From: Dyella amyloliquefaciens
GTDB taxonomy: Bacteria; Pseudomonadota; Gammaproteobacteria; Xanthomonadales; Rhodanobacteraceae
NCBI RefSeq assembly: GCF_004296575.1
Contig: NZ_SAYT01000001.1
Span: 490,906-554,905, forward strand
Length of the DNA stretch: 64,000 bases
Direction of reading: 5' to 3'
Shown here: positions 1 through 64,000 of the stretch, piece after piece
How the letters are laid out: each line of letters opens with the position of its first letter
How positions within the stretch are numbered: position 1 is the first letter of the stretch
Notes under the pieces: model-generated
What the model saw: the letters and a program-made list of their open reading frames with translations, nothing else
What the model was told of the DNA's origin: nothing
The model's database searches: none
Translations under genes and position numbers: made by a program

Positions 1-20
1 GCGCGATCAGCACCGTGAAC

Positions 21-138
21 CCTTCTCCCTCCGGGAGAAGGTGGCGGCAGCCGGATGAGGGTGCGGTCGGAGCGCGGGGTAATGGGCGCTCAGGTAACAC
101 CGAACCCTCTCCCCAATCCCTCTCCCGGGGGAGAGGGG
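21..138. repeat. Two R2 palindromic repeats
   Basis: Two copies of the C/T-rich palindrome lie here. The first (21-66) has a CTTCTCCCTCCGGGAGAAG core followed by a GATGAGGGTGCGG tail; the second (105-138) is CCCTCTCCCC AATCC CTCTCCC GGGGGAGAGGGG. The second copy ends directly against the stop codon of the GDSL hydrolase at 139, so on the minus strand it would sit at the 3' end of that transcript as a strong hairpin without a U-tract. Confidence 0.75.
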
Positions 139-735
139 CTATATGGCAAGCATGCGGCGCGCGACGGGCAGCGCCGCCTCCATCCACAGCGTGTACTGCG
201 CTGCAGACGGATGCAGTCCGTCCTCGGCGAGCAGCGCCGGGTGCTGGCGGGAAATGCCCGTGATATCGACCCAGTACGCACCGGTCGCGTTGACCTCGTC
301 GGCGGCGATGGCGTTATAGACGTCCAAATCGCGAGCGATCTGGGCGATGTCGCGTCCACTCGCCTGGGCGAACGGTGTCACGCCCCAATCGGGAATCGAC
401 AGTACCAGCACGCGACCCGGTCGCCCGCCGGCCAGGTCAGCCGAACGTCCAAGCATGCGCCGGAATTCCTCCCGATAATCGTCCGCGCTGCGCCCGCGGT
501 ACTGATTGTTCACCCCGATCAGCAGGCTGACCAGGTCGTAGGGCGGCGCGAAGGCCGTAACGTCCATGGCCGCGGACAGCTCGTCCGTGGTCCAGCCCGT
601 CGTGGCGACGATCAGCGGATCGTCCAGCGCGATGCCTTCGCCACGCAGTCGGGTGGCCAGCTGGACCGGCCAGCGTCCGGCCTCGGGCACGCCCTCGCCG
701 ATCGAGTACGAGTCGCCCAGCGCGAGATAGCGCAT
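139..735 (-). CDS. SGNH/GDSL-type esterase or lipase-like hydrolase
   Basis: A 198-residue protein of the SGNH/GDSL hydrolase family, which cleaves ester bonds of lipids, acylated sugars or similar substrates. The block I motif GDS with the nucleophilic Ser is at residues 7-9 (ALGDSYSIGEG), a block III-like GVNNQYRG follows near residue 80, and the C-terminal DGLHPS supplies the Asp-His of the triad. No signal peptide is visible, so it is probably cytoplasmic. The start at 735 places the GDS motif at the usual distance from the N terminus; the longer open frame upstream lies inside the aminotransferase gene. It lies 5 bp downstream of that aminotransferase gene and is probably cotranscribed. 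The substrate cannot be inferred. Confidence 0.85.
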   Translation of the reverse strand: MRYLALGDSYSIGEGVPEAGRWPVQLATRLRGEGIALDDPLIVATTGWTTDELSAAMDVTAFAPPYDLVSLLIGVNNQYRGRSADDYREEFRRMLGRSADLAGGRPGRVLVLSIPDWGVTPFAQASGRDIAQIARDLDVYNAIAADEVNATGAYWVDITGISRQHPALLAEDGLHPSAAQYTLWMEAALPVARRMLAI

Positions 736-740
736 GGCGC

Positions 741-1982
741 TCAGGCCACGGCGGCGCGCGGTTTCTGCACGGCGGCCATGCCGGCCAGCACGCGCTCGAT
801 GCGCACGAATACCTCGCGGATCTGCTCCGGCTGCGGCAGCAGGGTCAGGCGCAGGTGGCGGCTGTGCGGCACGTTGAAGCTGCTGCCGGGCACCACCAGC
901 ACCGACTCCTCTTCCAGCAGGCGCAACGCAAACGCGTTGTCGTCGAAGTCGGCAAGGCGGTCGGCGCGCACGCGCGGGAACGCATACAGCGCGCCGGCGG
1001 GCGCCACGATGTCGAGGAACTGGCTGGCGGCGACGCCTTCCAGCGCCGCGCGGCGTGCCTCGTGCAGGCGGCCGCCCTCGGCGGTCAGCGTCTGGATGGT
1101 CGGCGCGCTCTGCAGCGCCGGGCGCACGGCCCACTGTGCGGTGACGTTCGCACACAGGCGCAGCGCGGCCAGCAATTGCAGCGCATCGCGGTAATCGGCG
1201 GTTTTCGACGGATCGCCAGAAAGGCTCATCCAGCCCACGCGGTAGCCGCAGGCGCGGTGCACCTTGCTCAGGCCGCCGAAGCTGACGCAGGGCAGGTCGC
1301 CCGCCACGGCGGCGAGCGGCTGGAACGGGGTGCCGTCGTAGAGGATTTCGTCGTAGATCTCGTCGCTCAACAGGAGCAGGCGGTGCTTCGCTGCGATGGC
1401 GACGATGCGCTCCAGCAGCTCGCGCGGATACACAGCGCCGGTCGGGTTGTTTGGATTGATCAGCACCAGGGCGCGCGTGCGCGGCGTCACCAGCGACTCG
1501 ATCTCGTCCGGATCGGGCAGGTGGCCGTGCTCGGCGAGGCAGCGGTAGTAGCGCGGCTTGCCGTCGTTGAGGATGGTGGCGGCGCTCCACAGCGGATAGT
1601 CCGGGCTGGGCAGCAGCACCTCGTCGCCCGGCTGCAGCAGGGCGCGCAGGCTCAGGTCGATCAGTTCGCTGACGCCATTGCCGACGAAGATCCGTTCCAC
1701 GTCCACGCCCTGGGCACCGCGGTGGCGCTGCTGGGCGGCGATGGCCTCGCGGGCCTCTTCCAGGCCCTGCTCGTGGCCATAGGCCTCGCTGTCCTGCAGA
1801 TGGCGTGCAATGGCCTCGCGCAGGTGCGCGGGGGTCTCGAAGCCGTAGCGACCGGGATTGCCGATGTTGAGCTTGATGATCGGGAGGCCGGCAGCCTCGA
1901 GCTCACGCGATCGCCGGGTCAGTGCGCCACGGATTTCATAGCGCACATCCGCCAGGTGCGCACTGGGTTTGATCGAGGCCAA
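741..1982 (-). CDS. alaA: PLP-dependent aminotransferase, AlaA-like (alanine transaminase)
   Basis: A 413-residue class I/II fold-type I aminotransferase. Seen: NPNNPTG at 176-182, SDEIYDE around 206-212 and the Schiff-base lysine in SFGGLSKVHRACGYRVGW (Lys240), followed by the phosphate-binding Arg. Length and the GLSKVHRACGYRVGW signature resemble the alanine/glutamate-pyruvate aminotransferase AlaA of enterobacteria (about 405 residues), which interconverts pyruvate plus glutamate with alanine plus 2-oxoglutarate in the cytoplasm. It is the first gene of a probable two-gene unit with the GDSL hydrolase. It is divergent from rsgA, with the shared promoter region at about 1983-2121. Other aminotransferases of this subfamily have broader substrates, so the exact specificity is inference. 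Confidence 0.85.
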   Translation of the reverse strand: MASIKPSAHLADVRYEIRGALTRRSRELEAAGLPIIKLNIGNPGRYGFETPAHLREAIARHLQDSEAYGHEQGLEEAREAIAAQQRHRGAQGVDVERIFVGNGVSELIDLSLRALLQPGDEVLLPSPDYPLWSAATILNDGKPRYYRCLAEHGHLPDPDEIESLVTPRTRALVLINPNNPTGAVYPRELLERIVAIAAKHRLLLLSDEIYDEILYDGTPFQPLAAVAGDLPCVSFGGLSKVHRACGYRVGWMSLSGDPSKTADYRDALQLLAALRLCANVTAQWAVRPALQSAPTIQTLTAEGGRLHEARRAALEGVAASQFLDIVAPAGALYAFPRVRADRLADFDDNAFALRLLEEESVLVVPGSSFNVPHSRHLRLTLLPQPEQIREVFVRIERVLAGMAAVQKPRAAVA

Positions 1983-2121
1983 CGCGAGCGTCCTTCGTTA
2001 TAGGTGTTGTTGCGGCGCAAGAAAGTTGCCGCTTTCCGCATCCTAGCAGCGTCCAGACGCTGGATGGGAGGCAGGATTGGCCTCATTTCGGGCTTTTTCG
2101 AGGCAAGGCATAATCGGCCCC

Positions 2122-3177
2122 ATGACGGATGCCCAAATCATCGAACGACTGCACCGTATCGGCTGGCGTGGCGACGCGCTGCCCCCCGAGGGGAGGCAGC
2201 TTGCGCGTGTCGTGGCGCAACATCGTGCGGGCTACGAACTGCACGACGGCGAGCACCTGTTCGGGGCCCAGCCGGCGGGCCATTTCCTCAAGCGCAGCCT
2301 GGATCCGGCCGAACGTCCGGCGGTGGGGGATTTCGTCGAGATCGAGCCGGGCAAGCCGCCGCATATCGTCAAGGTGCAGCCGCGTCGCACGGTGCTCTCG
2401 CGCGCCGCTGCCGGCGAGCGCTACGAGCGGCAGCTGATCGCCACCAATATCGACTATGTCCTGGTGCTCACCGGTCTCGACGGCGATTTCAATCCGTCGC
2501 GCATCGAGCGCTACCTGTCGCTTACCGAGGGTTCCGGCGCGCAGCCGGTCGTGCTGCTCAGCAAGCTCGACACCCGTAATGATGCCGTCGAGCTGCTTGC
2601 CGCGCTGCGCGAGCGGCTGCCGGCGGGCACGCCCATTCATGCGATCAACGGCAAGGATCCGGCCAGCGCGACGCTGCTGCTGCCGTATCTGCAGCTGGGC
2701 GACAGCGCCGTACTGGTGGGGTCGTCAGGCGCGGGCAAGTCCACGCTCACCAACACCTTGCTGGGCACCGAGAGGATGGCGACCAGCGCGGTGCGCGACC
2801 ACGACAGCCGCGGGCGCCACACCACGACGTACCGCGCGCTGCTGCAGTTGCCCAGCGGCGGTTGCCTGATCGATACGCCAGGCATGCGCGAGCTCAAGCT
2901 GACCGGCGAGGAGAACCTCGACCTGTTCGCCGACATCGACGCGCTGGCCGAACAGTGCCGCTTCGCCGATTGCGGGCACGGCAGTGAACCGGGTTGCGCG
3001 GTGCAGGCGGCGCTGGACAGCGGCGACCTGTCGGCCGAGCGCTGGCGCAACTACCTGAAGCTGCGGGACGAGCGCGAAGAGCAGGCTTCCACGCTCGAAG
3101 CGAAACTGCGCCGGCAGCGCGGTGGCCGGCCGGCAGCGCGGCCGCACGGCCACAAGCATTCGCGCGACCGCGAATAA
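2122..3177 (+). CDS. rsgA: Ribosome small subunit-dependent GTPase RsgA
   Basis: A 351-residue circularly permuted GTPase that acts late in 30S subunit maturation. The order of motifs shows the permutation: an N-terminal OB-fold region, then G4 (LSKLD), G1/P-loop GSSGAGKST (Lys206), RHTTTY switch region and G3 DTPGMREL. The C terminus has the zinc-binding domain CRFADCGHGSEPGCAV and a basic tail. An in-frame ATG exists at 2077 but 2122 gives MTDAQIIERL and the normal family length. It is transcribed divergently from the aminotransferase. The following gene starts 73 bp downstream with its own ribosome-binding site. Confidence 0.95.
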   Translation: MTDAQIIERLHRIGWRGDALPPEGRQLARVVAQHRAGYELHDGEHLFGAQPAGHFLKRSLDPAERPAVGDFVEIEPGKPPHIVKVQPRRTVLSRAAAGERYERQLIATNIDYVLVLTGLDGDFNPSRIERYLSLTEGSGAQPVVLLSKLDTRNDAVELLAALRERLPAGTPIHAINGKDPASATLLLPYLQLGDSAVLVGSSGAGKSTLTNTLLGTERMATSAVRDHDSRGRHTTTYRALLQLPSGGCLIDTPGMRELKLTGEENLDLFADIDALAEQCRFADCGHGSEPGCAVQAALDSGDLSAERWRNYLKLRDEREEQASTLEAKLRRQRGGRPAARPHGHKHSRDRE

Positions 3178-3250
3178 CTGACCGCTCCGGTTTTGCTGCG
3201 TCGACGCCCGAAAGCACTACTATCGGGCGATCGATACACGGGGAGCGGGC

Positions 3251-3730
3251 ATGCAGCGGCTTTCGTCGCCTTCCACCTTTTTCTACAAGCGGGTGTTTCC
3301 CGTGTTCTGGTTCGGCTTTCTATCGCTGGTGCTCGCAGCAGGCCTGTTCGGCACCGTGCTTGCGCATCAGCGCGATCTCTGGCCCATGCTGGTGGCGCCG
3401 ATTTTCATGATGGTTATCGGCATAGTGCTGTTCAGGGCCTTGCTGTTCGACCTGGTCGACGAGGTCTGGCTGGAAGGTAACCAGCTGGTGGTGAAGCAGA
3501 AGGGCGAACCCTCGCGGATCGATCTCGCCAATGTCATCAACGTCGATTCGTCGACCATGACCAACCCGCCGCGCATCACGCTGATGCTTCGCACCGAATC
3601 CTCGCGCCTGGGCAAGTCCGTGGCCTTCATACCTGCAGGGTCGCGTGGCCTGTTCGCCGCATTCAGGCCCAACCCCATCGCCACTGACCTGATCCAGCGC
3701 ATCGATGCCTTGCGCGGGAGGCCGGCATGA
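3251..3730 (+). CDS. Small membrane protein of unknown function, coupled to the DUF1704 gene
   Basis: A 159-residue protein I do not recognise. Two hydrophobic segments are visible (about residues 15-40, FWFGFLSLVLAAGLFGTVLA, and 45-70, LWPMLVAPIFMMVIGIVLF), followed by a roughly 85-residue soluble domain that looks beta-rich (WLEGNQLVVKQKGEPSRIDL). The ATG at 3251 follows a purine-rich GGGGAGCGGG ribosome-binding sequence. Its stop overlaps the start of the next gene by 4 bases (ATGA at 3727-3730), which suggests translational coupling, so the two products may act together. A PH-like membrane-associated fold is possible but not demonstrated. Confidence 0.7.
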   Translation: MQRLSSPSTFFYKRVFPVFWFGFLSLVLAAGLFGTVLAHQRDLWPMLVAPIFMMVIGIVLFRALLFDLVDEVWLEGNQLVVKQKGEPSRIDLANVINVDSSTMTNPPRITLMLRTESSRLGKSVAFIPAGSRGLFAAFRPNPIATDLIQRIDALRGRPA

Positions 3731-4998
3731 GTGCGACCACCAGCGTTCCGCCTTCCTTGCAGCGCTACGCCGACCTCGACCAGCGCCTGCTTGCCGCGGT
3801 GAAGGGCATCCGCATCCTGTCCTCGGTGGCGTGGCCCGCCTCGCTGGAAGACCGCATGATCGCGGCCTACGCGAAGGGGCAGTTCAGCCTTCCCGAGGTG
3901 AGCTACCAGGCGCCGGATTTTTCCGCCGAGCGCGCGGAACTGGCGGCTATCGAACGCGAAGCCGGCTATGACGATCCGATGGGCGAATACCTGTGCCGTA
4001 CGGCCGAGTCCTGGCGTATCGCGGCGGAAATGCTCGAGGCGGTGGGCACCAAGAACGTGACCGCGCCGTCCATCGTGCTCTATGGACGTCCGGGCGACGT
4101 GATTCCCGGCAGCGACCGCAGCAATCTGGATGCGGCGCGCTATTTCGTCGAGCTCGCAGACGAGCTGGGTTCGGAAATGATCGCCGACGACGAGATCGTG
4201 AACCTCAGCGCCGAGCAGCTGCGCGCCGACCTCACGAAGGCGCTCGACGACTTCTTCGGCGAGCCGATCATTTCAGTGGAAGTGGATCCGGAACTCACCG
4301 CCAAGGCCGCGGCAGGAGCCACTCGCATCCGTCTTCGCGGAGGCACCCGCTTCAGCGAGTACGACCGTCACCAGTTGCTGGCGCACGAGGCGCTGGTGCA
4401 TTCGCTCACCGCGCTCAACGGGCGCGCGCAGCCGGTGCTGGCATCGCTGGCGCGTACCTCGCCGCGCGTCACGGCCACGCAGGAAGGCTTGGCGGTGTTT
4501 GCCGAGCTGATCTCCGGTGCGATCGACATCTCGCGTTTGAAACGAATCAGCCTGCGCATCCTGGCCATCGACATGGCGCTCAGCGGCGCGGACTTCGTCG
4601 AGGTCTACCAGTTCTTCAGCAACTGCGGGCAGAGTCCGGCCGACAGCTTCCATTCCGCGCAGCGCGTGTTCCGTGGCGTCCCGCTCACCGGTGGCGCAGC
4701 CTTCGCCAAGGACAACGTCTACCTGTCGGGCCTGCTCACCGTGCACACGTTCTTCCGCTGGGCGCTGAAGCAGCGGCGCATGGACATGCTGCGTCATTTG
4801 TTCGCGGGCAAGCTCGCCCTGCATGACGTGATCAGCCTGCAGCCGTACTTCGAGTCCGGGGCCATCGCGCCGCCGCGCTGGCTGCCTCCATGGATGCAGC
4901 ACGTGCACGGACTGGCCGGCAAGCTGGCGTTTTCGCTGTTCGTCAACCGCATCCACATGGGCAAGGTGCAGGCCGAGACGCTGTCGCTCAGCTTGTAG
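3727..4998 (+). CDS. DUF1704/QEGLA-motif protein (MATCAP-type metallopeptidase family), copy 1
   Basis: A 423-residue protein of the family annotated as flavohemoglobin expression-modulating QEGLA motif protein (DUF1704). Seen: HEALVH at residues 220-225, a HExxxH zinc motif, and ATQEGLAVF with Glu253 as the likely third ligand. The same arrangement occurs in the eukaryotic tubulin detyrosinase MATCAP family, so a metallocarboxypeptidase activity is plausible; a bacterial substrate is not known to me. Cytoplasmic by appearance, with no signal peptide. It overlaps the preceding membrane-protein gene by 4 bases. A clear paralogue lies on the other strand at 44203-45531. Confidence 0.85.
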   Translation: MSATTSVPPSLQRYADLDQRLLAAVKGIRILSSVAWPASLEDRMIAAYAKGQFSLPEVSYQAPDFSAERAELAAIEREAGYDDPMGEYLCRTAESWRIAAEMLEAVGTKNVTAPSIVLYGRPGDVIPGSDRSNLDAARYFVELADELGSEMIADDEIVNLSAEQLRADLTKALDDFFGEPIISVEVDPELTAKAAAGATRIRLRGGTRFSEYDRHQLLAHEALVHSLTALNGRAQPVLASLARTSPRVTATQEGLAVFAELISGAIDISRLKRISLRILAIDMALSGADFVEVYQFFSNCGQSPADSFHSAQRVFRGVPLTGGAAFAKDNVYLSGLLTVHTFFRWALKQRRMDMLRHLFAGKLALHDVISLQPYFESGAIAPPRWLPPWMQHVHGLAGKLAFSLFVNRIHMGKVQAETLSLSL

Positions 4999-5160
4999 CA
5001 AGCTATCCGTCACGCACGAAAGTCCATGATTTCAGGGCTGTGACGGCCCCATACGTGACCGGATCGCTGCATTGCTCCATGGGGCCGGGCCCCACGGGTG
5101 ATACCATGACTGCCTGCCGCCATGGCGGCCCCAACTCCCCCTTATCGATCAACACATCCC

Positions 5161-7452
5161 ATGTCCCTTCCCGAAGATCTGCGCAACGCTGCTCTCGAGT
5201 ACCACCGCTTTCCGCGTCCCGGCAAGATCAAGGTTTCCGCCACCAAGCCCATGGTGACGCAGCGCGACCTCGCGCTGGCCTATTCGCCCGGCGTCGCCTA
5301 CGCGTGCGAAGCCATCGTGGAAGACCCCAAGGTCGCCAGCGAAGTCACCGCACGCGGCAACCTGGTGGCGGTGATCACCAATGGCACCGCGGTGCTCGGC
5401 CTCGGCGACATCGGCCCGCTGGCCGGCAAGCCGGTGATGGAAGGCAAGGGCGTGCTGTTCCAGAAGTTCGCCGGCATCGATGTGTTCGACATCGAGATCA
5501 ATGAGCGCGACCCGGACAAACTAGTCGACATCATCGCCTCGCTGGAGCCGACCTTCGGCGGCATCAACCTCGAGGACATCAAGGCGCCGGAGTGCTTCAT
5601 CGTCGAGCGCAAGCTGCGCGAGCGCATGAAGATCCCCGTGTTCCACGACGACCAGCACGGCACCGCGATCATCGTCGGCGCGGCCATCGTCAACGCGCTC
5701 GAAGTGGTCGGCAAGAAGATCGAAGACGTGAAGCTCGCCACCACCGGCGTGGGCGCCGCGGGCATTGCCTGCCTGGACATGCTGGTGGCGCTGGGCCTCA
5801 AGCCCGAGCACATCCTCGCGTTCGATCGCGAAGGCGTGCTGTACACCGGCCGCGACCAGATGGATCCGGACAAGCAGCGTTACGCGCGCGATACCGACAA
5901 GCGCACGCTTGCCGAGATCGTGGAAGGCGTGGATGTGTTCCTCGGCCTGTCGGCCGGCGGCATCCTCAAGCCCGAGATGGTCGCCACCATGGCGGACAAG
6001 CCGATCATCCTCGCGCTGGCCAACCCCAATCCCGAGATCAGCCCGGAAGACGCCAAGAAGGTGCGCCCGGACTGCATCATCGCCACCGGCCGTTCGGACT
6101 ACCCGAACCAGGTCAACAACGCGCTGTGCTTCCCGTACATCTTCCGCGGTGCGCTCGACGTGGGCGCCACGGTCATCAACGAAGCGATGAAGACGGCCTG
6201 CGTGCGCGCCATCGCCGAACTGGCCCGCATGGAAGCCGGCGACCTTGCCAGCGCCTACGGCGGCGATGTGCCGACCTTCGGCCCGGAATACCTGATTCCC
6301 CGTCCGTTCGACCCGCGCCTGCTGGTGATGCTGGCGCCGGCCGTGGCGCAGGCGGCGATGGATTCGGGCGTGGCCGCGCGTCCCATCGTGGACATGGACG
6401 CCTACAAGGAAAAGCTCGGCCAGTTCATCTACCGCACGGGCCTGCTGATGAAGCCGGTGTACGAGCGCGCACGCGCGGACACCAAGCGTGTGGTCTACGC
6501 CGAAGGCGAGGAAGAGACCGTGCTGCGCGCCGTGCAGACGGTGATCGATGAGCGCCTCGCGTTCCCGGTCCTGATCGGCCGCCCCGACGTGATCGAGACG
6601 CGCATCCAGCGCCTGGGCCTGCGCATGCGCCAAGGCGTCGATTTCGAACTCACCAACATCAACGACGATCCGCGTTTCAACGAGTACTGGCAGCAGTACC
6701 ACGCGCTCACCGAGCGTCGTGGCGTGAGCCCGGCGGCGGCGAAGAACCTGATGCGTTCGCGTCCCACGCTCATCGCCTCGATGATGGTCGAGCGCGGCGA
6801 AGCCGACGCGATGATCTGCGGCCTGGTCGGTCGTTTCCACAAGAAGCTCGGCTACCTGCGCAGCGTGTTCGGGCTGGATCCGGGCGTGTCCTGCACCTCG
6901 GCGATGACCGGCGTGATCAACGACCAGGGTGCGTGGTTCTTCCTCGACACCCACGTGCAGTGCGACCCGACCGCCGAGCAGATCGCCGAAGCCACGCTGC
7001 AGGCCAGCTACCGCCTGAAGCTGTTCGGCATCGAGCCGAAGATCGCGCTGCTGTCGCACTCCAACTTCGGCAGCCACGAGAACGCCAGTGCAGCCAAGAT
7101 GCGCAAGGTGCGCGAGATCCTGGTGCAGCGTGGCCCGAAGCTGGACATGGACGGCGAGATGCAGGCCGACACCGCGTGGGACGAGGCGCTGCGCCTGCGC
7201 ATGTTCCCCAACACCACGCTGAGCGGCCGCGCGAACCTGTTCGTGATGCCGAACCTCGATGCGGCCAACATCACCTACAACATGGTGCGCGTGATGACCG
7301 ATGGCGTGGCCATCGGCCCGATCCTGATGGGCATCAACAAGCCCGCGCACATCCTCACGCCGGCTTCGACGGCCCGCCGTGTGGTGAACATGACGGCGAT
7401 TGCCGCCGTCGACGCGCAGATCCGCCACGCGCAGAGCGAGCGTCGCAGCTGA
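5161..7452 (+). CDS. maeB: NADP-dependent malic enzyme with phosphotransacetylase-like C-terminal domain
   Basis: A 763-residue two-domain protein. Residues 1 to about 430 are the malic enzyme (oxidative decarboxylation of malate to pyruvate with NADP): [12 protein letters not shown], a dinucleotide-binding [25 protein letters not shown] and [13 protein letters not shown]. From about residue 430 there is a phosphotransacetylase-like domain starting at [17 protein letters not shown], which in characterised MaeB proteins is regulatory. Length matches MaeB (about 760). The start at 5161 gives [18 protein letters not shown], the family N terminus; no strong ribosome-binding site precedes it. A strong terminator follows at 7477-7506. 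With aceE downstream it feeds pyruvate metabolism. Confidence 0.95.
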
Positions 7453-7476
7453 GCTGACGACGCAGCTTGAGCGAAC

Positions 7477-7506
7477 GAAACGGGGCCCTGGTGGCCCCGT
7501 TTTTGT
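7477..7506 (+). terminator. Rho-independent terminator of maeB
   Basis: An 8-bp perfect stem, ACGGGGCC (7480-7487) with GGCCCCGT (7493-7500), five-base loop, A-rich left flank and a TTTTTG right flank, 25 bp after the maeB stop codon. Confidence 0.9.
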
Positions 7507-7643
7507 TGCGGAAGGGCCCGGTTTTTTGCCGTGGGGGCATCCCCGGTCCGCCCCTGCCAAAACGCGGGTTGCATACCACTTTGGCGATTGCCGCCAGAAT
7601 CAATGCCCTCCATCCCATTCGCCCCCGTACTGTCTCGATCCAA

Positions 7644-7672
7644 TTGGCGAAAAAGCCCGCCGGAGCTACACT
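7644..7672 (+). promoter_or_regulatory. Putative sigma-70 promoter of aceE
   Basis: TTGGCG at 7644-7649 and TACACT at 7667-7672 are separated by exactly 17 bases, a good vegetative promoter match, about 80 bp upstream of the aceE start. It lies in the 301-bp gap between the maeB terminator and aceE; nothing else was recognised in that gap. Confidence 0.55.
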
Positions 7673-7753
7673 CAGAGGGTTTCCCGCCTCCCGCGCCGGA
7701 GGCGTCCACCTATTGCCGCGCCAACCCCCAGGCGCCGCGGAGAGAAGCTCCCC

Positions 7754-10447
7754 ATGGATCAGCTCGACGACATCCTCCACCAGGACCTCGACCCCACCGA
7801 AACCCAGGAATGGGTCGAATCGCTCAATGCGGTCATCAATCACGACGGCACCGAGCGCGCGCATTACCTGCTGGAGAAGATGGTCGATTCGACGCGCCGG
7901 GCCGGCGGCTACCTGCCGTTCAACCCGACCACCGAATACGTCAACACCATCTCGCCCAACAACGAAGCGAAGATGACCGGCGACGCGGCGATGGAATGGC
8001 GCATCCGTACGCTGATCCGCTGGAACGCGATGGCCATGGTGGTTCGCGCGAACCGCAAGCCGGGCGAGCTGGGCGGCCATATCGCCAGCTTCGCTTCCTC
8101 GGCCACGCTGTATGACGTGGGCTTCAACCATTTCTGGCGCGCTCCGAGTGCCGATCATCCGGGCGACCTGGTGTTCCACCAGGGTCACTCCAGCCCGGGC
8201 ATCTATGCCCGCTCGTTCCTGGAAGGCCGCATCTCCGAGGAGCAGCTCGACCTGTTCCGCATGGAAGTGGCCGGCCACGGTCGCGGCCTGTCGTCCTACC
8301 CGCATCCCTGGCTGATGCCGGACTACTGGCAGGTGCCGACGGTGTCGATGGGCCTGGGCCCGATCCAGGCGATTTACCAGGCGCAGTTCTGGAAGTACCT
8401 GGAAAACCGCGGCCTGATGCCGAAGACCGATCGCAAGATCTGGTGTTTCATGGGCGACGGTGAAACCGATGAGCCCGAGTCGCTCGGCGCCATCTCGCTG
8501 GCCGGCCGCGAAGGCCTGGACAACCTGGTGTTCGTGATCAACGCCAACCTGCAGCGCCTGGACGGTCCGGTGCGCGGCAACGGCAAGATCATCCAGGAGC
8601 TGGAAGGCGTGTTCCGTGGCGCTGGCTGGAACGCCATCAAGGTGGTCTGGGGCAGCTACTGGGATCCGCTCCTCGCCCGCGACACCAAGGGCGTGCTGCG
8701 CAAGCTGATGATGGAAACCGTCGACGGCGAGTACCAGGCGTGCAAGGCCTTCGGCGGCGCGTACACGCGCGAGCATTTCTTCGGCAAGTATCCGGAGACG
8801 CGCGAGATGGTGGCCAACCTGTCCGACGACGACATCTGGCGCCTCAACCGCGGTGGCCATGACCCGCACAAGGTCTATGCGGCCTATCACCAGGCAGTGA
8901 ACACCAAGGGCATGCCCACGGTGATCCTGGCCAAGACGGTGAAGGGCTACGGCATGGGCTCGGCCGGTGAATCGCAGAACCCGACCCACCAGCAGAAGAA
9001 GCTGGACGCCGATTCCGTGCGCCACTTCCGCGACCGCTTCAACATCCCGGTGACGGACGACAAGCTGGCCGACGTGCCGTACTACCACCCGGGCAAGGAC
9101 TCGCCGGAAGTGGAGTACATGATGGAGCGTCGCCGCGCGCTGGGCGGCTTCCTGCCGCAGCGTCGCCGCCACACCGACATCAAGCTGAAGGCGCCGGAGC
9201 TGTCGGCGTTCACGCAGATCACCAACGGCACCGGCGAGCGCGAAATCTCGACCACCATGGCGCTGGTTCGCGGCATGAACCTGCTGCTGCGCGACAAGCA
9301 GATCGGCGAGCGCATCGTGCCGATCGTGGCCGACGAAGCCCGCACGTTCGGCATGGAAGGCATGTTCCGCCAGATCGGCATCTACGCGCCGTTCGGCCAG
9401 AAGTACCGTCCGCAGGACGCCGACCAGCTGCTGTACTACCGCGAAGACCAGAAGGGCCAGGTGCTGCAGGAAGGCATCTCCGAGGCCGGCGGCATGGCTG
9501 CCTGGATGGCTGCGGCGACCAGCTACAGCATCAGCAACCAGCCGATGCTGCCGTTCTTCATCTACTACTCGATGTTCGGCTTCCAGCGCATCGGCGACCT
9601 GGCCTGGGCGGCCGGCGACATGCGCGCACGCGGCTTCCTCATCGGCGGCACCGCGGGCCGCACCACGCTGAACGGCGAAGGCCTGCAGCACGAGGACGGT
9701 CACTCGCACCTGCTGTCCGGTTCGATCCCGAACGTGAAGTCGTACGACCCGACGTTCTCGTATGAAGTCGCCGTGATCCTGCAGGACGGCACCCGCCGCA
9801 TGGTGCAGGAGCAGGAAGACGTCTACTACTACATCACCGTGATGAACGAGAACTACAGCCACCCCGACCTGCCGCAGGGCGTCGAGGAAGGCATCATCAA
9901 GGGCATGTACCTGTTCAAGGACGCCGGCAAGCCGAAGAAGGGCGAGCCGCGCGTGCAGCTGCTGGGTTCGGGCACGATCCTGCGCGAAGTGATCGCCGCC
10001 GCCGAGCTGCTGGAGAAGGACTTCGGCGTCACGTCCGACATCTGGTCCTGCCCGAGCTTCAGCGAACTGCGTCGCGACGGTTTCGACGCCGAGCGCTGGA
10101 ACCGCCTGCATCCGGAATCCGAGCAGCGCGTGCCGTATGTCACCGGCCTGCTGCAGGGCCACCAGGGTCCGGCCATCGCCGCCTCCGACTACGTGCGCGA
10201 ATTCGCCGACCAGATCCGCGCGTTCATGCCGGACGGCATGCGCTACACGGTGCTGGGCACCGACGGCTTCGGTCGTTCGGATACGCGCGAGCACCTGCGT
10301 GGTTTCTTCGAAGTGGATCGCTACTGGATCGCGCATGCGGCGCTGGCCGCGCTGGCGAAGGACGGCAAGGTCAACGCCAAGGATGTGGCTCGTGCGATCA
10401 AGACCTACAAGCTGGATCCGGACAAGCCGAATCCGCTGACGGTCTGA
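7754..10447 (+). CDS. aceE: Pyruvate dehydrogenase E1 component, homodimeric type
   Basis: An 897-residue homodimeric E1 that decarboxylates pyruvate and acetylates the lipoyl domains of AceF. The thiamine diphosphate motif begins at GDGETDEPES (near residue 234) and ends around VINANLQRLDGPVRGNGK. TVKGYGMG, the transketolase-like central domain (VADEARTFGMEGMFRQIGIY) and the C-terminal TDGFGRSDTRE are all present. Length matches E. coli AceE (887). The ATG at 7754 follows GGAGAG; in-frame sequence upstream is non-coding. Unlike in enterobacteria, aceF and lpd are not adjacent but lie about 21 kb away on the same strand. A terminator follows at 10494. Confidence 0.96.
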   Translation: MDQLDDILHQDLDPTETQEWVESLNAVINHDGTERAHYLLEKMVDSTRRAGGYLPFNPTTEYVNTISPNNEAKMTGDAAMEWRIRTLIRWNAMAMVVRANRKPGELGGHIASFASSATLYDVGFNHFWRAPSADHPGDLVFHQGHSSPGIYARSFLEGRISEEQLDLFRMEVAGHGRGLSSYPHPWLMPDYWQVPTVSMGLGPIQAIYQAQFWKYLENRGLMPKTDRKIWCFMGDGETDEPESLGAISLAGREGLDNLVFVINANLQRLDGPVRGNGKIIQELEGVFRGAGWNAIKVVWGSYWDPLLARDTKGVLRKLMMETVDGEYQACKAFGGAYTREHFFGKYPETREMVANLSDDDIWRLNRGGHDPHKVYAAYHQAVNTKGMPTVILAKTVKGYGMGSAGESQNPTHQQKKLDADSVRHFRDRFNIPVTDDKLADVPYYHPGKDSPEVEYMMERRRALGGFLPQRRRHTDIKLKAPELSAFTQITNGTGEREISTTMALVRGMNLLLRDKQIGERIVPIVADEARTFGMEGMFRQIGIYAPFGQKYRPQDADQLLYYREDQKGQVLQEGISEAGGMAAWMAAATSYSISNQPMLPFFIYYSMFGFQRIGDLAWAAGDMRARGFLIGGTAGRTTLNGEGLQHEDGHSHLLSGSIPNVKSYDPTFSYEVAVILQDGTRRMVQEQEDVYYYITVMNENYSHPDLPQGVEEGIIKGMYLFKDAGKPKKGEPRVQLLGSGTILREVIAAAELLEKDFGVTSDIWSCPSFSELRRDGFDAERWNRLHPESEQRVPYVTGLLQGHQGPAIAASDYVREFADQIRAFMPDGMRYTVLGTDGFGRSDTREHLRGFFEVDRYWIAHAALAALAKDGKVNAKDVARAIKTYKLDPDKPNPLTV

Positions 10448-10493
10448 TGTTGGTTTCTTTCCCTCTCGCATCGTGAGGGGAATGCTGGATGAG

Positions 10494-10527
10494 AAGGCTC
10501 GCCGTGACCCGGCGAGCCTTTCTTTTT
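10494..10527 (+). terminator. Rho-independent terminator of aceE
   Basis: A 10-bp perfect stem, AAGGCTCGCC (10494-10503) with GGCGAGCCTT (10511-10520), seven-base loop and a TCTTTTTGG tail, 46 bp after the aceE stop codon. Confidence 0.9.
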
Positions 10528-10549
10528 GGCGACGCAGGTTTCTTCTTTT

Positions 10550-11039
10550 GTAGGAGCGCACCCAGTGCGCGATGGGTCCGTCGAGCCCCATCCATGGCTA
10601 TGCGAACGCTGCTGTTGTGCGAGCCGTAGCTCCCTCTCCCTCCAGCGACCCGAAGGTAGTCCCTGTGGGAGAGAGGGCTGGGGAGAGGGTGCGGGTCTTG
10701 CCCTGATCCCCAGGTAACAGGGCGCCGGCCTCTGGTTGCCGTGTCTCCGCCAGCTTGCCGCTTACGCAGCGGGCGTTTCGATCCCCTGCCGGCGCTCGAG
10801 TCACTTTTCTTTTGCTGGCCCAAAGGAAAAGTAACCCAAAGAAAATGGCCTCAAGAGCTGGCAGCGATATGAAGGGAAAAGCTCTGGAGGTTCCGGAGTC
10901 CGGATTGCGACCGCCTCCGCCAATAGCGAGCGGCTACACCGCAACGCGCCATGACGCTGAGGACTTAAAGCAGTTTCGTTGTTCGCCCCGGTCCATCACT
11001 TCTCCCTCTCCCCTCCGGGGAGAGGGCTGGGGTGAGGGG
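10550..11039. repeat. Intergenic repeat cluster 1 (R1, R2 with R5, R3, R2)
   Basis: This fills the gene-free stretch between aceE and the ElaB-like gene. In order: an unpaired R1 arm (10550-10573), an R2 palindrome interrupted by an R5 unit (10631-10694), an R3 unit (about 10737-10985) with CACTTTTCTTTTGCTGG, AAAAGTAACCCAAAGAAAA and CTACACCGCAACGCGCCAT, and a second R2 palindrome with GGGGTGAGGGG tail (11004-11039). The R3 plus R2 part matches 52545-52833 in the same orientation over about 290 bp, with only scattered mismatches by eye. No coding function is credible. Confidence 0.85.
10646..10670 (-). repeat. R5 25-bp unit inside an R2 palindrome
   Basis: Minus-strand copy, beginning TCCCACAGGGACTACC on the minus strand. 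It splits an R2 palindrome whose flanks (CCCTCTCCCTCC and GAGAGGGCTGGG) would otherwise be contiguous, as in the uninterrupted R2 copy at 52453. Confidence 0.7.
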
Positions 11040-11127
11040 CCAACCTTGCGACAGACCATGTTCGAAGAATGCTCTGCCCGACACACCGTCCTATCCCCAT
11101 TCCACTGGCGTCGCACAGCGAATCCAT

Positions 11128-11155
11128 AAAAAACCCGCCTCTCGGCGGGTTTTTT
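11128..11155 (-). terminator. Bidirectional rho-independent terminator after the ElaB-like gene
   Basis: A perfect 12-bp stem, AAAAAACCCGCC (11128-11139) with GGCGGGTTTTTT (11144-11155), and a TCTC loop. It begins 22 bp beyond the stop codon of the minus-strand gene and has U-tracts in both directions. Confidence 0.9.
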
Positions 11156-11176
11156 CATCGCGCGCAACAAACCACC

Positions 11177-11512
11177 TCAATCCTCATCCTGATTGCGGAA
11201 CAAATGCCGCAACAGGAAAAACGCTCCCACCGTGCCCGCCACGATCGCGGTGGTCGCCACCGGGTGTCGCGATACCTGGCGGCGCAGCCGGCGATATTGA
11301 TAGTTCGCCTCGTCCGCGAAATCCTCCGCGGCGTGGCCGATGCGGCGCGCATAAGTGTTGCGATTGCGTCCGAAGCGGCGGCGCGCGTCGCGCCCGCGTT
11401 CGATCAGGTCGTCCGCGCGGTCCGACGCTTCGCCGGCATAGTGTCGGATGCGTTCGCCCACCCGGTCGCGGACGCCATTGACGGTATTTTCGATGTCGTA
11501 GGGTCGGCCCAT
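11177..11512 (-). CDS. ElaB/YqjD/DUF883-like membrane-anchored protein
   Basis: A 111-residue protein with a helical, charged N-terminal two thirds (MGRPYDIENTVNGVRDRV to about residue 85, rich in Arg, Asp and Glu) and one C-terminal membrane segment (ATTAIVAGTVGAFFLLRHLF) ending in an acidic tail. This is the layout of ElaB/YqjD-type proteins, which sit in the inner membrane and in E. coli can bind ribosomes in stationary phase. Assignment is by layout and composition, not by a conserved motif. The start at 11512 follows a GAGGAGCACGCC sequence on the minus strand; the longer frame to 11575 has no support. It ends in a strong terminator. Confidence 0.65.
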   Translation of the reverse strand: MGRPYDIENTVNGVRDRVGERIRHYAGEASDRADDLIERGRDARRRFGRNRNTYARRIGHAAEDFADEANYQYRRLRRQVSRHPVATTAIVAGTVGAFFLLRHLFRNQDED

Positions 11513-11588
11513 GGCGTGCTCCTCGCAGAATGAAGGGTCACGTTGCCAGCGCTCACGTGAGTGACACGTAAACATTGGCGTGTTCCGT

Positions 11589-12791
11589 TCATCCGGATGA
11601 CGGCGTGGAGCGGTCGTCGCGACCTTGTGCCTCCAGCATCCGCGCCAGAGTGCGCCGGAACGGAGGCGTGGCCTGGGCCGCTCGCAGCAGGGCGGTGCGC
11701 GCCACGCGGGCGGGCAGCCGGTCGTCGGTGTAGAGCTTCACGATGGCCTGCGTGGCGAAATACAGCGGCAGCGTAGCGACGCGGTGCGCGCGCTCGTAAC
11801 GCTGGAGCACGCGGGGCGAGGCGAAGTCCTGGCCGGCGGCGTGTGCGCGGCGAATCTGGCCCGCGAGGGTATCCACGCTGAGCAGGCCGAGATTGAAGCC
11901 ATGCGCGGTCACCGGGTGCATGCCTACGGCGGCGTCGCCGATCAGCGCGAGATGCGGTCCGATGAAACGGTGCGCATAGGTGGCCACCAGCGGATAGGTG
12001 TGGCGCGTACTGGTCAGGCTCATGCTGCCGAAGCGGCCATCGAAGCGCCTGCGCAGGTCCTCGTTGAACTGCTCGTCGTCGAGCGCCATCACTGACTTCA
12101 TCGCGTGGCCCGGCAAGGTCAGCACCACCGACGCCTCGCCGCTGTGCAGCGGCAGCAGCGCGAGGGTCTGGCCGTGGTCGAACCATTCCAGTGCTTCGCC
12201 GCCGTGCGGCTTCTCCAGCGCCATGCGGCAGACCAGCATGGTCTTGCCGAAGTCGTGCATGTCGACCGAGATGCCGGCATCGCGGCGCAACGACGAAAAG
12301 CGGCTGTCGGCGGCGACCACCAGACGCGCGACGACGGTGGAGCCGTCGGCGAGTTGCAGGTGCGGCATGCCATCGGACAGCGACACGGCGCTCACGGCGG
12401 TATCGGTCACCACGGTGATGCGTGGCTCCTGATCGACACAGGCGTAGGCCGCGCGACGAATGCGGTCGTTGGGCACGAGGAAACCCAGCTCGGCGTCGCC
12501 GGTGCCGGTGGGCAGCACGCTGAGGCCATGCAGGGACTGGCCGTTGAGCACGCGTGCGGCGCGTAGCGGCGAGACATCAGTGTCGCTGAGGCGATCCCAG
12601 ATGCCCAGGGTGCGCAGGATGCGCATCGAGCGCCGGGTCAGCGCGATCTCGCGTCCGTCGAAGGCAGGTTCGCGCAGGGCGGCGAGCGGTTGCCGCTCGA
12701 TCACCATGATGCTGAGGCCGGTATCGGCGAGTGCGCGGGCAAAACACAGACCGGCTGGGCCGGCTCCAACCACCACGATATCGACATTCAT
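11589..12791 (-). CDS. FAD-dependent ubiquinone-biosynthesis-type hydroxylase (UbiH/COQ6 family, possibly UbiM)
   Basis: A 400-residue flavin monooxygenase. Seen: the Rossmann motif VVVGAGPAGL at residues 6-15, the DG-type motif LVVAADSRFSSLR, and the FAD-ribityl motif LIGDAAVGMHPVTAHGFNLGL near residue 280. Enzymes of this family hydroxylate the ubiquinone ring. The MHPVTAHGFNLG variant resembles the UbiM subgroup (C5 and neighbouring positions), but this sub-assignment is from memory and less sure than the family. The start at 12791 puts the Rossmann fold at the N terminus (MNVDIVVVGAG). Neighbours on the same strand are an MFS exporter upstream and the ElaB-like gene downstream; no obvious operon partner. 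Confidence 0.8.
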   Translation of the reverse strand: MNVDIVVVGAGPAGLCFARALADTGLSIMVIERQPLAALREPAFDGREIALTRRSMRILRTLGIWDRLSDTDVSPLRAARVLNGQSLHGLSVLPTGTGDAELGFLVPNDRIRRAAYACVDQEPRITVVTDTAVSAVSLSDGMPHLQLADGSTVVARLVVAADSRFSSLRRDAGISVDMHDFGKTMLVCRMALEKPHGGEALEWFDHGQTLALLPLHSGEASVVLTLPGHAMKSVMALDDEQFNEDLRRRFDGRFGSMSLTSTRHTYPLVATYAHRFIGPHLALIGDAAVGMHPVTAHGFNLGLLSVDTLAGQIRRAHAAGQDFASPRVLQRYERAHRVATLPLYFATQAIVKLYTDDRLPARVARTALLRAAQATPPFRRTLARMLEAQGRDDRSTPSSG

Positions 12792-13002
12792 GCGGGGAAG
12801 ACCATCCGTGCAGAGGCGATGAGCCTGCACATGCTAGAAAGTCCCCCACGGGCGGCCATGACGTCCGTCAAGCAACAGGGCCATAGCGACGCAGCTGAGC
12901 CACGCCTGTTCGCGTGTCAAACGGGTTGCGGTTGCTTCCGTACCATGAGTTAGCTGGCGGATGCGCGGCAAGAAAGCCAGCGTGGCCGGGAGCCTGCCAT
13001 CC

Positions 13003-14253
13003 TCAAGGTGTCGAGCGTACCGGCTCCGCATGAAGTCGTTGCCGTCGGCGCAGCGTGGGGAACATCCCCATCCACAACGCCACCACCACCAGCGTGCCGA
13101 TGCCGCCGATCACGGTGGCGTTCACTGCGCCCATCCAGGCCGCCAGCATGCCGGACTCGAATTCGCCGAGCTGGTTCGACGTGTTGATGAAGATCGCGTT
13201 CACCGCACTGACGCGGCCGCGCATGTCGTCGGGTGTATCCAGCTGCACGAGCGCGCCGCGAATCACCATGCTCACCATGTCGAAGGCGCCCAGCGCGAAC
13301 AGCGCTACCAGCGACAGCCACAACGTGGTGGAAACCGCGAATACCAGCGTCGCCACACCGAAGCCGGCCACCGAAGCAAACATGATCGGGCCCACGCGCC
13401 GTTCCATATTGTGCCGGGCCAGCCATAGCGACATCAGCAGGGCGCCCACGGCGGGCGCCGCGCGCAGCAGGCCCAGGCCCCACGGGCCGGTATGCAGCAC
13501 GTCCTTGGCAAAGATCGGCAGCAGCGCGGTTGCGCCACCGAGCAGCACGGCGAACAGGTCCAGCGAGATCACGCCGAGCACGTCGGGACGTGCCCGGATG
13601 AAGTGCACGCCGGCAAACAAGGTCTTCAGCGTGGCCGGCTCACGTTTGGGCTGTGCCTGTTCGTAGCGGAGGTGCGCCATCAACATCACGGCGACGAGAT
13701 AGAGCAGGGCGCATACGGCGTAGACCACGCCGGGACCCGCCACATAAAGCAGGCCGCCGATCGCGGGTCCCATGATCATCGCGGCCTGTCCTGCCGAGGC
13801 ACTGGCCGCCATCGCGCGCGGAAGCACGATGGTAGGCACCAGCGCAGGCAGCATCGACTGCATCGCCGGAAATTCGAAAGCCTTGGCCACGCCGATCACG
13901 AACACCAGCGCGAGTATCGTGAACTCGTGCGCGAGGTGTATGAAGCTGATCGCGGCCAGTACCGCAATCGCGAGCATGTCCACGATCTGCCCCAGCAGCA
14001 CGATGCGACGGCGCTCGAACTGATCCGCCACGTGCCCCGCCGGCAGGGCCAGCAGCACGGAGGGAATGAACTGCACGAGGCCGATCAGGCCCAGGTCGAG
14101 TGCACGGCCGGTGATGGCATAGACCTGCCAGCCCACCGCGACGGACAGCATCTGGAAGCCGAAGCCCGAACAGATGCGTGCGAACCAGAACTGTACGAAC
14201 GCCGGATGCGAGCGCAGCGCATCCGCCGGAATGGGCGCAGGAGTGGATGACAT
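13003..14253 (-). CDS. MFS transporter, EntS/MFS_3-like exporter
   Basis: A 416-residue integral membrane protein with about 12 hydrophobic segments. After the first helix there is SVAVGWQVYAITGRALDLGL and VLLALPAGHVADQFERRRI, the A-loop signature of major facilitator transporters (GHVADQFERRR). The overall pattern resembles the enterobactin-exporter group MFS_3. The substrate is unknown, and no siderophore synthesis genes are nearby. The ATG at 14253 lies behind a GGAACCTCC sequence on the minus strand. About 210 bp separate it from the FAD hydroxylase downstream, so cotranscription is uncertain. Confidence 0.85.
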   Translation of the reverse strand: MSSTPAPIPADALRSHPAFVQFWFARICSGFGFQMLSVAVGWQVYAITGRALDLGLIGLVQFIPSVLLALPAGHVADQFERRRIVLLGQIVDMLAIAVLAAISFIHLAHEFTILALVFVIGVAKAFEFPAMQSMLPALVPTIVLPRAMAASASAGQAAMIMGPAIGGLLYVAGPGVVYAVCALLYLVAVMLMAHLRYEQAQPKREPATLKTLFAGVHFIRARPDVLGVISLDLFAVLLGGATALLPIFAKDVLHTGPWGLGLLRAAPAVGALLMSLWLARHNMERRVGPIMFASVAGFGVATLVFAVSTTLWLSLVALFALGAFDMVSMVIRGALVQLDTPDDMRGRVSAVNAIFINTSNQLGEFESGMLAAWMGAVNATVIGGIGTLVVVALWMGMFPTLRRRQRLHAEPVRSTP

Positions 14254-14403
14254 GGAGGTTCCTTCAGGATCCCGAGCATTATCGGTAGCTGAAGCGTCGG
14301 GGCAAGGTTCAGGCGTTTCACGCCGGTGTTCCCCGCCCTTTACCTGATCTTGGCGCTGCCGGCCCTAGCGTGAAACGTGACGATACCGGCTGTGAGGTTC
14401 CCC

Positions 14404-14706
14404 ATGGGTCAGTTTGCCCAACAGGTCTACACCGATCCTGTCCATATCCGTCACCTGGAGTCGCTGGTGCGGCAATTGCCAACCAATGGCCATGTGGTGC
14501 TGCTGCTCAACGACGGCAGCATTTATGACGGCGTCGTATGTGAGCGCCCGAACGTGCAGGTGTTTCGCGACGGCGAGGAGAAGGAAGGCATCAACGGGGT
14601 GGTTCGCCTGGAGCGACCCGACGTGCCCGAGTGGAGTTGCTACGTGTGGCTGGGCGATATACGGCGCGTGGAGCACCTGGACTCCACCATGGGCAGCGAG
14701 ACGTGA
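14404..14706 (+). CDS. DUF3247 family protein (variant Sm-like fold)
   Basis: A 100-residue protein matching the DUF3247 family, which is largely confined to Xanthomonadales; a Xanthomonas member has been shown to have a variant Sm-like fold. Seen: VYTDPVHIRHLESLVRQLP, then the beta-rich core GHVVLLLNDGSIYDGVVCERPNVQVFRD and a C-terminal VWLGDIRRVEHLD. Sm-like folds often bind RNA, but no function is established for this group. The ATG at 14404 (MGQFAQQVYTD) is preferred over 14377 by family length. The gene stands alone between an MFS gene and an acyltransferase gene that are both on the minus strand. Confidence 0.8.
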   Translation: MGQFAQQVYTDPVHIRHLESLVRQLPTNGHVVLLLNDGSIYDGVVCERPNVQVFRDGEEKEGINGVVRLERPDVPEWSCYVWLGDIRRVEHLDSTMGSET

Positions 14707-14727
14707 GGACCTCGCTGCCCGGTCGTG

Positions 14728-15936
14728 TCAGGCCTGCTGGGTGGATTCCGTGAGATTGAAGGTTTCCTCCGCACGATGGCGCGGCGTAGCGTCGAGCCCG
14801 AACAGCGGGCGCAACCAGCGCGCGCGCCGTATGGCGAATTCATGCAGCAGCGCGCAACCGCCCACCGTGCAGGCGAGCACCAGCAGCGGTTCTGTCACCG
14901 GGCCAACGCGCAGCGGGATCAGCCAGTAAGCCGCGGCCAGCATGATGCTCTGGTGCAGCACGTACCAAGGGAACACCGCCTCGCGTGCATACGGCAGCCA
15001 ACGATACGGGCGGTTGAGGTACTGGTGTCCCCAGCCCAGCACGGCGGCGATGGCGGTCCAGGTATACAGATAATTCAGTACGCGCAGCACTTCGTGCGTC
15101 GCCGCCATGGCGGTCGGGGTCATTGGCGCAACATCCATGAACCGCTCGAGGCCAAGGAAGCCCGCGAAGCACAGCAGTGCCGTGGCGAGTGAGGCGCGAC
15201 GCAGCCGAGCGAGTTCCTGCCACGGGCCATCGCGCGTGCCGAGCAGATAGCCATAGAAGAACACCGTGCCGTACTGGGCGTGCGCATGCCAGTCATGGAA
15301 CAGCGCGTGGTTCTGCGGAAAGCGGCTGGCGAGCAAGGCCGAATAGAACATCAGCGGAACAGCGGGCAATACCAGCAAGGCCACGCCATGCACACGCCGG
15401 CAGGCGGCGACGGCGCGTTGCCCGAGTGGCGACTCCAGCACCGGTATCAACGCCAGCAGCACCAGCGTGTAGACCCAGACGTAGGGCAGGTACCACAGGT
15501 GGTTCCAGGTGACGCCGAACTGCCAGCCATCGAAGGCGCCGGCGGGCCACGGGCCACCCGTCCAATAACGCAGCAGGAAAGCGCCAAAGCCCGGTGCGAC
15601 CAGCCCGTTGTCCACGCCCTGGACATACGGCTGGATCGGAACCACCACGGCCATGCCGAACACCAGCGGCACCAGCAGCCGCACGGTGCGCTTCCAGGCC
15701 ACGACCGGCAAGGCATGGCGTCCCCTCAGGAAATGGACCGCAAGCCCGGAGATGAGGAAGAGCAGGTCCATCCGCCAGCGGTTCAGGAACAACATCGGGT
15801 ACTGCAGCCAGTCGGCGAGATAGTGGCTCTTGAGGTGGAAGCCCCAGTCGCTCACGTAGAGCATGCCCAGGTGGTAAAGAATGAGCAGGCCGAAGGCCAG
15901 GACGCGCAGGGCGTCGATATCGTGGCGGCGGTTCAT
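14728..15936 (-). CDS. Acyltransferase family membrane protein (acyltransferase 3 / OpgC-like)
   Basis: A 402-residue protein with about 10 membrane segments. The N terminus MNRRHDIDALRVLAFGLLILYH carries the conserved DALR motif of acyltransferase 3 proteins, and ISGLAVHFLRGR follows, a variant of the family F(I/L)SG motif. Such proteins transfer acetyl, succinyl or other acyl groups onto sugars, glucans or lipids at the inner membrane; the C-terminal PWYVLHQSIMLAA is also typical. The start at 15936 is set by the DALR motif; the longer frame runs across the divergent promoter region. It is divergent from the LytTR regulator, 153 bp away, which may regulate it (inference). Confidence 0.85.
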   Translation of the reverse strand: MNRRHDIDALRVLAFGLLILYHLGMLYVSDWGFHLKSHYLADWLQYPMLFLNRWRMDLLFLISGLAVHFLRGRHALPVVAWKRTVRLLVPLVFGMAVVVPIQPYVQGVDNGLVAPGFGAFLLRYWTGGPWPAGAFDGWQFGVTWNHLWYLPYVWVYTLVLLALIPVLESPLGQRAVAACRRVHGVALLVLPAVPLMFYSALLASRFPQNHALFHDWHAHAQYGTVFFYGYLLGTRDGPWQELARLRRASLATALLCFAGFLGLERFMDVAPMTPTAMAATHEVLRVLNYLYTWTAIAAVLGWGHQYLNRPYRWLPYAREAVFPWYVLHQSIMLAAAYWLIPLRVGPVTEPLLVLACTVGGCALLHEFAIRRARWLRPLFGLDATPRHRAEETFNLTESTQQA

Positions 15937-16089
15937 GGGCAGGCTCCGGTGGCGGGATGTACCCATCCTCCCCGGCAACCCCGCCGCTGTCCGCCGCCAA
16001 GTGACTGATTGCAGGGGCCCAGGGACGAGTGGCGGGCTGGCAGGGACGAACCTGCGGCACCGGCGCCTCTTCCACGTAGAATCCCGGCC

Positions 16090-16977
16090 ATGACGACACG
16101 GACGGTTTTCGACTATCAGGGATTCCAGCGTTGGCGGCGGCCCTTCGAGGTGGGCTACTGGGTCGTCATGCTCACCGGGAACACCGCCTTCAATGGACTG
16201 GTGTCCTGGTTCGATCATGTCTACCACCGTAGCGGTACCTCAAGTCTGGAGCCCTGGATCTGGGAGGCGAGCAGTAGCCTCGTGCTCCTGGCGCTGGTCC
16301 CCTTCGTGGTGTGGGCGACCCGGCGCTGGCCGCTGCGCTTCGATAGCTGGCGCCAGAGCCTCAAGATGCACGCGCTGCTGACCGTGCCGTTCTGTCTGGT
16401 CCACGTCGGCAGCATGGTCGGCTTGCGAAAACTGGCCTATCTGGCCATGGGCAGCCATTACGACTTCGGCAACGTGCCCGTGGAGCTCTTTTATGAGTAT
16501 CTGAAGGACTTTCGCACTTACCTGTCGTTTGTGGCGGTGATTTCCTTCTACGGCTTCTTCGTGCGCCGCCTGCAGGGCGAGGCCAGCCTGCTCGCCGAGC
16601 CGGACGAGGGGCCGCCGGTGGAGCCGGTGGACCGGCCGGAGCGCTTCCTGGTGCGCAAGCTCGGCAAGGAATTCCTGGTGGCCGCGCGCGACATCGAATG
16701 GCTGCAGGCGTCGGGCAACTACGTGAACCTGCACGTGCGCGGCCGCGATTACCCGCTGCGGGCGACCATGGCAGGTATCGAAGACCGGCTCGATCCAGCA
16801 CGTTTTGTGCGCGTGCATCGCAGCTACCTGATCAACCTTGACCATCTGGCGGAAATCGAGCCGCTGGAGACCGGTGATGCCCGCCTCACCATGCGCGATG
16901 GCGCCAGCATTCCCTGCAGCCGTCGCTACCGCACGCAGCTGCGCGAGCGCTTCGGCGACGCCCCCGTCGGCGCATGA
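16090..16977 (+). CDS. LytTR-family membrane-associated transcriptional regulator
   Basis: A 295-residue protein. The N-terminal half holds about four membrane segments (for example WVVMLTGNTAFNGLVSWF, SSSLVLLALVPFVVWAT, LLTVPFCLVHVGSMVGL, LSFVAVISFYGFFV). From about residue 185 there is a LytTR DNA-binding domain with the hallmarks RFLVRKLGKEFLVAARDIEWLQASGNYVNL and FVRVHRSYLINLDHL. It lacks a receiver domain, so it belongs to the membrane-bound LytTR type rather than to classical response regulators. The ATG at 16090 is the first in a sensible context; upstream in-frame sequence is non-coding. The divergent acyltransferase gene is the obvious candidate target, which is inference from position. 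Confidence 0.88.
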   Translation: MTTRTVFDYQGFQRWRRPFEVGYWVVMLTGNTAFNGLVSWFDHVYHRSGTSSLEPWIWEASSSLVLLALVPFVVWATRRWPLRFDSWRQSLKMHALLTVPFCLVHVGSMVGLRKLAYLAMGSHYDFGNVPVELFYEYLKDFRTYLSFVAVISFYGFFVRRLQGEASLLAEPDEGPPVEPVDRPERFLVRKLGKEFLVAARDIEWLQASGNYVNLHVRGRDYPLRATMAGIEDRLDPARFVRVHRSYLINLDHLAEIEPLETGDARLTMRDGASIPCSRRYRTQLRERFGDAPVGA

Positions 16978-16993
16978 CGCCCGACGATCCCCT

Positions 16994-17117
16994 TGTAGGA
17001 GCGCACCCAGTGCGCGAACAGCCGACAAGGCGCTGACGCGGTCACCGCGTCCATGCGCAAAGGTTGGCGCGCGGCCGCGACGAGTCTCCGCGATCGCGCA
17101 CTGGGTGCGCTCCTGCA
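16994..17117. repeat. R1 inverted pair between the LytTR gene and a lipoprotein gene
   Basis: A forward R1 arm (16994-17017, TGTAGGAGCGCACCCAGTGC...) faces a reverse arm (17094-17117, TCGCGCACTGGGTGCGCTCC...), with a single mismatch, around a 76-base spacer that itself contains GC-rich complementary bits. In RNA this makes a 24-bp stem 17 bp after the LytTR stop codon. Confidence 0.8.
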
Positions 17118-17196
17118 GGGAAGGGCAACCGGGAGTTGCGCTAGCCCGCCCCGTCGTTCCACTCTAAACGCCTTCCCTTCATCGGATGCCCCGCCC

Positions 17197-17931
17197 ATGA
17201 ACCTGCTTCGATCCGGCTTTGTCGGCACCACTTTCTGTGCGTTCCTCGTTCTGGCCGGATGTTCCCAGTCCGGCGACCAGGGACAGGCGCCGCAGCAGGC
17301 TCAGGCGCCCGCTGACGATTCCGCTCAGAAGCTCGATACCTATCGCCAGCTGCTACGCATCGGCAACGACGAGATGGCCGTGACCATGGGCAAGGAGATC
17401 GTCAACCGCTATCCGAACAGCGACGCCGCGAAGGAAGTGCAGCAGACCCTGCCGGGCATCGAGCAGCGCTACAAGGAAAACAGCGAGAAGAATCGCCTCG
17501 CCGGCCTGTGGCTGTACCAGGTGTCGCCGATGCAGGGTGGCACGCAATCCACCGCCGCCATCACCAATAGCCCGCCGTCTTCCGATATCCGGGTGAACCT
17601 GATCCTGCGCCGCCACACCGACTGGGGACAGAACGTCTTCCTCTACAACACCGGCGGCAGTCATGGCTTCGTGTGCAAGGCCGTGTGTTCGATCAAGGCC
17701 ACCTTCGACGGCAAGCCGGGCAGCATCAGTGCTTTCGCCCCCACCACCGGCGAGCCGGCCCTGTTGTTCAAGGACGACAAGGGCTTCATCGCCCAGATGG
17801 AAAAGGCCAAGAAGATCACCATGGACGTGACCATGCAGGATGGCGAGAAGAAGGTCACCCTGGTGTACGAGGTGGGTGGCTTCGTGCCGGACAAGTGGCA
17901 GACCGTGTCCAAGACGGCGAAGAAGAAATAG
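17197..17931 (+). CDS. Putative lipoprotein of unknown function
   Basis: A 244-residue protein with a lipoprotein signal: MNLLRSGFVG then FLVLAGCSQSGDQG, with the lipobox LAGC at about residues 21-24. After a Gln/Ala/Pro-rich linker there is a helical segment (LDTYRQLLRIGNDEMAVTMGKEIVNRYPNSDAAKEV) that resembles one TPR-like hairpin. The rest is a beta-rich domain (DWGQNVFLYNTGG, DVTMQDGEKKVTLVYEVGGF) with a Cys pair (CKAVC) near the middle. I do not recognise the family. It is followed after 60 bp by another lipoprotein gene on the same strand, and the two may be cotranscribed. Confidence 0.7.
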   Translation: MNLLRSGFVGTTFCAFLVLAGCSQSGDQGQAPQQAQAPADDSAQKLDTYRQLLRIGNDEMAVTMGKEIVNRYPNSDAAKEVQQTLPGIEQRYKENSEKNRLAGLWLYQVSPMQGGTQSTAAITNSPPSSDIRVNLILRRHTDWGQNVFLYNTGGSHGFVCKAVCSIKATFDGKPGSISAFAPTTGEPALLFKDDKGFIAQMEKAKKITMDVTMQDGEKKVTLVYEVGGFVPDKWQTVSKTAKKK

Positions 17932-17991
17932 TGCGTCCACGCGCACCGCATTCGTGCGTTGTGACATGCATCCCTTCATGAGGTCGCGGTA

Positions 17992-18435
17992 ATGGCTGTC
18001 AAACACGTTCTGATCATCGGCGCAGCCTTGATGCTGGGCGCGTGTGCACGCGTCGGCGAGCAGTATTCCGCCCGCCTCAGTGCCCGCCAACAGGCGTACG
18101 CCGCCGTCGCCGGCGCTCCCGTGCAAAGCTTCCGCTACTTCAGCCTGTGGTCGTGGGAGCCACTCAGCGACGAACAACTGGCCGTGTACACGCGCGCCAA
18201 CGAAGCGTGGCTGCTGGACCTCGATGGCAAATGCCGCAACCTGCAATTCACCAACCACATCGGCCTGACCTCCAGCGTCAGCGAAGTGTCGGCCCGCTTC
18301 GACCGCGTGATCACCGGCGCACAGGACCAGCCGTGCTTCATCAAGCAGATCCGGCCCGTGGATGTGGCGAAGCTCAACGAGCCGCAGCAGGGCAAGCCGC
18401 GCGAAGTGGAAGAGGTTCCGCGGCCGGCGAAGTGA
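17992..18435 (+). CDS. DUF6491 family lipoprotein
   Basis: A 147-residue protein with a lipoprotein signal (MAVKHVLIIGAALMLGACA, lipobox LGAC) and a single small domain containing GAPVQSFRYFSLWSWEPL, EAWLLDLDGKCRNL and a terminal PCFIKQIRPVDVAKLN. This pattern matches DUF6491, a family common in Xanthomonadales and without known function. The two cysteines in KCRNL and PCFIKQ could form a disulfide. It follows the previous lipoprotein gene by 60 bp and is followed by a repeat cluster. Confidence 0.75.
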   Translation: MAVKHVLIIGAALMLGACARVGEQYSARLSARQQAYAAVAGAPVQSFRYFSLWSWEPLSDEQLAVYTRANEAWLLDLDGKCRNLQFTNHIGLTSSVSEVSARFDRVITGAQDQPCFIKQIRPVDVAKLNEPQQGKPREVEEVPRPAK

Positions 18436-18777
18436 TGGTTTAGGGCGCTGTCGAGCTAGGCAGCGCCGTCGCTAGATTGGCCCCTCACCCCGGCCCTCTC
18501 CCCGGAGGGGAGAGGGAGAAGTGGGATAGCTCGCGGAAATTCTTCGTCGTGCGCCAGTGTCGCTTTAAGTCCTCAGTCCCACGGCGCGTTGCGGTGTAGC
18601 CGCGCCCTTCGAGGTAGAACGTCCCTGATTCGACTTGTGCCAGTCGTCCGACGCTTCTATTCCGCGTACCGCTATGAGCCCTGGCTCTTAAGGCCATTTT
18701 CTTTGGGTTACTTTTCTTTTGGGCCAGCAAAAGAAAAGTGACTCGAGCTCCGGCAGGAGATCGAAACGCCCGCTGCG

Positions 18778-18802
18778 TCCCACAGGGACTAGCTTTGCGT
18801 CG
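18778..18802 (+). repeat. R5 25-bp unit inside R3
   Basis: Copy beginning TCCCACAGGGACTAGCTT, placed between CCCGCTGCG and TAGGCGGCA. The R3 copy at 52545 has these flanks joined directly (read on its reverse strand), so the unit looks like a clean insertion. Copy 55325-55349 sits at the same site in another R3 copy. Confidence 0.7.
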
Positions 18803-18895
18803 TAGGCGGCACGTTGGCGGTGGCGCATCTATTGCGGAATAGGGTCCAAGTTCTGCGGCTTGGGGCAAGAGCCGCACCCTCTCCCCAACCCTCTC

Positions 18896-18920
18896 TCCCA
18901 CAGGGACTACCTTCGGGTCG
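18896..18920 (+). repeat. R5 25-bp unit inside R2
   Basis: Copy beginning TCCCACAGGGACTACC. It lies between CCCTCTC and CCGGAGGGAGAGG; the R2 copy at 55467-55504 has the flanks as CCCTCTCCCGGAGGGAGAGG without the unit. Confidence 0.7.
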
Positions 18921-19032
18921 CCGGAGGGAGAGGGGGTAACTGCTCGCGTCATGAGGCGAGTTCGTCGCCTGTCGTTCTATCGCGCACAGGCTGAGCTCCC
19001 ACAAAAGCCAACGACAGCGGGCTCCCTGTCGA

Positions 19033-19854
19033 TCAATGCAGAAACAACTTCTCCGCGATCTTCGCCAGCGGCTTCTCCATCGCATTCTGCAAGCGCATCG
19101 GCAACTCCAGCGGCTTGAGCAGCATCTTCACCGTCATCTCGGCCGGAATATTCCGGCGCAACAAAGCCTGCGCTCGCCCGGTCACGCGGCGGAACTCCGC
19201 CTCGTTGTCCTTGTGCTGCGGATAGCACTGGTTGAACACGTGGCGTAGCGCAACGTCGCCGTCTTCGCTCTTGATTTCGTTGACGCGGCGGAGAATGGCG
19301 CGGAATACCTTGTAGCGGCCAAAGCCCTCGCGCTCGCGGTACAGGCGGAAGTGCTGGTAGAAGTGCTTGAAGTGCCGCACCTCGTCGCTCTTGATGTGGT
19401 TGGTGAGCTGCTTGAGCACCGGCTCGTCGGTGATGTCGTTGAGCGCGCGGTACAGGCAGGCCGTACCGGTCTCCACCACGCAGCGCGCGGCAAGCTCCAG
19501 GCCGCGGCTGGTTTCCAGCTGCTCGTTGGTGCACATCGCGCCGTACTCGTTCCAGAACGCGGCGAATCCTTTCTCCCAGTCGAATTCCGGCCATACGGTT
19601 TTGACGTAGGCGGCCAGCGCACGTCCGTGCTGCAGCTCCTCATGCTCCCAGTGCTGGCTCAACCAGGTCTGCAGCGCTTCGTCCCCGGCGAAATGGTCGA
19701 CCAGGTTGTGGGTGTAGAGGTCCGAGCCACTTTCCACGAAAGATGCGCTGCACAACAGGAAGAACAGGTCCTCGTTCTGGCGAACGCGCTGGATCTCGAT
19801 ACGGCTGAAATCCAGGCTCTCCAGGGTCCATGGCAACGATGTGGTGTAGCTCAC
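19033..19854 (-). CDS. Ferritin-like (diiron fold) protein
   Basis: A 273-residue, largely helical protein with two metal-binding signatures of ferritin-like diiron proteins: EHEELQHG (ExxEExxH-like) in the first half and SDEVRHFKHF in the second. Other conserved acidic positions such as SFVESGSDLY and VVETGTACL are also present. No signal peptide. I choose the GTG at 19854, because AGGA lies 9 bases upstream on the minus strand and it gives VSYTTSLPWTLE; the frame to 19929 has no ribosome-binding site. Function (oxidase, rubrerythrin-like or hydroxylase) is undetermined. Gene ends just beside repeat cluster 2. Confidence 0.78.
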   Translation of the reverse strand: MSYTTSLPWTLESLDFSRIEIQRVRQNEDLFFLLCSASFVESGSDLYTHNLVDHFAGDEALQTWLSQHWEHEELQHGRALAAYVKTVWPEFDWEKGFAAFWNEYGAMCTNEQLETSRGLELAARCVVETGTACLYRALNDITDEPVLKQLTNHIKSDEVRHFKHFYQHFRLYREREGFGRYKVFRAILRRVNEIKSEDGDVALRHVFNQCYPQHKDNEAEFRRVTGRAQALLRRNIPAEMTVKMLLKPLELPMRLQNAMEKPLAKIAEKLFLH

Positions 19855-20001
19855 GCAGGCATTCCTGTGCTGGCCGGACGGGGCCCGCCGCTGGGCGCGG
19901 CGCCGTCCGGTATGACGAAAGTGTGACAACAGGATACGACGGGACGGCGCGGAGGGATTAACGCGCGCCGACCCGGGGTGGACGGGAAAAGGTGCGGTGC
20001 C

Positions 20002-20418
20002 TCAGCGCACCACGGTGACCGGGACGCGCGCGCGCTCCAGTACATCGCCGGAAACGGAGCCCAGCAGCCAGCGCGCGAGGGCGCCGCGGTCGGTGTGGCC
20101 AATCACGATGTGGTCGATGTCGTGGCGACGCACCTGTTCGAGCAGGGCATCGCCCGGACTACCGCGCACCACCTCCGCGTCGATCAAGGAGGCCGAGTCG
20201 GGGACCAGTTGCTTGACCTCATCGAGCAGGCGCGTGCATTTGCCGGCGCCGGGGTCGTTCATCATCAACGCGCAGGTGTCGGCGCCGCCTCCTGTCATCT
20301 GCAATACGGAAACAACGCGGATGCGGCCGCCGCTGGCGCGAGCCAGTTCGGCAGCGAATCGGACGGCCCGTTGCGACGAGGCGGAGCCGTCATAGCCGAC
20401 CAGTGAATACTTCAACAT
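20002..20418 (-). CDS. Universal stress protein, UspA family
   Basis: A 138-residue UspA-domain protein. Seen: MLKYSLVGYDGSASSQRAVRFAAELA at the N terminus and the C-terminal ATP-binding region HIVIGHTDRGALARWLLGSVSGDVLERARVPVTVV, which contains the G-2x-G-9x-G(S/T) pattern (GHTDRG..LLGSVS). This suggests an ATP-binding Usp. The start at 20418 has GGGGGAA nine bases upstream on the minus strand. It lies 31 bp downstream of the glycine-zipper protein gene on the same strand, so cotranscription is likely; both fit a general stress role. Confidence 0.9.
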   Translation of the reverse strand: MLKYSLVGYDGSASSQRAVRFAAELARASGGRIRVVSVLQMTGGGADTCALMMNDPGAGKCTRLLDEVKQLVPDSASLIDAEVVRGSPGDALLEQVRRHDIDHIVIGHTDRGALARWLLGSVSGDVLERARVPVTVVR

Positions 20419-20449
20419 GCATTCCCCCATGGCCTGTGTGCATCCAGCT

Positions 20450-20794
20450 TCAGTCGGACACCTCGTGGCAGCGACGCTCGACATGGGTGTTCTTCGCCTG
20501 CTGGTTTTCCTGGACCTTCTTGCCAGCGTACGCGCCACCGGCAGCACCTGCCACCGTGGCGATCGTCTTGCCCTTGCCGCCGCCGACCTGGTGGCCAAGC
20601 AGGCCGCCGGCGACGCCGCCGATCGCCATGCCGGCAATCTGGTGCTTGTCGCTGGGTTGGTCCTGCACAGTGACGTCTTCGCACACCGTGCGGGTTTTCT
20701 TGGCCGGCGCGGAGGTGGATGACTGCGCCAACAGCGGCGAACTGATGACCATCGCCGATGCGGCAAAGCAAAAAACGAAGGCCCCGATTTTCAT
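20450..20794 (-). CDS. Glycine-zipper 2TM domain exported protein
   Basis: A 114-residue protein with a signal peptide (MKIGAFVFCFAASAMVISSPLLAQ, cleavage likely after LAQ), then a short charged region and the glycine-zipper segment GMAIGGVAGGLLGHQVGGGKGK followed by ATVAGAAGGAYAGKKVQE. This is the 17-kDa-antigen/YMGG-like zipper found in envelope proteins. Two Cys (TVCEDV and RRCHEV) flank the zipper and may pair in the periplasm. It is upstream of and close to the Usp gene. The start at 20794 is fixed by the signal peptide. Confidence 0.85.
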   Translation of the reverse strand: MKIGAFVFCFAASAMVISSPLLAQSSTSAPAKKTRTVCEDVTVQDQPSDKHQIAGMAIGGVAGGLLGHQVGGGKGKTIATVAGAAGGAYAGKKVQENQQAKNTHVERRCHEVSD

Positions 20795-20990
20795 GGCTGC
20801 GTCCTCGCTGTCCCTATGTTTCCAGTGTGCGCGGGCGATTGTTAGCGAAGCATCAAGCGATGTCTTCCACACCATATTCACGAAGGCGGCGGAGTATGAA
20901 CGGATGTTGGCGCGCATGCCGTTCTGTTCAGCAACGTTGTCGACAATGGCATCCGGAAATCAAGTTCCACTTTGAGCCAAGGAGAACACG

Positions 20991-21449
20991 ATGATGAAGC
21001 GTACGTTCGTAATGGCAGCTCTGGTGCTGGCTTGTGCCGGCGTAACGACGGCACTTCCGGTCTCGACCGCACGGGCCGCCGAAGCCGAGGTCAAGTGCGA
21101 CCTGAGCTTCAGCTTGTCCGGCTGGTCGCTTATCTACAAGCACGCGGAAGGCAGTGGCACCGTGGTGTGCAGCAATGGCCAGCGCGCCAACGTGAAGATC
21201 AGCGTGAATGGCGGCGGCCTCACCGCGGGTAAATACCGCATCGACAACGGCAAGGGTGATATCACCCATGTGCGCAGCATCGACGACGTGTTCGGTGACT
21301 ATGCGCAGGCCGGCGCCGAGGCGGGCGTGGTCAAGAGCGGCGAAGCCCAGGTGCTGAGCAAGGGCACGACCTCGCTGGCGCTGCATGGCAGCGGCGAGGG
21401 TGTGAATCTCGGCATCTCGGTGGGTGCCTTCAGCATCACCCGCAAATAA
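20991..21449 (+). CDS. Exported protein of unknown function
   Basis: A 152-residue protein with a clear signal peptide (MMKRTFVMAALVLACAGVTTA...STARAAEAEV, cleavage after ARA). The mature part is Gly-rich and probably beta-stranded (CDLSFSLSGWSLIYKHAEGSGTVVCSNGQ), has two cysteines likely to form a disulfide, and repeated small strands (GEGVNLGISVGAFSITRK). I do not recognise the family. The ATG follows CAAGGAGAACACG, a strong ribosome-binding site. A perfect palindromic terminator follows 20 bp after the stop. Confidence 0.75.
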   Translation: MMKRTFVMAALVLACAGVTTALPVSTARAAEAEVKCDLSFSLSGWSLIYKHAEGSGTVVCSNGQRANVKISVNGGGLTAGKYRIDNGKGDITHVRSIDDVFGDYAQAGAEAGVVKSGEAQVLSKGTTSLALHGSGEGVNLGISVGAFSITRK

Positions 21450-21468
21450 GCATCCTGAGGACAGGAGC

Positions 21469-21497
21469 AAAGGGCGCCAGCTGGCGCCCTTTGCTTT
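21469..21497 (+). terminator. Rho-independent terminator
   Basis: A perfect 24-base palindrome, AAAGGGCGCCAG (21469-21480) with CTGGCGCCCTTT (21481-21492), then GCTTT. The inner bases must form the loop. It separates the exported protein gene from the peroxiredoxin gene. Confidence 0.75.
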
Positions 21498-21547
21498 ACC
21501 GGTATAACGCGTACACTGCTCCGGCTTTTCTCTCCCGGAGTGCCTTG

Positions 21548-22090
21548 ATGCGCCGTCTCTCGCTGCTGTTGCTGTTGGTCTTGCTGCTCGGTCTGGTTGT
21601 TCCGGTGCAGGCCGACGAAGTCGCCACCATGCCGCAGGTGGGTCAACCGGCGCCGGCGTTCCGCTTGCAGGACCAGAACGGCAAGTGGCACACGCCGGCC
21701 GATCACCAGGGCCATTGGGTCGTGCTGTATTTCTACCCGAAGGATTTCACTCCGGGCTGCACCACCGAGGTGTGCACCTTCCGCGATGACATCGCCAAGC
21801 TGCGCCAGGCGGGTGCCGACGTGCTCGGCGTGAGCCTGGACGACGTGAAGTCGCATGCGGATTTCGCCGCCAAGTACCACGTGCCGTTCCCGCTGCTGTC
21901 AGATGCGGACAGCAAGACGGCGCAGGCCTATGGCGTGCTCGCTTCCAAGCTCGGCTTCAAGTACGCACGCCGCACCACCTTCCTGATCGACCCGCAGGGC
22001 AAGGTGGCCAGGGTCTACCAGGACGTGGACCCGGAGAAGAATTCCGCACAGGTACTGGCTGACCTCGCCACGCTCAAGGCCTCGTCCTGA
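21548..22090 (+). CDS. Exported BCP-type peroxiredoxin
   Basis: A 180-residue thiol peroxidase of the BCP/PrxQ group. Residues 1-22 form a strongly hydrophobic signal peptide (MRRLSLLLLLVLLLGLVVPVQA), so the enzyme acts outside the cytoplasm, unlike the usual soluble Bcp. The catalytic site is FTPGCTTEVCTF: peroxidatic Cys71 and resolving Cys76 spaced by four residues as in PrxQ. DADSKTAQAYGV and RTTFLIDPQGKV complete the fold. The start at 21548 is chosen because it gives the signal peptide directly. Its stop overlaps the next start (TGATG), indicating coupling. Confidence 0.9.
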   Translation: MRRLSLLLLLVLLLGLVVPVQADEVATMPQVGQPAPAFRLQDQNGKWHTPADHQGHWVVLYFYPKDFTPGCTTEVCTFRDDIAKLRQAGADVLGVSLDDVKSHADFAAKYHVPFPLLSDADSKTAQAYGVLASKLGFKYARRTTFLIDPQGKVARVYQDVDPEKNSAQVLADLATLKASS

Positions 22091-22644
22091 TGTTGCTCAG
22101 GACGCGGGGCGCCGGACGCACCGATGGCTTTGCGCTGTGGCGCATCGTGGCCTGGCTGATGCTGTTGCTGGCCGCCTACGGCTGCCTGCAGTACTCGCTC
22201 CATGCCGAGCAGTTGTGGGGCGTGCTCAAGCAGCTGCCGGACGGGAACACCGGCGACGCAGCCCAGCTGCACAAGATGCTGGCGTGGGACGTGGGCTATT
22301 TCGCGGTCGCCTTTGGCGTGGTGGTGATCTGCGCTGGCGCCATCCTGCGCCAGGCCTGGGCGCGTCCCGCTCTGCAGGTCGTAGCCATCCTGCTAGCCCT
22401 GGGCTGGGGTTTGGCTGGCGGCCTGATGCTGCTCTCGCAATGGCGTGAATTCAGCCAGGGCGTGATGATGACCAATGCCCAGGCCCCGCTGGACGAGGCC
22501 TCCCTGCAGGCGCTGGATCACGTGCGTCGCTCGTTCCTGATCGCCATGGCGACCAAGGCCGCCGCCGTGCCGGTCCTGCTGTGGCTGGCCTGGTGGCTGA
22601 GTCGGCCGCAGGTGAAGGCGGGCTTCCGCAAGCTGCGCCGGTAA
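22090..22644 (+). CDS. Integral membrane protein of unknown function, coupled to the peroxiredoxin
   Basis: A 184-residue protein with four hydrophobic segments (about residues 16-35, 65-85, 95-115 and 150-170: WRIVAWLMLLLAAYGCLQYS, VGYFAVAFGVVVICAGAIL, ALQVVAILLALGWGLAGGLML, AVPVLLWLAWWLS). No catalytic motif or known family is apparent. The ATG shares a base with the TGA of the exported peroxiredoxin, so both are probably translated together. A link to envelope redox protection is inference from position only. Confidence 0.7.
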   Translation: MLLRTRGAGRTDGFALWRIVAWLMLLLAAYGCLQYSLHAEQLWGVLKQLPDGNTGDAAQLHKMLAWDVGYFAVAFGVVVICAGAILRQAWARPALQVVAILLALGWGLAGGLMLLSQWREFSQGVMMTNAQAPLDEASLQALDHVRRSFLIAMATKAAAVPVLLWLAWWLSRPQVKAGFRKLRR

Positions 22645-22720
22645 GCGCCAGGTGACGGTTCAGCGGCGGTTGCCACAGTCCGGGTTATCGGTGCGGCACC
22701 GTTTGCTGCCGTGGCACCTC

Positions 22721-23473
22721 ATGTATCCGCGCCGTCTGTTTCTAGCCCTGACCGTGTCCCTCGCCGCCTTCGCTGCCGATGCGCAGGATCTGGCCACCAC
22801 GTGTCACGCCACCAGCAGCTACGACCTCACCGTGGCGCCGGATCACCTGCTGTTCGACCGCCAGCAACCGGCGCCTCGCCAGGTGGAACTGCACGATGGG
22901 CACCTGCGTACCGATGGCGCCGCGGTGTCACTGCGACCGGATGAGCAGGATCGCCTGTCCCTGTTCGAGCGTGAGCTGCGCGCGCTGGTTCCGCGTGGGA
23001 AGGCCGTGGCCAACAAGGGCGTGGACATGCTGGTGTCGGCCATGCACGACGAAGGTTCGCGCCTGTCCCTGAGCCCCGACACGCGCGCCGAACTGGATCG
23101 TCGCGTGGCGGCACGGGCTGCTGAACTCAAGCAGCGCCTTGCCAACAGCAACAGTACGCACGATTGGCAGGGCAATCTGGCCGATGAATACGCCAACCAG
23201 ATCGCGTCCGACCTCATGCCGCTGATCGCCAATGATCTCGGCCAGCAGGCCATGAACGCCGCCATGACCGGCGACCTGCAGGCCGCCGCCAATCTGCGCG
23301 ACACCGCGGCCGACCTGGCGACCCAGCTGCGACCGCGGCTGGAACAGCGCATGCAGGCGCTGACACCGCAGATCCAGGCCCTTTGTCCCTCGGTGCAACG
23401 CCTGGCCGAACTGCAGCAGGACATACGCGCGGGCAACGGGCAGCCGCTCAATCTCATTCAGGTAGGGCAGTAG
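22721..23473 (+). CDS. DUF2884 (YggN-like) periplasmic protein, copy 1
   Basis: A 250-residue protein with a signal peptide (MYPRRLFLALTVSLAAFAADAQ). The mature part resembles the DUF2884/YggN family: an N-terminal strand region with CHATSSYDLTVAPDHLLFDR, HDGHLRTDGAAVSL, then long helices (RAELDRRVAARAAELKQRL, DLATQLRPRLEQRMQALTPQ) and a C-terminal CPSVQRLAELQQDIR. Function unknown. A more distant paralogue at 29782-30600 has the same HDGHLKVDGRDVAVS motif and the CPRLGALEQLQQQF ending. The start at 22721 is fixed by the signal peptide. Confidence 0.8.
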   Translation: MYPRRLFLALTVSLAAFAADAQDLATTCHATSSYDLTVAPDHLLFDRQQPAPRQVELHDGHLRTDGAAVSLRPDEQDRLSLFERELRALVPRGKAVANKGVDMLVSAMHDEGSRLSLSPDTRAELDRRVAARAAELKQRLANSNSTHDWQGNLADEYANQIASDLMPLIANDLGQQAMNAAMTGDLQAAANLRDTAADLATQLRPRLEQRMQALTPQIQALCPSVQRLAELQQDIRAGNGQPLNLIQVGQ

Positions 23474-23578
23474 AACGGACGCTGAGCGCGAATAGCCTCA
23501 TACCCGGGATTAACCTTCTGCTAAGCGGCGAAGCGCGAGCATCACGCCGTAAGTCTGTAGGTGTTGGGAGGCGGCTTC

Positions 23579-24019
23579 GTGTCGCACGTTCGAGTACCGC
23601 GTTACAACGCCCTGATCCGTCGGGGCATCGATGATCGTGACCTGTACCGCCGCGCGCTGGCGCAAGTCCGCGAACCCGGCCTGCAGGCCTTGCTGGCCGA
23701 GAACCTGCATACGCTGGATATGCTGATACTCGATCTGCAGGCGCAGGCCTATGCCAGCGGCCAGTCGCCGGCCCACCACGGCACGCTGGCAGGCGCGATA
23801 CGCAGCACCCTGGCCGAGTGGAATGCCGGCATGTCGTCCAACCGGGATTCGGCGTGGGTGCGTTCGCTGGCCCGCAACGAGTGCGCGTTGCTGAATCGTT
23901 TCGAGGAACAGATGGCGCATGCTCCGCGTGAATCGGCACGTGCGCTGGGCATTCAGCTGTCTCGCCTGCACGGTATCCATCGCGACATGCATTGTCTGGC
24001 CGGTACCACGCACGGTTGA
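23579..24019 (+). CDS. DUF2383/PA2169-like four-helix bundle protein
   Basis: A 146-residue helical protein. YNALIRRGIDDRDLYRRALAQV followed by LQALLAENLHTLDMLILDLQAQAY, and later NECALLNRFEEQMAHAP, resembles the four-helix DUF2383 (PA2169-type) proteins, a ferritin-like family of unknown role. The match is by pattern only. I choose the GTG at 23579 because GGGAGG sits nine bases upstream; another GTG at 23561 has a poorer context. It is followed 29 bp later by a DUF924 gene on the same strand. Confidence 0.6.
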   Translation: MSHVRVPRYNALIRRGIDDRDLYRRALAQVREPGLQALLAENLHTLDMLILDLQAQAYASGQSPAHHGTLAGAIRSTLAEWNAGMSSNRDSAWVRSLARNECALLNRFEEQMAHAPRESARALGIQLSRLHGIHRDMHCLAGTTHG

Positions 24020-24048
24020 CCTCTCACCCACCCTGGGAAGCCACTGCC

Positions 24049-24621
24049 ATGACAACGCCGCGGGATGTGCTTGAGTTCTGGTTCGATCCCGCGGCCCAGG
24101 CGTACTGGTTCGAGCGCAACGATGCCTTCGACGCGGACATCCGCGAACGCTTCGGCGCCGACGTAGAGGCGGCCGCGCGCGGTGAGCTGGATGACTGGGC
24201 CAGCACGCCCGACGGATGGCTGGCCCTGCTGATCGTGCTCGACCAGTTCAGCCGCAACATTTATCGCGAGGATGCCCGGGCCTGGGCGGCCGACACGCGC
24301 GCGCAGGCCGTCGCCGTGACCGGTATTGCGCGCGGGGACGATCAGCGGCTGCCGCCGCTGCACCGGCTGTTTGCGTACATGCCGCTGGAACACGCCGAGG
24401 ACATGACCCTGCAGCAGCATTGCGTGCAGTTGTTCGAACGCCTGGTGGTCCAGCTCCCCGAGGAGCAACAAGGGCACTTCCAGCACTTCCTTGACTATGC
24501 CCGTCGCCATCATGATGTGATCGATCGCTTCGGCCGGTTCCCTCATCGCAACGAGGTACTGGGCCGGGCTAGCACGGATGCCGAACAGGCCTACCTGGCC
24601 TGTCCGGGCTCCGGTTTCTGA
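24049..24621 (+). CDS. DUF924 family protein
   Basis: A 190-residue protein with the DUF924 hallmarks: VLEFWFDPAAQAYWFERND near the N terminus, DGWLALLIVLDQFSRNIYRE, then LPPLHRLFAYMPLEHAEDM, and the closing RFGRFPHRNEVLGRAST. The family is TPR-like and widespread, and its biochemical role is unknown. The ATG at 24049 follows CTGGGAAGCC; the frame upstream overlaps the previous gene and is not used. Probably cotranscribed with the preceding helix-bundle gene. Confidence 0.88.
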   Translation: MTTPRDVLEFWFDPAAQAYWFERNDAFDADIRERFGADVEAAARGELDDWASTPDGWLALLIVLDQFSRNIYREDARAWAADTRAQAVAVTGIARGDDQRLPPLHRLFAYMPLEHAEDMTLQQHCVQLFERLVVQLPEEQQGHFQHFLDYARRHHDVIDRFGRFPHRNEVLGRASTDAEQAYLACPGSGF

Positions 24622-24650
24622 AAACCAGTGCTTTCGACAAGGAGTCCGAT

Positions 24651-24926
24651 ATGCGCCGCAGTCTTCTGGCCGTTCTGTTGTTGTCCCTCTGCATGGCAGC
24701 GCACGCCAGCAGCACCTATCGCGTTGGCAGTGAAGTGCTCACCGTGGGAGACAGCGCCGTGCGCGCCATGCAGCTCCTGGGTACCCCGGATTTCAAGGAG
24801 CCGGTAGAAAGTGAGTACGGCGGTCACCAGGGTGAGCGTTGGCAGTACCAGCGCGACAACAACCACATCGTGACGGTCACCGTCATCGACGGAAAGATCT
24901 CGGAGATCCTGGACCGCACGCACTGA
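24651..24926 (+). CDS. DUF2845 family exported protein, copy 1
   Basis: A 91-residue protein with a signal peptide (MRRSLLAVLLLSLCMAAHA) and the DUF2845 core: YRVGSEVLTVGDSAVRAMQLLGTPD, RWQYQRDNNHIVTVTVIDGKI. The fold resembles small outer-membrane-assembly lipoprotein domains (SmpA/BamE-like beta-alpha sandwich), but its function is unknown. The ATG follows AAGGAGTCCGAT, a good ribosome-binding site. A paralogue lies 116 bp downstream. Confidence 0.82.
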   Translation: MRRSLLAVLLLSLCMAAHASSTYRVGSEVLTVGDSAVRAMQLLGTPDFKEPVESEYGGHQGERWQYQRDNNHIVTVTVIDGKISEILDRTH

Positions 24927-25042
24927 GTGCGGGTTCGCTTCCTACATCCATGCACGGCGCGCGGCGCCTGCCAGGCGCCTGCAGCCTGTCGCTAAGGTGA
25001 TCCGGCTGCGCGAGGGCGCGGATCACGGACAGGGAAGCGGCC

Positions 25043-25360
25043 ATGCGTCGATACATCGGATGGATAGGCCTGGCGGTGGCCTTCACCGCCCAGGCCGGCA
25101 GCGGCACGTTGCGGGTGGGCAATGAGGTGCTGGTGGTGGGCGACAGCGCGACGAGGGTGGTCGAGTTGCTGGGCAAGCCTTCGCACAAGTCGCATGGCAA
25201 GGGCGCATCGAGTCGACGCGCGACCGGCGGCCGGAAGTCGCGTGGAAGCCGCGCGAAGGAAACCACGGGTGAGCAGTGGCAATACCGCCAAGGCAACCGG
25301 GTTGTCACCGTCGTCGTGGTGGATGGGAGGGTCAATGCCATCCGTGATGGCGGGCGTTGA
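25043..25360 (+). CDS. DUF2845 family exported protein, copy 2 with a basic insert
   Basis: A 105-residue paralogue of the preceding gene: signal peptide MRRYIGWIGLAVAFTAQAGS, then LRVGNEVLVVGDSATRVVELLGKP and EQWQYRQGNRVVTVVVVDGRV. Between these parts it carries about 25 residues rich in Lys, Arg, Ser and Gly (HKSHGKGASSRR..RKSRGSRAK) where copy 1 has about ten neutral or acidic residues. The two genes probably arose by tandem duplication. Confidence 0.78.
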   Translation: MRRYIGWIGLAVAFTAQAGSGTLRVGNEVLVVGDSATRVVELLGKPSHKSHGKGASSRRATGGRKSRGSRAKETTGEQWQYRQGNRVVTVVVVDGRVNAIRDGGR

Positions 25361-25453
25361 TGCGATGCGCGGTCGCTGCTTGATTGCCCCGTCCAGGGTT
25401 CCTGCCTGTAACGGCTCGTGCGATAACTGGCGCGAATCAAGGGAGATCGCGCC

Positions 25454-26674
25454 ATGTCCGAAGTGCCCCATGCAGCGGGAGTGAATGGGCCCAGCTTGCT
25501 GCGTCCACGGCAGGCCGGTGTCCATGGCAAGGTCACCAACATCGAGTTGTTTTTCGATCTGGTGTTCGTCTACGCCGTCACCCAACTGTCCCACACGTTG
25601 CTGCGCGATCTCAGCATGACGGGCGCACTGCATGTGCTGCTGCTGTTTCTGGCCGTGTGGTGGGTGTGGATTTTCACAGGCTGGATCACCAACTGGCTCG
25701 ATCCCGAACGGCTGGCGGTACGCCTGCTGCTGCTCGCGCTGATGTTCGCCGGCTTGCTGTTGTCCACCGCGCTGCCCGAGGCCTTTGCCGAGCATGGCCT
25801 GGTGTTCGCTGGCGCTTATGCCTTCATGCAGGTGGGGCGTTCGCTGTTCATGGTATGGGCATTGCGTCATTCGCCGCAGGCCGCACGGCGCAACTTCTAT
25901 CGCATCACCAGTTGGTTGGCAGCTTCGGGCGTGCTGTGGATCGCTGGCGGACTATCCTCGGATGAGACCCGCGCGGCCTGTTGGGTGGCAGCGCTCGCCA
26001 TCGAGTACTTTGGGCCGGCGATGGCCTTCTACGTACCCGGCCTGGGACGTTCCAGCACGATGGAATGGGACGTGGAGGGTGGCCATCTCGCCGAGCGCTG
26101 CAGCCTGTTCGTGATCATCGCGCTGGGCGAGTCGGTGGTGGTGACCGGCAGCAGTTTTGCCGAGAGCGCACGCAATGCCGATGCGTGGTTCGCTTTCATC
26201 ATTGCGTTCGTAGGTTGCGTGGCGATGTGGTGGATCTATTTCGATCTCGCCGTGGAACGCGGCAGCCGCTCCATCCGTCATTCGAGCGACCCTGGTCGTA
26301 CGGCGCGACTGGGCTACACCTATCTGCATCTGGTGATCGTGGCCGGCATCGTGGTCAGCGCCGTCGGCGACGAGCTGAGTCTCGGCCATCCGCACGCGAC
26401 AGTGAACGGACCGCAGGCGGCGGTGCTGCTCGGCGGTCCGGCGCTCTACCTGCTGGGCAATGCGCTGTTCAAGCAAACGGTCAATCACACCAACCTGCCG
26501 TTCTCGCATCTGGCCGGGCTGGGCCTGTTGCTGGTGCTGTGTTGGCCAGCGACCACGTTGTCCGTACTGGCGCTGGCCGGCGCGACGACGCTGGTGCTCG
26601 TGCTGGTGGCGGTATGGGAAACCCTGTCGCTGCGTAGCCTGCGCCAGGAGTTGTACGGCGCCGAGCATGAATAA
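25454..26674 (+). CDS. Low temperature requirement protein A (LtrA) family membrane protein
   Basis: A 406-residue protein with about 11-12 membrane segments and the LtrA hallmarks: VTNIELFFDLVFVYAVTQLSHTLL near the N terminus, WITNWLDPERLAVRLLLLALMF, then HLAERCSLFVIIALGESVVVTGSSFAE in the middle. LtrA was named from a Listeria cold-growth locus; its biochemical role is unknown. The ATG at 25454 follows GGGAGATCGCGCC. The last codons of this gene are partly repeated downstream in a tandem duplication (26636-26880). Confidence 0.9.
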   Translation: MSEVPHAAGVNGPSLLRPRQAGVHGKVTNIELFFDLVFVYAVTQLSHTLLRDLSMTGALHVLLLFLAVWWVWIFTGWITNWLDPERLAVRLLLLALMFAGLLLSTALPEAFAEHGLVFAGAYAFMQVGRSLFMVWALRHSPQAARRNFYRITSWLAASGVLWIAGGLSSDETRAACWVAALAIEYFGPAMAFYVPGLGRSSTMEWDVEGGHLAERCSLFVIIALGESVVVTGSSFAESARNADAWFAFIIAFVGCVAMWWIYFDLAVERGSRSIRHSSDPGRTARLGYTYLHLVIVAGIVVSAVGDELSLGHPHATVNGPQAAVLLGGPALYLLGNALFKQTVNHTNLPFSHLAGLGLLLVLCWPATTLSVLALAGATTLVLVLVAVWETLSLRSLRQELYGAEHE

Positions 26675-26897
26675 CTAGTCAGCCTCTTTTTCTGTAGGAG
26701 CGCACCCAGTGCGCGAAAAGCCAACGGAGCGGTGAAGCCGATACGCCGCGGTCGCGCACAGCCTGCGTCAAGAGCGATACGGCGCCGAGCACGAATGACC
26801 GGTCAGCCTCTTTTTGTAGGAGCGCACCCAGTGCGCGAAAAGCCAACGGAGCGGTGACGCCGATACGCCGCGGTCGCGCACTGGGTGCGCTCCTACA
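26636..26897. repeat. Tandem duplication of the ltrA 3' end plus R1 repeats
   Basis: A unit of about 122-124 bp is present twice. Unit 1 (from 26636) begins inside ltrA (AGCCTGCGCCAGGAG, TACGGCGCCGAGCATGAATAAC), runs through TCAGCCTCTTTTT and an R1 arm (26693-26716), to GATACGCCGCGGTCGCGCA. Unit 2 (from 26760) repeats this as AGCCTGCGTCAAGAG, TACGGCGCCGAGCACGAATGAC, TCAGCCTCTTTTT and an R1 arm (26815-26838). A reverse R1 arm (26874-26897) closes the second unit and can pair with either forward arm. Confidence 0.85.
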
Positions 26898-27924
26898 AAG
26901 AAGAAGTGGTGGCGCTTCGCAGCTCTTGCAGCAGTTCGTCGCCGCGCCACTCGCGCGGTTCACGCTCGACCGCGTGGACGAGCGCGGCCAGTCGTGCGTT
27001 GACGGGGGCCGCCGTGCCATGCGCTTCCGCCAGCCGGACAATCTCGCCATTGATGGCATCCACTTCGGTGGGGCGGCGGCGCTGCAGGTCCTCCCACATC
27101 GAGGACCGCGCCACAGGATCGATCGCCAGCATGCGCGAGGCCACGCGCTGGAACCACGCATCCGGCATGTCGAGGATGCGGGGCAGCCAGCGCGCTGGCA
27201 GCGGCGTAAGGCGTGCCGGCTGCATGCCGGCCGCCTTGAAGATGCACAGCGCCTCGCGCTGTGCGAGCGCGAGGCAGCGCCGCCAGGGGCGCTGTGACAG
27301 CTCATCCCGCAGCGGCAGCGACGACAGTGCGTTGATCGCGTTGTTGAGGTTGAGCAGCAGCTTGGCCGACTGCACCGCAGGCATGTCGTCGCGCAGCGTC
27401 AAGGGCAGTCCCGCGGCGTCGAACAGCGCCATGAACGGCGCCAGCAACGCATGCGATTCGACCATCAGTTCGCCGCCGGAGCCCTGATGGAAAACGCCGG
27501 GCTGACCCTGCAGCACATTGAACGGCACCATGCCCGCCAGCACCGGATGGCCGGGCAGGGCATCCCTCAGCACCTGCGTGTTGTGCAGGCCGTTCTGGAA
27601 GCTGATGACGGGAATGCCGGGGGGCAGCACGTCGGCGAGTTCGCGCGCGACAGTCTCGGTGGCGCCCGATTTCACCGTGACCAGCACGATGTGCGCCTTG
27701 GCGGCGGCAAACGGATCGGTCCGCACGTCCAGCGCGCGGCCGAGCACATGCCCTTCATGGCCTTCCAGGTCGGTCCAATCCAATCCGTGCAGTCGCCAGG
27801 CGTCCGTCACGCGGCGGCGGCCGATGAAGGTGATGCGCGCGTGCTCGTGCAGTCGCGCGCCGAGGTAACCACCCACGCTGCCCGCGCCATAGATGGCGAT
27901 ACGCGGTAAGGCATGCACGCTCAT
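26893..27924 (-). CDS. 2-dehydropantoate 2-reductase family (ApbA/PanE)
   Basis: A 343-residue NADPH-dependent ketopantoate reductase-like enzyme (pantothenate pathway in the characterised members). Seen: the Rossmann motif IAIYGAGSVGGYLGARL at residues 8-24, VLVTVKSGATETVARELADVLPP with the usual catalytic Lys in TVKS, ISFQNGLHNTQVL, and AKLLLNLNNAINALSSL with a lysine equivalent to the second catalytic one. Its ATG overlaps the stop of the upstream FAD dehydrogenase (27921-27924), so the two are translationally coupled, an unusual partner for a pantothenate enzyme. Its TAG stop codon is provided by the R1 arm at 26874-26897; the final residues ATTSSL lie just before it. Confidence 0.82.
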   Translation of the reverse strand: MSVHALPRIAIYGAGSVGGYLGARLHEHARITFIGRRRVTDAWRLHGLDWTDLEGHEGHVLGRALDVRTDPFAAAKAHIVLVTVKSGATETVARELADVLPPGIPVISFQNGLHNTQVLRDALPGHPVLAGMVPFNVLQGQPGVFHQGSGGELMVESHALLAPFMALFDAAGLPLTLRDDMPAVQSAKLLLNLNNAINALSSLPLRDELSQRPWRRCLALAQREALCIFKAAGMQPARLTPLPARWLPRILDMPDAWFQRVASRMLAIDPVARSSMWEDLQRRRPTEVDAINGEIVRLAEAHGTAAPVNARLAALVHAVEREPREWRGDELLQELRSATTSSL

Positions 27925-29579
27925 GCGATGGCGGCTGCCGCGGCGCGACCGGCAACGCGGCCGGAGAACAGGCAGCCGCCGAGGAAGCTGCCCTCCAGTG
28001 CCCGATAACCGTGCAGACCACCACCACCGAAGCCGGCGGCTTCGCCGGCCGCATACAGCCCGGATAGCGGCTGGCCATCGTGGCCGAGCACGCGTCCCTG
28101 CAGGTCGGTTTCCAGTCCGCCCAGCGACTTGCGCGTGAGGATGTTGAGACGCACCGCAATCAGCGGGCCGTTCGCGGGATCGAGGATGCGATGTGGCTTG
28201 GCCACACGCACCAGCTTGTCGCCGCGATAACGTCGCGCGTTATGGATGGCCATCACCTGCGCATCCTTCGCGTACGGGTTGTCGAACTGCAGGTCGCGCG
28301 CTTCGATCTCGCGGCGCAGGTGCGCCAGGTCGAGCAACTGGTTGCCGGCCAGTGCATTCATGCCCGCCACGAGGTCTTCCAACGTGTCGCGCACGATGAA
28401 GTCCCTGCCGTGCTGCTTGAACGCTTCCACCGGCGCGGGCGCACCCTTGCCGACCGCGCGCTTGGCTACCTGCCGCCAGCTCTTGCCGGTGAGGTCGGGG
28501 TTCTGTTCCGAACCCGAAAGCGCGAACTCGCGACGGATGATCTGCTGGTCTAGGATGAACCAGCTGTAGTCGTAACCCGTGCGACGCAGGTGATCGAGCG
28601 TGCCCAGCGTGTCGAAGCCGGGCCACAGGGGGCCGGGCAGGCGCTTGCCGGTGGCGTCGAACCACAGCGAGGACGGGCCGGGCAGGATGCGGATCGCATG
28701 CATCGGCCAGATCGGATTCCAGTTCTCGATGCCTTCGACGTAGTGCCACATGCGATCGCGGTTGATCTGTCGTGCGCCCGCGTTCTCGCTGATGCCGAGC
28801 ATGCGGCCGTCCACATGCGCGGGCACACCGCACAGCATGTGTGCCGGTGGCGAGCCGAGACGTTCGGGCCAGTTCCTGCGCACCAGTTCGTGATTGCCGC
28901 CGATGCCACCCGAGGCGACGATGACGGCCTGCGCCCGCTTCTCGAACGATTCCACTGCGTTTCGCGTGCTCGGCTTGCCGCGCTCGACCTCGTCGTGGGC
29001 CAGCACGACGCCACGAACGCCCACGACGGCGCCACCCTCGACGATGAGTTCGTCGACACGATGGCGGAAGCCGAACTGCAACACGCCCTTGGCCTGCGCT
29101 TCATGGGCGCGGCGCACGAACGGTTCGATCACACCTGGGCCGGTGCCCCAGGTGACGTGGAAACGCGGTACCGAATTGCCGTGACCCACCGCGCCGTGTC
29201 CGCCGCGCTCGGCCCAGCCCACCACCGGAAACCAGCGCATGCCCATCGCATGCAGCCAGCTGCGCTTCTCGCCCGCGGCGAAATCGACATAGGCCTTGGC
29301 CCACTGGCGGGGCCAGTGATCCTCGGGGCGGTCGAACGCCGCCGTGCCCATCCAGTCGGCCAGCGCCAGCGCGTGCGAATCGCGCACGCCCATGCGCCGT
29401 TGCTCGGGCGAATCGACAAAGAACAGCCCACCGAACGACCAGAACGCCTGTCCCCCCAGACTCTGTTCCGGCTCCTGGTCGAGCACCCATACACGCTTGC
29501 CGGCATCGGCCAGTTCCGTGGCGGCGACCAGGCCAGCAAGGCCGGCGCCCACCACGATTACGTCCCACCCTTCGCGCAT
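27921..29579 (-). CDS. FAD-binding dehydrogenase (fumarate reductase/KstD-like flavoprotein)
   Basis: A 552-residue flavoprotein of the FAD_binding_2 family. Seen: DVIVVGAGLAGLVAATELADAGKRVWVLDQE (residues about 6-36), SFGGLFFVDSPEQRRMG, a central VIVASGGIGGNHELVRRNWP and the C-terminal FAD-capping GLYAAGEAAGFGGGGLHGYRALEGSFLGGCLFSG. The last part matches a group of predicted flavin oxidoreductases related to ketosteroid dehydrogenases; the substrate is unknown. It is first in a two-gene unit with the panE-like reductase, overlapping by four bases. Confidence 0.85.
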   Translation of the reverse strand: MREGWDVIVVGAGLAGLVAATELADAGKRVWVLDQEPEQSLGGQAFWSFGGLFFVDSPEQRRMGVRDSHALALADWMGTAAFDRPEDHWPRQWAKAYVDFAAGEKRSWLHAMGMRWFPVVGWAERGGHGAVGHGNSVPRFHVTWGTGPGVIEPFVRRAHEAQAKGVLQFGFRHRVDELIVEGGAVVGVRGVVLAHDEVERGKPSTRNAVESFEKRAQAVIVASGGIGGNHELVRRNWPERLGSPPAHMLCGVPAHVDGRMLGISENAGARQINRDRMWHYVEGIENWNPIWPMHAIRILPGPSSLWFDATGKRLPGPLWPGFDTLGTLDHLRRTGYDYSWFILDQQIIRREFALSGSEQNPDLTGKSWRQVAKRAVGKGAPAPVEAFKQHGRDFIVRDTLEDLVAGMNALAGNQLLDLAHLRREIEARDLQFDNPYAKDAQVMAIHNARRYRGDKLVRVAKPHRILDPANGPLIAVRLNILTRKSLGGLETDLQGRVLGHDGQPLSGLYAAGEAAGFGGGGLHGYRALEGSFLGGCLFSGRVAGRAAAAAIA

Positions 29580-29781
29580 CCCACGACTCCCCTCATGGTG
29601 ATCAGCTTGGGTGAACTTAGCGTGCCTCTGCGGGCCTGCCTATGCGCAGTGCGTCATGACCCGGGCGTTGGGTATGACCGATGGCAGGGGATGACACCTG
29701 GCCCATGCCCGGCATGGGTGCGTGTCGCATTGTTTGCTGGCGCCACATGGCGCTGACGCGGATCTTAGGGAGGCGATCGGC

Positions 29782-30600
29782 ATGCGTACGACATTCATGG
29801 CCTGTGCAATGGCAGCTGCCTTTGCCTTCGGTGGCGCTGCACAGGCGCACGACTTCTCGGTGCACCACGGCAAGTGCGGTTATTCCACCGACTTCGACGT
29901 GAGCGTGACCCCGGAGGGCATCGACTTCAGCCGCGATACCGGACACCCCGGCACGGTGTTCATGCACGACGGGCACCTGAAAGTGGACGGCCGCGATGTG
30001 GCTGTATCCGCCGACGATGCGACGCGTCTGCGCCAGTACGAACAGGAAGTGCGCGGGCTGATGCCGGAAGTGGCTGGCATCGCACGCGAGGGCGTGAACA
30101 TCGGGTTTGCAGCGATGCGCACGGTGCTGATGACGTTCGCCGAGAACGACAGCGACCGTCATGAGCTGGTGGACAAGCTGGACCGCAATCATCGGATGGC
30201 GCTGGCCAGTATCGACAATGGACTGGGCAAGGGAGTGTGGAAGCAGCACGCCATGGATGACGCACTGGAGCAGGGCATCCAGGGATCGGTGTCCGATCTG
30301 GTCGGCAAGGTGACTGGCCAGGCCGTCACGGCGGCGTTGAGCGGTGATCAGAGCAAGGTGGCCGCGCTGGAGGCGCGTGCCGACTCGCTGGACAAGACCA
30401 TCGACAAGGAAGTCGACAAGCGTGCCGATGAGCTGAACAGGCGGGCCGATGCACTGTGCCCGAGGCTTGGCGCGCTCGAACAACTGCAGCAGCAATTCCG
30501 CTTCCGCCTGCAGGACGGCTCGCGCCTGCAACTGCTCACACACGAAGACAAGGACAACAAGAAGCTGGTAAAAGCCGCCGATCATGCGCGCGCCGATTGA
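29782..30600 (+). CDS. DUF2884 (YggN-like) periplasmic protein, copy 2
   Basis: A 272-residue exported protein: signal peptide MRTTFMACAMAAAFAFGGAAQA, then CGYSTDFDVSVTPEGIDFSR, FMHDGHLKVDGRDVAVSADDATRLRQYEQEVRGLMPE, long charged helices and the ending ALCPRLGALEQLQQQFRFRLQDG. It is homologous to 22721-23473 throughout, with the same HDGHL motif and C-terminal CP motif. The ATG at 29782 has AGGGAGG upstream, which decides against the in-frame ATG at 29722. A terminator follows. Confidence 0.82.
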   Translation: MRTTFMACAMAAAFAFGGAAQAHDFSVHHGKCGYSTDFDVSVTPEGIDFSRDTGHPGTVFMHDGHLKVDGRDVAVSADDATRLRQYEQEVRGLMPEVAGIAREGVNIGFAAMRTVLMTFAENDSDRHELVDKLDRNHRMALASIDNGLGKGVWKQHAMDDALEQGIQGSVSDLVGKVTGQAVTAALSGDQSKVAALEARADSLDKTIDKEVDKRADELNRRADALCPRLGALEQLQQQFRFRLQDGSRLQLLTHEDKDNKKLVKAADHARAD

Positions 30601-30656
30601 GGCGAACTCCGCGCATGGATCCTGAAGGTCGACGCTCCCCAGCACGACCCGCTTGT

Positions 30657-30686
30657 GCCGCGCTTCTACCCTGGCGCGGCTTTTTT
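30657..30686 (+). terminator. Rho-independent terminator after the DUF2884 gene
   Basis: A 7-bp stem, GCCGCGC (30657-30663) with GCGCGGC (30674-30680), a 10-base loop and a TTTTTTG tail, about 57 bp after the stop codon. Confidence 0.8.
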
Positions 30687-30772
30687 GTGCCCGCCTAACG
30701 CTCGAAGCAACGGAACCTTGATCGACGTGCTGCTAGGCTCGCCGGGTTTTTCCCTCGAGAGACCTGCAATCC

Positions 30773-31606
30773 ATGCACGATTTACTGGCCCGTTTGCCGC
30801 TTTCCGAAGGCACCATCAACACGATCATCAACGTCATCATCGCACTGCTGATGCTGCTCATCGGCATCTGGCTGGCGGCACGCCTGGCCAATGTCGCGCA
30901 GCGCGCCATGCATCGCGCGAACGTCGACCCCACGTTGACCGGCTTCCTGCGCAACCTCACGTATGGCGTGCTGATCGCGTTGCTCATCGTGATGGTGCTG
31001 CAGCAGGCCGGCGTGCCCTCGGCCCCGCTGGTGGCGGCGCTTGGCGCAGGCGGCCTCGCGATTGGCCTGGCCTTGCAGGGTTCGCTGAGCAACCTTGCCT
31101 GGGGCGTCCTGCTGATCGTGTTCCGCCCGTTCCGCGTGGGCGACTACATCCAGGCCGGCGGCGTGGAGGGCACGGTGCAGAGCCTGAGCCTGATGCATAC
31201 GCAGCTGGTCCTGCCCGATAACCGCGAGGCGGTGGTGCCGAACACCAAGATCGGTTCCGACGCCATCATCAACTTCAATCGCCTGGGCACGCGCCGCTTC
31301 GAAGTGAAGCTGCGCATCGGCTACAAGGACGACATCGGCAAGGCCATGGACGTGATCCGCGAGCTGCTGGCCGCCGATCCGCGCATCCTGCGCGACCCCG
31401 CGCCCGGTGTATGGACGGAAAGTCTTACCGAGAGCGGCGTGGGCCTGGTGTTGCGTGCCTACACCAGCAGCAGCGACGGCTGGGGCGCGCAGACCGACCT
31501 GTTGCGCGCGGTGAAGGATCGTTTCCAGGCCATGGGCATCAGTCTGGCGGCGCCACAGCGGGACTTCGTCCTGATGCAGGGGCGTCCGCCGGAGCAGACC
31601 ACCTGA
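30773..31606 (+). CDS. mscS: Small-conductance mechanosensitive channel, MscS family
   Basis: A 277-residue channel protein that releases solutes on hypo-osmotic shock. Three membrane helices are visible: about 15-40 (IINVIIALLMLLIGIWLAARLA), 60-85 (LTYGVLIALLIVMVLQQ), and the pore helix region LVAALGAGGLAIGLALQGSLSNLAWGVLLIVFRPFRVGDYI, with the Ala/Gly packing and the following FRVGDYIQAGGVEGTV that define MscS. The soluble C-terminal domain follows. Length is close to E. coli MscS (286). Confidence 0.93.
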   Translation: MHDLLARLPLSEGTINTIINVIIALLMLLIGIWLAARLANVAQRAMHRANVDPTLTGFLRNLTYGVLIALLIVMVLQQAGVPSAPLVAALGAGGLAIGLALQGSLSNLAWGVLLIVFRPFRVGDYIQAGGVEGTVQSLSLMHTQLVLPDNREAVVPNTKIGSDAIINFNRLGTRRFEVKLRIGYKDDIGKAMDVIRELLAADPRILRDPAPGVWTESLTESGVGLVLRAYTSSSDGWGAQTDLLRAVKDRFQAMGISLAAPQRDFVLMQGRPPEQTT

Positions 31607-31822
31607 CCAAGTGGAATACCCGGCGAGCCCTTGATGGGGCTCGGTTTCCGGGATCACTGCGACAGTTCGTCGAAAACCTTGGACCAAAGTAGTGCATACG
31701 TATGCGAATGGTGGGTTCAACCGATCCAAAACCGTCCGGAAGCGGGTCTCGTTCGCTATGATTAACGCCTTACGCGGCCGTCATCCCCGCACGGCACGCC
31801 ATCGCCATCCGTAGGAGAAACC

Positions 31823-33508
31823 ATGGCCGACCTCAAAGAAGCACGCGTTCCCGATATCGGCAGCGAGAATGTGCCGGTGATCGAAGTGCTGGTGAAGCCG
31901 GGCGACAAGGTCGCCAAGGAACAGGGCCTGGTCACGCTGGAGTCGGACAAGGCGACGATGGAAGTACCGGCCCCGTTCGCGGGCACGGTCAAGGAAGTGA
32001 AGCTCAAGGTGGGTGACGAGGTGTCCGAGGGCACCCTGATCGCCATCATCGAGGCCGAAGGCGCCGCTGCCGCGCCGGCCCCGGCTCCCGCCGCTGCCCC
32101 CGCCAAGGCCGAAGCACCGGCCAAGTCCGCACCCGCGCCCGCTCCGGCCGCAGCCCCGGCTGCCGCGCCCGCTGGCGGCGGTGGCGTGCAGGAAGTGCGC
32201 GTGCCGGACATCGGCAGCAGCGACGTGCCGGTCATCGAGATCCTGGTCAAGGTCGGCGACACCATCGCCAAGGACCAGAGCCTGATCACGCTGGAATCGG
32301 ACAAGGCCACCATGGAAGTGCCCGCGCCGTTTGCCGGCGTGGTGAAGGAATTGAAGGTCAAGGTGGGCGACGAGCTCTCCGAGGGCAGCCTGATCGCCCT
32401 GGTCGAGGCCGCTGGTGGCGCGCCCGCCGCCGCGCCGGCCCAGGCCGCCGCGCCCACCAAGGTGGAAGCGCCCAAGGTCGAAGAGAAGCCCGAGCCGATC
32501 GCCGCACGTGGCGTGATCCCGGGCAACGCGCCGGAAGGCGACGTGGCCCCGACGGCCCGTCCGCCGTTCGATGCCGGCATCGTGATGCCGGGCGACGCCC
32601 CGTACGCCAGCCCTGCCATCCGCGCCTTCGCGCGTGAGCTGGGCGTGGACATCCGCCAGGTGAAGGGTGGCGGCCGTGGTGGCCGCATCCAGCGCGAGGA
32701 CGTCACCGGTTACGTCAAGCACGCGCTCGCCTCCGGCGCGCGTCCCACCGGCGCGCCGGTCGCGGCCGGCGGCGGTCTCAACCTGCTGCCGTGGCCGAAG
32801 GTCGACTTCAGCAAGTTCGGCGAGATCGAAGAGAAGCCGTTGACGCGCATCCAGAAGATTTCGGGCGCGAACCTGGCCCGCAACTGGGCGATGATCCCGC
32901 ACGTCACCCAGCACGAAGACGCCGACATCACCGAGCTGGAAGCCTTCCGCAAGAAGCTCGGCGAAGAGAACAAGGACCTGAAGGTCACCCCGCTGGTGTT
33001 CCAGATCAAGGCGGTGGTCGCGGCGCTGAAGAAGTTCCCGCAGTTCAACGCTTCGCTGGATGAAACCGGCGAGAAGCTGATCCTCAAGAAGTACTTCCAC
33101 ATCGGCATCGCGGTGGACACGCCCGATGGCCTGGTGGTGCCGGTGATCCGTGATTGCGACAAGAAGGGCCTGCTGGACCTGGCGGTCGAACTCGGCGAGA
33201 TCTCCAAGAAGGCGCGCGACAAGAAGCTCGGCCCCAACGAAATGTCGGGCGGCTGCTTCTCGATCTCCTCGCTCGGCGGCATCGGCGGCACGGCGTTCAC
33301 GCCGATCGTTAACGCACCGGAAGTGGCGATCCTCGGCGTCTCCAAGGCGGCGACCAAGCCGGTGTGGAACGGCAAGGAATTCGCCCCGCGCCTGGTGCTG
33401 CCGCTGTCGCTCAGCTACGACCACCGCGTGATCGACGGCGCGCTCGCCGCGCGCTTCGCCTCCTACCTCGCGCAGCAGCTGGGCGACATCCGCCGTCTGT
33501 TGCTGTGA
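31823..33508 (+). CDS. aceF: Dihydrolipoyllysine-residue acetyltransferase, E2 of pyruvate dehydrogenase
   Basis: A 561-residue E2 that accepts the acetyl group from AceE and passes it to CoA. Domains: two lipoyl domains with the lipoyl-lysine motif ESDKATME (Lys43 and Lys161), each followed by an Ala/Pro-rich flexible linker, a peripheral-subunit-binding domain around residues 255-290 ([29 protein letters not shown]), then the catalytic domain ending in the active-site motif YDHRVIDGA (His534). A TATGAT -10-like hexamer lies at 31757 without a clear -35. It is followed by lpd after 98 bp, with an R2 palindrome between them. Confidence 0.96.
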
Positions 33509-33518
33509 CGTTGCTTTT

Positions 33519-33556
33519 CCCTCTCCCCGTCGGGGAGAGGGCAGGGTGAGGGGCAG
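33519..33556. repeat. R2 palindrome in the aceF-lpd intergenic region
   Basis: CCCTCTCCCC GT CGGGGAGAGGG (33519-33541) with a GCAGGGTGAGGGGC tail. The core makes a stem of about 10 bp without a U-tract. It lies between two cotranscribed genes, where it could stabilise the upstream mRNA end or affect readthrough. Confidence 0.8.
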
Positions 33557-33606
33557 GTGCTCGCGGCACCGCCTCAACAGGTAGAGAAAGAATCAAAGGA
33601 TCCCCC

Positions 33607-35463
33607 ATGGCAAGCACCATCGAAATCAAAGTCCCCGACATCGGCGGCCACGACAACGTGCCGGTGATCGAGGTGCTGGTGAAGGTCGGCGACACCGTCG
33701 CCAAGGAACAGAGCCTGATCACGCTCGAATCGGACAAGGCGACGATGGAAATCCCGTCGAGCGCCGCCGGCGTCATCAAGGAACTGAAGGTCAAGGTCGG
33801 CGACGAAGTCTCCGAAGGCGCGCTGATCGCGGTGCTCGAAGCTGCGGACGCTGGCGCCGCGGCTTCTGCTCCCTCTCCCCAGCGGGGAGAGGGTCGGGGT
33901 GAGGGGGCAACCTCGCCTCAGTCCGGCACTAGCAGTGCTCCCGCGAGCACCCGACCCTTGTCCCCTGTTGGGGGCTCACCTCAATCCTCTCCCCAGAAGG
34001 GAGAGGAGGCGAAGGCGCCGCAAGCGGCATCATCATCGGGAAGAGCGGCCGATATCGAATGCAAGCTGGTCGTGCTGGGCTCGGGCCCGGGCGGCTACAC
34101 CGCCGCGTTCCGCGCGGCCGACCTCGACGTCGATACCGTGCTGGTCGAGCGCTATGCCTCCCTCGGCGGCGTCTGCCTCAACGTGGGCTGCATCCCGTCC
34201 AAGGCACTGCTGCACGCCGCCGCCGTGATCGATGAGGCGGAAGCGATGGCTGCACACGGCGTCAGCTTCGGCGCGCCGAAGATCGACCTCGACAAGCTGC
34301 GTGACTTCAAGACCAAGGTGGTCGGCAAGCTCACCGGCGGCCTCTCCGGCATGGCCAAGCAGCGCAAGGTGCGCACCATACAGGGCGTGGGTACCTTCAT
34401 CTCGCCGAACGAGATGGAAGTCCAGACGGCCGACGGCACCAAGCTGATCCGCTTCGAGAACGCCATCATCGCCGCCGGCTCGCAGTCGGTGAAGCTGCCG
34501 GCGTTCCCGTGGGACGACGAGCGCATCATGGACTCCACCGGCGCACTCGAGCTGAAGGAAGTGCCGAAGAAGCTGCTCGTCGTCGGCGGCGGCATCATCG
34601 GCCTGGAAATGGCCACCGTGTATTCCTCACTCGGCAGCGAAGTGACCGTGGTCGAGTTCATGGACCAGATCATCCCGGGCGCCGATGCGGATCTCGTCAA
34701 GCCGCTGGCGCAGCGCCTGGCCAAGAAGCTCAAGGGCGTGCACCTCAAGACCAAGGTGGTCGAGGCCAAGGCCACCAAGAAGGGCATCGAGGTCAGCTAC
34801 GAGGGCGATAGCATCCCCGAGACCAAGCTGTTCGATCGCGTGCTGGTCGCCGTCGGCCGCTCGCCGAACGGCAACAAGATCGGCGCCGACAAGGCCGGCG
34901 TGACCGTCACCGAGCGTGGCTTCATCAACGTCGACACGCAGATGCGCACCAACGTGAAGCACATCTTCGCCATCGGCGACCTCGTGGGCCAGCCGATGCT
35001 GGCGCACAAGGCCACGCACGAGGCGCGCGTCGCTGCCGAAGTCGTGTCGGGCATGAAGAGCTACTTCGATGCGCGCGTGATCCCGTCGGTGGCCTTCACC
35101 GATCCGGAAGTGTCCTGGGTTGGCGTGACCGAGCGCGAGGCGAAGGAAAAGGGCCTCAAGGTCGGCGTGGGCAAGTTCCCGTGGGCGGCCAGCGGTCGCG
35201 CCATCGGCATCGATCGCACCGAGGGCTTCACCAAGCTGATCTTCGACGAAGAGACGCATCGCATCGTCGGTGGCGCCATTGTCGGCCCGCATTCGGGCGA
35301 CCTCATCAGCGAGATCTGCCTGGCGATCGAGATGGGCGCCGAAGCCGGTGACATCGGCCTCACCATCCACCCGCATCCCACGCTGGGCGAGTCGGTGGGC
35401 ATGGCAGCCGAGGTCTACGAAGGCACCATCACCGACCTGTACATGCCGAAGAAGAAAAAGTAA
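33607..35463 (+). CDS. lpdA: Dihydrolipoyl dehydrogenase (E3) with N-terminal lipoyl domain
   Basis: A 618-residue fusion. Residues 1 to about 82 are a lipoyl domain ([11 protein letters not shown]-like motif, Lys44); about 150-618 are the E3 flavoprotein: [21 protein letters not shown], the redox disulfide [13 protein letters not shown] (Cys190, Cys195), the NAD-binding [35 protein letters not shown] and the catalytic HPHPTLGES near the C terminus. It reoxidises the lipoyl groups of AceF. Odd: the linker (about residues 86-140) is not the usual Ala/Pro-rich sequence but [11 protein letters not shown]...SPQKGEE, encoded by two in-frame R2 repeat units. The frame is intact throughout. The ATG follows AAAGGATCCCCC. 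A terminator follows the stop. Confidence 0.96.
33871..34006. repeat. Two R2 repeat units inside the lpdA linker
   Basis: Unit one (33871-33907) is CCCTCTCCCC AG CGGGGAGAGGG with a GGGGTGAGGGGG tail, the same layout as the intergenic copies at 11004 and 52798. Unit two (33986-34006) is CCTCTCCCC AGAA GGGAGAGG. Both lie in the coding sequence and keep the reading frame. The stretch between them (AACCTCGCCTCAG...GGGGGCTCACC) shows no resemblance to the other linkers of the complex. Confidence 0.8.
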
Positions 35464-35484
35464 GTCGGCTGCTTCGGTAACAGA

Positions 35485-35516
35485 GAAAGCCCGGGATATC
35501 CCGGGCTTTCTTGTTG
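35485..35516 (+). terminator. Rho-independent terminator of aceF-lpdA
   Basis: An 11-bp perfect stem, GAAAGCCCGGG (35485-35495) with CCCGGGCTTTC (35500-35510), an ATAT loop and TTGTTG after it, 22 bp beyond the lpdA stop. It can also act for the convergent minus-strand gene that ends at 35530. Confidence 0.88.
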
Positions 35517-35529
35517 CTGGGATACGAAC

Positions 35530-36576
35530 TCAGTTCGACTCGGTGAACTGGATCGACGGCGAGGTGCCGCTGCTGGCGGTGCAGCTGCCGAGGTTGAGGT
35601 TGTTGCTCTCGCCCGTGGTGCCGGAGTTGGCGACGCAGGACGGTGCCGTGGTGGAACCGTCAGTCACGGCGACCTTCACCGTGATCGACGAGCCGCTGTT
35701 GAACACGGCTTCCGAACCGCCGGCGTTGCCGACCACGTTGAACTCCGATTCCTTCCACACCTGGGCGAGGTACAGCACGCTGTCCTTGCCGCTGGAGCTG
35801 TAGGCCTTGGTGCCGTTGGTGAATACCACCGTGTCATTGCCACCCGCGGTGACCGAGCCGGTGAGCTTCACGTTGGCCAGCTGGGTGGCCGGCACGTCGG
35901 GAGCGGTGGCCGCTGCGCTGTTTTTGTAGCAGTCGCCTGCGCCGTCACTGCCCCAGCCGCTCGGACAGCGCGTACCGTAGCCGATCATCCAGTACTGCAT
36001 GAACACGGCTCCCGAACCCTGCACTTCATAGTCCGGCGCATACACGAACTGCTGCCAGATGGTGCAGCCCGAGCGGCTCTTGCACGCGGACGTGGTCGAG
36101 TTGAAGCTGGAGTTGATCTGCAGCGAATACTCGTTCGCGCCGAGGATGCCCCCACCGCCGTACGACGCCACGCCCGTGCCGGTCTCCGAGGTTACGCCGG
36201 TGACGGTCGGGAACGTTCCCACCGTCTGCGTGATGAGGCTGGTGGTCTGCAAGGTGTAGTCGTTGCCGTTACCGGCCGTCTCCGACGCGCCCAGCAGCGC
36301 CCAGCGCGGCGTGGGTTGAACGCGCGGCACCACCTCGTGACACGCCGTCTGATGCCAGACGATGCTGGGATACGTAGCCTGGAAGCAGCCTTCCGAGGGC
36401 GTGGCGATATGCGCGATGTCCTCGCGCCAGCTGGCGCGTGCCTGTGCCTCCAATGGCCCCACGATTTCCGCGGGCGCCTGCATGGAATCACCCTCCGCCG
36501 GTGCGGCGTAGGCGGAAGGAAGCCACGCAGCGGCGACGAGGCTGGCGAGAAGCACGAGCTTCAGGTTTGTTTGCAT
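35530..36576 (-). CDS. Secreted protein of unknown function, Ser/Thr/Gly-rich
   Basis: A 348-residue protein with a signal peptide (MQTNLKLVLLASLVAAAWLPSAYA, cleavage after AYA). The N-terminal part contains TPSEGCFQATYPSIVWHQTACHEV; the rest is a predicted beta-rich domain with many Ser, Thr, Gly and Asn (GVASYGGGGILGANEYSLQINSS), a Cys pair in SACKSRSGCTIWQQFVY, another pair in YGTRCPSGWGSDGAGDCY and a final pair around APSCVANSG..LGSCTASS. Paired cysteines fit an extracellular protein. I do not recognise the family and see no catalytic motif. The ATG at 36576 has GGGAG nine bases upstream on the minus strand. It converges on lpdA across a shared terminator. Confidence 0.75.
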   Translation of the reverse strand: MQTNLKLVLLASLVAAAWLPSAYAAPAEGDSMQAPAEIVGPLEAQARASWREDIAHIATPSEGCFQATYPSIVWHQTACHEVVPRVQPTPRWALLGASETAGNGNDYTLQTTSLITQTVGTFPTVTGVTSETGTGVASYGGGGILGANEYSLQINSSFNSTTSACKSRSGCTIWQQFVYAPDYEVQGSGAVFMQYWMIGYGTRCPSGWGSDGAGDCYKNSAAATAPDVPATQLANVKLTGSVTAGGNDTVVFTNGTKAYSSSGKDSVLYLAQVWKESEFNVVGNAGGSEAVFNSGSSITVKVAVTDGSTTAPSCVANSGTTGESNNLNLGSCTASSGTSPSIQFTESN

Positions 36577-37139
36577 GGATACGTTCTCCCTGGTGTGCGT
36601 ATAGCTATCGGTGGCGGCCCAGGACAACCCGTGGGTCGATGGTTTCCAACAACAACTCACCTACACGCCCGCAACTGGAACAGTTGCAGCGAATCTATGA
36701 ATCTATCGAGGCAGATTTTTCCGCCCTTGCAGGCGGCGAAGAAACGGTGACGGTCCCCAGCGAAGCAAGCACTCGATGACGAAAGACGCGAGTACTTCGG
36801 CGGCTTTGGTAACGCATCTGTAGCGTGCTTGCAAATCGAAATAACGTGCGCGAAAAAGCGACAGGAAGACGCAAGTCTCGCTGCAGATCTTTTGCATCGA
36901 GCCAAACAAGCGCACACGAGGAGTTACATGACGAAGGCGGCTTCGCGGTTCGTGTGAAGAACGCTTCGAACAAACGCAAAAATGCGCGAACACATTTCGT
37001 TGACATTGCGCATCAAGCGCGCGGTACTCGACAAGCAGTCGGTCGCCATAAAAAGATGTCGCGTCAGCTGAAAACGCGCATCGTGGAAATTTCCTTGAAA
37101 TACATCACAAAAAAAGGCTTCTGCGTGATGTTGTGACCC
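36577..37139. other. Lower-GC gene-free interval
   Basis: About 560 bp noticeably richer in A and T than its surroundings. It must hold the promoter of the minus-strand secreted protein. Plus-strand candidates are weak: a 46-codon frame at 36639-36779 (MVSNNNSPTRPQLEQLQRIY...) and a basic GTG-started frame at 36825-37136. A nine-codon frame follows a perfect GAGGAG ribosome-binding site at about 36915-36950. None has family support. A small RNA or acquired DNA is possible; I cannot decide. Confidence 0.4.
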
Positions 37140-37808
37140 TCAGCTTGCCGGCTTGGCGAGCGCTGCCTCGATGGGTTTGGCAGTCTGTTCGAGGTGGCCG
37201 CTCGTTTCGGCCGATGTGTTGATCATCTGCTGCACGATGCCGAGGAACTCCACGGGGTCCACGTCCTTGCCAAGGCTGATGCGCGTGCGCAGGTCGACCA
37301 TGCGCGGGCCGTTGAGCGTAATGGTGCTGTCGTGCGTCACCCAGTTCGAGGCATCGCGTTGCGCCGCATAAGCCGTGGCGTACTTGTGCAAACGGTCGAT
37401 GTCGATCCATGCGGCTGACTGGTTTGCCACGGCGACGTCCCACGCCTGGGTGGCGAATGACGGCCAGCTGACGCTGACTACAAAGTGGTCCTTCATCTCA
37501 CGGATGTGCTGGTTGATCTGCGGATCCGGTACACCGTGACGCACGTCGTCACTGATCGCTTCCCTCAGTGAGCGCAGTGGTTCCAGTTTATGCGCGTTGT
37601 CGGCGAGGGCATTGTTGATGCTGTCGAGTGTGCCGTGCAGCTCGGTCTCGATCTGTGCGCTTGCCTGCTCCGCCGCGTGGCGATGGTGGATGTGCTCGAT
37701 CCATTGCTCCAGCCCCAGTGCAGTGAGGATGGACAGCACGATCATGAAGTAGTGCTGCGCGAAGTCGCGCAAGGAGTGCATCCGGACCTTCGGTACCTCG
37801 AAGTGCAT
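37140..37808 (-). CDS. Single-span membrane protein of unknown function
   Basis: A 222-residue protein. After MHFEVPKVRMHSLRDFAQ comes one membrane segment (HYFMIVLSILTALGLEQWIEHI), then a long, mostly helical soluble part (HAAEQASAQIETELHGTLDSINNALAD, a likely coiled coil) that ends near TSGHLEQTAKPIEAALAKPAS. I do not recognise the family. The ATG at 37808 has ATGGAGTT upstream on the minus strand; upstream frame sequence overlaps the sulfotransferase end and is not used. It lies 58 bp downstream of the TPR-sulfotransferase gene on the same strand and may be cotranscribed. Confidence 0.7.
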   Translation of the reverse strand: MHFEVPKVRMHSLRDFAQHYFMIVLSILTALGLEQWIEHIHHRHAAEQASAQIETELHGTLDSINNALADNAHKLEPLRSLREAISDDVRHGVPDPQINQHIREMKDHFVVSVSWPSFATQAWDVAVANQSAAWIDIDRLHKYATAYAAQRDASNWVTHDSTITLNGPRMVDLRTRISLGKDVDPVEFLGIVQQMINTSAETSGHLEQTAKPIEAALAKPAS

Positions 37809-37866
37809 GTGAACTCCATTCAACGCGGACGACAGGGGCGCAGCGTAGCCGATCCTCCGGCCGGCT

Positions 37867-39741
37867 TCATGCCTCGTAGCCGAGACGCTCCAGCATCGGT
37901 TGCAGGATGGGCAATACGGGTTCGAAGTGTTCGCGGTAGGCATGCCAGCGATTGACCGCCTTGCGGTGGATGCCCTGGGTCACCTGCGCATAGCTCGGCG
38001 TGCTGATGTAACCCTTGTCGCGCGCATGCTCGGCGAAGCGCGCCATGGGCGAGGCGTCGTCGATGTCGAGAAACTGGCCCAGGCGCGTGACGTGCTCATC
38101 GAACCGGCTCACCACCGATTCGTAGCGCCATTCGAGCACGCGCGGCGCGAACACTTCCACATGGCGGTACCACTGCTCGAATGCCTGCACGTAGCCTTCA
38201 GCCAGTCTCTTCAACGACGAGCAGAGCACCATGAAGGGCGGGGCGCGGAAGGGCAGCATGTAGCAGCTGAGCAGCACATCGCAGGGATGGCGAAGGCACA
38301 TGATGATGCGCGCCTCCGGGAACAGCCGCGCGATCATTGGCAGGCACAGCATGTTGAGCGGGTTCTTGTCGATGAGGCGGCGTTCACCCAGATCAGGCAG
38401 CACCTTGTGCGACATGGCGAGATAGAGGCCGCGCAGCTGGTCGGCCTCCTGCTGCGTCAACCCGGCGAGGTCGTGCGGATACGACTGCCCCGCCAATTGC
38501 ATGCGATGGACCAGTTCGTAGACGAAATCGCGTTCGTCCATGGAGCGGAAATCGGGGTGCGCGTCGAGCATCTGCTCAAGCAGCGTGGTGCCGGAGCGGG
38601 GAAAGCCCACCACGAATACGGGACTGTCGACAGTGCGCGGCGCAGCCAGCGTGCTCCACTGGTCGTACTGCGCGTGACCGATGCGATGGGTTGCCATGGA
38701 CAGCGGCTGGCTGCCCTCGGCGGTGAGCTCGGGCACGATGGCGCCGGCGATCTCCAGCTGCGCTGCGTGGGCGATGCCCGCGGCACGCCAGGCGTCCTCG
38801 TGGCGGCCCTGTTTGCTCATGACACCGGCCAGCCCGAATGCGGCAGCCGCACGCGTGTCCGGACGATCGCCCAGGGCGAGCAGGCGCTCATACAGGCCCG
38901 CCGAATGGTCCAGGTCACCGCGTTGTGCGGCGACAGCGGCATGCGCCTGCCAGGCGGCCGTGGCGAGCGTGGAGGATTCCGGGAGTGCCGTTTCCACCTG
39001 GTGCAGCGGTACGCGTTCCAGCTCGGCTTCGGCGAGATCGATCTGGTTGCTGCGCTCATGCATCGACGCGCGCAGCGCCGCGATGCGCCACTGCATGATG
39101 CGTGCGTCCTCGCCCTCGGGCAGCACCGCCCGGTCCAGTGCCTGGAAGGCTGCCGCCTGTTCGCCCTGCGCGGACAGCATGGTGGCGAGCAGCAGTGCCT
39201 GTTCCGCAAGCTGCGGTGGCCATTCGGCGGCATCCGCGAGCATCTCCTGCTCACCCCGGTGATCGCCGCAGGCGTGACACGCATGCGCCGCCTGCAGGCG
39301 CGCATCGATGAAGGCGGGCACCAGCGCCACCGCGTCGAGCAGGGCCTCGCGTGCCTGCAGCCAGCGTTGCTGCTGGGCATGGAGCAGGCCGAGGTTGTAA
39401 TGGATCTGTGCTTCCTGCGGTGCCAGCGCCAGCGCACGGCGCAGGGCGTCTTCGGCAACCGTCACATCGCCCAGCTGACGGGCAACGACGGCGAGGTTGT
39501 TCCAGTATTCGGCGACGGTCGGGTTGCGCTGCACGAGGCGGTGGAAGGTCGCCAGGGCTTCGCTGAGCCGGTGGCTGGATTGCTGTGCAGCACCCAGCAG
39601 GAGCAACGCGGTGCTGTCGATATCGCCTTGGGCGGCGACGGGTTCGCCAAGTGCCAGCACGGCGGCGAGATCGCCTCGCTGGTACGCCGCCAGCATGCGG
39701 GCGGTGAGTTCGGCGGAGGATGGCGCGAAGTGGTCCGTCAT
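37867..39741 (-). CDS. Tetratricopeptide-repeat sulfotransferase
   Basis: A 624-residue two-part protein. Residues about 1-330 are tetratricopeptide repeats (for example SEALATFHRLVQRNPTVAEYWNNLAVVARQLGD, ALRRALALAPQEAQIHYNLGLLHAQQQRW). From about residue 375 comes a sulfotransferase domain with the PAPS 5'-phosphosulfate loop VVGFPRSGTTLLEQMLDAHP, RLIDKNPLNMLCLPMIARLFPEARIIMCLRHPCDV (3'-phosphate-binding region), and LEWRYESVV. Such proteins transfer sulfate from PAPS to a protein tyrosine, sugar or lipid acceptor; the TPR part may bind the acceptor. No cysND or other sulfation genes lie nearby. Confidence 0.88.
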   Translation of the reverse strand: MTDHFAPSSAELTARMLAAYQRGDLAAVLALGEPVAAQGDIDSTALLLLGAAQQSSHRLSEALATFHRLVQRNPTVAEYWNNLAVVARQLGDVTVAEDALRRALALAPQEAQIHYNLGLLHAQQQRWLQAREALLDAVALVPAFIDARLQAAHACHACGDHRGEQEMLADAAEWPPQLAEQALLLATMLSAQGEQAAAFQALDRAVLPEGEDARIMQWRIAALRASMHERSNQIDLAEAELERVPLHQVETALPESSTLATAAWQAHAAVAAQRGDLDHSAGLYERLLALGDRPDTRAAAAFGLAGVMSKQGRHEDAWRAAGIAHAAQLEIAGAIVPELTAEGSQPLSMATHRIGHAQYDQWSTLAAPRTVDSPVFVVGFPRSGTTLLEQMLDAHPDFRSMDERDFVYELVHRMQLAGQSYPHDLAGLTQQEADQLRGLYLAMSHKVLPDLGERRLIDKNPLNMLCLPMIARLFPEARIIMCLRHPCDVLLSCYMLPFRAPPFMVLCSSLKRLAEGYVQAFEQWYRHVEVFAPRVLEWRYESVVSRFDEHVTRLGQFLDIDDASPMARFAEHARDKGYISTPSYAQVTQGIHRKAVNRWHAYREHFEPVLPILQPMLERLGYEA

Positions 39742-39760
39742 CCTTAGATCCTAGCAGCGG

Positions 39761-39788
39761 GATGGTCGCGGCAAGCGCCGCGACCATC
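39761..39788. other. Strong hairpin between the TonB receptor and sulfotransferase genes
   Basis: A perfect 12-bp stem, GATGGTCGCGGC (39761-39772) with GCCGCGACCATC (39777-39788), and a 4-base loop, in the 66-bp gap. It has no U-tract on either strand, so it may act as an mRNA-stability or attenuation element rather than a terminator. Confidence 0.65.
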
Positions 39789-39807
39789 CGCCATTCTTGC
39801 AGTCAGA

Positions 39808-42705
39808 TCAGAACTTGACCGTGGCGCGAGCCCAGAAGTAGCGGCCCATCACGTCGTACGTGGACGTATCGACGTTGAAGTTCGAACCGTTCTGGTAGGC
39901 CAGCGGCGGCGTCTTGTCGCTGAGGTTGTCGATACCCACGTCGAAGCGGGTATGGATCTTCGCCCACTCGTAGCCGCCCGAGATCGAGTGATACAGCACG
40001 GACGCCATCGGTGCGCTGGCACCGGTGTCGAGGTTCGCGTTCAGATTGGTCACGTTGTGGACGTAACGCGACTGCCACTGTGCGCTCCAGTCACCCAGTG
40101 CCCAGTTGACCGTGAGCGTGCCACGCCAACGCGGGATGTTGCCGAACTGCAGGCCGTACGTACCGGCGTAGTTGATCGAATCCGCGCCCGGCTGGCCAGG
40201 CGTGGCGTTGTTCTTGTACGTCGAGATGTACGTGGTGTTGAGGCCGGCCTTGAAGTTACCCGGATCCACGCCGCCCACGTCGAAGTGGGGGATGTTGTAG
40301 TTGAAGGTGAAGTCGACGCCGGTGGTGCTCAGGTTGCCCAGGTTGACCACGGGTGTGTTGATGTAATTGACCGCGCCGGCGATCTTGCTGGTCTGGTCGT
40401 AGCGGTTGATGAACCCGCAGTACGGGCTGCTGTTGTTGGCAAAGCACTCGTTGACTACGGTCTGCGCCTGGATGGGCGTCAGCGTGTCGCTCAGGTAGAT
40501 GTGCCAGAAGTCCAACGTGCTGGACACGCCTTCCCACCAGCTCGGCGAATACACAAAACCGATGTCGATGGACTTGCCCTGCTCAGGCTTCAGCGTGCTG
40601 CCGGCCGGAACCGCGCCCGAGTAGTAGGCCGTGACCTGGCCCAGCGGGTTGCCGCCCCAGTTCTGCGGCACGTTTTGACAGGCAGCAGAGTGCGCGGCCA
40701 GTTGCGCGTTGGAGAGTCCAACGCACGGGTCGGTGAGGTTGGGGCCGGCGACGGTGCGGCCGTCATACAGCTCGTCCATGTTCGGCGCGCGGAACACCTG
40801 CGAGATCGTGCCGCGCGCCAGCAGGTCTTCGACCGGACGATACTCGATAGCGATCTTGCCGTTGGTGGTGCTGCCCGAGGTGTCGTAGTCGGAATAGCGC
40901 AGGCCCACGTCGATATTCAGCGAATACGCCCACGGCTGCTGGCTGAGGATCGGGATCAGTGTTTCCGCGAACAGTTCCTTCACCGAGTCGCTGCCGCCGC
41001 CCGGCGAACCGCAGGCTTCGGACAACACCACGCAGGTATTGGTCGTCGGATCGAGGACCGCATCGGCGGTGACGTTGTAGTTCATCGACGTCTTGCGATA
41101 CAGCGCACCGGTCGACAACTGCATCGCGCCAGCCGGCAGGTCCCAGATTTCGCCGGTAGCGGTGAACTGGCCCTGCTTCATGGTGTTGGTCAGGGTGTAC
41201 TGCGGTGCATCCACGCCCTTCTTCAGGAGTGCGGTGACCGTCGGGTCGTCCTGGTCGAAGATATTGGCGCCGGCATCGATGGCTGCCTGGAAGGCCGGCA
41301 CGTTCACTTCGTTGTAGTTGGTCTGGATACGGCGCGAGTGGCCGTAATCGAAGCTGGCATCCCAGCTCCAGGTGCTCTGGCCGAAGTTGCCGCGCAGCCC
41401 CGAGTTGATCTCTTCGTTGTTGGTGGTGAAGGTATGCAGGCGCGTACCGAGGCCGGTCAGGCGCACATTGAACGGATAGCCGCTGGTGTTCGGGTCACCG
41501 ATGGCGCCCTGGCTGAAGGTGACGCCGAACGGGTTGTTCGGGTTGCTGGCCAGCACATGCCAACCGTCGCCCACGCCCGTCGGTGCCGGGGCGTCCTGGC
41601 CCGACGAATTGGTGTGGTTGTAGAACGCGTCGGCGTAGAACGTCACATAGTCATTGATCTTGTAGTTGCCAAGAACGAAGACGTTGGTGCGTTCCTGCTG
41701 CTGCTGGATGTAGTTGAACGCGTTGTAGTTGTAGGTGTCGTTCGAATCGCTGAAGCAGCGGTAGTCACCCAGGGCGGTGCCATTGCCGCTCGACCGGGTC
41801 ACGTAGGCGCTGTCGGTATTATTGTAGGGGGCGCAGCCCGGCGATACTTTCAGCGGTACCAGGATGCGGCCGGTCGGAATGGTGTGCGAACCGGAAGGCT
41901 GCGGACCGCCGTTGTACAGATACAGCTGCTGCGCGGTGAAGCTGCGACGCGTCGCCAGCACCGGGCTGAACTTGTTGTAGTCGACGCCGGCGACGATGTT
42001 GCCCTGGTCGCCGCTCGCGCCCACGGTGAACTGCGCACCATGGCGCTGGCCGTCACCATTGCTGGAGATGCCGTCGTTGACGCTCAGTTCTGCGCCCGTG
42101 TAGTCCTTGCGCAGGTGGAAGTTGACTACGCCGCCGATGGCGTCGGAGCCGTACACGGTCGAGGCACCCTCGGCCAGCACGTCCACGCGTTCCACCATGT
42201 TCTGCGGAATCATGTTGAGGTCGGCGTTGGCGAGGCGCTGGCCGTCCACCAGCATCAGCGTGCGGTTGACGCCGAGGCCGCGTAGCGACACGCGGGCTGC
42301 ACCGTCACCGCCTTCCAGCGTGGGGCCTGCGCCGCCACCGCCGTTGGTGTTGTTCTGGGTGTTGGTCGCGTTGCCCGCGACGCTCGGCAGTGCCTGCAGC
42401 ACGTTGCCCAGTGTCGGGCTGCCGTTATTGGTGATGGCGGTGCGATCCAACGTGACGACCGGGCTGGCCGTTTCGGCGTCCACGCGGCGGATCAGCGAGC
42501 CGGTGACCGACACGGCAGTCAGCGTCTTGGCATTCGATTGCTTGGGTTGTTCCGTGGTGCCTTGCGTGGTCGTCTGATCTTGCGCCGCGGGTCCGTTCTT
42601 ATTTGCGGTGGCGTCCTGTGCCTGTGCCAATGCGGCGGTCGATGCAATACCAACGGATAGAGCCAGACGTACCGCTACTGATAGGCGATTCTGATTGGAC
42701 TGCAT
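39808..42705 (-). CDS. TonB-dependent outer-membrane receptor
   Basis: A 965-residue outer-membrane transporter. Order: signal peptide (MQSNQNRLSVAVRLALSVGIASTAALAQAQ), a Gln/Thr-rich stretch, TonB box-like LTAVSVTGS, a plug domain (TLGNVLQALPSVAGN, VSLRGLGVNRTLMLVDGQRLAN, VERVDVLAEGASTVYGSDAIGGVVNFHLRK) and a 22-strand-type barrel ending in aromatic YFWARATVKF. The plug sequence resembles the large Xanthomonadales group whose members take up oligosaccharides, peptides or siderophores; the substrate here is unknown. The ATG at 42705 has GGGGAGA upstream; the frame extends to 42849 but that would put 48 residues before a normal signal peptide. Confidence 0.9.
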   Translation of the reverse strand: MQSNQNRLSVAVRLALSVGIASTAALAQAQDATANKNGPAAQDQTTTQGTTEQPKQSNAKTLTAVSVTGSLIRRVDAETASPVVTLDRTAITNNGSPTLGNVLQALPSVAGNATNTQNNTNGGGGAGPTLEGGDGAARVSLRGLGVNRTLMLVDGQRLANADLNMIPQNMVERVDVLAEGASTVYGSDAIGGVVNFHLRKDYTGAELSVNDGISSNGDGQRHGAQFTVGASGDQGNIVAGVDYNKFSPVLATRRSFTAQQLYLYNGGPQPSGSHTIPTGRILVPLKVSPGCAPYNNTDSAYVTRSSGNGTALGDYRCFSDSNDTYNYNAFNYIQQQQERTNVFVLGNYKINDYVTFYADAFYNHTNSSGQDAPAPTGVGDGWHVLASNPNNPFGVTFSQGAIGDPNTSGYPFNVRLTGLGTRLHTFTTNNEEINSGLRGNFGQSTWSWDASFDYGHSRRIQTNYNEVNVPAFQAAIDAGANIFDQDDPTVTALLKKGVDAPQYTLTNTMKQGQFTATGEIWDLPAGAMQLSTGALYRKTSMNYNVTADAVLDPTTNTCVVLSEACGSPGGGSDSVKELFAETLIPILSQQPWAYSLNIDVGLRYSDYDTSGSTTNGKIAIEYRPVEDLLARGTISQVFRAPNMDELYDGRTVAGPNLTDPCVGLSNAQLAAHSAACQNVPQNWGGNPLGQVTAYYSGAVPAGSTLKPEQGKSIDIGFVYSPSWWEGVSSTLDFWHIYLSDTLTPIQAQTVVNECFANNSSPYCGFINRYDQTSKIAGAVNYINTPVVNLGNLSTTGVDFTFNYNIPHFDVGGVDPGNFKAGLNTTYISTYKNNATPGQPGADSINYAGTYGLQFGNIPRWRGTLTVNWALGDWSAQWQSRYVHNVTNLNANLDTGASAPMASVLYHSISGGYEWAKIHTRFDVGIDNLSDKTPPLAYQNGSNFNVDTSTYDVMGRYFWARATVKF

Positions 42706-42870
42706 GATGTCTCCCCGATTTGAAGGCAAAAGGGACCCGCTATAGGCGCCTAAACGTCTATAGGTGTCGTGTTGCCATTGGTTCCCCCAGCCCAACTCTT
42801 TCAGGAAATCGGAGGCGAGTAAAGGCCTTTTTAACGTGTATTTCGGCATAGGCCTACAAACGCGTAAGCT

Positions 42871-43962
42871 TCACGCAAGCTTGTCGAAGAGATCGCTCTG
42901 GGCCACGAAGCTATCGGCATCGACGAAGCCGGCCAGGCCCACGCCGACCAGGCGGTATTGCGTGTCGGCGGGGCGCTCCACGCGATCGCGCAGGGCACAG
43001 GCGATCTCGGCCAGCTCGGCGGCGGAGACGGGCCGTGTAGAAGGCGTGAAGCTGCGGGTGAGCGTATGAAAATCCGACGTCTTCAACTTCAGCACCACGG
43101 TGCGGGCGATGCGCCCGTCCTGTGCTTCGCGCTGGTGCGCCGCCCAGGTTTTCTCGGCGAGGCGACAGATGTGCGGCGCCAGTTCGTCCAACGTGAGGTC
43201 GTGCGCGAAGGTGTCTTCGGCGGACACCTGCAGGGTGGGGCGATGCGGCTCGACCGGATGCTCGTCGATGCCTTGCGAGAGTTCGTGCAGTCGCTTGCCC
43301 CAGCGGCCGAAGCGTTGCTCAAGCTCCGCCGAAGAGAACGCCCGCAGGTCGCCTACCGTGGCGATGCCCAGCTCGGTCAGGCGCGCCTCCATCACCTTGC
43401 CCACGCCGGGCAGACGGCCGACAGGCAAGGGTGTCAGGAAATCCGCCACCTGATGTGGGCGTATCACGAACAACCCGTCGGGCTTGTTCCAGTCCGAGGC
43501 GATCTTGGCGAGGAACTTGTTGGGCGCCACGCCCGCCGATGCGGTGAGCTGCGTCTCTTCGCGGATTGCGGCGCGTATTGCTTCCGCCGTGGCCGTGGCG
43601 GAGGGGAGCTGCGTATAGGTGGTGGTGACGTCGAGGTAGGCCTCGTCCAGCGAGAGCGGCTCGATCAGGTCGGTGTGACGGCCGAAGATCTCGCGCACCT
43701 GCCGTGACACTGCTTTGTACCGGGTGAAATCCGGCGGCACGAAGATCGCCTGCGGACACAGCCGCTCGGCGCGCACGGCGGGCATGGCCGAACGCACACC
43801 GAACTTGCGCGCCTCGTAGCTCGCTGCGCACACCACCGAGCGCGCACCACGCCACGCCACCACCACGGGCTTGCCGCGCAACGAAGGATCGTCGCGCTGC
43901 TCCACCGATGCGTAGAACGCATCCATGTCGACGTGGATGATTTTTCGGGAGGGCGTGGGCAC
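42871..43962 (-). CDS. dinB: DNA polymerase IV (Y-family translesion polymerase)
   Basis: A 363-residue Y-family polymerase for bypass of damaged bases. Seen: IIHVDMDAFYASVEQRDDPSLRGKPVVVAW at the N terminus with the first catalytic Asp12, EPLSLDEAYLDVT with the other acidic residues, ASAGVAPNKFLAKIASDWNKPDG, LPGVGKVMEARLTELGIATVGDL (helix-hairpin-helix) and the little finger domain. Length matches E. coli DinB (351). It lies alone; I see no clear LexA site in its upstream 70 bp, which runs into an R1 repeat at 44040. Confidence 0.93.
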   Translation of the reverse strand: MPTPSRKIIHVDMDAFYASVEQRDDPSLRGKPVVVAWRGARSVVCAASYEARKFGVRSAMPAVRAERLCPQAIFVPPDFTRYKAVSRQVREIFGRHTDLIEPLSLDEAYLDVTTTYTQLPSATATAEAIRAAIREETQLTASAGVAPNKFLAKIASDWNKPDGLFVIRPHQVADFLTPLPVGRLPGVGKVMEARLTELGIATVGDLRAFSSAELEQRFGRWGKRLHELSQGIDEHPVEPHRPTLQVSAEDTFAHDLTLDELAPHICRLAEKTWAAHQREAQDGRIARTVVLKLKTSDFHTLTRSFTPSTRPVSAAELAEIACALRDRVERPADTQYRLVGVGLAGFVDADSFVAQSDLFDKLA

Positions 43963-44039
43963 GGGGTAAGGCGAAGGGGCGGCGGTGCACAGTCAACCAC
44001 GAACCCCCGCCACCTGGGTACCCACACTCATTCCTTGTA

Positions 44040-44174
44040 GTAGGAGCGCACCCAGTGCGCGATCACAAGGCCGCGCCATCGCGTGAGCCATCCCTGTGGG
44101 AGCGCACCCTGTGCGCGACACCTGACGAAGCGAAACACCGCATCGCCCAGTCGCGCACAGGGTGCGCTCCCACA
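44040..44174. repeat. R1 cluster upstream of dinB: single arm plus inverted pair
   Basis: A forward arm of the CCCAGT subtype (about 44040-44062), followed by an inverted pair of the CCCTGT subtype: TGTGGGAGCGCACCCTGTGC... (44095-44118) facing TCGCGCACAGGGTGCGCTCC... (44151-44174) around a 32-base loop. The two arms of the pair are perfectly complementary. Confidence 0.85.
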
Positions 44175-44202
44175 ATGAGAACGACAGCGGGCGGCAGCGC
44201 CG

Positions 44203-45531
44203 CTAGTGCCACTGCGTCTGCAGCGTCTCGTCCACCAATGCGTTTTCGAACGCCACGAAGCTGTCCAGGTCCAGCGTGTCCAGGCGGAAGCGCTGGGCGG
44301 CCGTGAAGAACGCCAGCAGCGACAGCACGCGCTGCGGATTCCTCGCCCAGGGTGGCACGTACACCGCACGCGTGATCAGCCCGGTTTCCAGGTACGGCGA
44401 CAACGTGATCACGTCCGTCGTGGTCACGCGACCCGCGAACAGCAGCGGCAGCATTTCCGCACGACCTTCCTGCAGGGCTTTGCGGATGAACAGGTACACG
44501 ATCATCACGCCCTGCAGGTACGCACCGTCCTTGGTGAAGCAGACGCGGCCGCGCACGTCGCCGCCGCGGAAGATGCGCGATGCGCTGCGATAGCTCTCCA
44601 CCGGCGTCTGGCCGGCCTCGAGGAAGCCGCGGAAGATCTCGATGAAATCGGCGCCGTCGAGGGCGCGCTTCACCATGATTACGCGCAGCGCGACACGGCG
44701 AAGCCGGTTGAGGTCGATCGAGCCGGTGATGATTTCCGAGAACGTGGCCAGCCCCTCCTGTGCACGCGTGGTACGCGGTGAGCCCAGGCCCAGTGACTTG
44801 AGGTAAGGCTGGTGCTTGCCGTTGAGCAGGGTGGCGGTGTGCACGAAGGCTTCGTGCTCGGTGAGCTGCGCCAGGTCCAGTTCGGAGAACAGCGCGGTGG
44901 AACGCAGGTTGATGCTCTTGCTACCCGCCGTGGCCTTGGAAGAGAGGTCGGGGTTGAGCACCACGTCCACCCGGTCCCTGTCGAAGAACGTGCCTAGGCG
45001 TTCGCGCAGGCGTTCGGCGAATTCCTCGGCGGGGATGTCGGCCGGAACGACCGGGATGGCCTCGCGGCTGATCAGGTCGTCGGTGATGGTGATGACGTCC
45101 TGCGCCGCGTCAAACGCGCTCGCGGTCTGGCTGCTATGCACGCGGTCGGGACGGCCGTACAGCGCCGTCGAGCAGCGCGTGAAGGTCTCGGTACCCACGT
45201 TCATCAGCATCTGCGCCGCGGTGAGGTAGCTCCACGCGGTCTTGAACAGCCAGTCGCCGATCGGGTGGCCGCGGTCGAGCTTGGCCATGATGGCGCGCAG
45301 CGCATCCATTTCGCCGCTGAGATCGGGATGGCGGCGCGGTGGGTCCGGCAGTTGCGGATTGCCGCGCTCGTATCCCTCCAGGAATTTCGCTTCCAGCTCC
45401 ACGGGCCAGTCGATGGCCTTCAGCACGCGAATCTTCTTGCCGACCTTTACCAGCTCGCTGTCGAGTTCGAGCAGCGGCCCCAGGGTCGGGTCGTCCTCGG
45501 GCCGGACGACTTCGCTCTCAACGATACTCAT
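44203..45531 (-). CDS. DUF1704/QEGLA-motif protein (MATCAP-type metallopeptidase family), copy 2
   Basis: A 442-residue paralogue of 3727-4998. The zinc motif is HEAFVH (residues 226-231) and the downstream QEGLATF gives Glu259. Colinear blocks such as GADFIEIF, RSASRIFRGGDV, PLLFAGRV and LSPYLETGLI (compare GADFVEVY, HSAQRVFRGVPL, HLFAGKL, LQPYFESGAI in copy 1) show the homology. Substrate unknown. It stands alone, without the small membrane protein that accompanies copy 1, and is divergent from the amino acid permease 221 bp away. The ATG at 45531 has GGAGGCGTC upstream on the minus strand. Confidence 0.85.
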   Translation of the reverse strand: MSIVESEVVRPEDDPTLGPLLELDSELVKVGKKIRVLKAIDWPVELEAKFLEGYERGNPQLPDPPRRHPDLSGEMDALRAIMAKLDRGHPIGDWLFKTAWSYLTAAQMLMNVGTETFTRCSTALYGRPDRVHSSQTASAFDAAQDVITITDDLISREAIPVVPADIPAEEFAERLRERLGTFFDRDRVDVVLNPDLSSKATAGSKSINLRSTALFSELDLAQLTEHEAFVHTATLLNGKHQPYLKSLGLGSPRTTRAQEGLATFSEIITGSIDLNRLRRVALRVIMVKRALDGADFIEIFRGFLEAGQTPVESYRSASRIFRGGDVRGRVCFTKDGAYLQGVMIVYLFIRKALQEGRAEMLPLLFAGRVTTTDVITLSPYLETGLITRAVYVPPWARNPQRVLSLLAFFTAAQRFRLDTLDLDSFVAFENALVDETLQTQWH

Positions 45532-45752
45532 GACGCCTCCTGGAAGGGGCCGACCGGTGGTCCGGCCGGCATGCAGCGACGGGGGAGACCGGAACTGTGC
45601 TCCCGCACCCTGTGATGCGCTAGCGAAGAACTACTGAAGCCGGGAGAAAAAAGGCAGCGGCGCCCGATTGTTGCAGTCACATGTCGAAGTCGATGGCGAT
45701 CTCGCGCTATCGTCGGACCTTCGTACTTGTCACCAGGATGCTGTTGCGCACC

Positions 45753-47081
45753 ATGACTGCCGAAACAAATCCCGCGTATCTGCGCCGCCTGGGCACCTGG
45801 GATGCTGCCGCCATCGTCATTGGCGGCGTGATTGGCGCGGGCATCTTCCGCAGCGCGTCCACCGTGGCCGAGCGCACCTCCTCGGGCGCGCAGACGTTGG
45901 CGCTGTGGGTCATCGGTGGCCTGCTCACCCTGGCCGGCGTGCTCTGCTACGCCGAACTGGGCGCGCGCCGGCCGCAGGCGGGTGGCGTCTATATTTATCT
46001 GCGCGAGGCGTTCGGCCAGCTGCCGGCCTTCCTGTTCGGCTGGACCATGGCGCTGATCAATTACCCCGGCAGCGTGGCGGCGGTGGCCACCACCTTCGCC
46101 GACTACTTCTGTTCGGCCATCGGCCTTCCGGCAGGATGGGTGCGGCCGGTGGGTGCGGGCGCCATCGCCTTCATCGTTGCCGTGAACTTTTTCGGCATCC
46201 GTGCCGGCTCGCGCATGCTCAACGTGTTCACCGTGCTCAAGGTCTCGGCCATCGCGCTGGTGGTGGTGGTGGGCGTGGTGCTGGCGCACGGGCAGTTCGG
46301 CAACGTGCTGGCGGCGGACCCGACCCACGCCTTGCCGCCGGGCGCGTTCCTCGGCGCATTGCTGCCGGTGCTGTTCACCTATGGCGGCTTCCATTACCTG
46401 AACGACCTGGCCGGCGAAGTGCGCGATCCGCAGAAGACCCTGCCGCGCGCGCTGGGCCTGGGCCTGGGCGGCGTGGTGGTGTGCTACGTGCTGGTGAACT
46501 TCGCCTACCTCGCCGGACTCGGCCATGCGGGACTGGCAGCCAGCCGCGCGCCGGCCGCCGACCTGATGCACGCCATGTTCGGTGACAGCGGCGCCACCGT
46601 GATCGCGATCGGCATCGCCTGTTCCACCTTCGGCTATTGCAGCATCGCCATCGCCGGCGGCGCGCGCGTGCTTCAGACCATGGGCGCCGACGGCATGCTT
46701 TTCGGCGCGGTGGGTCGCATCGACCCGCGCTGGCACGCGCCTCGCGTGGCGCTGGCTCTGCTCGGTGGCTGGGCCATCGTGCTGGTCATTTCCGGCAGCT
46801 TCGGCCAGTTGGTGGACTACACCACGGTGGGCGAGTGGTTGTCCCATGCGTTCGGCATCGCCACGCTGTTCTGGTATCGCCGCCGTTTCCGCGACGAGCC
46901 CTCGCCTTATCGCGTGCCGCTGTATCCGTTGCTGCCGGTGCTGTTCGTGGGCACGGTGCTGAGTGTCATCGTGGCCACGGCCATCCACTCGCCGAGCGAT
47001 GCAGGCATGAGCCTGGCGCTGATCGCCGTGGGCGTGCCGGTGTACTACGGCTGGCGCGCGTGGCAACGGAAGAGGGCATGA
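45753..47081 (+). CDS. Amino acid permease, APC superfamily
   Basis: A 442-residue membrane protein with about 12 hydrophobic segments. The N-terminal LGTWDAAAIVIGGVIGAGIFRSAS contains the broken first helix with the G-G-x-G-I-G-A-G-I-F motif of APC transporters; CYAELGARRPQAGGVYIYLREAFG follows and is also diagnostic. It imports or exchanges an amino acid or related compound; the substrate is not clear. The ATG at 45753 gives the family N terminus. Its stop overlaps the first possible start (47078) of the glycosidase frame by ATGA, so the two may be linked. Confidence 0.88.
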   Translation: MTAETNPAYLRRLGTWDAAAIVIGGVIGAGIFRSASTVAERTSSGAQTLALWVIGGLLTLAGVLCYAELGARRPQAGGVYIYLREAFGQLPAFLFGWTMALINYPGSVAAVATTFADYFCSAIGLPAGWVRPVGAGAIAFIVAVNFFGIRAGSRMLNVFTVLKVSAIALVVVVGVVLAHGQFGNVLAADPTHALPPGAFLGALLPVLFTYGGFHYLNDLAGEVRDPQKTLPRALGLGLGGVVVCYVLVNFAYLAGLGHAGLAASRAPAADLMHAMFGDSGATVIAIGIACSTFGYCSIAIAGGARVLQTMGADGMLFGAVGRIDPRWHAPRVALALLGGWAIVLVISGSFGQLVDYTTVGEWLSHAFGIATLFWYRRRFRDEPSPYRVPLYPLLPVLFVGTVLSVIVATAIHSPSDAGMSLALIAVGVPVYYGWRAWQRKRA

Positions 47082-47170
47082 TCTTGCGTCGTATGCCGTC
47101 GCCTCGTTCAGCAAGGCAGCCTTCAGACGAGACAGGCATACTGCCGCGACTTCTCCGCACCGAGTTGCCG

Positions 47171-49360
47171 ATGAGACGGATCGCCCCACTAGCCGTGTGT
47201 TGCCTGCTGGCCCTTGCGGGTTGCCAGAAGGCTGCCGATACGGACCGGGCCGACCTCAGTCGCGTCGCCGCCACGCCGCTGCCCACGACCGCCAAGGCCC
47301 CTGCGACCACCGCGCCGACCACGCAGACCGCGCTCGATCACGTGGACCGCGACGGCGCGCCGATCACCGTGGCCGGCATGTCGTTGCAGCGCTATGTGTT
47401 CCAGCCCTCGCCACAGCCGCAGCTCACCGTATCGCTCGACAAGGGCGAGTGGGACTGGTCCAAGGAAGGTTCGCTGCATGTGGACATGCAGAACGCCATG
47501 CCGTGGGCCATCACGCTCACCGTCGACATCGACGGCGCCAAGGAAGGGCAGCACCTGCACGCGACGGTCGGCATCCCGGCCGGTCCGCCGCAGACCCTGA
47601 TCATTCCGCTGCATGCCGCCTCGCCGAGGGCAATGGGCATGCAGGCCGGTCCGCCGATGCCCTACGTGGCGGGCGGCAAGCGCATCTATGTGGCCACCAC
47701 GGTGGAAGGTTCGCTCGATCTCGCCCATGTGAAGGCGGTGCGACTCGGCATGCCTGCACCCACGGCGGCGCAGACCGTGCTGTTCGGCAAGCTCGACACC
47801 TCGCGTGGCGACCATGACCTGCGCGACGCCTATACCGGCATCGTCGACGCCTGGGGCCAGTACACGCGCGGCCAGTGGCCGGGCAAGGTCGATTCCGACG
47901 ACGCGCTTCGTGGCGTGCGACACAAGGGCAAGCCCGTCCCGGTCGGCCCGGCCGTCGCGCACAAGGGCTTCGACCGCTTCGGTGGCCGCACCGACGTGCC
48001 TGCCTTCAAGGCCAGTGGCTGGTTCCGCGCCGAGCAGCGCGACGGCCGCTGGCATCTGGTGACGCCCGAAGGCCATGCCTTCTTCTCGCTGGGCGTGAAC
48101 GTGGTCGATGACGACGGTGGCCGCACCTACATCGAAGGCCGCGAGTTCATGTTCAAGGACCTGCCGCGCAACAGCGGCCGCTGGGCGCCGTTCTTCGGCA
48201 CCCAGGGCAAGCCGTCCGGCGACCAGTCGGCATCGGCAGGCATCGGCTACAACCATGGCCGCTGGTTCGACTATTACTCGGCCAACCTGTTCCTGGCCGA
48301 CGGCCATCATTGGCGCGAGGCCTGGCGTTCGCGCACGGTGGACCGCCTGGAGCACTGGGGCTTCAACACGCTGGGCAACTGGAGCGACGACGCGCTGACG
48401 CAGACGCACCACCTGGCGTACACGCGCTCGGTCAACATCGCCGGCGTGTTCGGCAATGTCTCCAGTGGCTACGACTACTGGGGCCGCATGCCCGATCCGT
48501 TCGATCCGCGCTTCGCCCAGGCGGCCGACGCGGCGGCGGCGCAGGCCACCAAGGAAGTGCGCGACGACCCGTGGCTGCTGGGTTACTTCGCCGACAACGA
48601 GCTGGCGTGGGCCGGGCAGGGGCCGCAGGGTCGCTGGGGCCTCGCGCAGGGTACGCTGCGTGGCGAGGCGCGCAGTCCGGCCAAGCAGGCCTTCATCGAG
48701 GTGCTGAAGAAGAAGTACGGCACGCCGGCGAAGCTCGCCGCGGCCTGGGGCATCACGCTGGATTCGTGGGACGCGCTGCAGGCGACCAACTACGCCGCGC
48801 CCGATCCGAACGAAGCACACCCTGCCATTGCCGACGATTACAGTGCATGGCTGCGCCAGTACGCGGACCAGTACTTCCGCACCGTCGCGCAGGCCATCCA
48901 CAAGCACGACCCGCATCACCTGTTCCTCGGCGGCCGCTTCGCCGTGCACACCCCCGAAGCCGTGGCCTCCTGCGCGCAGTATTGCGACGTGGTGAGCTTC
49001 AACGCTTACGCCGACGTGCCCGAGCACGCCTTCGACGCAGCCGCCTTCGCCAAGCTGGGCAAGCCCGCGCTGATCACCGAATTCCACTTTGGCTCCGACG
49101 ACCGCGGCCCGTTCGCCAAGGGCGTGGTGCCGGTATGGAACGAGCAGCAGCGCGGCGAAGCGTATGCGCGCTACGTGGCAGCCGCGGCGGCCGACCCGGT
49201 CATCGTGGGCGTGCACTGGTTCCAGTACGTGGACCAACCGATCACCGGGCGCCTGCTCGATGGCGAGAACGCGCATATCGGCCTGGTCGCGATCACCGAC
49301 AAGCCGTTCAAGAGCTTCGTCGACGCGGTACGCGAGGCGAACCGCAACACGGGTTACTGA
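47171..49360 (+). CDS. Agarase-like glycoside hydrolase lipoprotein (GH-A clan, GH50-like)
   Basis: A 729-residue lipoprotein: MRRIAPLAVCCLLALAGCQKAAD with lipobox LAGC. Residues about 50-250 look like an agarase-type carbohydrate-binding domain (QLTVSLDKGEWDWSKEGSLHVDMQN). From about 270 there is a TIM-barrel glycosidase: GRWHLVTPEGHAFFSLGVNVV, GYFADNELAW with the probable acid/base Glu477, and LITEFHFGSDDRG with the probable nucleophile Glu637. The pattern resembles beta-agarase-like enzymes, but the true glycan is unknown. An alternative start at 47078 overlaps the permease stop and would add 31 residues before the lipoprotein signal, so I prefer 47171. Confidence 0.8.
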   Translation: MRRIAPLAVCCLLALAGCQKAADTDRADLSRVAATPLPTTAKAPATTAPTTQTALDHVDRDGAPITVAGMSLQRYVFQPSPQPQLTVSLDKGEWDWSKEGSLHVDMQNAMPWAITLTVDIDGAKEGQHLHATVGIPAGPPQTLIIPLHAASPRAMGMQAGPPMPYVAGGKRIYVATTVEGSLDLAHVKAVRLGMPAPTAAQTVLFGKLDTSRGDHDLRDAYTGIVDAWGQYTRGQWPGKVDSDDALRGVRHKGKPVPVGPAVAHKGFDRFGGRTDVPAFKASGWFRAEQRDGRWHLVTPEGHAFFSLGVNVVDDDGGRTYIEGREFMFKDLPRNSGRWAPFFGTQGKPSGDQSASAGIGYNHGRWFDYYSANLFLADGHHWREAWRSRTVDRLEHWGFNTLGNWSDDALTQTHHLAYTRSVNIAGVFGNVSSGYDYWGRMPDPFDPRFAQAADAAAAQATKEVRDDPWLLGYFADNELAWAGQGPQGRWGLAQGTLRGEARSPAKQAFIEVLKKKYGTPAKLAAAWGITLDSWDALQATNYAAPDPNEAHPAIADDYSAWLRQYADQYFRTVAQAIHKHDPHHLFLGGRFAVHTPEAVASCAQYCDVVSFNAYADVPEHAFDAAAFAKLGKPALITEFHFGSDDRGPFAKGVVPVWNEQQRGEAYARYVAAAAADPVIVGVHWFQYVDQPITGRLLDGENAHIGLVAITDKPFKSFVDAVREANRNTGY

Positions 49361-49390
49361 CGACCGTCTTCCGTGACGCGGGCTGTTACT

Positions 49391-49919
49391 CCCTCTCCCT
49401 TCGGGAGAGGGTTGGGGAGAGGGTGCGGTTCTCGCCGCGGGCCTCAACGCTGTCGTATGGATCGGGGCCCGGAGCCCCGTGATTTTCGTCTTCGGCAGTT
49501 ACGCTGCCGCCAGCTTGCTCGCCTGCCGCGGGCTTCCGAGCCGCTGCCGCGGCCCGGGTCACTTTCTCTTGCTTGCCCAAGTCCCACAGGGATTAGCTTC
49601 GCGTCAGAAAGTAACCAAAGAGAACGGCACCCCGCGTGGCGCTGTCTGGGCCTTCGGCCCAGCCAGTCCGTGAGGGGCGACCGGGCTTTTCGACCGGGCT
49701 CCTGCCCGGACGAAAAGTGCCCGACGTCCTGTCGGGCACCCCTGCGGGGCCTGATCGTCCACCCCTCACCGCCACACAGGGGAGGTTTGTAGGCTCGTGC
49801 CGCTGCGCGGCACATCGCGTTGAAGAGTGCTGCTGCTCGTTGTGGGAGCGCACCCTGTGCGCGACACCTACGGAGCGAGGCATCCCGCACCCCCGTCGCG
49901 CACAGGGTGCGCTCCCACA
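49391..49919. repeat. Intergenic repeat cluster 3 (R2, R5, R4, R1 pair)
   Basis: It fills the 580-bp gap between the glycosidase and the M1 aminopeptidase. In order: an R2 palindrome (49391-49428), an R3-related CACTTTCTCTTGCTTGCC stretch (about 49502-49620) split by an R5 unit (49582-49606), an R4 unit (about 49630-49822) with GTGCCCGACGTCCTGTCGGGCAC and GGGGAGGTTTGTAGGCTCG, and a perfect R1 inverted pair of the CCCTGT subtype (49841-49864 with 49896-49919). 49502-49822 is present again in inverted orientation at 52920-53217. Confidence 0.85.
49582..49606 (+). repeat. R5 25-bp unit inside the R4-associated repeat
   Basis: Copy beginning TCCCACAGGGATTAGC. It interrupts CTTGCTTGCCCAA and GAAAGTAACCAAAG; the inverted sister copy at 52920-53217 reads straight through this site as CTTGCTCAAAGAAAAGTAACC. 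Confidence 0.7.
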
Positions 49920-49940
49920 GTAAAGAAAGAGAGGGCGCCC

Positions 49941-51677
49941 TTACTTCGCCGCCTTCGCCTTCTTCGCCGCCTGTTCCTTCTTCCACTGCTGGTATTCGTT
50001 GAAGTGCGGCATGTCACGCAGCACCTTGGTGTGCGGATCGATGATCACCAGCGTGCCTGCCGGTGCATCCACGCTGCCATTGCCGTCGGTCATCGGCAGC
50101 GTCACCACCTTGTCGCCCACCTGCACTTCCACCGGCATCGGGAACGGCTTGTCGTGCGGTACCTGCCAGTGCAGGCGCAGCGTGTTGCCGTCTTGGTGCG
50201 TCTCCAGCTTCGGCAACGCGGACTCGTACAGGTACACGTCGAAGAACCAGCGCATGTCGCGACCGGTTACCTGGTTCACGATGTCGATGTACTCGCGCGT
50301 GCTGGAGTAGTGCGGGGTGAAGTTGCCCGGCTTCGGGTCCGGACGGCCGTATACCAGTCGGCGCGTGCTGTCGAAAAACGCCTGGTCGCCGATCAGCTGG
50401 CGCAGCGTGTGCAACATCAGCGAGCCCTTGTAGTAGATGTCGTTGCCCGGGCCGTGATCGGCGTCGTACACCTCGTGCTCGAACTGGCTACGGCCGGCCA
50501 CGATCGGGTAGGCGTTGCGCACCATCGAACGCTCGTCCTGCAGCATCGAGAAGTACGGCATGTCGCCGTAGAGGTACTGGCCGTACAGCGGCTGCATGTA
50601 GGTGCCGAAGCCCTCATGGATCCACATGTCGTCCCAGTCGGCATTGGTCACCTGGTTGCCGAACCACTCGTGCGAGAACTCATGCTGCAGCAGCCAGTCG
50701 AAGCCGTACTGGCTGCGCGCGTAGCCGTTGCCGTAGGCGTTGATGGTCTGGTGTTCCATGCCCAGGTGCGGGGTTTCCACCACGCCCATCTTTTCATCGC
50801 CGAACGGGTAGGGGCCGATCTCCTGCTCGAAGAAGTCCAGCATGCGCGGGAACTCGCTGAACAGCTGCTTGGCCTGCGCCTCATGGCCGCGCAGGTACCA
50901 CATCTGCATCGGAATCGTGTTGCCGTAGCGGCTGTGGTAATCGCCCTTCACCACGTCAAACGGACCGATGTTGATCGAGATCGCATACGTGGTCGGGTGC
51001 TTCGCGCGCCAGTGGTAGGTGTGCGTGGCGCCATGCTCCTTGATGTCCACCAGCACGCCGTTGCCCGGCGCTGCGAGCGACTTCGGTACGGTGACATAGG
51101 TGTCCACCAGGTCCGGCTTGCCCATCGGGTGGTCGATGCACGGCCAGAACAGGTCGCAGCCTTCGCCCTCCACCGCACTGGCGATCCACGGCTGGCCGTC
51201 CTCGGTCTTGGACCACACGAAGCCACCGTCCCACGGCGCCTTCTTCGCCACGTGCGGCTTGCCGCCGTAGTGGATCTCCACCGTGGTCTTGCCGCCCTTG
51301 GCCAGCGGCTTGGGCAGATGGATGCTCAGGCGGCCATCGGGATTGCTCCACTGGTCCGCCGCCAGCACCTTGCCGTCCACCGACACGCGGCTGATCGCGT
51401 AGTTGTGGTCCAGGTCGAGCAGCAGCGTGTCGGTCGCTTCGCGCGCGCTGAAGGTGAGCTTGGCGGCCACATCCAGGCTCTGCTGTTCGATATCGACGCC
51501 GAAATGCAGCTCCGCATGATCGAAGTGCAGCCGTGCCTGCTCCGCCGGCATGGTGCCGCCGGAACGTACCGTCTGCTCACTGAGCGGTGGCTGCGTGGCG
51601 GGCTTGGCGTCCTCGGCATGGGCGAAGGAAGCAAGCGCGGCGCACAGGGCGAGGGAGAGCAGGCGCGGTGTCGACAT
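49941..51677 (-). CDS. M1-family metallo-aminopeptidase, exported
   Basis: A 578-residue zinc peptidase of family M1. Signal peptide: MSTPRLLSLALCAALASFAHAED. Zinc site: HEFSHEWFGN (His332, Glu333, His336) and WIHEGFGTY (Glu355), the classical HExxH-18-E spacing. The substrate N terminus-binding motif is LGMEHQT, a variant of the usual G-x-M-E-N. It probably trims peptides in the periplasm or outside. It lacks the large C-terminal helical domain of PepN, so it is the shorter, leukotriene-hydrolase-like form; the C terminus ends in a Lys/Ala-rich tail (KKEQAAKKAKAAK). The start at 51677 is fixed by the signal peptide. It lies between inverted R4 repeats. Confidence 0.9.
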   Translation of the reverse strand: MSTPRLLSLALCAALASFAHAEDAKPATQPPLSEQTVRSGGTMPAEQARLHFDHAELHFGVDIEQQSLDVAAKLTFSAREATDTLLLDLDHNYAISRVSVDGKVLAADQWSNPDGRLSIHLPKPLAKGGKTTVEIHYGGKPHVAKKAPWDGGFVWSKTEDGQPWIASAVEGEGCDLFWPCIDHPMGKPDLVDTYVTVPKSLAAPGNGVLVDIKEHGATHTYHWRAKHPTTYAISINIGPFDVVKGDYHSRYGNTIPMQMWYLRGHEAQAKQLFSEFPRMLDFFEQEIGPYPFGDEKMGVVETPHLGMEHQTINAYGNGYARSQYGFDWLLQHEFSHEWFGNQVTNADWDDMWIHEGFGTYMQPLYGQYLYGDMPYFSMLQDERSMVRNAYPIVAGRSQFEHEVYDADHGPGNDIYYKGSLMLHTLRQLIGDQAFFDSTRRLVYGRPDPKPGNFTPHYSSTREYIDIVNQVTGRDMRWFFDVYLYESALPKLETHQDGNTLRLHWQVPHDKPFPMPVEVQVGDKVVTLPMTDGNGSVDAPAGTLVIIDPHTKVLRDMPHFNEYQQWKKEQAAKKAKAAK

Positions 51678-51828
51678 GGACGATCCCCTGGTTTTGGTCA
51701 AACCCGCAGGATGACAGCCCGGACGCGCGGGCGGCATCGCCGAAAGTCATGGGTCAGCTTCGCGCGAGCTTGTGGCCGGCCGCTCGCGGCGCGCATGCTT
51801 GGTCCGCCCCGTGGACGAGGGATGGCTC

Positions 51829-52428
51829 ATGGACCTGCTGCAGAACCTGGCGTTGGCGGGCGGCCTGTCCTGGGCCAGCGGCTTCCGCCTCTACGCCACC
51901 GTCTTCATCGCCGGCCTGCTGGCGCGACTGGGCTACGTGCACCTGCCCGATGGCCTGAGCATGCTCACCGACACCTGGGTGCTGGTGACCTCAGGCGTGC
52001 TGGCGGTCGGCGAGTTCGTGGCCGACAAGGTGCCCGCGTTCGACAGCGTGTGGGACGCGATCCACACCTTCGTCCGCGTTCCCGCTGGCGCGTTGCTGGC
52101 GTGGGGCGTGTTTCGCGACTCCGGGGCGGGCGCGCAGTTCGCGGCGGCGCTGCTGGGGGGCGCGATTACCTCGGGCACCCATCTGGCGAAGACCGGTGGC
52201 CGTGCGCTGATCAACACCTCACCCGAGCCCTTCAGCAACTGGGGCGCCAGCGCGGGCGAGGACATCTCCTGGCTGGGTGGCATGTATCTGATGTGGCAGC
52301 ACCCGGCGGTCTTCCTGGTGCTGCTGGGGATCTTCGTGTTGTTCCTGGTGTGGTTGGTGCCGAAGATCCTGAGAGGGTTGAGGGCGCTGGCGCGCAGGTT
52401 GCGAGGGGAGCGGGTGTCCCGCGCGTAG
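51829..52428 (+). CDS. DUF4126 domain membrane protein
   Basis: A 199-residue membrane protein with about five hydrophobic segments. MDLLQNLALAGGLSWASGFRLYATVFIAGLLARLG at the N terminus and LVTSGVLAVGEFVADKVPAFDSVWDAIHTFVRVPAGALLAW match DUF4126, a family of unknown function. GAGAQFAAALLGGAITSGTHLAKTGGRALINTSPEPFSNW follows. The ATG at 51829 has a GAGGGATGG sequence upstream. It is divergent from the M1 aminopeptidase, and the C terminus runs close to repeat cluster 4. Confidence 0.85.
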   Translation: MDLLQNLALAGGLSWASGFRLYATVFIAGLLARLGYVHLPDGLSMLTDTWVLVTSGVLAVGEFVADKVPAFDSVWDAIHTFVRVPAGALLAWGVFRDSGAGAQFAAALLGGAITSGTHLAKTGGRALINTSPEPFSNWGASAGEDISWLGGMYLMWQHPAVFLVLLGIFVLFLVWLVPKILRGLRALARRLRGERVSRA

Positions 52429-52452
52429 CGGCGGGGTTCCTATGCTGTTACT

Positions 52453-53370
52453 CCCTCTCCCTCTGGGAGAGGGCTGGGGAGAGGGTGCGGGTCTCGCCCC
52501 AGGCCGCAACGTAAGCAGGGAGCAGAGATTCGGCTTCTGGTCGATGCGATACCGCCAGCTTGCCGCTTACGCAGCGGGCGTTTCGATCGTCTGCCGACGC
52601 TCGAGTCACTTTTCTTTTGCTGGTCCAAAAGAAAAGTAACCCAAAGAAAACGACCTTCAGAGCCAGAGCTGGCAGCACTCCGCAGGGAAAGGCCTTGGAG
52701 GTTCCGGAGCCCGGATTGCGACCGCCTCCGCCGCTAGCGCGCGGCTACACCGCAACGCGCCATAGCGCTGAGGACTTAAAGCCGCGCCCGCTTCGCTCCC
52801 TCTCCCCTCCGGGGAGAGGGCCGGGGTGAGGGGTCAATCTTGCGAGAGCGTGGGAAGCGACGCGAAGTGTCATCGCGCACTAGGTGCGCTCCTACAAAGA
52901 GCAGACCCCACCATCTCCGCAACGCGATGTGCCGCGCAGCGGCACGAGCCTACAAACCTCCCCTGTGTGGCGGTGAGGGGTGGACGATCAGGCCCCGCAG
53001 GGGTGCCCGACAAGGATGTCGGGCACTTTTCGCCCGGGCAGGAGCCCGGTCGAAAAGCCCGGCCGCCCCTCACGGACTGGCTGGGCAAAGCCCAGACAGC
53101 GCCACGCGGGGTGCTCTTTCTTTTGGTTACTTTTCTTTGAGCAAGCAAAGAAAAGTGACTCGGCTGCCGGCAGGCAGTCGAAACGCTCGCCGCGTAGGCG
53201 GCAAGCTGGCGGCAGCACGGCAACCGCAGGCGAAATCCGTTCTCACAAGAGCGATAAGCGTGCAGATCGCGGCGAAAGGCTGTCGCGCACAGGGTGCGCT
53301 CCCACAAAAAGCGCGGGGCTAGCGTGGGGACTGACGCGACGTGTTATCGCGCACTGGGTGCGCTCCTACA
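52453..53370. repeat. Intergenic repeat cluster 4 (R2, R3, R2, R1, R4, R1, R1)
   Basis: It fills about 1 kb between the DUF4126 and M17 aminopeptidase genes, the longest gene-free stretch here. In order: R2 (52453-52490), R3 (about 52545-52790, same orientation as cluster 1), R2 (52798-52833), a reverse R1 arm (52873-52896), an inverted copy of the R4-associated unit (52920-53217), and two reverse R1 arms of different subtype (53283-53306 CCCTGT type, 53347-53370 CCCAGT type). Confidence 0.85.
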
Positions 53371-53452
53371 GGGAGGGCGTGGCGCAGCGCGGATGGATCG
53401 GGCGATGGCAGCGCGCACGAAGCGCACCGCGCATCGCCCCTCGAGAGCCAGA

Positions 53453-54832
53453 TCAGCCCGCGTACTTCTTCTGCAAAAACGCAAAGAACGCCCGCAACCC
53501 CAGCGCCTCACCACCGCGCGGCCGACCCGGCCGATCCGCGTCGTTCCACGCATACGTATCCAGATGCAGCCACGGCGTGTTCTCAGGCACGAAGCGCTCC
53601 AGGTACAGCGCAGCCGTAATCGCGCCCGCATGCCGCGAAGCGCCCGAGTTGGCGATGTCGGCCAGGTACGACTCGAGCATCTTGCGATAAGGACGCCACA
53701 ACGGCAGGCGCCACAGTGGGTCGTTGACCGTGCGGCCGGCGGCGAGCACGCGCTCGGCGGCATCGTCGTTGTTGGCGAACAGGGCCGGCAGGTCCGCGCC
53801 CAGCGCGATGCGCGCGGCGCCGGTGAGCGTGGCGAAATCGATGATCAGTTCCGGCTTCTGCTCGGTCGCGTAAGCCAGCGCATCGCACAGTACCAGGCGG
53901 CCTTCGGCGTCGGTGTTGTCGATTTCCACGGTGATGCCGGCGCGCGTGGTGATCACTTCACCCGGACGCAGGGCCGCGCCGGAGACGGCGTTCTCCACCG
54001 CCGGAATCAGCAGCTGCAGGCGCACCGGCAGCTTTGCCTGCATGATCAGGCCGGCCAGCGCGATCGCATGCGCGGCGCCGCCCATGTCCTTCTTCATCCA
54101 GCGCATGCCGTCGGCGGGCTTGAGGTCGAGGCCGCCGGTGTCGAAGCACACGCCCTTGCCGACCACGGCGATCTTCGGATCGCTGGCCTTGCCCCAGGTG
54201 AGTTCGATCAGGCGCGGCGCGCGATGGCTGGCGCGGCCCACGGCGTGGATGGTGGGGAAGTTGGCTTCAAGCAATTCATCACCCACCCACTCGCGCACCT
54301 TGCCCTTGTGCGCCTTGCCCAGCTGCTTCACCGCGTCGGCGAGATGCTTGGGACCCATGTCCTCGGTGGGCGTGTTGACCATGTCGCGCACCTGCGCGGT
54401 GGCTTCCACCAGCGGTGCGAGCACCTTCAGGTCGGCGGCAGGGATGGCCAGCTTCGCCGGCGCGCGGCGCGCCTTGCGATAGCGGGTGAACTCGTAGGCG
54501 CCCAGCGCCCAGCCCAACGCCGCCTGCAGGCGATCCTTCAGCACGCCCTCGTCGGCGAGGTGATAAGTGGCCTCGGGCAGCGCGCGCGGCATCGCGCCCA
54601 GTGCGCCGAGCGGGTCGGTGGCGTCCACGCCCACCAATACGCGAACCAGCTTGCCGCCTTCATCGGGAATGAGCGCGAACGTGCCCGGTGCCGCTTCGAA
54701 GCCGAACGAACTCAGCCACTGCCGCTGGACGGCGGTGAGGCGGCGTTTGATGGCGGCGAAGTGGGAGGCGTCGGTGGTCTCGATGGCGATGCTTTGGCGA
54801 TCGCTGTTCTTGCGTTCGATGAGAGCGGACAT
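53453..54832 (-). CDS. Leucyl aminopeptidase family (M17)
   Basis: A 459-residue cytosolic-type zinc or manganese aminopeptidase. Catalytic-domain signatures: VVGKGVCFDTGGLDLKPADGMRWMKKDMGGAA with metal-binding Lys and Asp residues and the canonical NTDAEGRL, followed by DFATLTGAARIALG. The N-terminal domain is shorter and less conserved, as in the PepB-like and M17 relatives of about 460 residues. The start at 54832 (MSALIERKNSDRQ) has GGAAATTC upstream on the minus strand. Neighbouring gaps on both sides are repeat clusters. Confidence 0.9.
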   Translation of the reverse strand: MSALIERKNSDRQSIAIETTDASHFAAIKRRLTAVQRQWLSSFGFEAAPGTFALIPDEGGKLVRVLVGVDATDPLGALGAMPRALPEATYHLADEGVLKDRLQAALGWALGAYEFTRYRKARRAPAKLAIPAADLKVLAPLVEATAQVRDMVNTPTEDMGPKHLADAVKQLGKAHKGKVREWVGDELLEANFPTIHAVGRASHRAPRLIELTWGKASDPKIAVVGKGVCFDTGGLDLKPADGMRWMKKDMGGAAHAIALAGLIMQAKLPVRLQLLIPAVENAVSGAALRPGEVITTRAGITVEIDNTDAEGRLVLCDALAYATEQKPELIIDFATLTGAARIALGADLPALFANNDDAAERVLAAGRTVNDPLWRLPLWRPYRKMLESYLADIANSGASRHAGAITAALYLERFVPENTPWLHLDTYAWNDADRPGRPRGGEALGLRAFFAFLQKKYAG

Positions 54833-55272
54833 GAATTTCCTTGCGCGCGGCACCGTGCAGCGCGGAGAGAAGAGGGGTAACCCCAATGATGCGCGCTTTT
54901 GCCGTGCAGGGGGAGGGAGTGAATTGCACTGGCGCAACGGGGCGCTGGATGTGAGGCCGATCGCGCACTGGGTGCGCTCCTACAGTGGCGATAGGTGACG
55001 TTGTCGCGAGCACCCACCCCTCACCCCAGCCCTCTCCCCGAAGGGGAGAGGGAGAAGTGATGGACCGGGGCGGATGGCGAAGCGGCCTTAAGCCCTCAGC
55101 GCATCGGAGAGTTGCGGTGTATCCGTGCCCTATGAGGTAGCACGTCTGTAACTCGGCTTGCCCCAGTCATCTGACGCTTCTATCCCGCATACCGCTATGA
55201 GCTCTGGCTCTTCAGGTCGTTTTTTTTGGGTTACTTTTCTTTTGGACCAGCAAAAGAAAAGTGACTCGAGCG

Positions 55273-55296
55273 TCCCACGGGACTAGCTTCGCGTCG
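55273..55296 (+). repeat. R5 unit inside R3, first copy
   Basis: A 24-base version, TCCCACGGGACTAGCTTC then GCGTCG, between GTGACTCGAGCG and TCGGCAGACG. R3 copy 52545 has these flanks joined directly (GACTCGAGCGTCGGCAGACG when read on its reverse strand). Confidence 0.7.
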
Positions 55297-55324
55297 TCGG
55301 CAGACGATCGAAACGCCCGCCGCG

Positions 55325-55349
55325 TCCCACAGGGACTAGCTTTGCGTCG
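55325..55349 (+). repeat. R5 unit inside R3, second copy
   Basis: A 25-base copy beginning TCCCACAGGGACTAGCTT, between CGCCGCG and TAGGTGGCAC, the same position as in cluster 2 (18778-18802). Confidence 0.7.
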
Positions 55350-55597
55350 TAGGTGGCACGCTGGCGGCAGCCCATCGAGCAGAAGCCGAAGCTCCGGATG
55401 AAGTGCTCCTGGGGCGCGTACAAAGCTCTTTTGGCCTACGCACTGATGGGGGACAGTGGCGAGAGCCGCACCCTCTCCCCACCCCTCTCCCGGAGGGAGA
55501 GGGAGCTACCACTCGCATCCCGGAGAACGAGGGCCTGATGAGCCTGTCGCGCACAGGGTGCGCTCCTACAGATGTAGGAGAGGGATTGAGGGCAGGG

Positions 55598-56290
55598 CTA
55601 CCCCTGCCTCTCCAACCAATCCGCCAACTCCCCCATATGCCGCAAATCCAGATCCGGCGCCCGCCCCAGTGCACCCGGCCACGGATGCCCGGCGCGATTG
55701 ATCCACGCCGTGCGCAGGCCCGCATCGCGCGCGCCCACCACGTCCAGCTCGGGATCATCACCCACATGCAGGATCTCGCCGGCAGTCAGGCCCAGCAGTT
55801 CGGCGGCTGCGAGGAAAATGCGCGGATCAGGCTTGGGCACGCCGGTGTCGCGCGCGCAGACATGGTGCGCGAAGTGCGCGCGGATGCCGATGCGGTCGAT
55901 GTCGGCGTTGCCGTTGGTGAGGCTGGCGATCGGCCAGCGGCCGGCGAGGCGTTCCAGCGCCGGCAGGCTTTCGGGGAAAAACTCCACGCTGTTGCGCGCG
56001 GAGAAGTAGATCTCCCACAACGCTTCCACCGGTGCCTCGTCGATGCCGCAGTGGGCAAAGGCGCGTCGGATGGTCAGATGGCGTTGCGCGGTGAAATCGT
56101 GCGAGAGGTCGCTGCGCTCGGCGGCGACCTCCGCGCGCAGCGCGCGCATGGCCGGGATGGGCCATGCGCGTGCCACGTCGGGATAGTGCTGGCGCAGATA
56201 CGCATCGACATCGCGATCCGCGCGTTCCAGGGCCGGCAGCACCGGCCACAGGGTGTCGTCGAGGTCGAGCGTGATGGCGCGAATGCGCAC
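55598..56290 (-). CDS. HAD-family phosphatase (subfamily IA, YigB-like)
   Basis: A 230-residue haloacid-dehalogenase-type hydrolase. Motif I ITLDLDDTLWPV (nucleophile Asp9, acid Asp11) at the N terminus, motif II SLTNGNADI, motif III KPDPRIF and motif IV HVGDDPELDVVGARDAG. A cap domain of about 100 residues lies between motifs I and II, as in subfamily IA. The sequence resembles YigB, which in E. coli can dephosphorylate a flavin precursor; this specificity is not certain. The end of the gene is next to cluster 5. It lies 11 bp downstream of the PstS-LysM gene and is likely cotranscribed. Confidence 0.87.
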   Translation of the reverse strand: MRIRAITLDLDDTLWPVLPALERADRDVDAYLRQHYPDVARAWPIPAMRALRAEVAAERSDLSHDFTAQRHLTIRRAFAHCGIDEAPVEALWEIYFSARNSVEFFPESLPALERLAGRWPIASLTNGNADIDRIGIRAHFAHHVCARDTGVPKPDPRIFLAAAELLGLTAGEILHVGDDPELDVVGARDAGLRTAWINRAGHPWPGALGRAPDLDLRHMGELADWLERQG

Positions 56291-56301
56291 GCCGCGACCT
56301 A

Positions 56302-57516
56302 TCAGTTGCCGCTGACCTTCAGTACCTGGTCGAGCTTCACCGTGTCGCTGGTCAGGTGGTTCCAGTCCTTCAGCTGGGCGACCGTCACCGAGTACTTCTC
56401 GGCGATCACCGACAGCGTTTCACCCTTGGCGACCTTGTGGGTCTCGCCAGCCGCAGCGGCCTTGCGTGTTTCCACGGCCTGCTTGGCTTCCAGTGCGCGC
56501 TCCGAGGTCGGCGCCGTGGCCGAGGCCGACGCATAGGTCGCACCCGGGGCGGCGAGCACCGGCGGGGCCGGGGTCGGTTCCACCTGCATCTTGATGCCGA
56601 TCTCGGCGAGGATCTTCTCGCGGCGAGCCGTGTCGTTGGCGGCCAGTTCCGGTGCATCCGAGTACGGCACCAGCTGGTGCTGGCGGGCCAGCGCCTTCAC
56701 CGTGTCGGTGTGCAGGAATTCCATGAACTGCTGGACCAGCGCAGCCTTCGGGCTGTTCGCGTTGGTCACCAGGTACAGCGGGGTGTACAGGATGTAGCTG
56801 CCGTCGGTGACGGTGGCCAGGCTCGGACGCGTGCCGTCGACGCTGATCATCTTCACCTTGCTGTTGGTGGCCACGCCCGAGAGGGTGGTCACGCCCAGCG
56901 CGTTCGGGTCGAGCGTCACGGCTTCTTCCAGCTTCGCCGTGTTCACGTACAGGCGGGGCGCCGCCACCGGCTGGTTGCCGCGGCCGAACAGCAGGCGACG
57001 CAGGCTGTATTCCACGCCGTCACCCGGGCTCGCCACGGCGTACAGGTTGATCGGCGCGTCCTTGCCGCCCACGTCCTTCCAGTTGGTGATCTTGCCGTAG
57101 TAGATGTCGTGCAGCTGCTTCGGGGTGAGGTTGTTCGTCGGGTTCGACGGATGCGTGATCATCACCAGCGCGTCGTACGCCACCGGCATGAACTGCAGGT
57201 CGGTCTCGGTACCACCGGCGCTGCCTCGCGCGCTGCCTGCCACGTCGGCCATGCCGTGCGCGACGGCATCAAGGCCCGAGGCGGTGTTGAACGGCTCGAT
57301 CTCGATGCGGCCCTTGCCGCTCTTTTCCCAGGCCTTGGCCACGTCGTCGACCACGCCGCGTGCGGTGGCGTAGTCGCCGCGCCACACCAGCGAGGGCAGC
57401 GGTGCGGCCTTGGTCGACTTGGCAGGCGTCTTGGTTTTGCCGGCGGCGAGTGCGCCGGTGGCCGCGCATGCGGTAAACAGCGCGACGACGAGAAGGCGGG
57501 AAATGCGTGATGACAT
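56302..57516 (-). CDS. PstS-like phosphate-binding protein fused to a C-terminal LysM domain
   Basis: A 404-residue exported protein: signal peptide MSSRISRLLVVALFTACAATGALAAG, then a PstS-type periplasmic binding domain (about residues 40-320) with WRGDYATARGVVDDV, EPFNTASGLDAVAHGMADVAGSAR, LTPKQLHDIYYGKITNWKDVGGKDAPINLYAV and YILYTPLYLVTNANSPKAALVQQFMEFLHT. The C terminus (about 358-402) is a LysM domain, HKVAKGETLSVIAEKYSV..LKDWNHL..VKLDQVLKV, which binds peptidoglycan. A Pro/Ala linker joins them. No pstCAB or phoU is nearby. The fusion suggests a wall-anchored phosphate or ligand-binding protein; function is inference. Confidence 0.85.
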   Translation of the reverse strand: MSSRISRLLVVALFTACAATGALAAGKTKTPAKSTKAAPLPSLVWRGDYATARGVVDDVAKAWEKSGKGRIEIEPFNTASGLDAVAHGMADVAGSARGSAGGTETDLQFMPVAYDALVMITHPSNPTNNLTPKQLHDIYYGKITNWKDVGGKDAPINLYAVASPGDGVEYSLRRLLFGRGNQPVAAPRLYVNTAKLEEAVTLDPNALGVTTLSGVATNSKVKMISVDGTRPSLATVTDGSYILYTPLYLVTNANSPKAALVQQFMEFLHTDTVKALARQHQLVPYSDAPELAANDTARREKILAEIGIKMQVEPTPAPPVLAAPGATYASASATAPTSERALEAKQAVETRKAAAAGETHKVAKGETLSVIAEKYSVTVAQLKDWNHLTSDTVKLDQVLKVSGN

Positions 57517-57883
57517 GGCGGTTGGGAACCCCGAGTACTGATAGGTGGTCCGCAGGCCGCCTTGATGGGCGTGCGTGCAGGGATTAGGTGTAACCCGGGT
57601 ATTTCAGCTAGCTCCGGGCCAAACATCAAGCTACTGCGAAGGCCTAATGCAGGGAAAAACGCGATGCCGCGCACGATGTCTCCGCACCGTTCATCAGAGG
57701 TTATTCGTCTCAGGCCGGCAAATACGGTCGCAGGTGTGGTGCGACGGTTTGCGGGGGTGCTCCAGGGCTCGTTTGTCGTGTGCTCGGGGTCACACGAGTG
57801 TGGCGGTTATCCCGCTCTTCGACGGGTACCGTCACCGTTAGCTCGCCGCCTCGCATTTCCCTCACCATCACCTAAACCCTCAC
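57517..57883. other. Upstream region of the PstS-LysM gene
   Basis: This 370-bp stretch precedes the minus-strand PstS-LysM gene. It must hold its promoter, but I see no convincing Pho box or promoter hexamers and no credible coding sequence. Confidence 0.4.
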
Positions 57884-58035
57884 CGTCATCCCAGCGAAAG
57901 CTGGGATCCAGCGCCTTTATCCACGGTGAGGTCAGAGCTCAAAGTCACTGGATGACTCGCTGCGCTCGCCCCTTCGGGGCCGCCCTACGGGCGTTCTGCG
58001 CGCTTCGCGCTTGTCCAGCTTCCGCGGGGATGACG
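57884..58035. repeat. R6 repeat, GTCATCCCAGCG type
   Basis: It starts CGTCATCCCAGCGAAAGCTGG, with a CCAGC..GCTGG hairpin, continues with a CTTCGGGG..GCCGCCCTACGGGCG part and ends in the near-inverse GCGGGGATGACG, so the ends are inverted (CGTCATCCC / GGGATGACG). This type is common between genes in many beta- and gammaproteobacteria. It lies just beyond the degQ stop at 58081. Confidence 0.75.
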
Positions 58036-58080
58036 AGCCTGGAGGCCCCACGCCGCTCGCAGCGCCTCACTCATCCCACC

Positions 58081-59451
58081 TCAACGAACATCCACATACC
58101 TCACCCCGTCATCCCCCGACACCACCAGCACCAGCTGCCGCGGGTTGACCCCAGAGAGCTTCTGCAACGTCCGCATATCCGGCACGCGCAGGTTGCCCAC
58201 GCCAATCACGATATCGCTGGACGTCAGCCCCGCCTGCGCGGCACGGCTGCCATTACGCACCTCGCTCACCCCCACGCCGGCGACGCCCTGCGCCCGCATG
58301 TTCTGCGAGAGCTCGCTGAAGGTGACACCCGCCAGCCTCGGATCCAGCTTTGCGCCATCAAAGGTGGCGAGCTTCTCAGGCGTCAGCTTGGCAGTGACAT
58401 CCCGCGTGGCACCATTGCGCTGCACAGTCAGCTTCACGGTGGAGCCGATCGGCATCAGCCCCTCCGCATTACGCAGCTCCTGCGCGCTGCGGATCGGCTT
58501 GCCGTCCAGCGCGGTGATCACGTCGCCCGGCTCGATGCTGGCGGTGTCGGCCGCCGAGCCGCCGTTCACACGTGTCACCACCACGCCCTTGGTGTCCTTC
58601 AGGCCCAGCACCTTGGCGATGCGCGGGGTGATGTCCTGCGCCTCCAGGCCCAGGTTGCCGCGATTGACCTTGCCGTGCGCGATCAGCTGCTGCATCACCT
58701 CGCTGGCGAGGTTGGTGGGGATGGCGAAGCCGATGCCCACGTTGCCGCCCGAGGGCGAGATGATCATGGTGTTGATACCCACCAGCTCGCCGCGCAGGTT
58801 CACCAGCGCGCCGCCGGAGTTGCCCGGATTGATCGAGGCATCGGTCTGTATGTAGTTCTGGTAGCCCGTGCCGCCCAGGCCCGAGCGGCTCAGCGCGGAG
58901 ACGATGCCCGACGTCACCGTCTGGCCCAGCCCGAACGGGTCGCCCACCGCCACCACGAAATCGCCCACGCGCAGCTTGGCGGAGTCCGCCATCGGCAGCG
59001 CCTGCAACCCGGTCGCCTGGATCTGCACCACCGCCAGGTCGGTCTCCGGGTCGGTGCCCACCAGCTTGCCCTTCGCGTCGCGACCGTCCTGCAAGGTCAC
59101 CGTGATGTCGTCGGCGCCGCCCACCACATGGTTGTTGGTGAGCACGTAGCCCTTCGCCGCATCCACGATCACACCCGAGCCCAGGCTCTGCTCCACGCGC
59201 TCGCGCGGTGAACCGCCCAGCCCGAAGAACTGGCGGAACACCGGATCCTCAAAGAACGGATCGCGCACCTGCACCCGCGTCTTGGTGGAGATGTTCACCA
59301 CCGCCGGCGTCACCTTCTCCAGCATCGGCGCCAGCGAGGGCAGGGGCTGGCCGTCGACCACGGGCGGCAGTGACGCATGGCTGGCCAGCGGCAAGGCGGC
59401 TGCGGCAACGAGACTCAAGGTGGCCCATCGGCGGGCAAGGCGGGCAAGCAT
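58081..59451 (-). CDS. degQ: Periplasmic serine endoprotease, DegP/DegQ type
   Basis: A 456-residue HtrA-family protease that degrades or refolds misfolded envelope proteins. Signal peptide MLARLARRWATLSLVAAAALPLASHA. Catalytic triad: His108 (LTNNHVVGG), Asp138 (DPETDLAV) and Ser212 (INPGNSGGALVNL). Two PDZ domains follow (for example GLEAQDITPRIAKVLGLKDTKGVVV and GVGVSEVRNGSRAAQAGLTSSDIVIGVGNLRV). Length matches DegQ (455) rather than the longer DegP. The ATG at 59451 has AAAGGAG upstream on the minus strand. It is divergent from nrdJa. Confidence 0.93.
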   Translation of the reverse strand: MLARLARRWATLSLVAAAALPLASHASLPPVVDGQPLPSLAPMLEKVTPAVVNISTKTRVQVRDPFFEDPVFRQFFGLGGSPRERVEQSLGSGVIVDAAKGYVLTNNHVVGGADDITVTLQDGRDAKGKLVGTDPETDLAVVQIQATGLQALPMADSAKLRVGDFVVAVGDPFGLGQTVTSGIVSALSRSGLGGTGYQNYIQTDASINPGNSGGALVNLRGELVGINTMIISPSGGNVGIGFAIPTNLASEVMQQLIAHGKVNRGNLGLEAQDITPRIAKVLGLKDTKGVVVTRVNGGSAADTASIEPGDVITALDGKPIRSAQELRNAEGLMPIGSTVKLTVQRNGATRDVTAKLTPEKLATFDGAKLDPRLAGVTFSELSQNMRAQGVAGVGVSEVRNGSRAAQAGLTSSDIVIGVGNLRVPDMRTLQKLSGVNPRQLVLVVSGDDGVRYVDVR

Positions 59452-59662
59452 GGAAGCTCCTTTCTCTCTTTGAATCGGCCGTCGTTCGACTCAATCCGCG
59501 GCGCGCGGTTCCTTGAATTCGCCGCCCTCTGCGCGGTTCCGTGCCGTCTTCCTGAGCCCGTCCCGCGAGCGCGTATGAAGCAAGCTTGAGAACAGGAACA
59601 TAGGCAGTTGGAAAGACTTTACATCGAACCATCCGAGGGGTAACTTTCTCATCCGTTCGCGA

Positions 59663-59678
59663 CCACAACATCTTGTGT
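59663..59678 (+). promoter_or_regulatory. Putative NrdR box upstream of nrdJa
   Basis: CCACAACATCTTGTGT matches the NrdR consensus ACACWATATATWGTGT at 13 of 16 positions by my alignment, about 205 bp before the nrdJa start. It overlaps a possible -35 (TTGTGT at 59673) with GATAAA 16 bases on. NrdR normally binds two boxes; I did not find a convincing second one. The surrounding 430-bp gap (59452-59882) between degQ and nrdJa shows no B12-box. Confidence 0.5.
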
Positions 59679-59882
59679 GACAACGCTGGTGATAAACCCA
59701 AGAGCTGGTGTCGGGGGACATCGACTTGGGGGAGTTGTCGAAGGTCAGGCAGGGAGCGCAAGGGTCGGGCAGTGTGCTGGCTATGTGGATCCTCCAGTGC
59801 ATGACCTGACGCGAGCGGCATAGCCGATAAAACAAGAAACCAACACGGGGCCGAGAGGCCGTACCGGGAGGTCAGGAAGCCG

Positions 59883-62027
59883 ATGAGCACCATGCGTGCA
59901 CCAGCCGTAACTCGCGAAACCACCATTCCGCTCCAGCCGGCGTCCTACGACATCTGGGACAAGAAGTACCGCCTGAAGGCGAAGTCCGGCGATCCGGTCG
60001 ACGGCAGCGTCGACGAAACCTACCAGCGCGTGGCCCGTGCCCTGTCCGACGTGGAAATCACGGCGGAACTGCGTGAGCACTGGAACGAGCGCTTCCTGTG
60101 GGCGCTGCGCCGTGGGGCCATCCCCGCCGGCCGCATCACGTCCAACGCGGGCGCGCTCGAGCACAAGCCAGCCACCTCCACCATCAACTGCACGGTGTCG
60201 GGCACCATCCGTGACTCCATGGACGACATCCTGGAGAAGGTGCACGAGGCCGGTCTGACGCTGAAGGCCGGTTGCGGCATCGGCTACGAGTTCTCCACGC
60301 TGCGTCCGCGCGGCGCGTACGTGTCGGGTGCGGGTGCCTACACGTCCGGCCCGCTGTCCTTCATGGATATCTACGACAAGATGTGCTTCACCGTCTCGTC
60401 CGCCGGCGGTCGCCGCGGCGCGCAGATGGGCACGTTCGACGTCGCCCATCCGGACGTGAAGGAATTCATCCGCGCCAAGCGCGAAGACGGCCGCCTGCGC
60501 CAGTTCAACCTGTCCCTGCTCATCACCGACGGCTTCATGCAGGCGGTGGAGCACGACCAGGACTGGCCGATGGTGTTCCCGGTGCACGTCAAGGAACAGG
60601 ACGAGATCGACCTCACCGACGCCAGCAAGGTCGTGTGGCGCGAGTGGCCGACCCACGAGAACTACGTGGAGCGCGAAGACGGCCTGGTGGCCTGCAAGAT
60701 CTACGGCCACATCCGCGCGCGGCACCTGTGGGACATGATCATGGTGTCCACCTACGACTTCGCCGAGCCGGGTTTCATCCTGATCGACAAGGTCAACGAG
60801 ATGAACAACAACTGGTGGTGCGAGCACATCCGCGCCACCAACCCCTGCGGCGAGCAGCCCCTGCCGCCGTACGGCTCGTGCTTGCTGGGTTCGATCAACC
60901 TCACCACCTTCGTGCGTGACCCGTTCGGCCCCAAGGCCCGCTTCGACTGGGACGAATACCGCGAAGTGGTCAAGGTGTTCACCCGCATGCTGGACAACGT
61001 GGTGGAGATCAACGGCCTGCCGCTCGAGCAGCAGCGCAACGAGATCATCTCCAAGCGTCGCCACGGCATGGGCTTCCTGGGCCTGGGCACCACGCTCACC
61101 ATGCTCAAGATGCGCTACGGCACCGCCGAGTCCGTCTCCTTCACCGAGGACGTCTCCCGCGAGATGGCCGTGGCCGGTTGGGAAGTCGCCCTCGACCTCG
61201 CCAAGGAAAAGGGTCCGGCCCCGGTGCTCACGCGTGACTACACCGTCACCGGCGACATGCTGCGCAAGCGCCCGGAGATGGTCACCGACGGCTACAAGGT
61301 CGGCGACACCATCAAGGGCCGCGTGCTGCACGCCAAGTACAGCCGCTACATGCAGCGCGTGGCCGAGGTGGCCCCGAACCTGGTGGCCGAGCTCGCCGAA
61401 ACCGGCGCCCGCTTCACCCACCACAGCTCCATCGCCCCGACCGGCACCATCTCGCTGTCCCTGGCCAACAACGCCAGCAACGGCATCGAGCCCAGCTTTG
61501 CCCATCACTACTCGCGCAACGTGATCCGTGAGGGCCGCAAGACCAAGGAAAAGGTGGAGGTCTACAGCTACGAGCTGCTGGCCTACCGCGCGCTGATCAA
61601 CGCCGAAGCCCTGCCGTACTCCGACGACCCGAAGTCCAAGCTGCCCGAGTACTTCGTGGCCGCCGACGACATCACCCCGAAGGAGCACGTGGACATCCAG
61701 GCCGCCGCGCAGCGCTGGGTCGATTCGTCCATCTCCAAGACGGCGAACGTCCCCACCGACTATCCGTACGAAGACTTCAAAGACATCTATTTTTACGCTT
61801 ATAAGCAGGGTTTGAAGGGTTGCACCACCTTCCGTTTCAACCCCGCTGCATTCCAAGGCGTGCTGGTCAAGGAAGCCGATCTTGAGAGCACCCTCTACCG
61901 CTTCGAATTGGAGGACGGTAGTGTTGTCGAACTGAAAGGCAACGAAGAAGTGGAGTACGACGGCGAAATGCACACGGCCGCCAATTTGTTCGATGCCTTG
62001 AAGGAAGGGTATTACGGAAAGTTCTAA
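59883..62027 (+). CDS. nrdJa: Adenosylcobalamin-dependent (class II) ribonucleotide reductase, large part NrdJa
   Basis: A 714-residue class II reductase that makes deoxyribonucleotides with coenzyme B12 and no oxygen requirement. Seen: the first redox Cys in STINCTVSGTIRDS, LTLKAGCGIGYEFS, the radical site NPCGEQPLPPYGSC (Asn320, Cys322, Glu324), SLLGSINL-like CLLGSINL, ISKRRHGMGFLGLG, the P-type site APTGTISL and KGCTTFRFNP. The protein ends before the C-terminal TSCPD/Cys region, which is encoded separately at 62981. The ATG at 59883 follows AGGAAG at a good distance. Confidence 0.93.
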   Translation: MSTMRAPAVTRETTIPLQPASYDIWDKKYRLKAKSGDPVDGSVDETYQRVARALSDVEITAELREHWNERFLWALRRGAIPAGRITSNAGALEHKPATSTINCTVSGTIRDSMDDILEKVHEAGLTLKAGCGIGYEFSTLRPRGAYVSGAGAYTSGPLSFMDIYDKMCFTVSSAGGRRGAQMGTFDVAHPDVKEFIRAKREDGRLRQFNLSLLITDGFMQAVEHDQDWPMVFPVHVKEQDEIDLTDASKVVWREWPTHENYVEREDGLVACKIYGHIRARHLWDMIMVSTYDFAEPGFILIDKVNEMNNNWWCEHIRATNPCGEQPLPPYGSCLLGSINLTTFVRDPFGPKARFDWDEYREVVKVFTRMLDNVVEINGLPLEQQRNEIISKRRHGMGFLGLGTTLTMLKMRYGTAESVSFTEDVSREMAVAGWEVALDLAKEKGPAPVLTRDYTVTGDMLRKRPEMVTDGYKVGDTIKGRVLHAKYSRYMQRVAEVAPNLVAELAETGARFTHHSSIAPTGTISLSLANNASNGIEPSFAHHYSRNVIREGRKTKEKVEVYSYELLAYRALINAEALPYSDDPKSKLPEYFVAADDITPKEHVDIQAAAQRWVDSSISKTANVPTDYPYEDFKDIYFYAYKQGLKGCTTFRFNPAAFQGVLVKEADLESTLYRFELEDGSVVELKGNEEVEYDGEMHTAANLFDALKEGYYGKF

Positions 62028-62034
62028 TATCGTC

Positions 62035-62061
62035 GCCGGGACCTGGTGCTCAGGTTCCGGC
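62035..62061 (+). other. Hairpin after nrdJa
   Basis: An 11-bp stem, GCCGGGACCTG (62035-62045) with CAGGTTCCGGC (62051-62061), one G-U wobble and a GTGCT loop, 7 bp after the nrdJa stop. It has only a weak U-tail, so partial termination or attenuation before the H1-like gene is possible. Confidence 0.55.
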
Positions 62062-62142
62062 ACGCTTGTAAGAGTCGTTCCGGATGCCTAGAGGCAAGGC
62101 TCACTACAAGTTCCAAAATCCACGTCGGAGGGGATTACCCGC

Positions 62143-62730
62143 ATGTCTATCGATACTGAAATGAACGAAGAAGCCGTACTGGTTGTTGACGCGCCGGTGG
62201 AAGTTGTCGCGGTCGAAGTGACCCCGGCAGCTGCCCCCAAGAAGGCCCGTGCCAAGAAGAAGTCGGCTCCGGCCAAGAAGGCAGCTCCGGCCAAGAAGGC
62301 GGCAAAGGCAGTCAAGAAGGCTTCGGCCAAGAAGACCGCCAAGAAGGCTGCCAAGAAGACCGTGAAGAAGGCTGCCGCCAAGAAGGCCGTCAAGAAGGCG
62401 GTGAAGAAGGCCGCCGTCAAGAAGGTCGCCAAGAAGGCCGCGAAGAAGGCGGTCAAGAAGGCTGCCGCCAAGCGCGTCGTGAAGAAGGCCGCCGCCAAGA
62501 AGGTCGCTCGCAAGGTCGCCAAGAAGGCCGTGCGCAAGGCGGTTGCCAAGAAGGTTGCTCGCAAGGTCAGCAGCAAGAAGACGGCCAAGAAGGCCGCAGT
62601 CAAGAAGGTGGTTAAGAAAGCCGCCGGTAAGAAGGCCGCCAAGGCGGTCAAGAGGTCCACTGCCAGCAAGAAGGCAGGCGTGAAGAAGGCCGTGCGCAAG
62701 CCGGCCAAGAAAGCCGCCCGCCGCAAGTAA
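62143..62730 (+). CDS. Histone H1-like / AlgP-type Lys-Ala-rich DNA-binding protein
   Basis: A 195-residue, extremely basic protein. Residues about 1-32 are acidic or neutral (MSIDTEMNEEAVLVVDAPVE), and the rest is a run of degenerate AAKKA/KKAVKKA repeats rich in Lys, Ala and some Arg. Bacterial proteins of this type (H1-like, AlgP-like) bind DNA and organise the nucleoid; no globular fold is expected. It has a clear upstream GGAGGGG ribosome-binding site. It lies between the two halves of the split reductase on the same strand, and its coding repeats may cause copy-number variation. Confidence 0.85.
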   Translation: MSIDTEMNEEAVLVVDAPVEVVAVEVTPAAAPKKARAKKKSAPAKKAAPAKKAAKAVKKASAKKTAKKAAKKTVKKAAAKKAVKKAVKKAAVKKVAKKAAKKAVKKAAAKRVVKKAAAKKVARKVAKKAVRKAVAKKVARKVSSKKTAKKAAVKKVVKKAAGKKAAKAVKRSTASKKAGVKKAVRKPAKKAARRK

Positions 62731-62741
62731 GCTGTAACCGG

Positions 62742-62771
62742 TTCGGCCCGGCGTTCATTCGCCGGGCCGAA
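62742..62771 (+). other. Strong hairpin after the H1-like gene
   Basis: A perfect 12-bp stem, TTCGGCCCGGCG (62742-62753) with CGCCGGGCCGAA (62760-62771), and a TTCATT loop, 12 bp after the stop. There is no U-tract, so it may be an inefficient terminator or an mRNA 3' end stabiliser. Confidence 0.6.
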
Positions 62772-62815
62772 TCGCTCCAGAGTTACCGACAGGACAGGGT
62801 GCGGACACCTCCCAG

Positions 62816-62893
62816 CCCGTCATTCCAGCGAACGCTGGAAGAGCTCCACAACAGCCGAAGGCTGGTCATCCAGCGCCTTTAAGCCCCTGGATC
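62816..62893. repeat. R6-type repeat between the H1-like gene and nrdJb
   Basis: CCCGTCATTCCAGCGAACGC begins it, with a CCAGCG..CGCTGG hairpin, and GGTCATCCAGCGCCTTTA follows in the same unit. It resembles the repeat at 57884-58035, which also has CCAGCGCCTTTA. It lies within the 250-bp gap before nrdJb. Confidence 0.65.
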
Positions 62894-62980
62894 GAGTCCC
62901 CAAATCGGGACCATGACCATCCTGTAGGCGACCCAAAGCCGTCCGCGCGCGCCGCCACTACTCGAAAAGAAGCACACACC

Positions 62981-63724
62981 ATGGCGATCAAGATCGAAAA
63001 GAAGATCAAGGGCTACAACGTCGTCAAGCCCGAGGACAAGGCCGCCGCGCCCGTCGCAACCCCTGCCGCCCCGGCTGCCAAAGAGGCGCCCAAGGCAGAA
63101 GTGATCCAGATGCACGAGAGCCTGGAGCGTCCCGAGACGCTCGTCGGCTCCACCTACAAGATCAAGTCGCCGCTGTTCGAGCACGCGTTGTACGTCACCG
63201 TCAACGACATCGTGCTCAACGCCGGCACCCAGTACGAACAGCGCCGCCCCTTCGAGATCTTCATCAACTCGAAGAACATGGACCACTTCCAGTGGATCGT
63301 GGCGCTCACCCGCATCATCTCCGCCGTGTTCCGCAAGGGCGGCGACGTCACCTTCCTGGTGGAAGAGATGAAGGCCGTGTTCGACCCGCGCGGCGGCTAC
63401 TTCAAGGCCGGCGGCGTCTACATGCCCAGCATCGTCGCCGAGATCGGCGCGGTCATCGAGCAGCACATGAAGATGATCGGCCTGATCCACGACCCGGAGC
63501 TGGACGAGTCCACCCGCAAGCTCATCGCCGAAAAGCGCGCAGCCTACGAGGCAGCCGCCAACCCCAAGAAGTCCGCCCCGGCTGCCGAAGCCAGCACCGA
63601 ATCGACCAGCGCCACCGGCTTCCCGCCCGGCGCCACCCTCTGCGCCAAGTGCAACACCCAGGCGCTGGTGCTGATGGACGGCTGCCAGACTTGCTTGAAT
63701 TGTGGGTATAGCAAGTGCGGCTAA
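62981..63724 (+). CDS. nrdJb: Class II ribonucleotide reductase, small part NrdJb (TSCPD domain)
   Basis: A 247-residue protein corresponding to the C-terminal part of class II reductases, as in Pseudomonas where NrdJ is split into NrdJa and NrdJb. After a Lys-rich N terminus and an Ala/Pro linker (KAAAPVATPAAPAAKEAPK) comes the TSCPD-type domain: IKSPLFEHALYVTVNDIVLN, RRPFEIFINSKNMDHFQWIVALTRIISAVFRKGGDVTFLVEEM. The end is Cys-rich, GATLCAKCNTQALVLMDGCQTCLNCGYSKCG, a zinc-binding and redox-active tail that would re-reduce the active site in NrdJa. The ATG at 62981 has no strong ribosome-binding site. A terminator follows. Confidence 0.9.
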   Translation: MAIKIEKKIKGYNVVKPEDKAAAPVATPAAPAAKEAPKAEVIQMHESLERPETLVGSTYKIKSPLFEHALYVTVNDIVLNAGTQYEQRRPFEIFINSKNMDHFQWIVALTRIISAVFRKGGDVTFLVEEMKAVFDPRGGYFKAGGVYMPSIVAEIGAVIEQHMKMIGLIHDPELDESTRKLIAEKRAAYEAAANPKKSAPAAEASTESTSATGFPPGATLCAKCNTQALVLMDGCQTCLNCGYSKCG

Positions 63725-63753
63725 AGCTTGATTGATTAAGGCCGAAATTTAAG

Positions 63754-63785
63754 AAGGTGACTGCTCGCAGTCACCTTTTTTTTAG
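63754..63785 (+). terminator. Rho-independent terminator of nrdJb
   Basis: A 10-bp stem, AAGGTGACTG (63754-63763) with CAGTCACCTT (63768-63777), a CTCG loop and a run of seven T residues, 30 bp after the stop codon. Confidence 0.92.
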
Positions 63786-63853
63786 GGTTCAGTGGCACTG
63801 GGTGACCACTTCCAGTGGAGGTGGCGGAATGATTTTCAAAGGAGAGAAATGGT

Positions 63854-64000
63854 ATGGCGCATGAAGTGACAATGGATATTTCTACCAAGTTCGTACTTCA
63901 TAAAGACGTCAAGGTTGAGGTAAAAAAGAACGGGAGCAAGCTGGGGACAGTATTAATTAGTAAGGGGAACATTGAGTGGTTGCCAGCCGGTAATTCGGTG
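63854..64000 (+). CDS. Start of a gene of unknown function, cut by the window edge
   Basis: 49 codons remain, running to the window edge without a stop: MAHEVTMDISTKFVLHKDVK..., then KKNGSKLGTVLISKGNIEWL and PAGNSV. It has GGAGAG about eight bases before the ATG. The codon use is AT-richer (ATTAATTAGTAAG, GTAAAAAAG) than the neighbours, suggesting recent acquisition or an accessory locus. The fragment looks like a small conserved protein of unknown function that I recall from mobile-region contexts, but I cannot name a family. An ATG at 63849 opens only a short frame. Confidence 0.6.
   Translation, partial: MAHEVTMDISTKFVLHKDVKVEVKKNGSKLGTVLISKGNIEWLPAGNSV

What the first reader, a model, noticed from the sequence alone, without database searches (positions are those of the whole stretch)
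10646..55349. A 25-bp unit (R5) inserted inside three other repeat families
Six copies of a unit starting TCCCACAGGGACTANC and ending GCGTCG (or GGGTCG) occur at 10646, 18778, 18896, 49582, 55273 and 55325. In each case a sister copy of the host repeat lacks the unit with the flanks joined: R2 at 18896 versus 55467, R3 at 55273 and 55325 versus 52545, R4-associated repeat at 49582 versus 52920. Two are in the same R3 site (18778 and 55325). Presence/absence of a discrete 24-25 bp block, with an internal TCCC-ACA-GGGA palindrome, in either orientation, is what a very small non-autonomous mobile unit would look like.
Basis: seen in the sequence. Interest (0 to 1): 0.75.

Follow-up and report, generated by a model that had tools for sequence, protein, structure and literature searches.

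The report
A 25-base mobile sequence across phyla
A sequence of only 24-25 bases has repeatedly been inserted, cleanly and without target duplication, into other repeats of a soil bacterium (genus Dyella) and of unrelated rumen bacteria, so very small mobile sequences of this sort are not only a cyanobacterial oddity.

Summary
In detail: all six copies are where stated, with empty sister sites in the window. The genome carries about 60 copies. Filled and empty forms differ by 24-25 bp, without constant target duplication, at nine host sites: seven in Dyella (Gammaproteobacteria), two in Selenomonas (Bacillota). The empty R3 junction is in 19 of 20 genus genomes, including four without a detected unit, so the unit was gained, not deleted. 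The exact 25-mer occurs in Dyella and in Selenomonas and Butyrivibrio metagenome-assembled genomes; a 24-mer form lies on a cyanobacterial plasmid. Several unit variants occupy the same host site, one in reverse orientation, and units form head-to-tail arrays. Variants keep two mini-hairpins, with a compensatory G-C/C-G switch in the second; energy folding is unremarkable. Junctions lie at hairpin tips more often than chance (11 of 26 hosts, 2.3 expected). RAYT-type transposase genes do not track it; other movers were not searched. It works like the very small mobile repeats (SDRs) of cyanobacteria; whether it equals a published SDR could not be checked. Inferred mechanism: a folded single strand joined into hairpin tips by an enzyme encoded elsewhere.

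The parts
10646..10670 (-). unit, 25 bp, CC/GG-stem subtype, inside R2 palindrome
18778..18802 (+). unit, 25 bp, TTT-loop subtype, in R3 site b (hairpin loop)
   Evidence: same place in relatives has R3 with the site empty
18896..18920 (+). unit, 25 bp, CC/GG-stem subtype, inside R2 palindrome
49581..49605 (+). unit, 25-bp span (24 net against the empty form), GATTA subtype, inside R4 repeat
55273..55296 (+). unit, 24 bp, in R3 site a
55325..55349 (+). unit, 25 bp, TTT-loop subtype, in R3 site b of the same R3 copy
18738..18772 (+). R3 site a, empty, in the copy whose site b is filled
10757..10804 (-). R3 copy with sites a and b both empty
52562..52609 (-). R3 copy with sites a and b both empty
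53179..53202 (+). R3 site b, empty
21..41 (-). R2-type palindrome, empty
49391..49411 (-). R2 palindrome, empty
52453..52473 (-). R2 palindrome, empty
55483..55503 (+). R2 palindrome, empty (exact match to the joined flanks)

Best explanation
The unit is a non-autonomous mobile sequence of 24-25 bases, of the kind called small dispersed repeats in cyanobacteria. Shown here by comparison: it is gained as an exact block, without constant target duplication, in many unrelated hosts and in two phyla; it prefers the tips of hairpin-forming repeats; it is found in either orientation in one host and beside other units; and it keeps a two-mini-hairpin pattern. Inferred: a single-stranded copy (RNA or DNA), folded into its two hairpins, is joined into the exposed tip of a host hairpin during replication or repair by an enzyme encoded elsewhere; host repeats that carry a unit then spread it further.
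For: Filled/empty pairs at nine host sites, net insert 24 or 25 bp at nearly all (Selenomonas). At the place beside a ferritin-like gene, own has a filled R3, D. jiangningensis an array, and R3 is present but empty in G003, G004, G005, G007, G015 and G019. Empty R3b junction in 19 of 20 genus genomes. Exact 25-mer in 12 stretches: 5 Dyella, 6 Selenomonas or Selenomonadaceae, 1 Butyrivibrio, chance expectation about 0.001. Cyanobacterial plasmid with 28 of 28 bases of the 24-mer array form. Several subtypes at one host site: R3b 8 distinct inserts in 23 copies, R3a 8 in 11, SelA 6 in 10, plus one reversed. Mixed head-to-tail arrays. Outer pair of stem 2 is G-C in 43, C-G in 14 and broken in 2 of 59 scored variant types; covariation score and percentage paired reached by 0 of 500 shuffles. 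Junction at a hairpin of 5 bp or more in 11 of 26 hosts, 2.3 expected, P about 6e-6.
Against: No enzyme was found, and only Y1_Tnp was searched. Energy folding does not make the two hairpins unusually stable: z-scores from -1.3 to 1.5 over nine folds of unit strands, and the CC/GG subtype is predicted to fold otherwise. In one search the number of further pair types is ordinary (153 of 500 shuffles reach it), and sliding partners by -3 gives more both-sided changes (4 pairs, 11 cells) than the structure itself (3 pairs, 7 cells), though with 28.7% against 90.4% paired; the outermost pair of hairpin 1 is unpaired in 16 of 49. 15 of 26 hosts show no stem of 5 bp at the junction; the host list was chosen by hand and some hosts may be related (R3b/L048/L070; SelB/L108), so that P is too small. 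Subtypes at one site could in part be changes in place or gene conversion. R3 copies at the place could have arrived separately. No movement has been watched.
Confidence: 0.72

Rival explanations
1. It is a REP (GTAG- or CGTC-tagged repeat) moved by a RAYT, the Y1 tyrosine transposase tied to REPs.
For: One strand of the R2 subtype reads GTAG before the TCCC-TGT-GGGA hairpin, and the other strand ends in GCGTCG (sequence). Some REPs sit inside palindromes (PMC3733652, passages). The own genome has two Y1_Tnp genes.
Against: None of the 15 Y1_Tnp loci found in the genus carries a unit within the fetched flanks (about 1.5 kb each side, less for L183). Y1_Tnp occurs in 11 of 20 genus genomes and does not follow units: G009 has 20 unit matches and no Y1_Tnp, G015 no unit match and two. 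In 43 of 59 scored variant types the tag base is not the G of GTAG, and it changes with its partner in stem 2. The first stem is 4 bp in the main subtypes.
Confidence: 0.1
2. The unit moved rarely, and nearly all copies spread as passengers of larger mobile host repeats.
For: Within the Dyella host families the forward matches share one orientation, and one subtype dominates: 13 of 23 R3b copies are one sequence.
Against: Nine host sites in two phyla, several subtypes per site, one reversed insertion and mixed arrays need many separate insertions. It is also compatible with the best explanation as the second half of the spread.
Confidence: 0.12
3. The unit is an ancestral part of the host repeats that is precisely deleted.
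For: Deletion between short direct repeats (CGTC at R3a) is possible (sequence).
Against: Hosts are unrelated in sequence; empty hosts abound in genomes without detected units; R2, R4 and SelA junctions have no flanking direct repeat longer than 1 base.
Confidence: 0.03
4. Strand switching or slippage builds the block anew at hairpins from local sequence.
For: Junctions favour hairpins.
Against: The inserted sequence is the same in unrelated hosts and phyla, so it is not templated locally.
Confidence: 0.03

Closest known systems
Small dispersed repeats (SDR1-8) of Nostoc and relatives, Elhai et al. 2008 (Genome Res. 18:1484; not held; content recalled except where noted)
   Same: Size (recalled: 21-27 nt), mobility inferred from clean insertions, placement inside other repeats, nested or tandem copies, small hairpins with compensatory changes (recalled for SDR4-6). 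SDR5 enters the palindrome HIP1 precisely (passage in PMC4390886).
   Different: A module that I recalled from Nostoc (found in 43 plasmid records; I could not confirm that it is SDR5) differs in sequence, and this unit gave no Nostoc plasmid match. Present in Dyella, Selenomonas and Butyrivibrio. Whether it equals one of the eight SDRs could not be checked.
GTAG- and CGTC-tagged REPs and REPINs with RAYTs (PMC3733652 abstract and passages; PMC3116915 passages; PMC2817692 listing only)
   Same: Short, hairpin-forming, sometimes inside palindromes.
   Different: 4-bp stem, tag not conserved, single units or direct arrays rather than inverted pairs, no link to RAYT genes.
MITEs (recalled)
   Same: Non-autonomous, short, many copies.
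   Different: No terminal inverted repeats framing an interior, no constant target duplication, several times smaller.

Membership tests
Cyanobacterial-type small dispersed repeat (SDR) | Length 21-27 nt (recalled) | tested here: met
   Net inserts 24-25 bp at nearly all sites, one 26 bp
Cyanobacterial-type small dispersed repeat (SDR) | Clean presence/absence inside other repeats | tested here: met
   Nine host sites
Cyanobacterial-type small dispersed repeat (SDR) | Compact hairpins kept by compensatory change (recalled for SDR4-6) | tested here: met
   but energy folding is not unusual and some controls are ordinary
Cyanobacterial-type small dispersed repeat (SDR) | Sequence identity with a published SDR family | not testable with these tools
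   Paper not held
Cyanobacterial-type small dispersed repeat (SDR) | Confined to a group of cyanobacteria (recalled) | tested here: not met
GTAG REP / RAYT system | Unpaired GTAG tag | tested here: not met
   43 of 59 scored variant types have another base, and it pairs in stem 2
GTAG REP / RAYT system | Stem of 5-13 bp (PMC3733652 Table 1) | tested here: not met
   4 bp in the main subtypes
GTAG REP / RAYT system | Association with a RAYT gene | tested here: not met
   0 of 15 Y1_Tnp loci of the genus; Selenomonas not tested
CGTC REP | Stem 8-9 bp, loop 4-5, tail CCA (PMC3733652) | tested here: not met
   Unit sequence
MITE or classical insertion sequence derivative | Target site duplication | tested here: not met
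   None constant at the nine sites
MITE or classical insertion sequence derivative | A related autonomous element with the same ends | not tested
   Only Y1_Tnp was searched

The most novel reading that the evidence does not exclude
A 24-25-nt sequence is a mobile element in its own right in three phyla, among the smallest known and outside its cyanobacterial home. It carries no gene and may have no dedicated helper, so it would be copied by a conserved cellular activity that joins folded single strands into hairpin tips. That would be an undescribed route of insertion and of horizontal spread.
Probability: 0.4. Interest if true: 0.9.

Novelty: new variant of a known kind. Interest (0 to 1): 0.77.

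Why it matters
Mobile units of about 25 bases are near the lower limit of what can be recognised and moved. The same sequence in Gammaproteobacteria and Bacillota, with a form on a cyanobacterial plasmid, gives a shared, testable substrate. Empty and filled sites are numerous in Dyella, so gain could be watched and the enzyme sought. It would also explain some 24-25 bp presence/absence differences inside bacterial repeats.

Tried and rejected
RAYT link: not supported. Known RNA family: the only Rfam match at gathering score in ten sources is a tRNA in L065. Phages and plasmids: nothing convincing beyond the two Chondrocystis plasmids; the phage hit H19 (L192) is not a unit. Viral contigs: short cores match 9 stretches and 21; the collection's size in bases is not given, so I cannot rule out chance for most. 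I count only L078, L080, L081 and L083 as units, because they have hairpin 1 or several copies; the others lack hairpin 1. L265 and L255 look possible and were not followed.

Literature: no held paper has any of six fragments of the unit; no report of such units in Dyella or Selenomonas in the listings, which cover open-licence PMC papers only.

Tests changed on the way: a first hairpin-tip test on all copies with a looser score (17.5% of 120 copies against 4.25% of background at score 6) and one per copy were replaced by the one-per-host test, whose 26 hosts I chose by hand. Rows dropped: tandem neighbours; L192 and Dyella matches without the central motif. The 54 variants aligned were picked and partly re-registered by hand from the 62; the one with a C-C outer pair (from L076/L077, lacking hairpin 1, probably chance) was among those left out. 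In one search one of 62 rows (window 44080) is a clear chance match. By eye, unit strand against replication direction in G019 (one search list) shows no clear bias, but the origin was not located, so I do not use it. The kinds of one-sided stem change do not decide between strands or between RNA and DNA (by eye).
Full report
What is there. The window lies in a 4.83-Mb genome of 17 contigs. Its kin are Dyella (Rhodanobacteraceae, Gammaproteobacteria): the named isolate records with the exact 25-mer are D. jiangningensis and D. silvae, and same-genus handle G008 has the length of the D. jiangningensis record. The genome holds 59 matches to the 16-mer start with up to 2 mismatches, against 10 for the reversed control. 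A loose scan of 40 stretches plus the window lists 62 rows, one of them a clear chance match.

Filled and empty sites. One search looked for both forms of host sites in everything fetched by then. Own/other counts, empty then filled: R2 11/0 and 7/2; R3a 14/17 and 13/1; R3b 9/26 and 18/7; R4 1/3 and 5/1; R4p 10/2 and 4/4; CCGG 0/8 and 0/1; L070 host 1/8 and 0/1; SelA 0/15 and 0/6; SelB 0/9 and 0/6. That makes nine sites. A tenth pattern, R2b (52/56 and 8/7), is a looser form of R2 and I do not count it apart. Many stretches were fetched because they hold a unit, so these are not frequencies. Allowing for bases that the patterns assigned to flanks, net inserts are 24 or 25 bp; three R2 rows with 27 bp come from one differing left flank. 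At R2, R4 and SelA the junction has no direct repeat longer than one base; at R3a and R3b 3-4 bases (CGTC, CGT) could belong to either side. There is no constant target duplication.

Gain, not loss. The empty R3b junction (up to 1 mismatch) occurs in 19 of 20 genus genomes, in up to 122 copies. It is present in the four genus genomes (G003, G015, G016, G017) that gave no match to the 20-mer with one mismatch (a more distant variant could have been missed). Beside a ferritin-like gene, own has a unit at R3 site b with site a empty. Of 19 relatives examined over 420 bases, G008 has an array at site a and a unit at site b; six (G003, G004, G005, G007, G015, G019) have R3 with both sites empty; G002 has a partial R3 with site b empty; in the other 11 I saw no R3 copy. 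G019 has a unit there in another repeat (CCGG type). The R3 copies might have reached this place separately.

Other phyla. The full 25-mer (one two-fold position) was found in 12 stretches of the 257-Gb genome collection: 5 of Dyella, 6 of Selenomonas or Selenomonadaceae and 1 of Butyrivibrio; the seven Bacillota records are metagenome-assembled. About 0.001 match would be expected by chance. Five of these Bacillota genomes hold 3 to 17 copies of the 17-base core with up to one mismatch, reversed control 1 in all. Spread is patchy. In samples, the exact core is in 4 of 398 genomes of that phylum, one of them the centre itself, while the reversed control hits 2; and in 1 of 398 (own) in Pseudomonadota, while by my count the reversed control hits 14. 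So single hits there may be chance; of the three further Bacillota genomes, G426 (three of its four copies) and G094 are supported by the known host A, and G289 (L116) is uncertain. A Chondrocystis plasmid (Cyanobacteriota) has 28 of 28 bases identical to the Selenomonas array unit and a second plasmid a diverged copy; no empty sites were sought there.

In Selenomonas, host A reads GGCCTTT^CAACGAGG when empty and carries units at the same point when filled, and host B reads CATAGCACCG^CTATGCC with an exact 24-bp insert. Loci were held for 30 of 105 matches of the host A tag and 30 of 70 of the host B tag. Of 24 host A rows, 14 are clean empty forms, 7 are filled by forward units, one (L211) by a 26-bp unit in reverse orientation three bases away, one (L223) by a decayed reverse unit, and one is unrelated. 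Of 20 host B rows 2 are filled. Most forward host A copies read CACGAGG and lack one A of the empty form, which I read as a later deletion in one subfamily; L195, L207, L115 and L117 keep it.

Recurrence. The same host site holds several unit variants: R3a 8 distinct inserts in 11 copies, R3b 8 in 23, SelA 6 in 10, R4p 4 in 6, R2 6 in 13 (some of the last differ only by a flanking base, strict flanks). Arrays mix subtypes: L067 has one TCCCACAGGG unit then four CCCTAAAGG units; D. jiangningensis has seven units in a row with a period of 25, the first one 24 bp. This fits repeated insertion at unit borders better than slippage alone.

Shape. The unit can form TCCC-ACA-GGGA and, after CTA, GC-TTC-GC. 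Of 62 variant types, 59 could be scored: the outer pair of the second stem is G-C in 43, C-G in 14 and broken in 2; the inner pair is T-A in one and broken in one. On 54 of these, picked by hand and aligned, no shuffle of 500 reached the covariation score (0.131 against 0.090) or the percentage paired (90.4 against 87.7), but the number of pair types is ordinary (153 of 500) and a slide by -3 gives more both-sided changes with few pairs formed. Related sequences can inflate such scores. The other strand holds GCGAAGC, a mini-hairpin of the exceptionally stable type (passages of PMC10527192, which uses CGCGAAGCG). Against this, energy folding is not better than shuffles and gives a different fold for the CC/GG subtype.

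Target. With one junction per host, 11 of 26 hosts have a stem of at least 5 bp with the junction in its loop or within 2 bases of it (2.3 expected from random places in the same loci, P about 6e-6), and 4 of 26 at least 7 bp (0.35 expected). The eleven: R2, R3b, CCGG, L048, L070, SelB, L108, L116, L078, L080, L083. The other 15, among them R3a, R4, R4p, SelA, L040, L050 and L072, fall short.

Mechanism. Gain as an exact block without duplication, at hairpin tips, with a kept two-hairpin pattern and no gene of its own, points to a folded single strand joined in trans. Whether it is RNA or DNA, and which enzyme, is inference. RAYT-type Y1 transposases are not supported: 15 loci in 11 of 20 genus genomes, none with a unit in the fetched flanks, no match with unit number. 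Reverse transcriptases and other transposases were not searched.

Known kinds. The nearest is the small dispersed repeats of cyanobacteria (Elhai et al. 2008, recalled; not held). [quoted passage not shown] The unit works like an SDR; membership of a published SDR family could not be tested. It fails tests for GTAG and CGTC REPs (definitions from passages of PMC3733652).

Noticed in passing
L045:1496-1670 and L133 (G008, D. jiangningensis): Head-to-tail array of seven units (six of 25 bp, the first of 24) at R3 site a, with a mix of TTC and TTT loops; could serve as a strain-typing locus.
   Followed up: partly
window 10550-10575, 52872-52900, 53281-53308: REP-like repeat of the form GTAGGAGCGCACC..GTGCGCGA (GTGGG in the third place), distinct from the unit.
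   Followed up: no
L083 (IMG/VR contig, 7283 bp), 2580, 2756, 5083, 7010: Four unit variants with different loops (TTC, TGC, TAC), two of them at 9-bp hairpins whose arms differ from each other but stay complementary.
   Followed up: partly
L080 (IMG/VR contig), 5003 and 5503: CC/GG-subtype units at the tip of a 14-bp hairpin CTTACTTTCTTTGC...GCAAAGAAAGTAAG, near a 1107-aa frame that looks like an RND-type transporter (recalled, not searched), so perhaps chromosomal DNA.
   Followed up: no
L194-L253 (Selenomonas genomes): Two abundant repeat families (hosts A and B; 67 matches to the host A tag in G064, 39 to the host B tag in G065) that serve as landing sites.
   Followed up: partly
L072:4033-4332 and L083:3084-5105: Read on the minus strand the unit translates as DAKLVPVG or DAKLVP within open frames; these frames may be spurious, but the unit is readable in one frame without a stop.
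   Followed up: no
Nostocales plasmids: A recalled Nostoc module (two 3-nt-loop hairpins) matches 43 of 72,556 plasmid records, a possible comparison set for the unit.
   Followed up: partly
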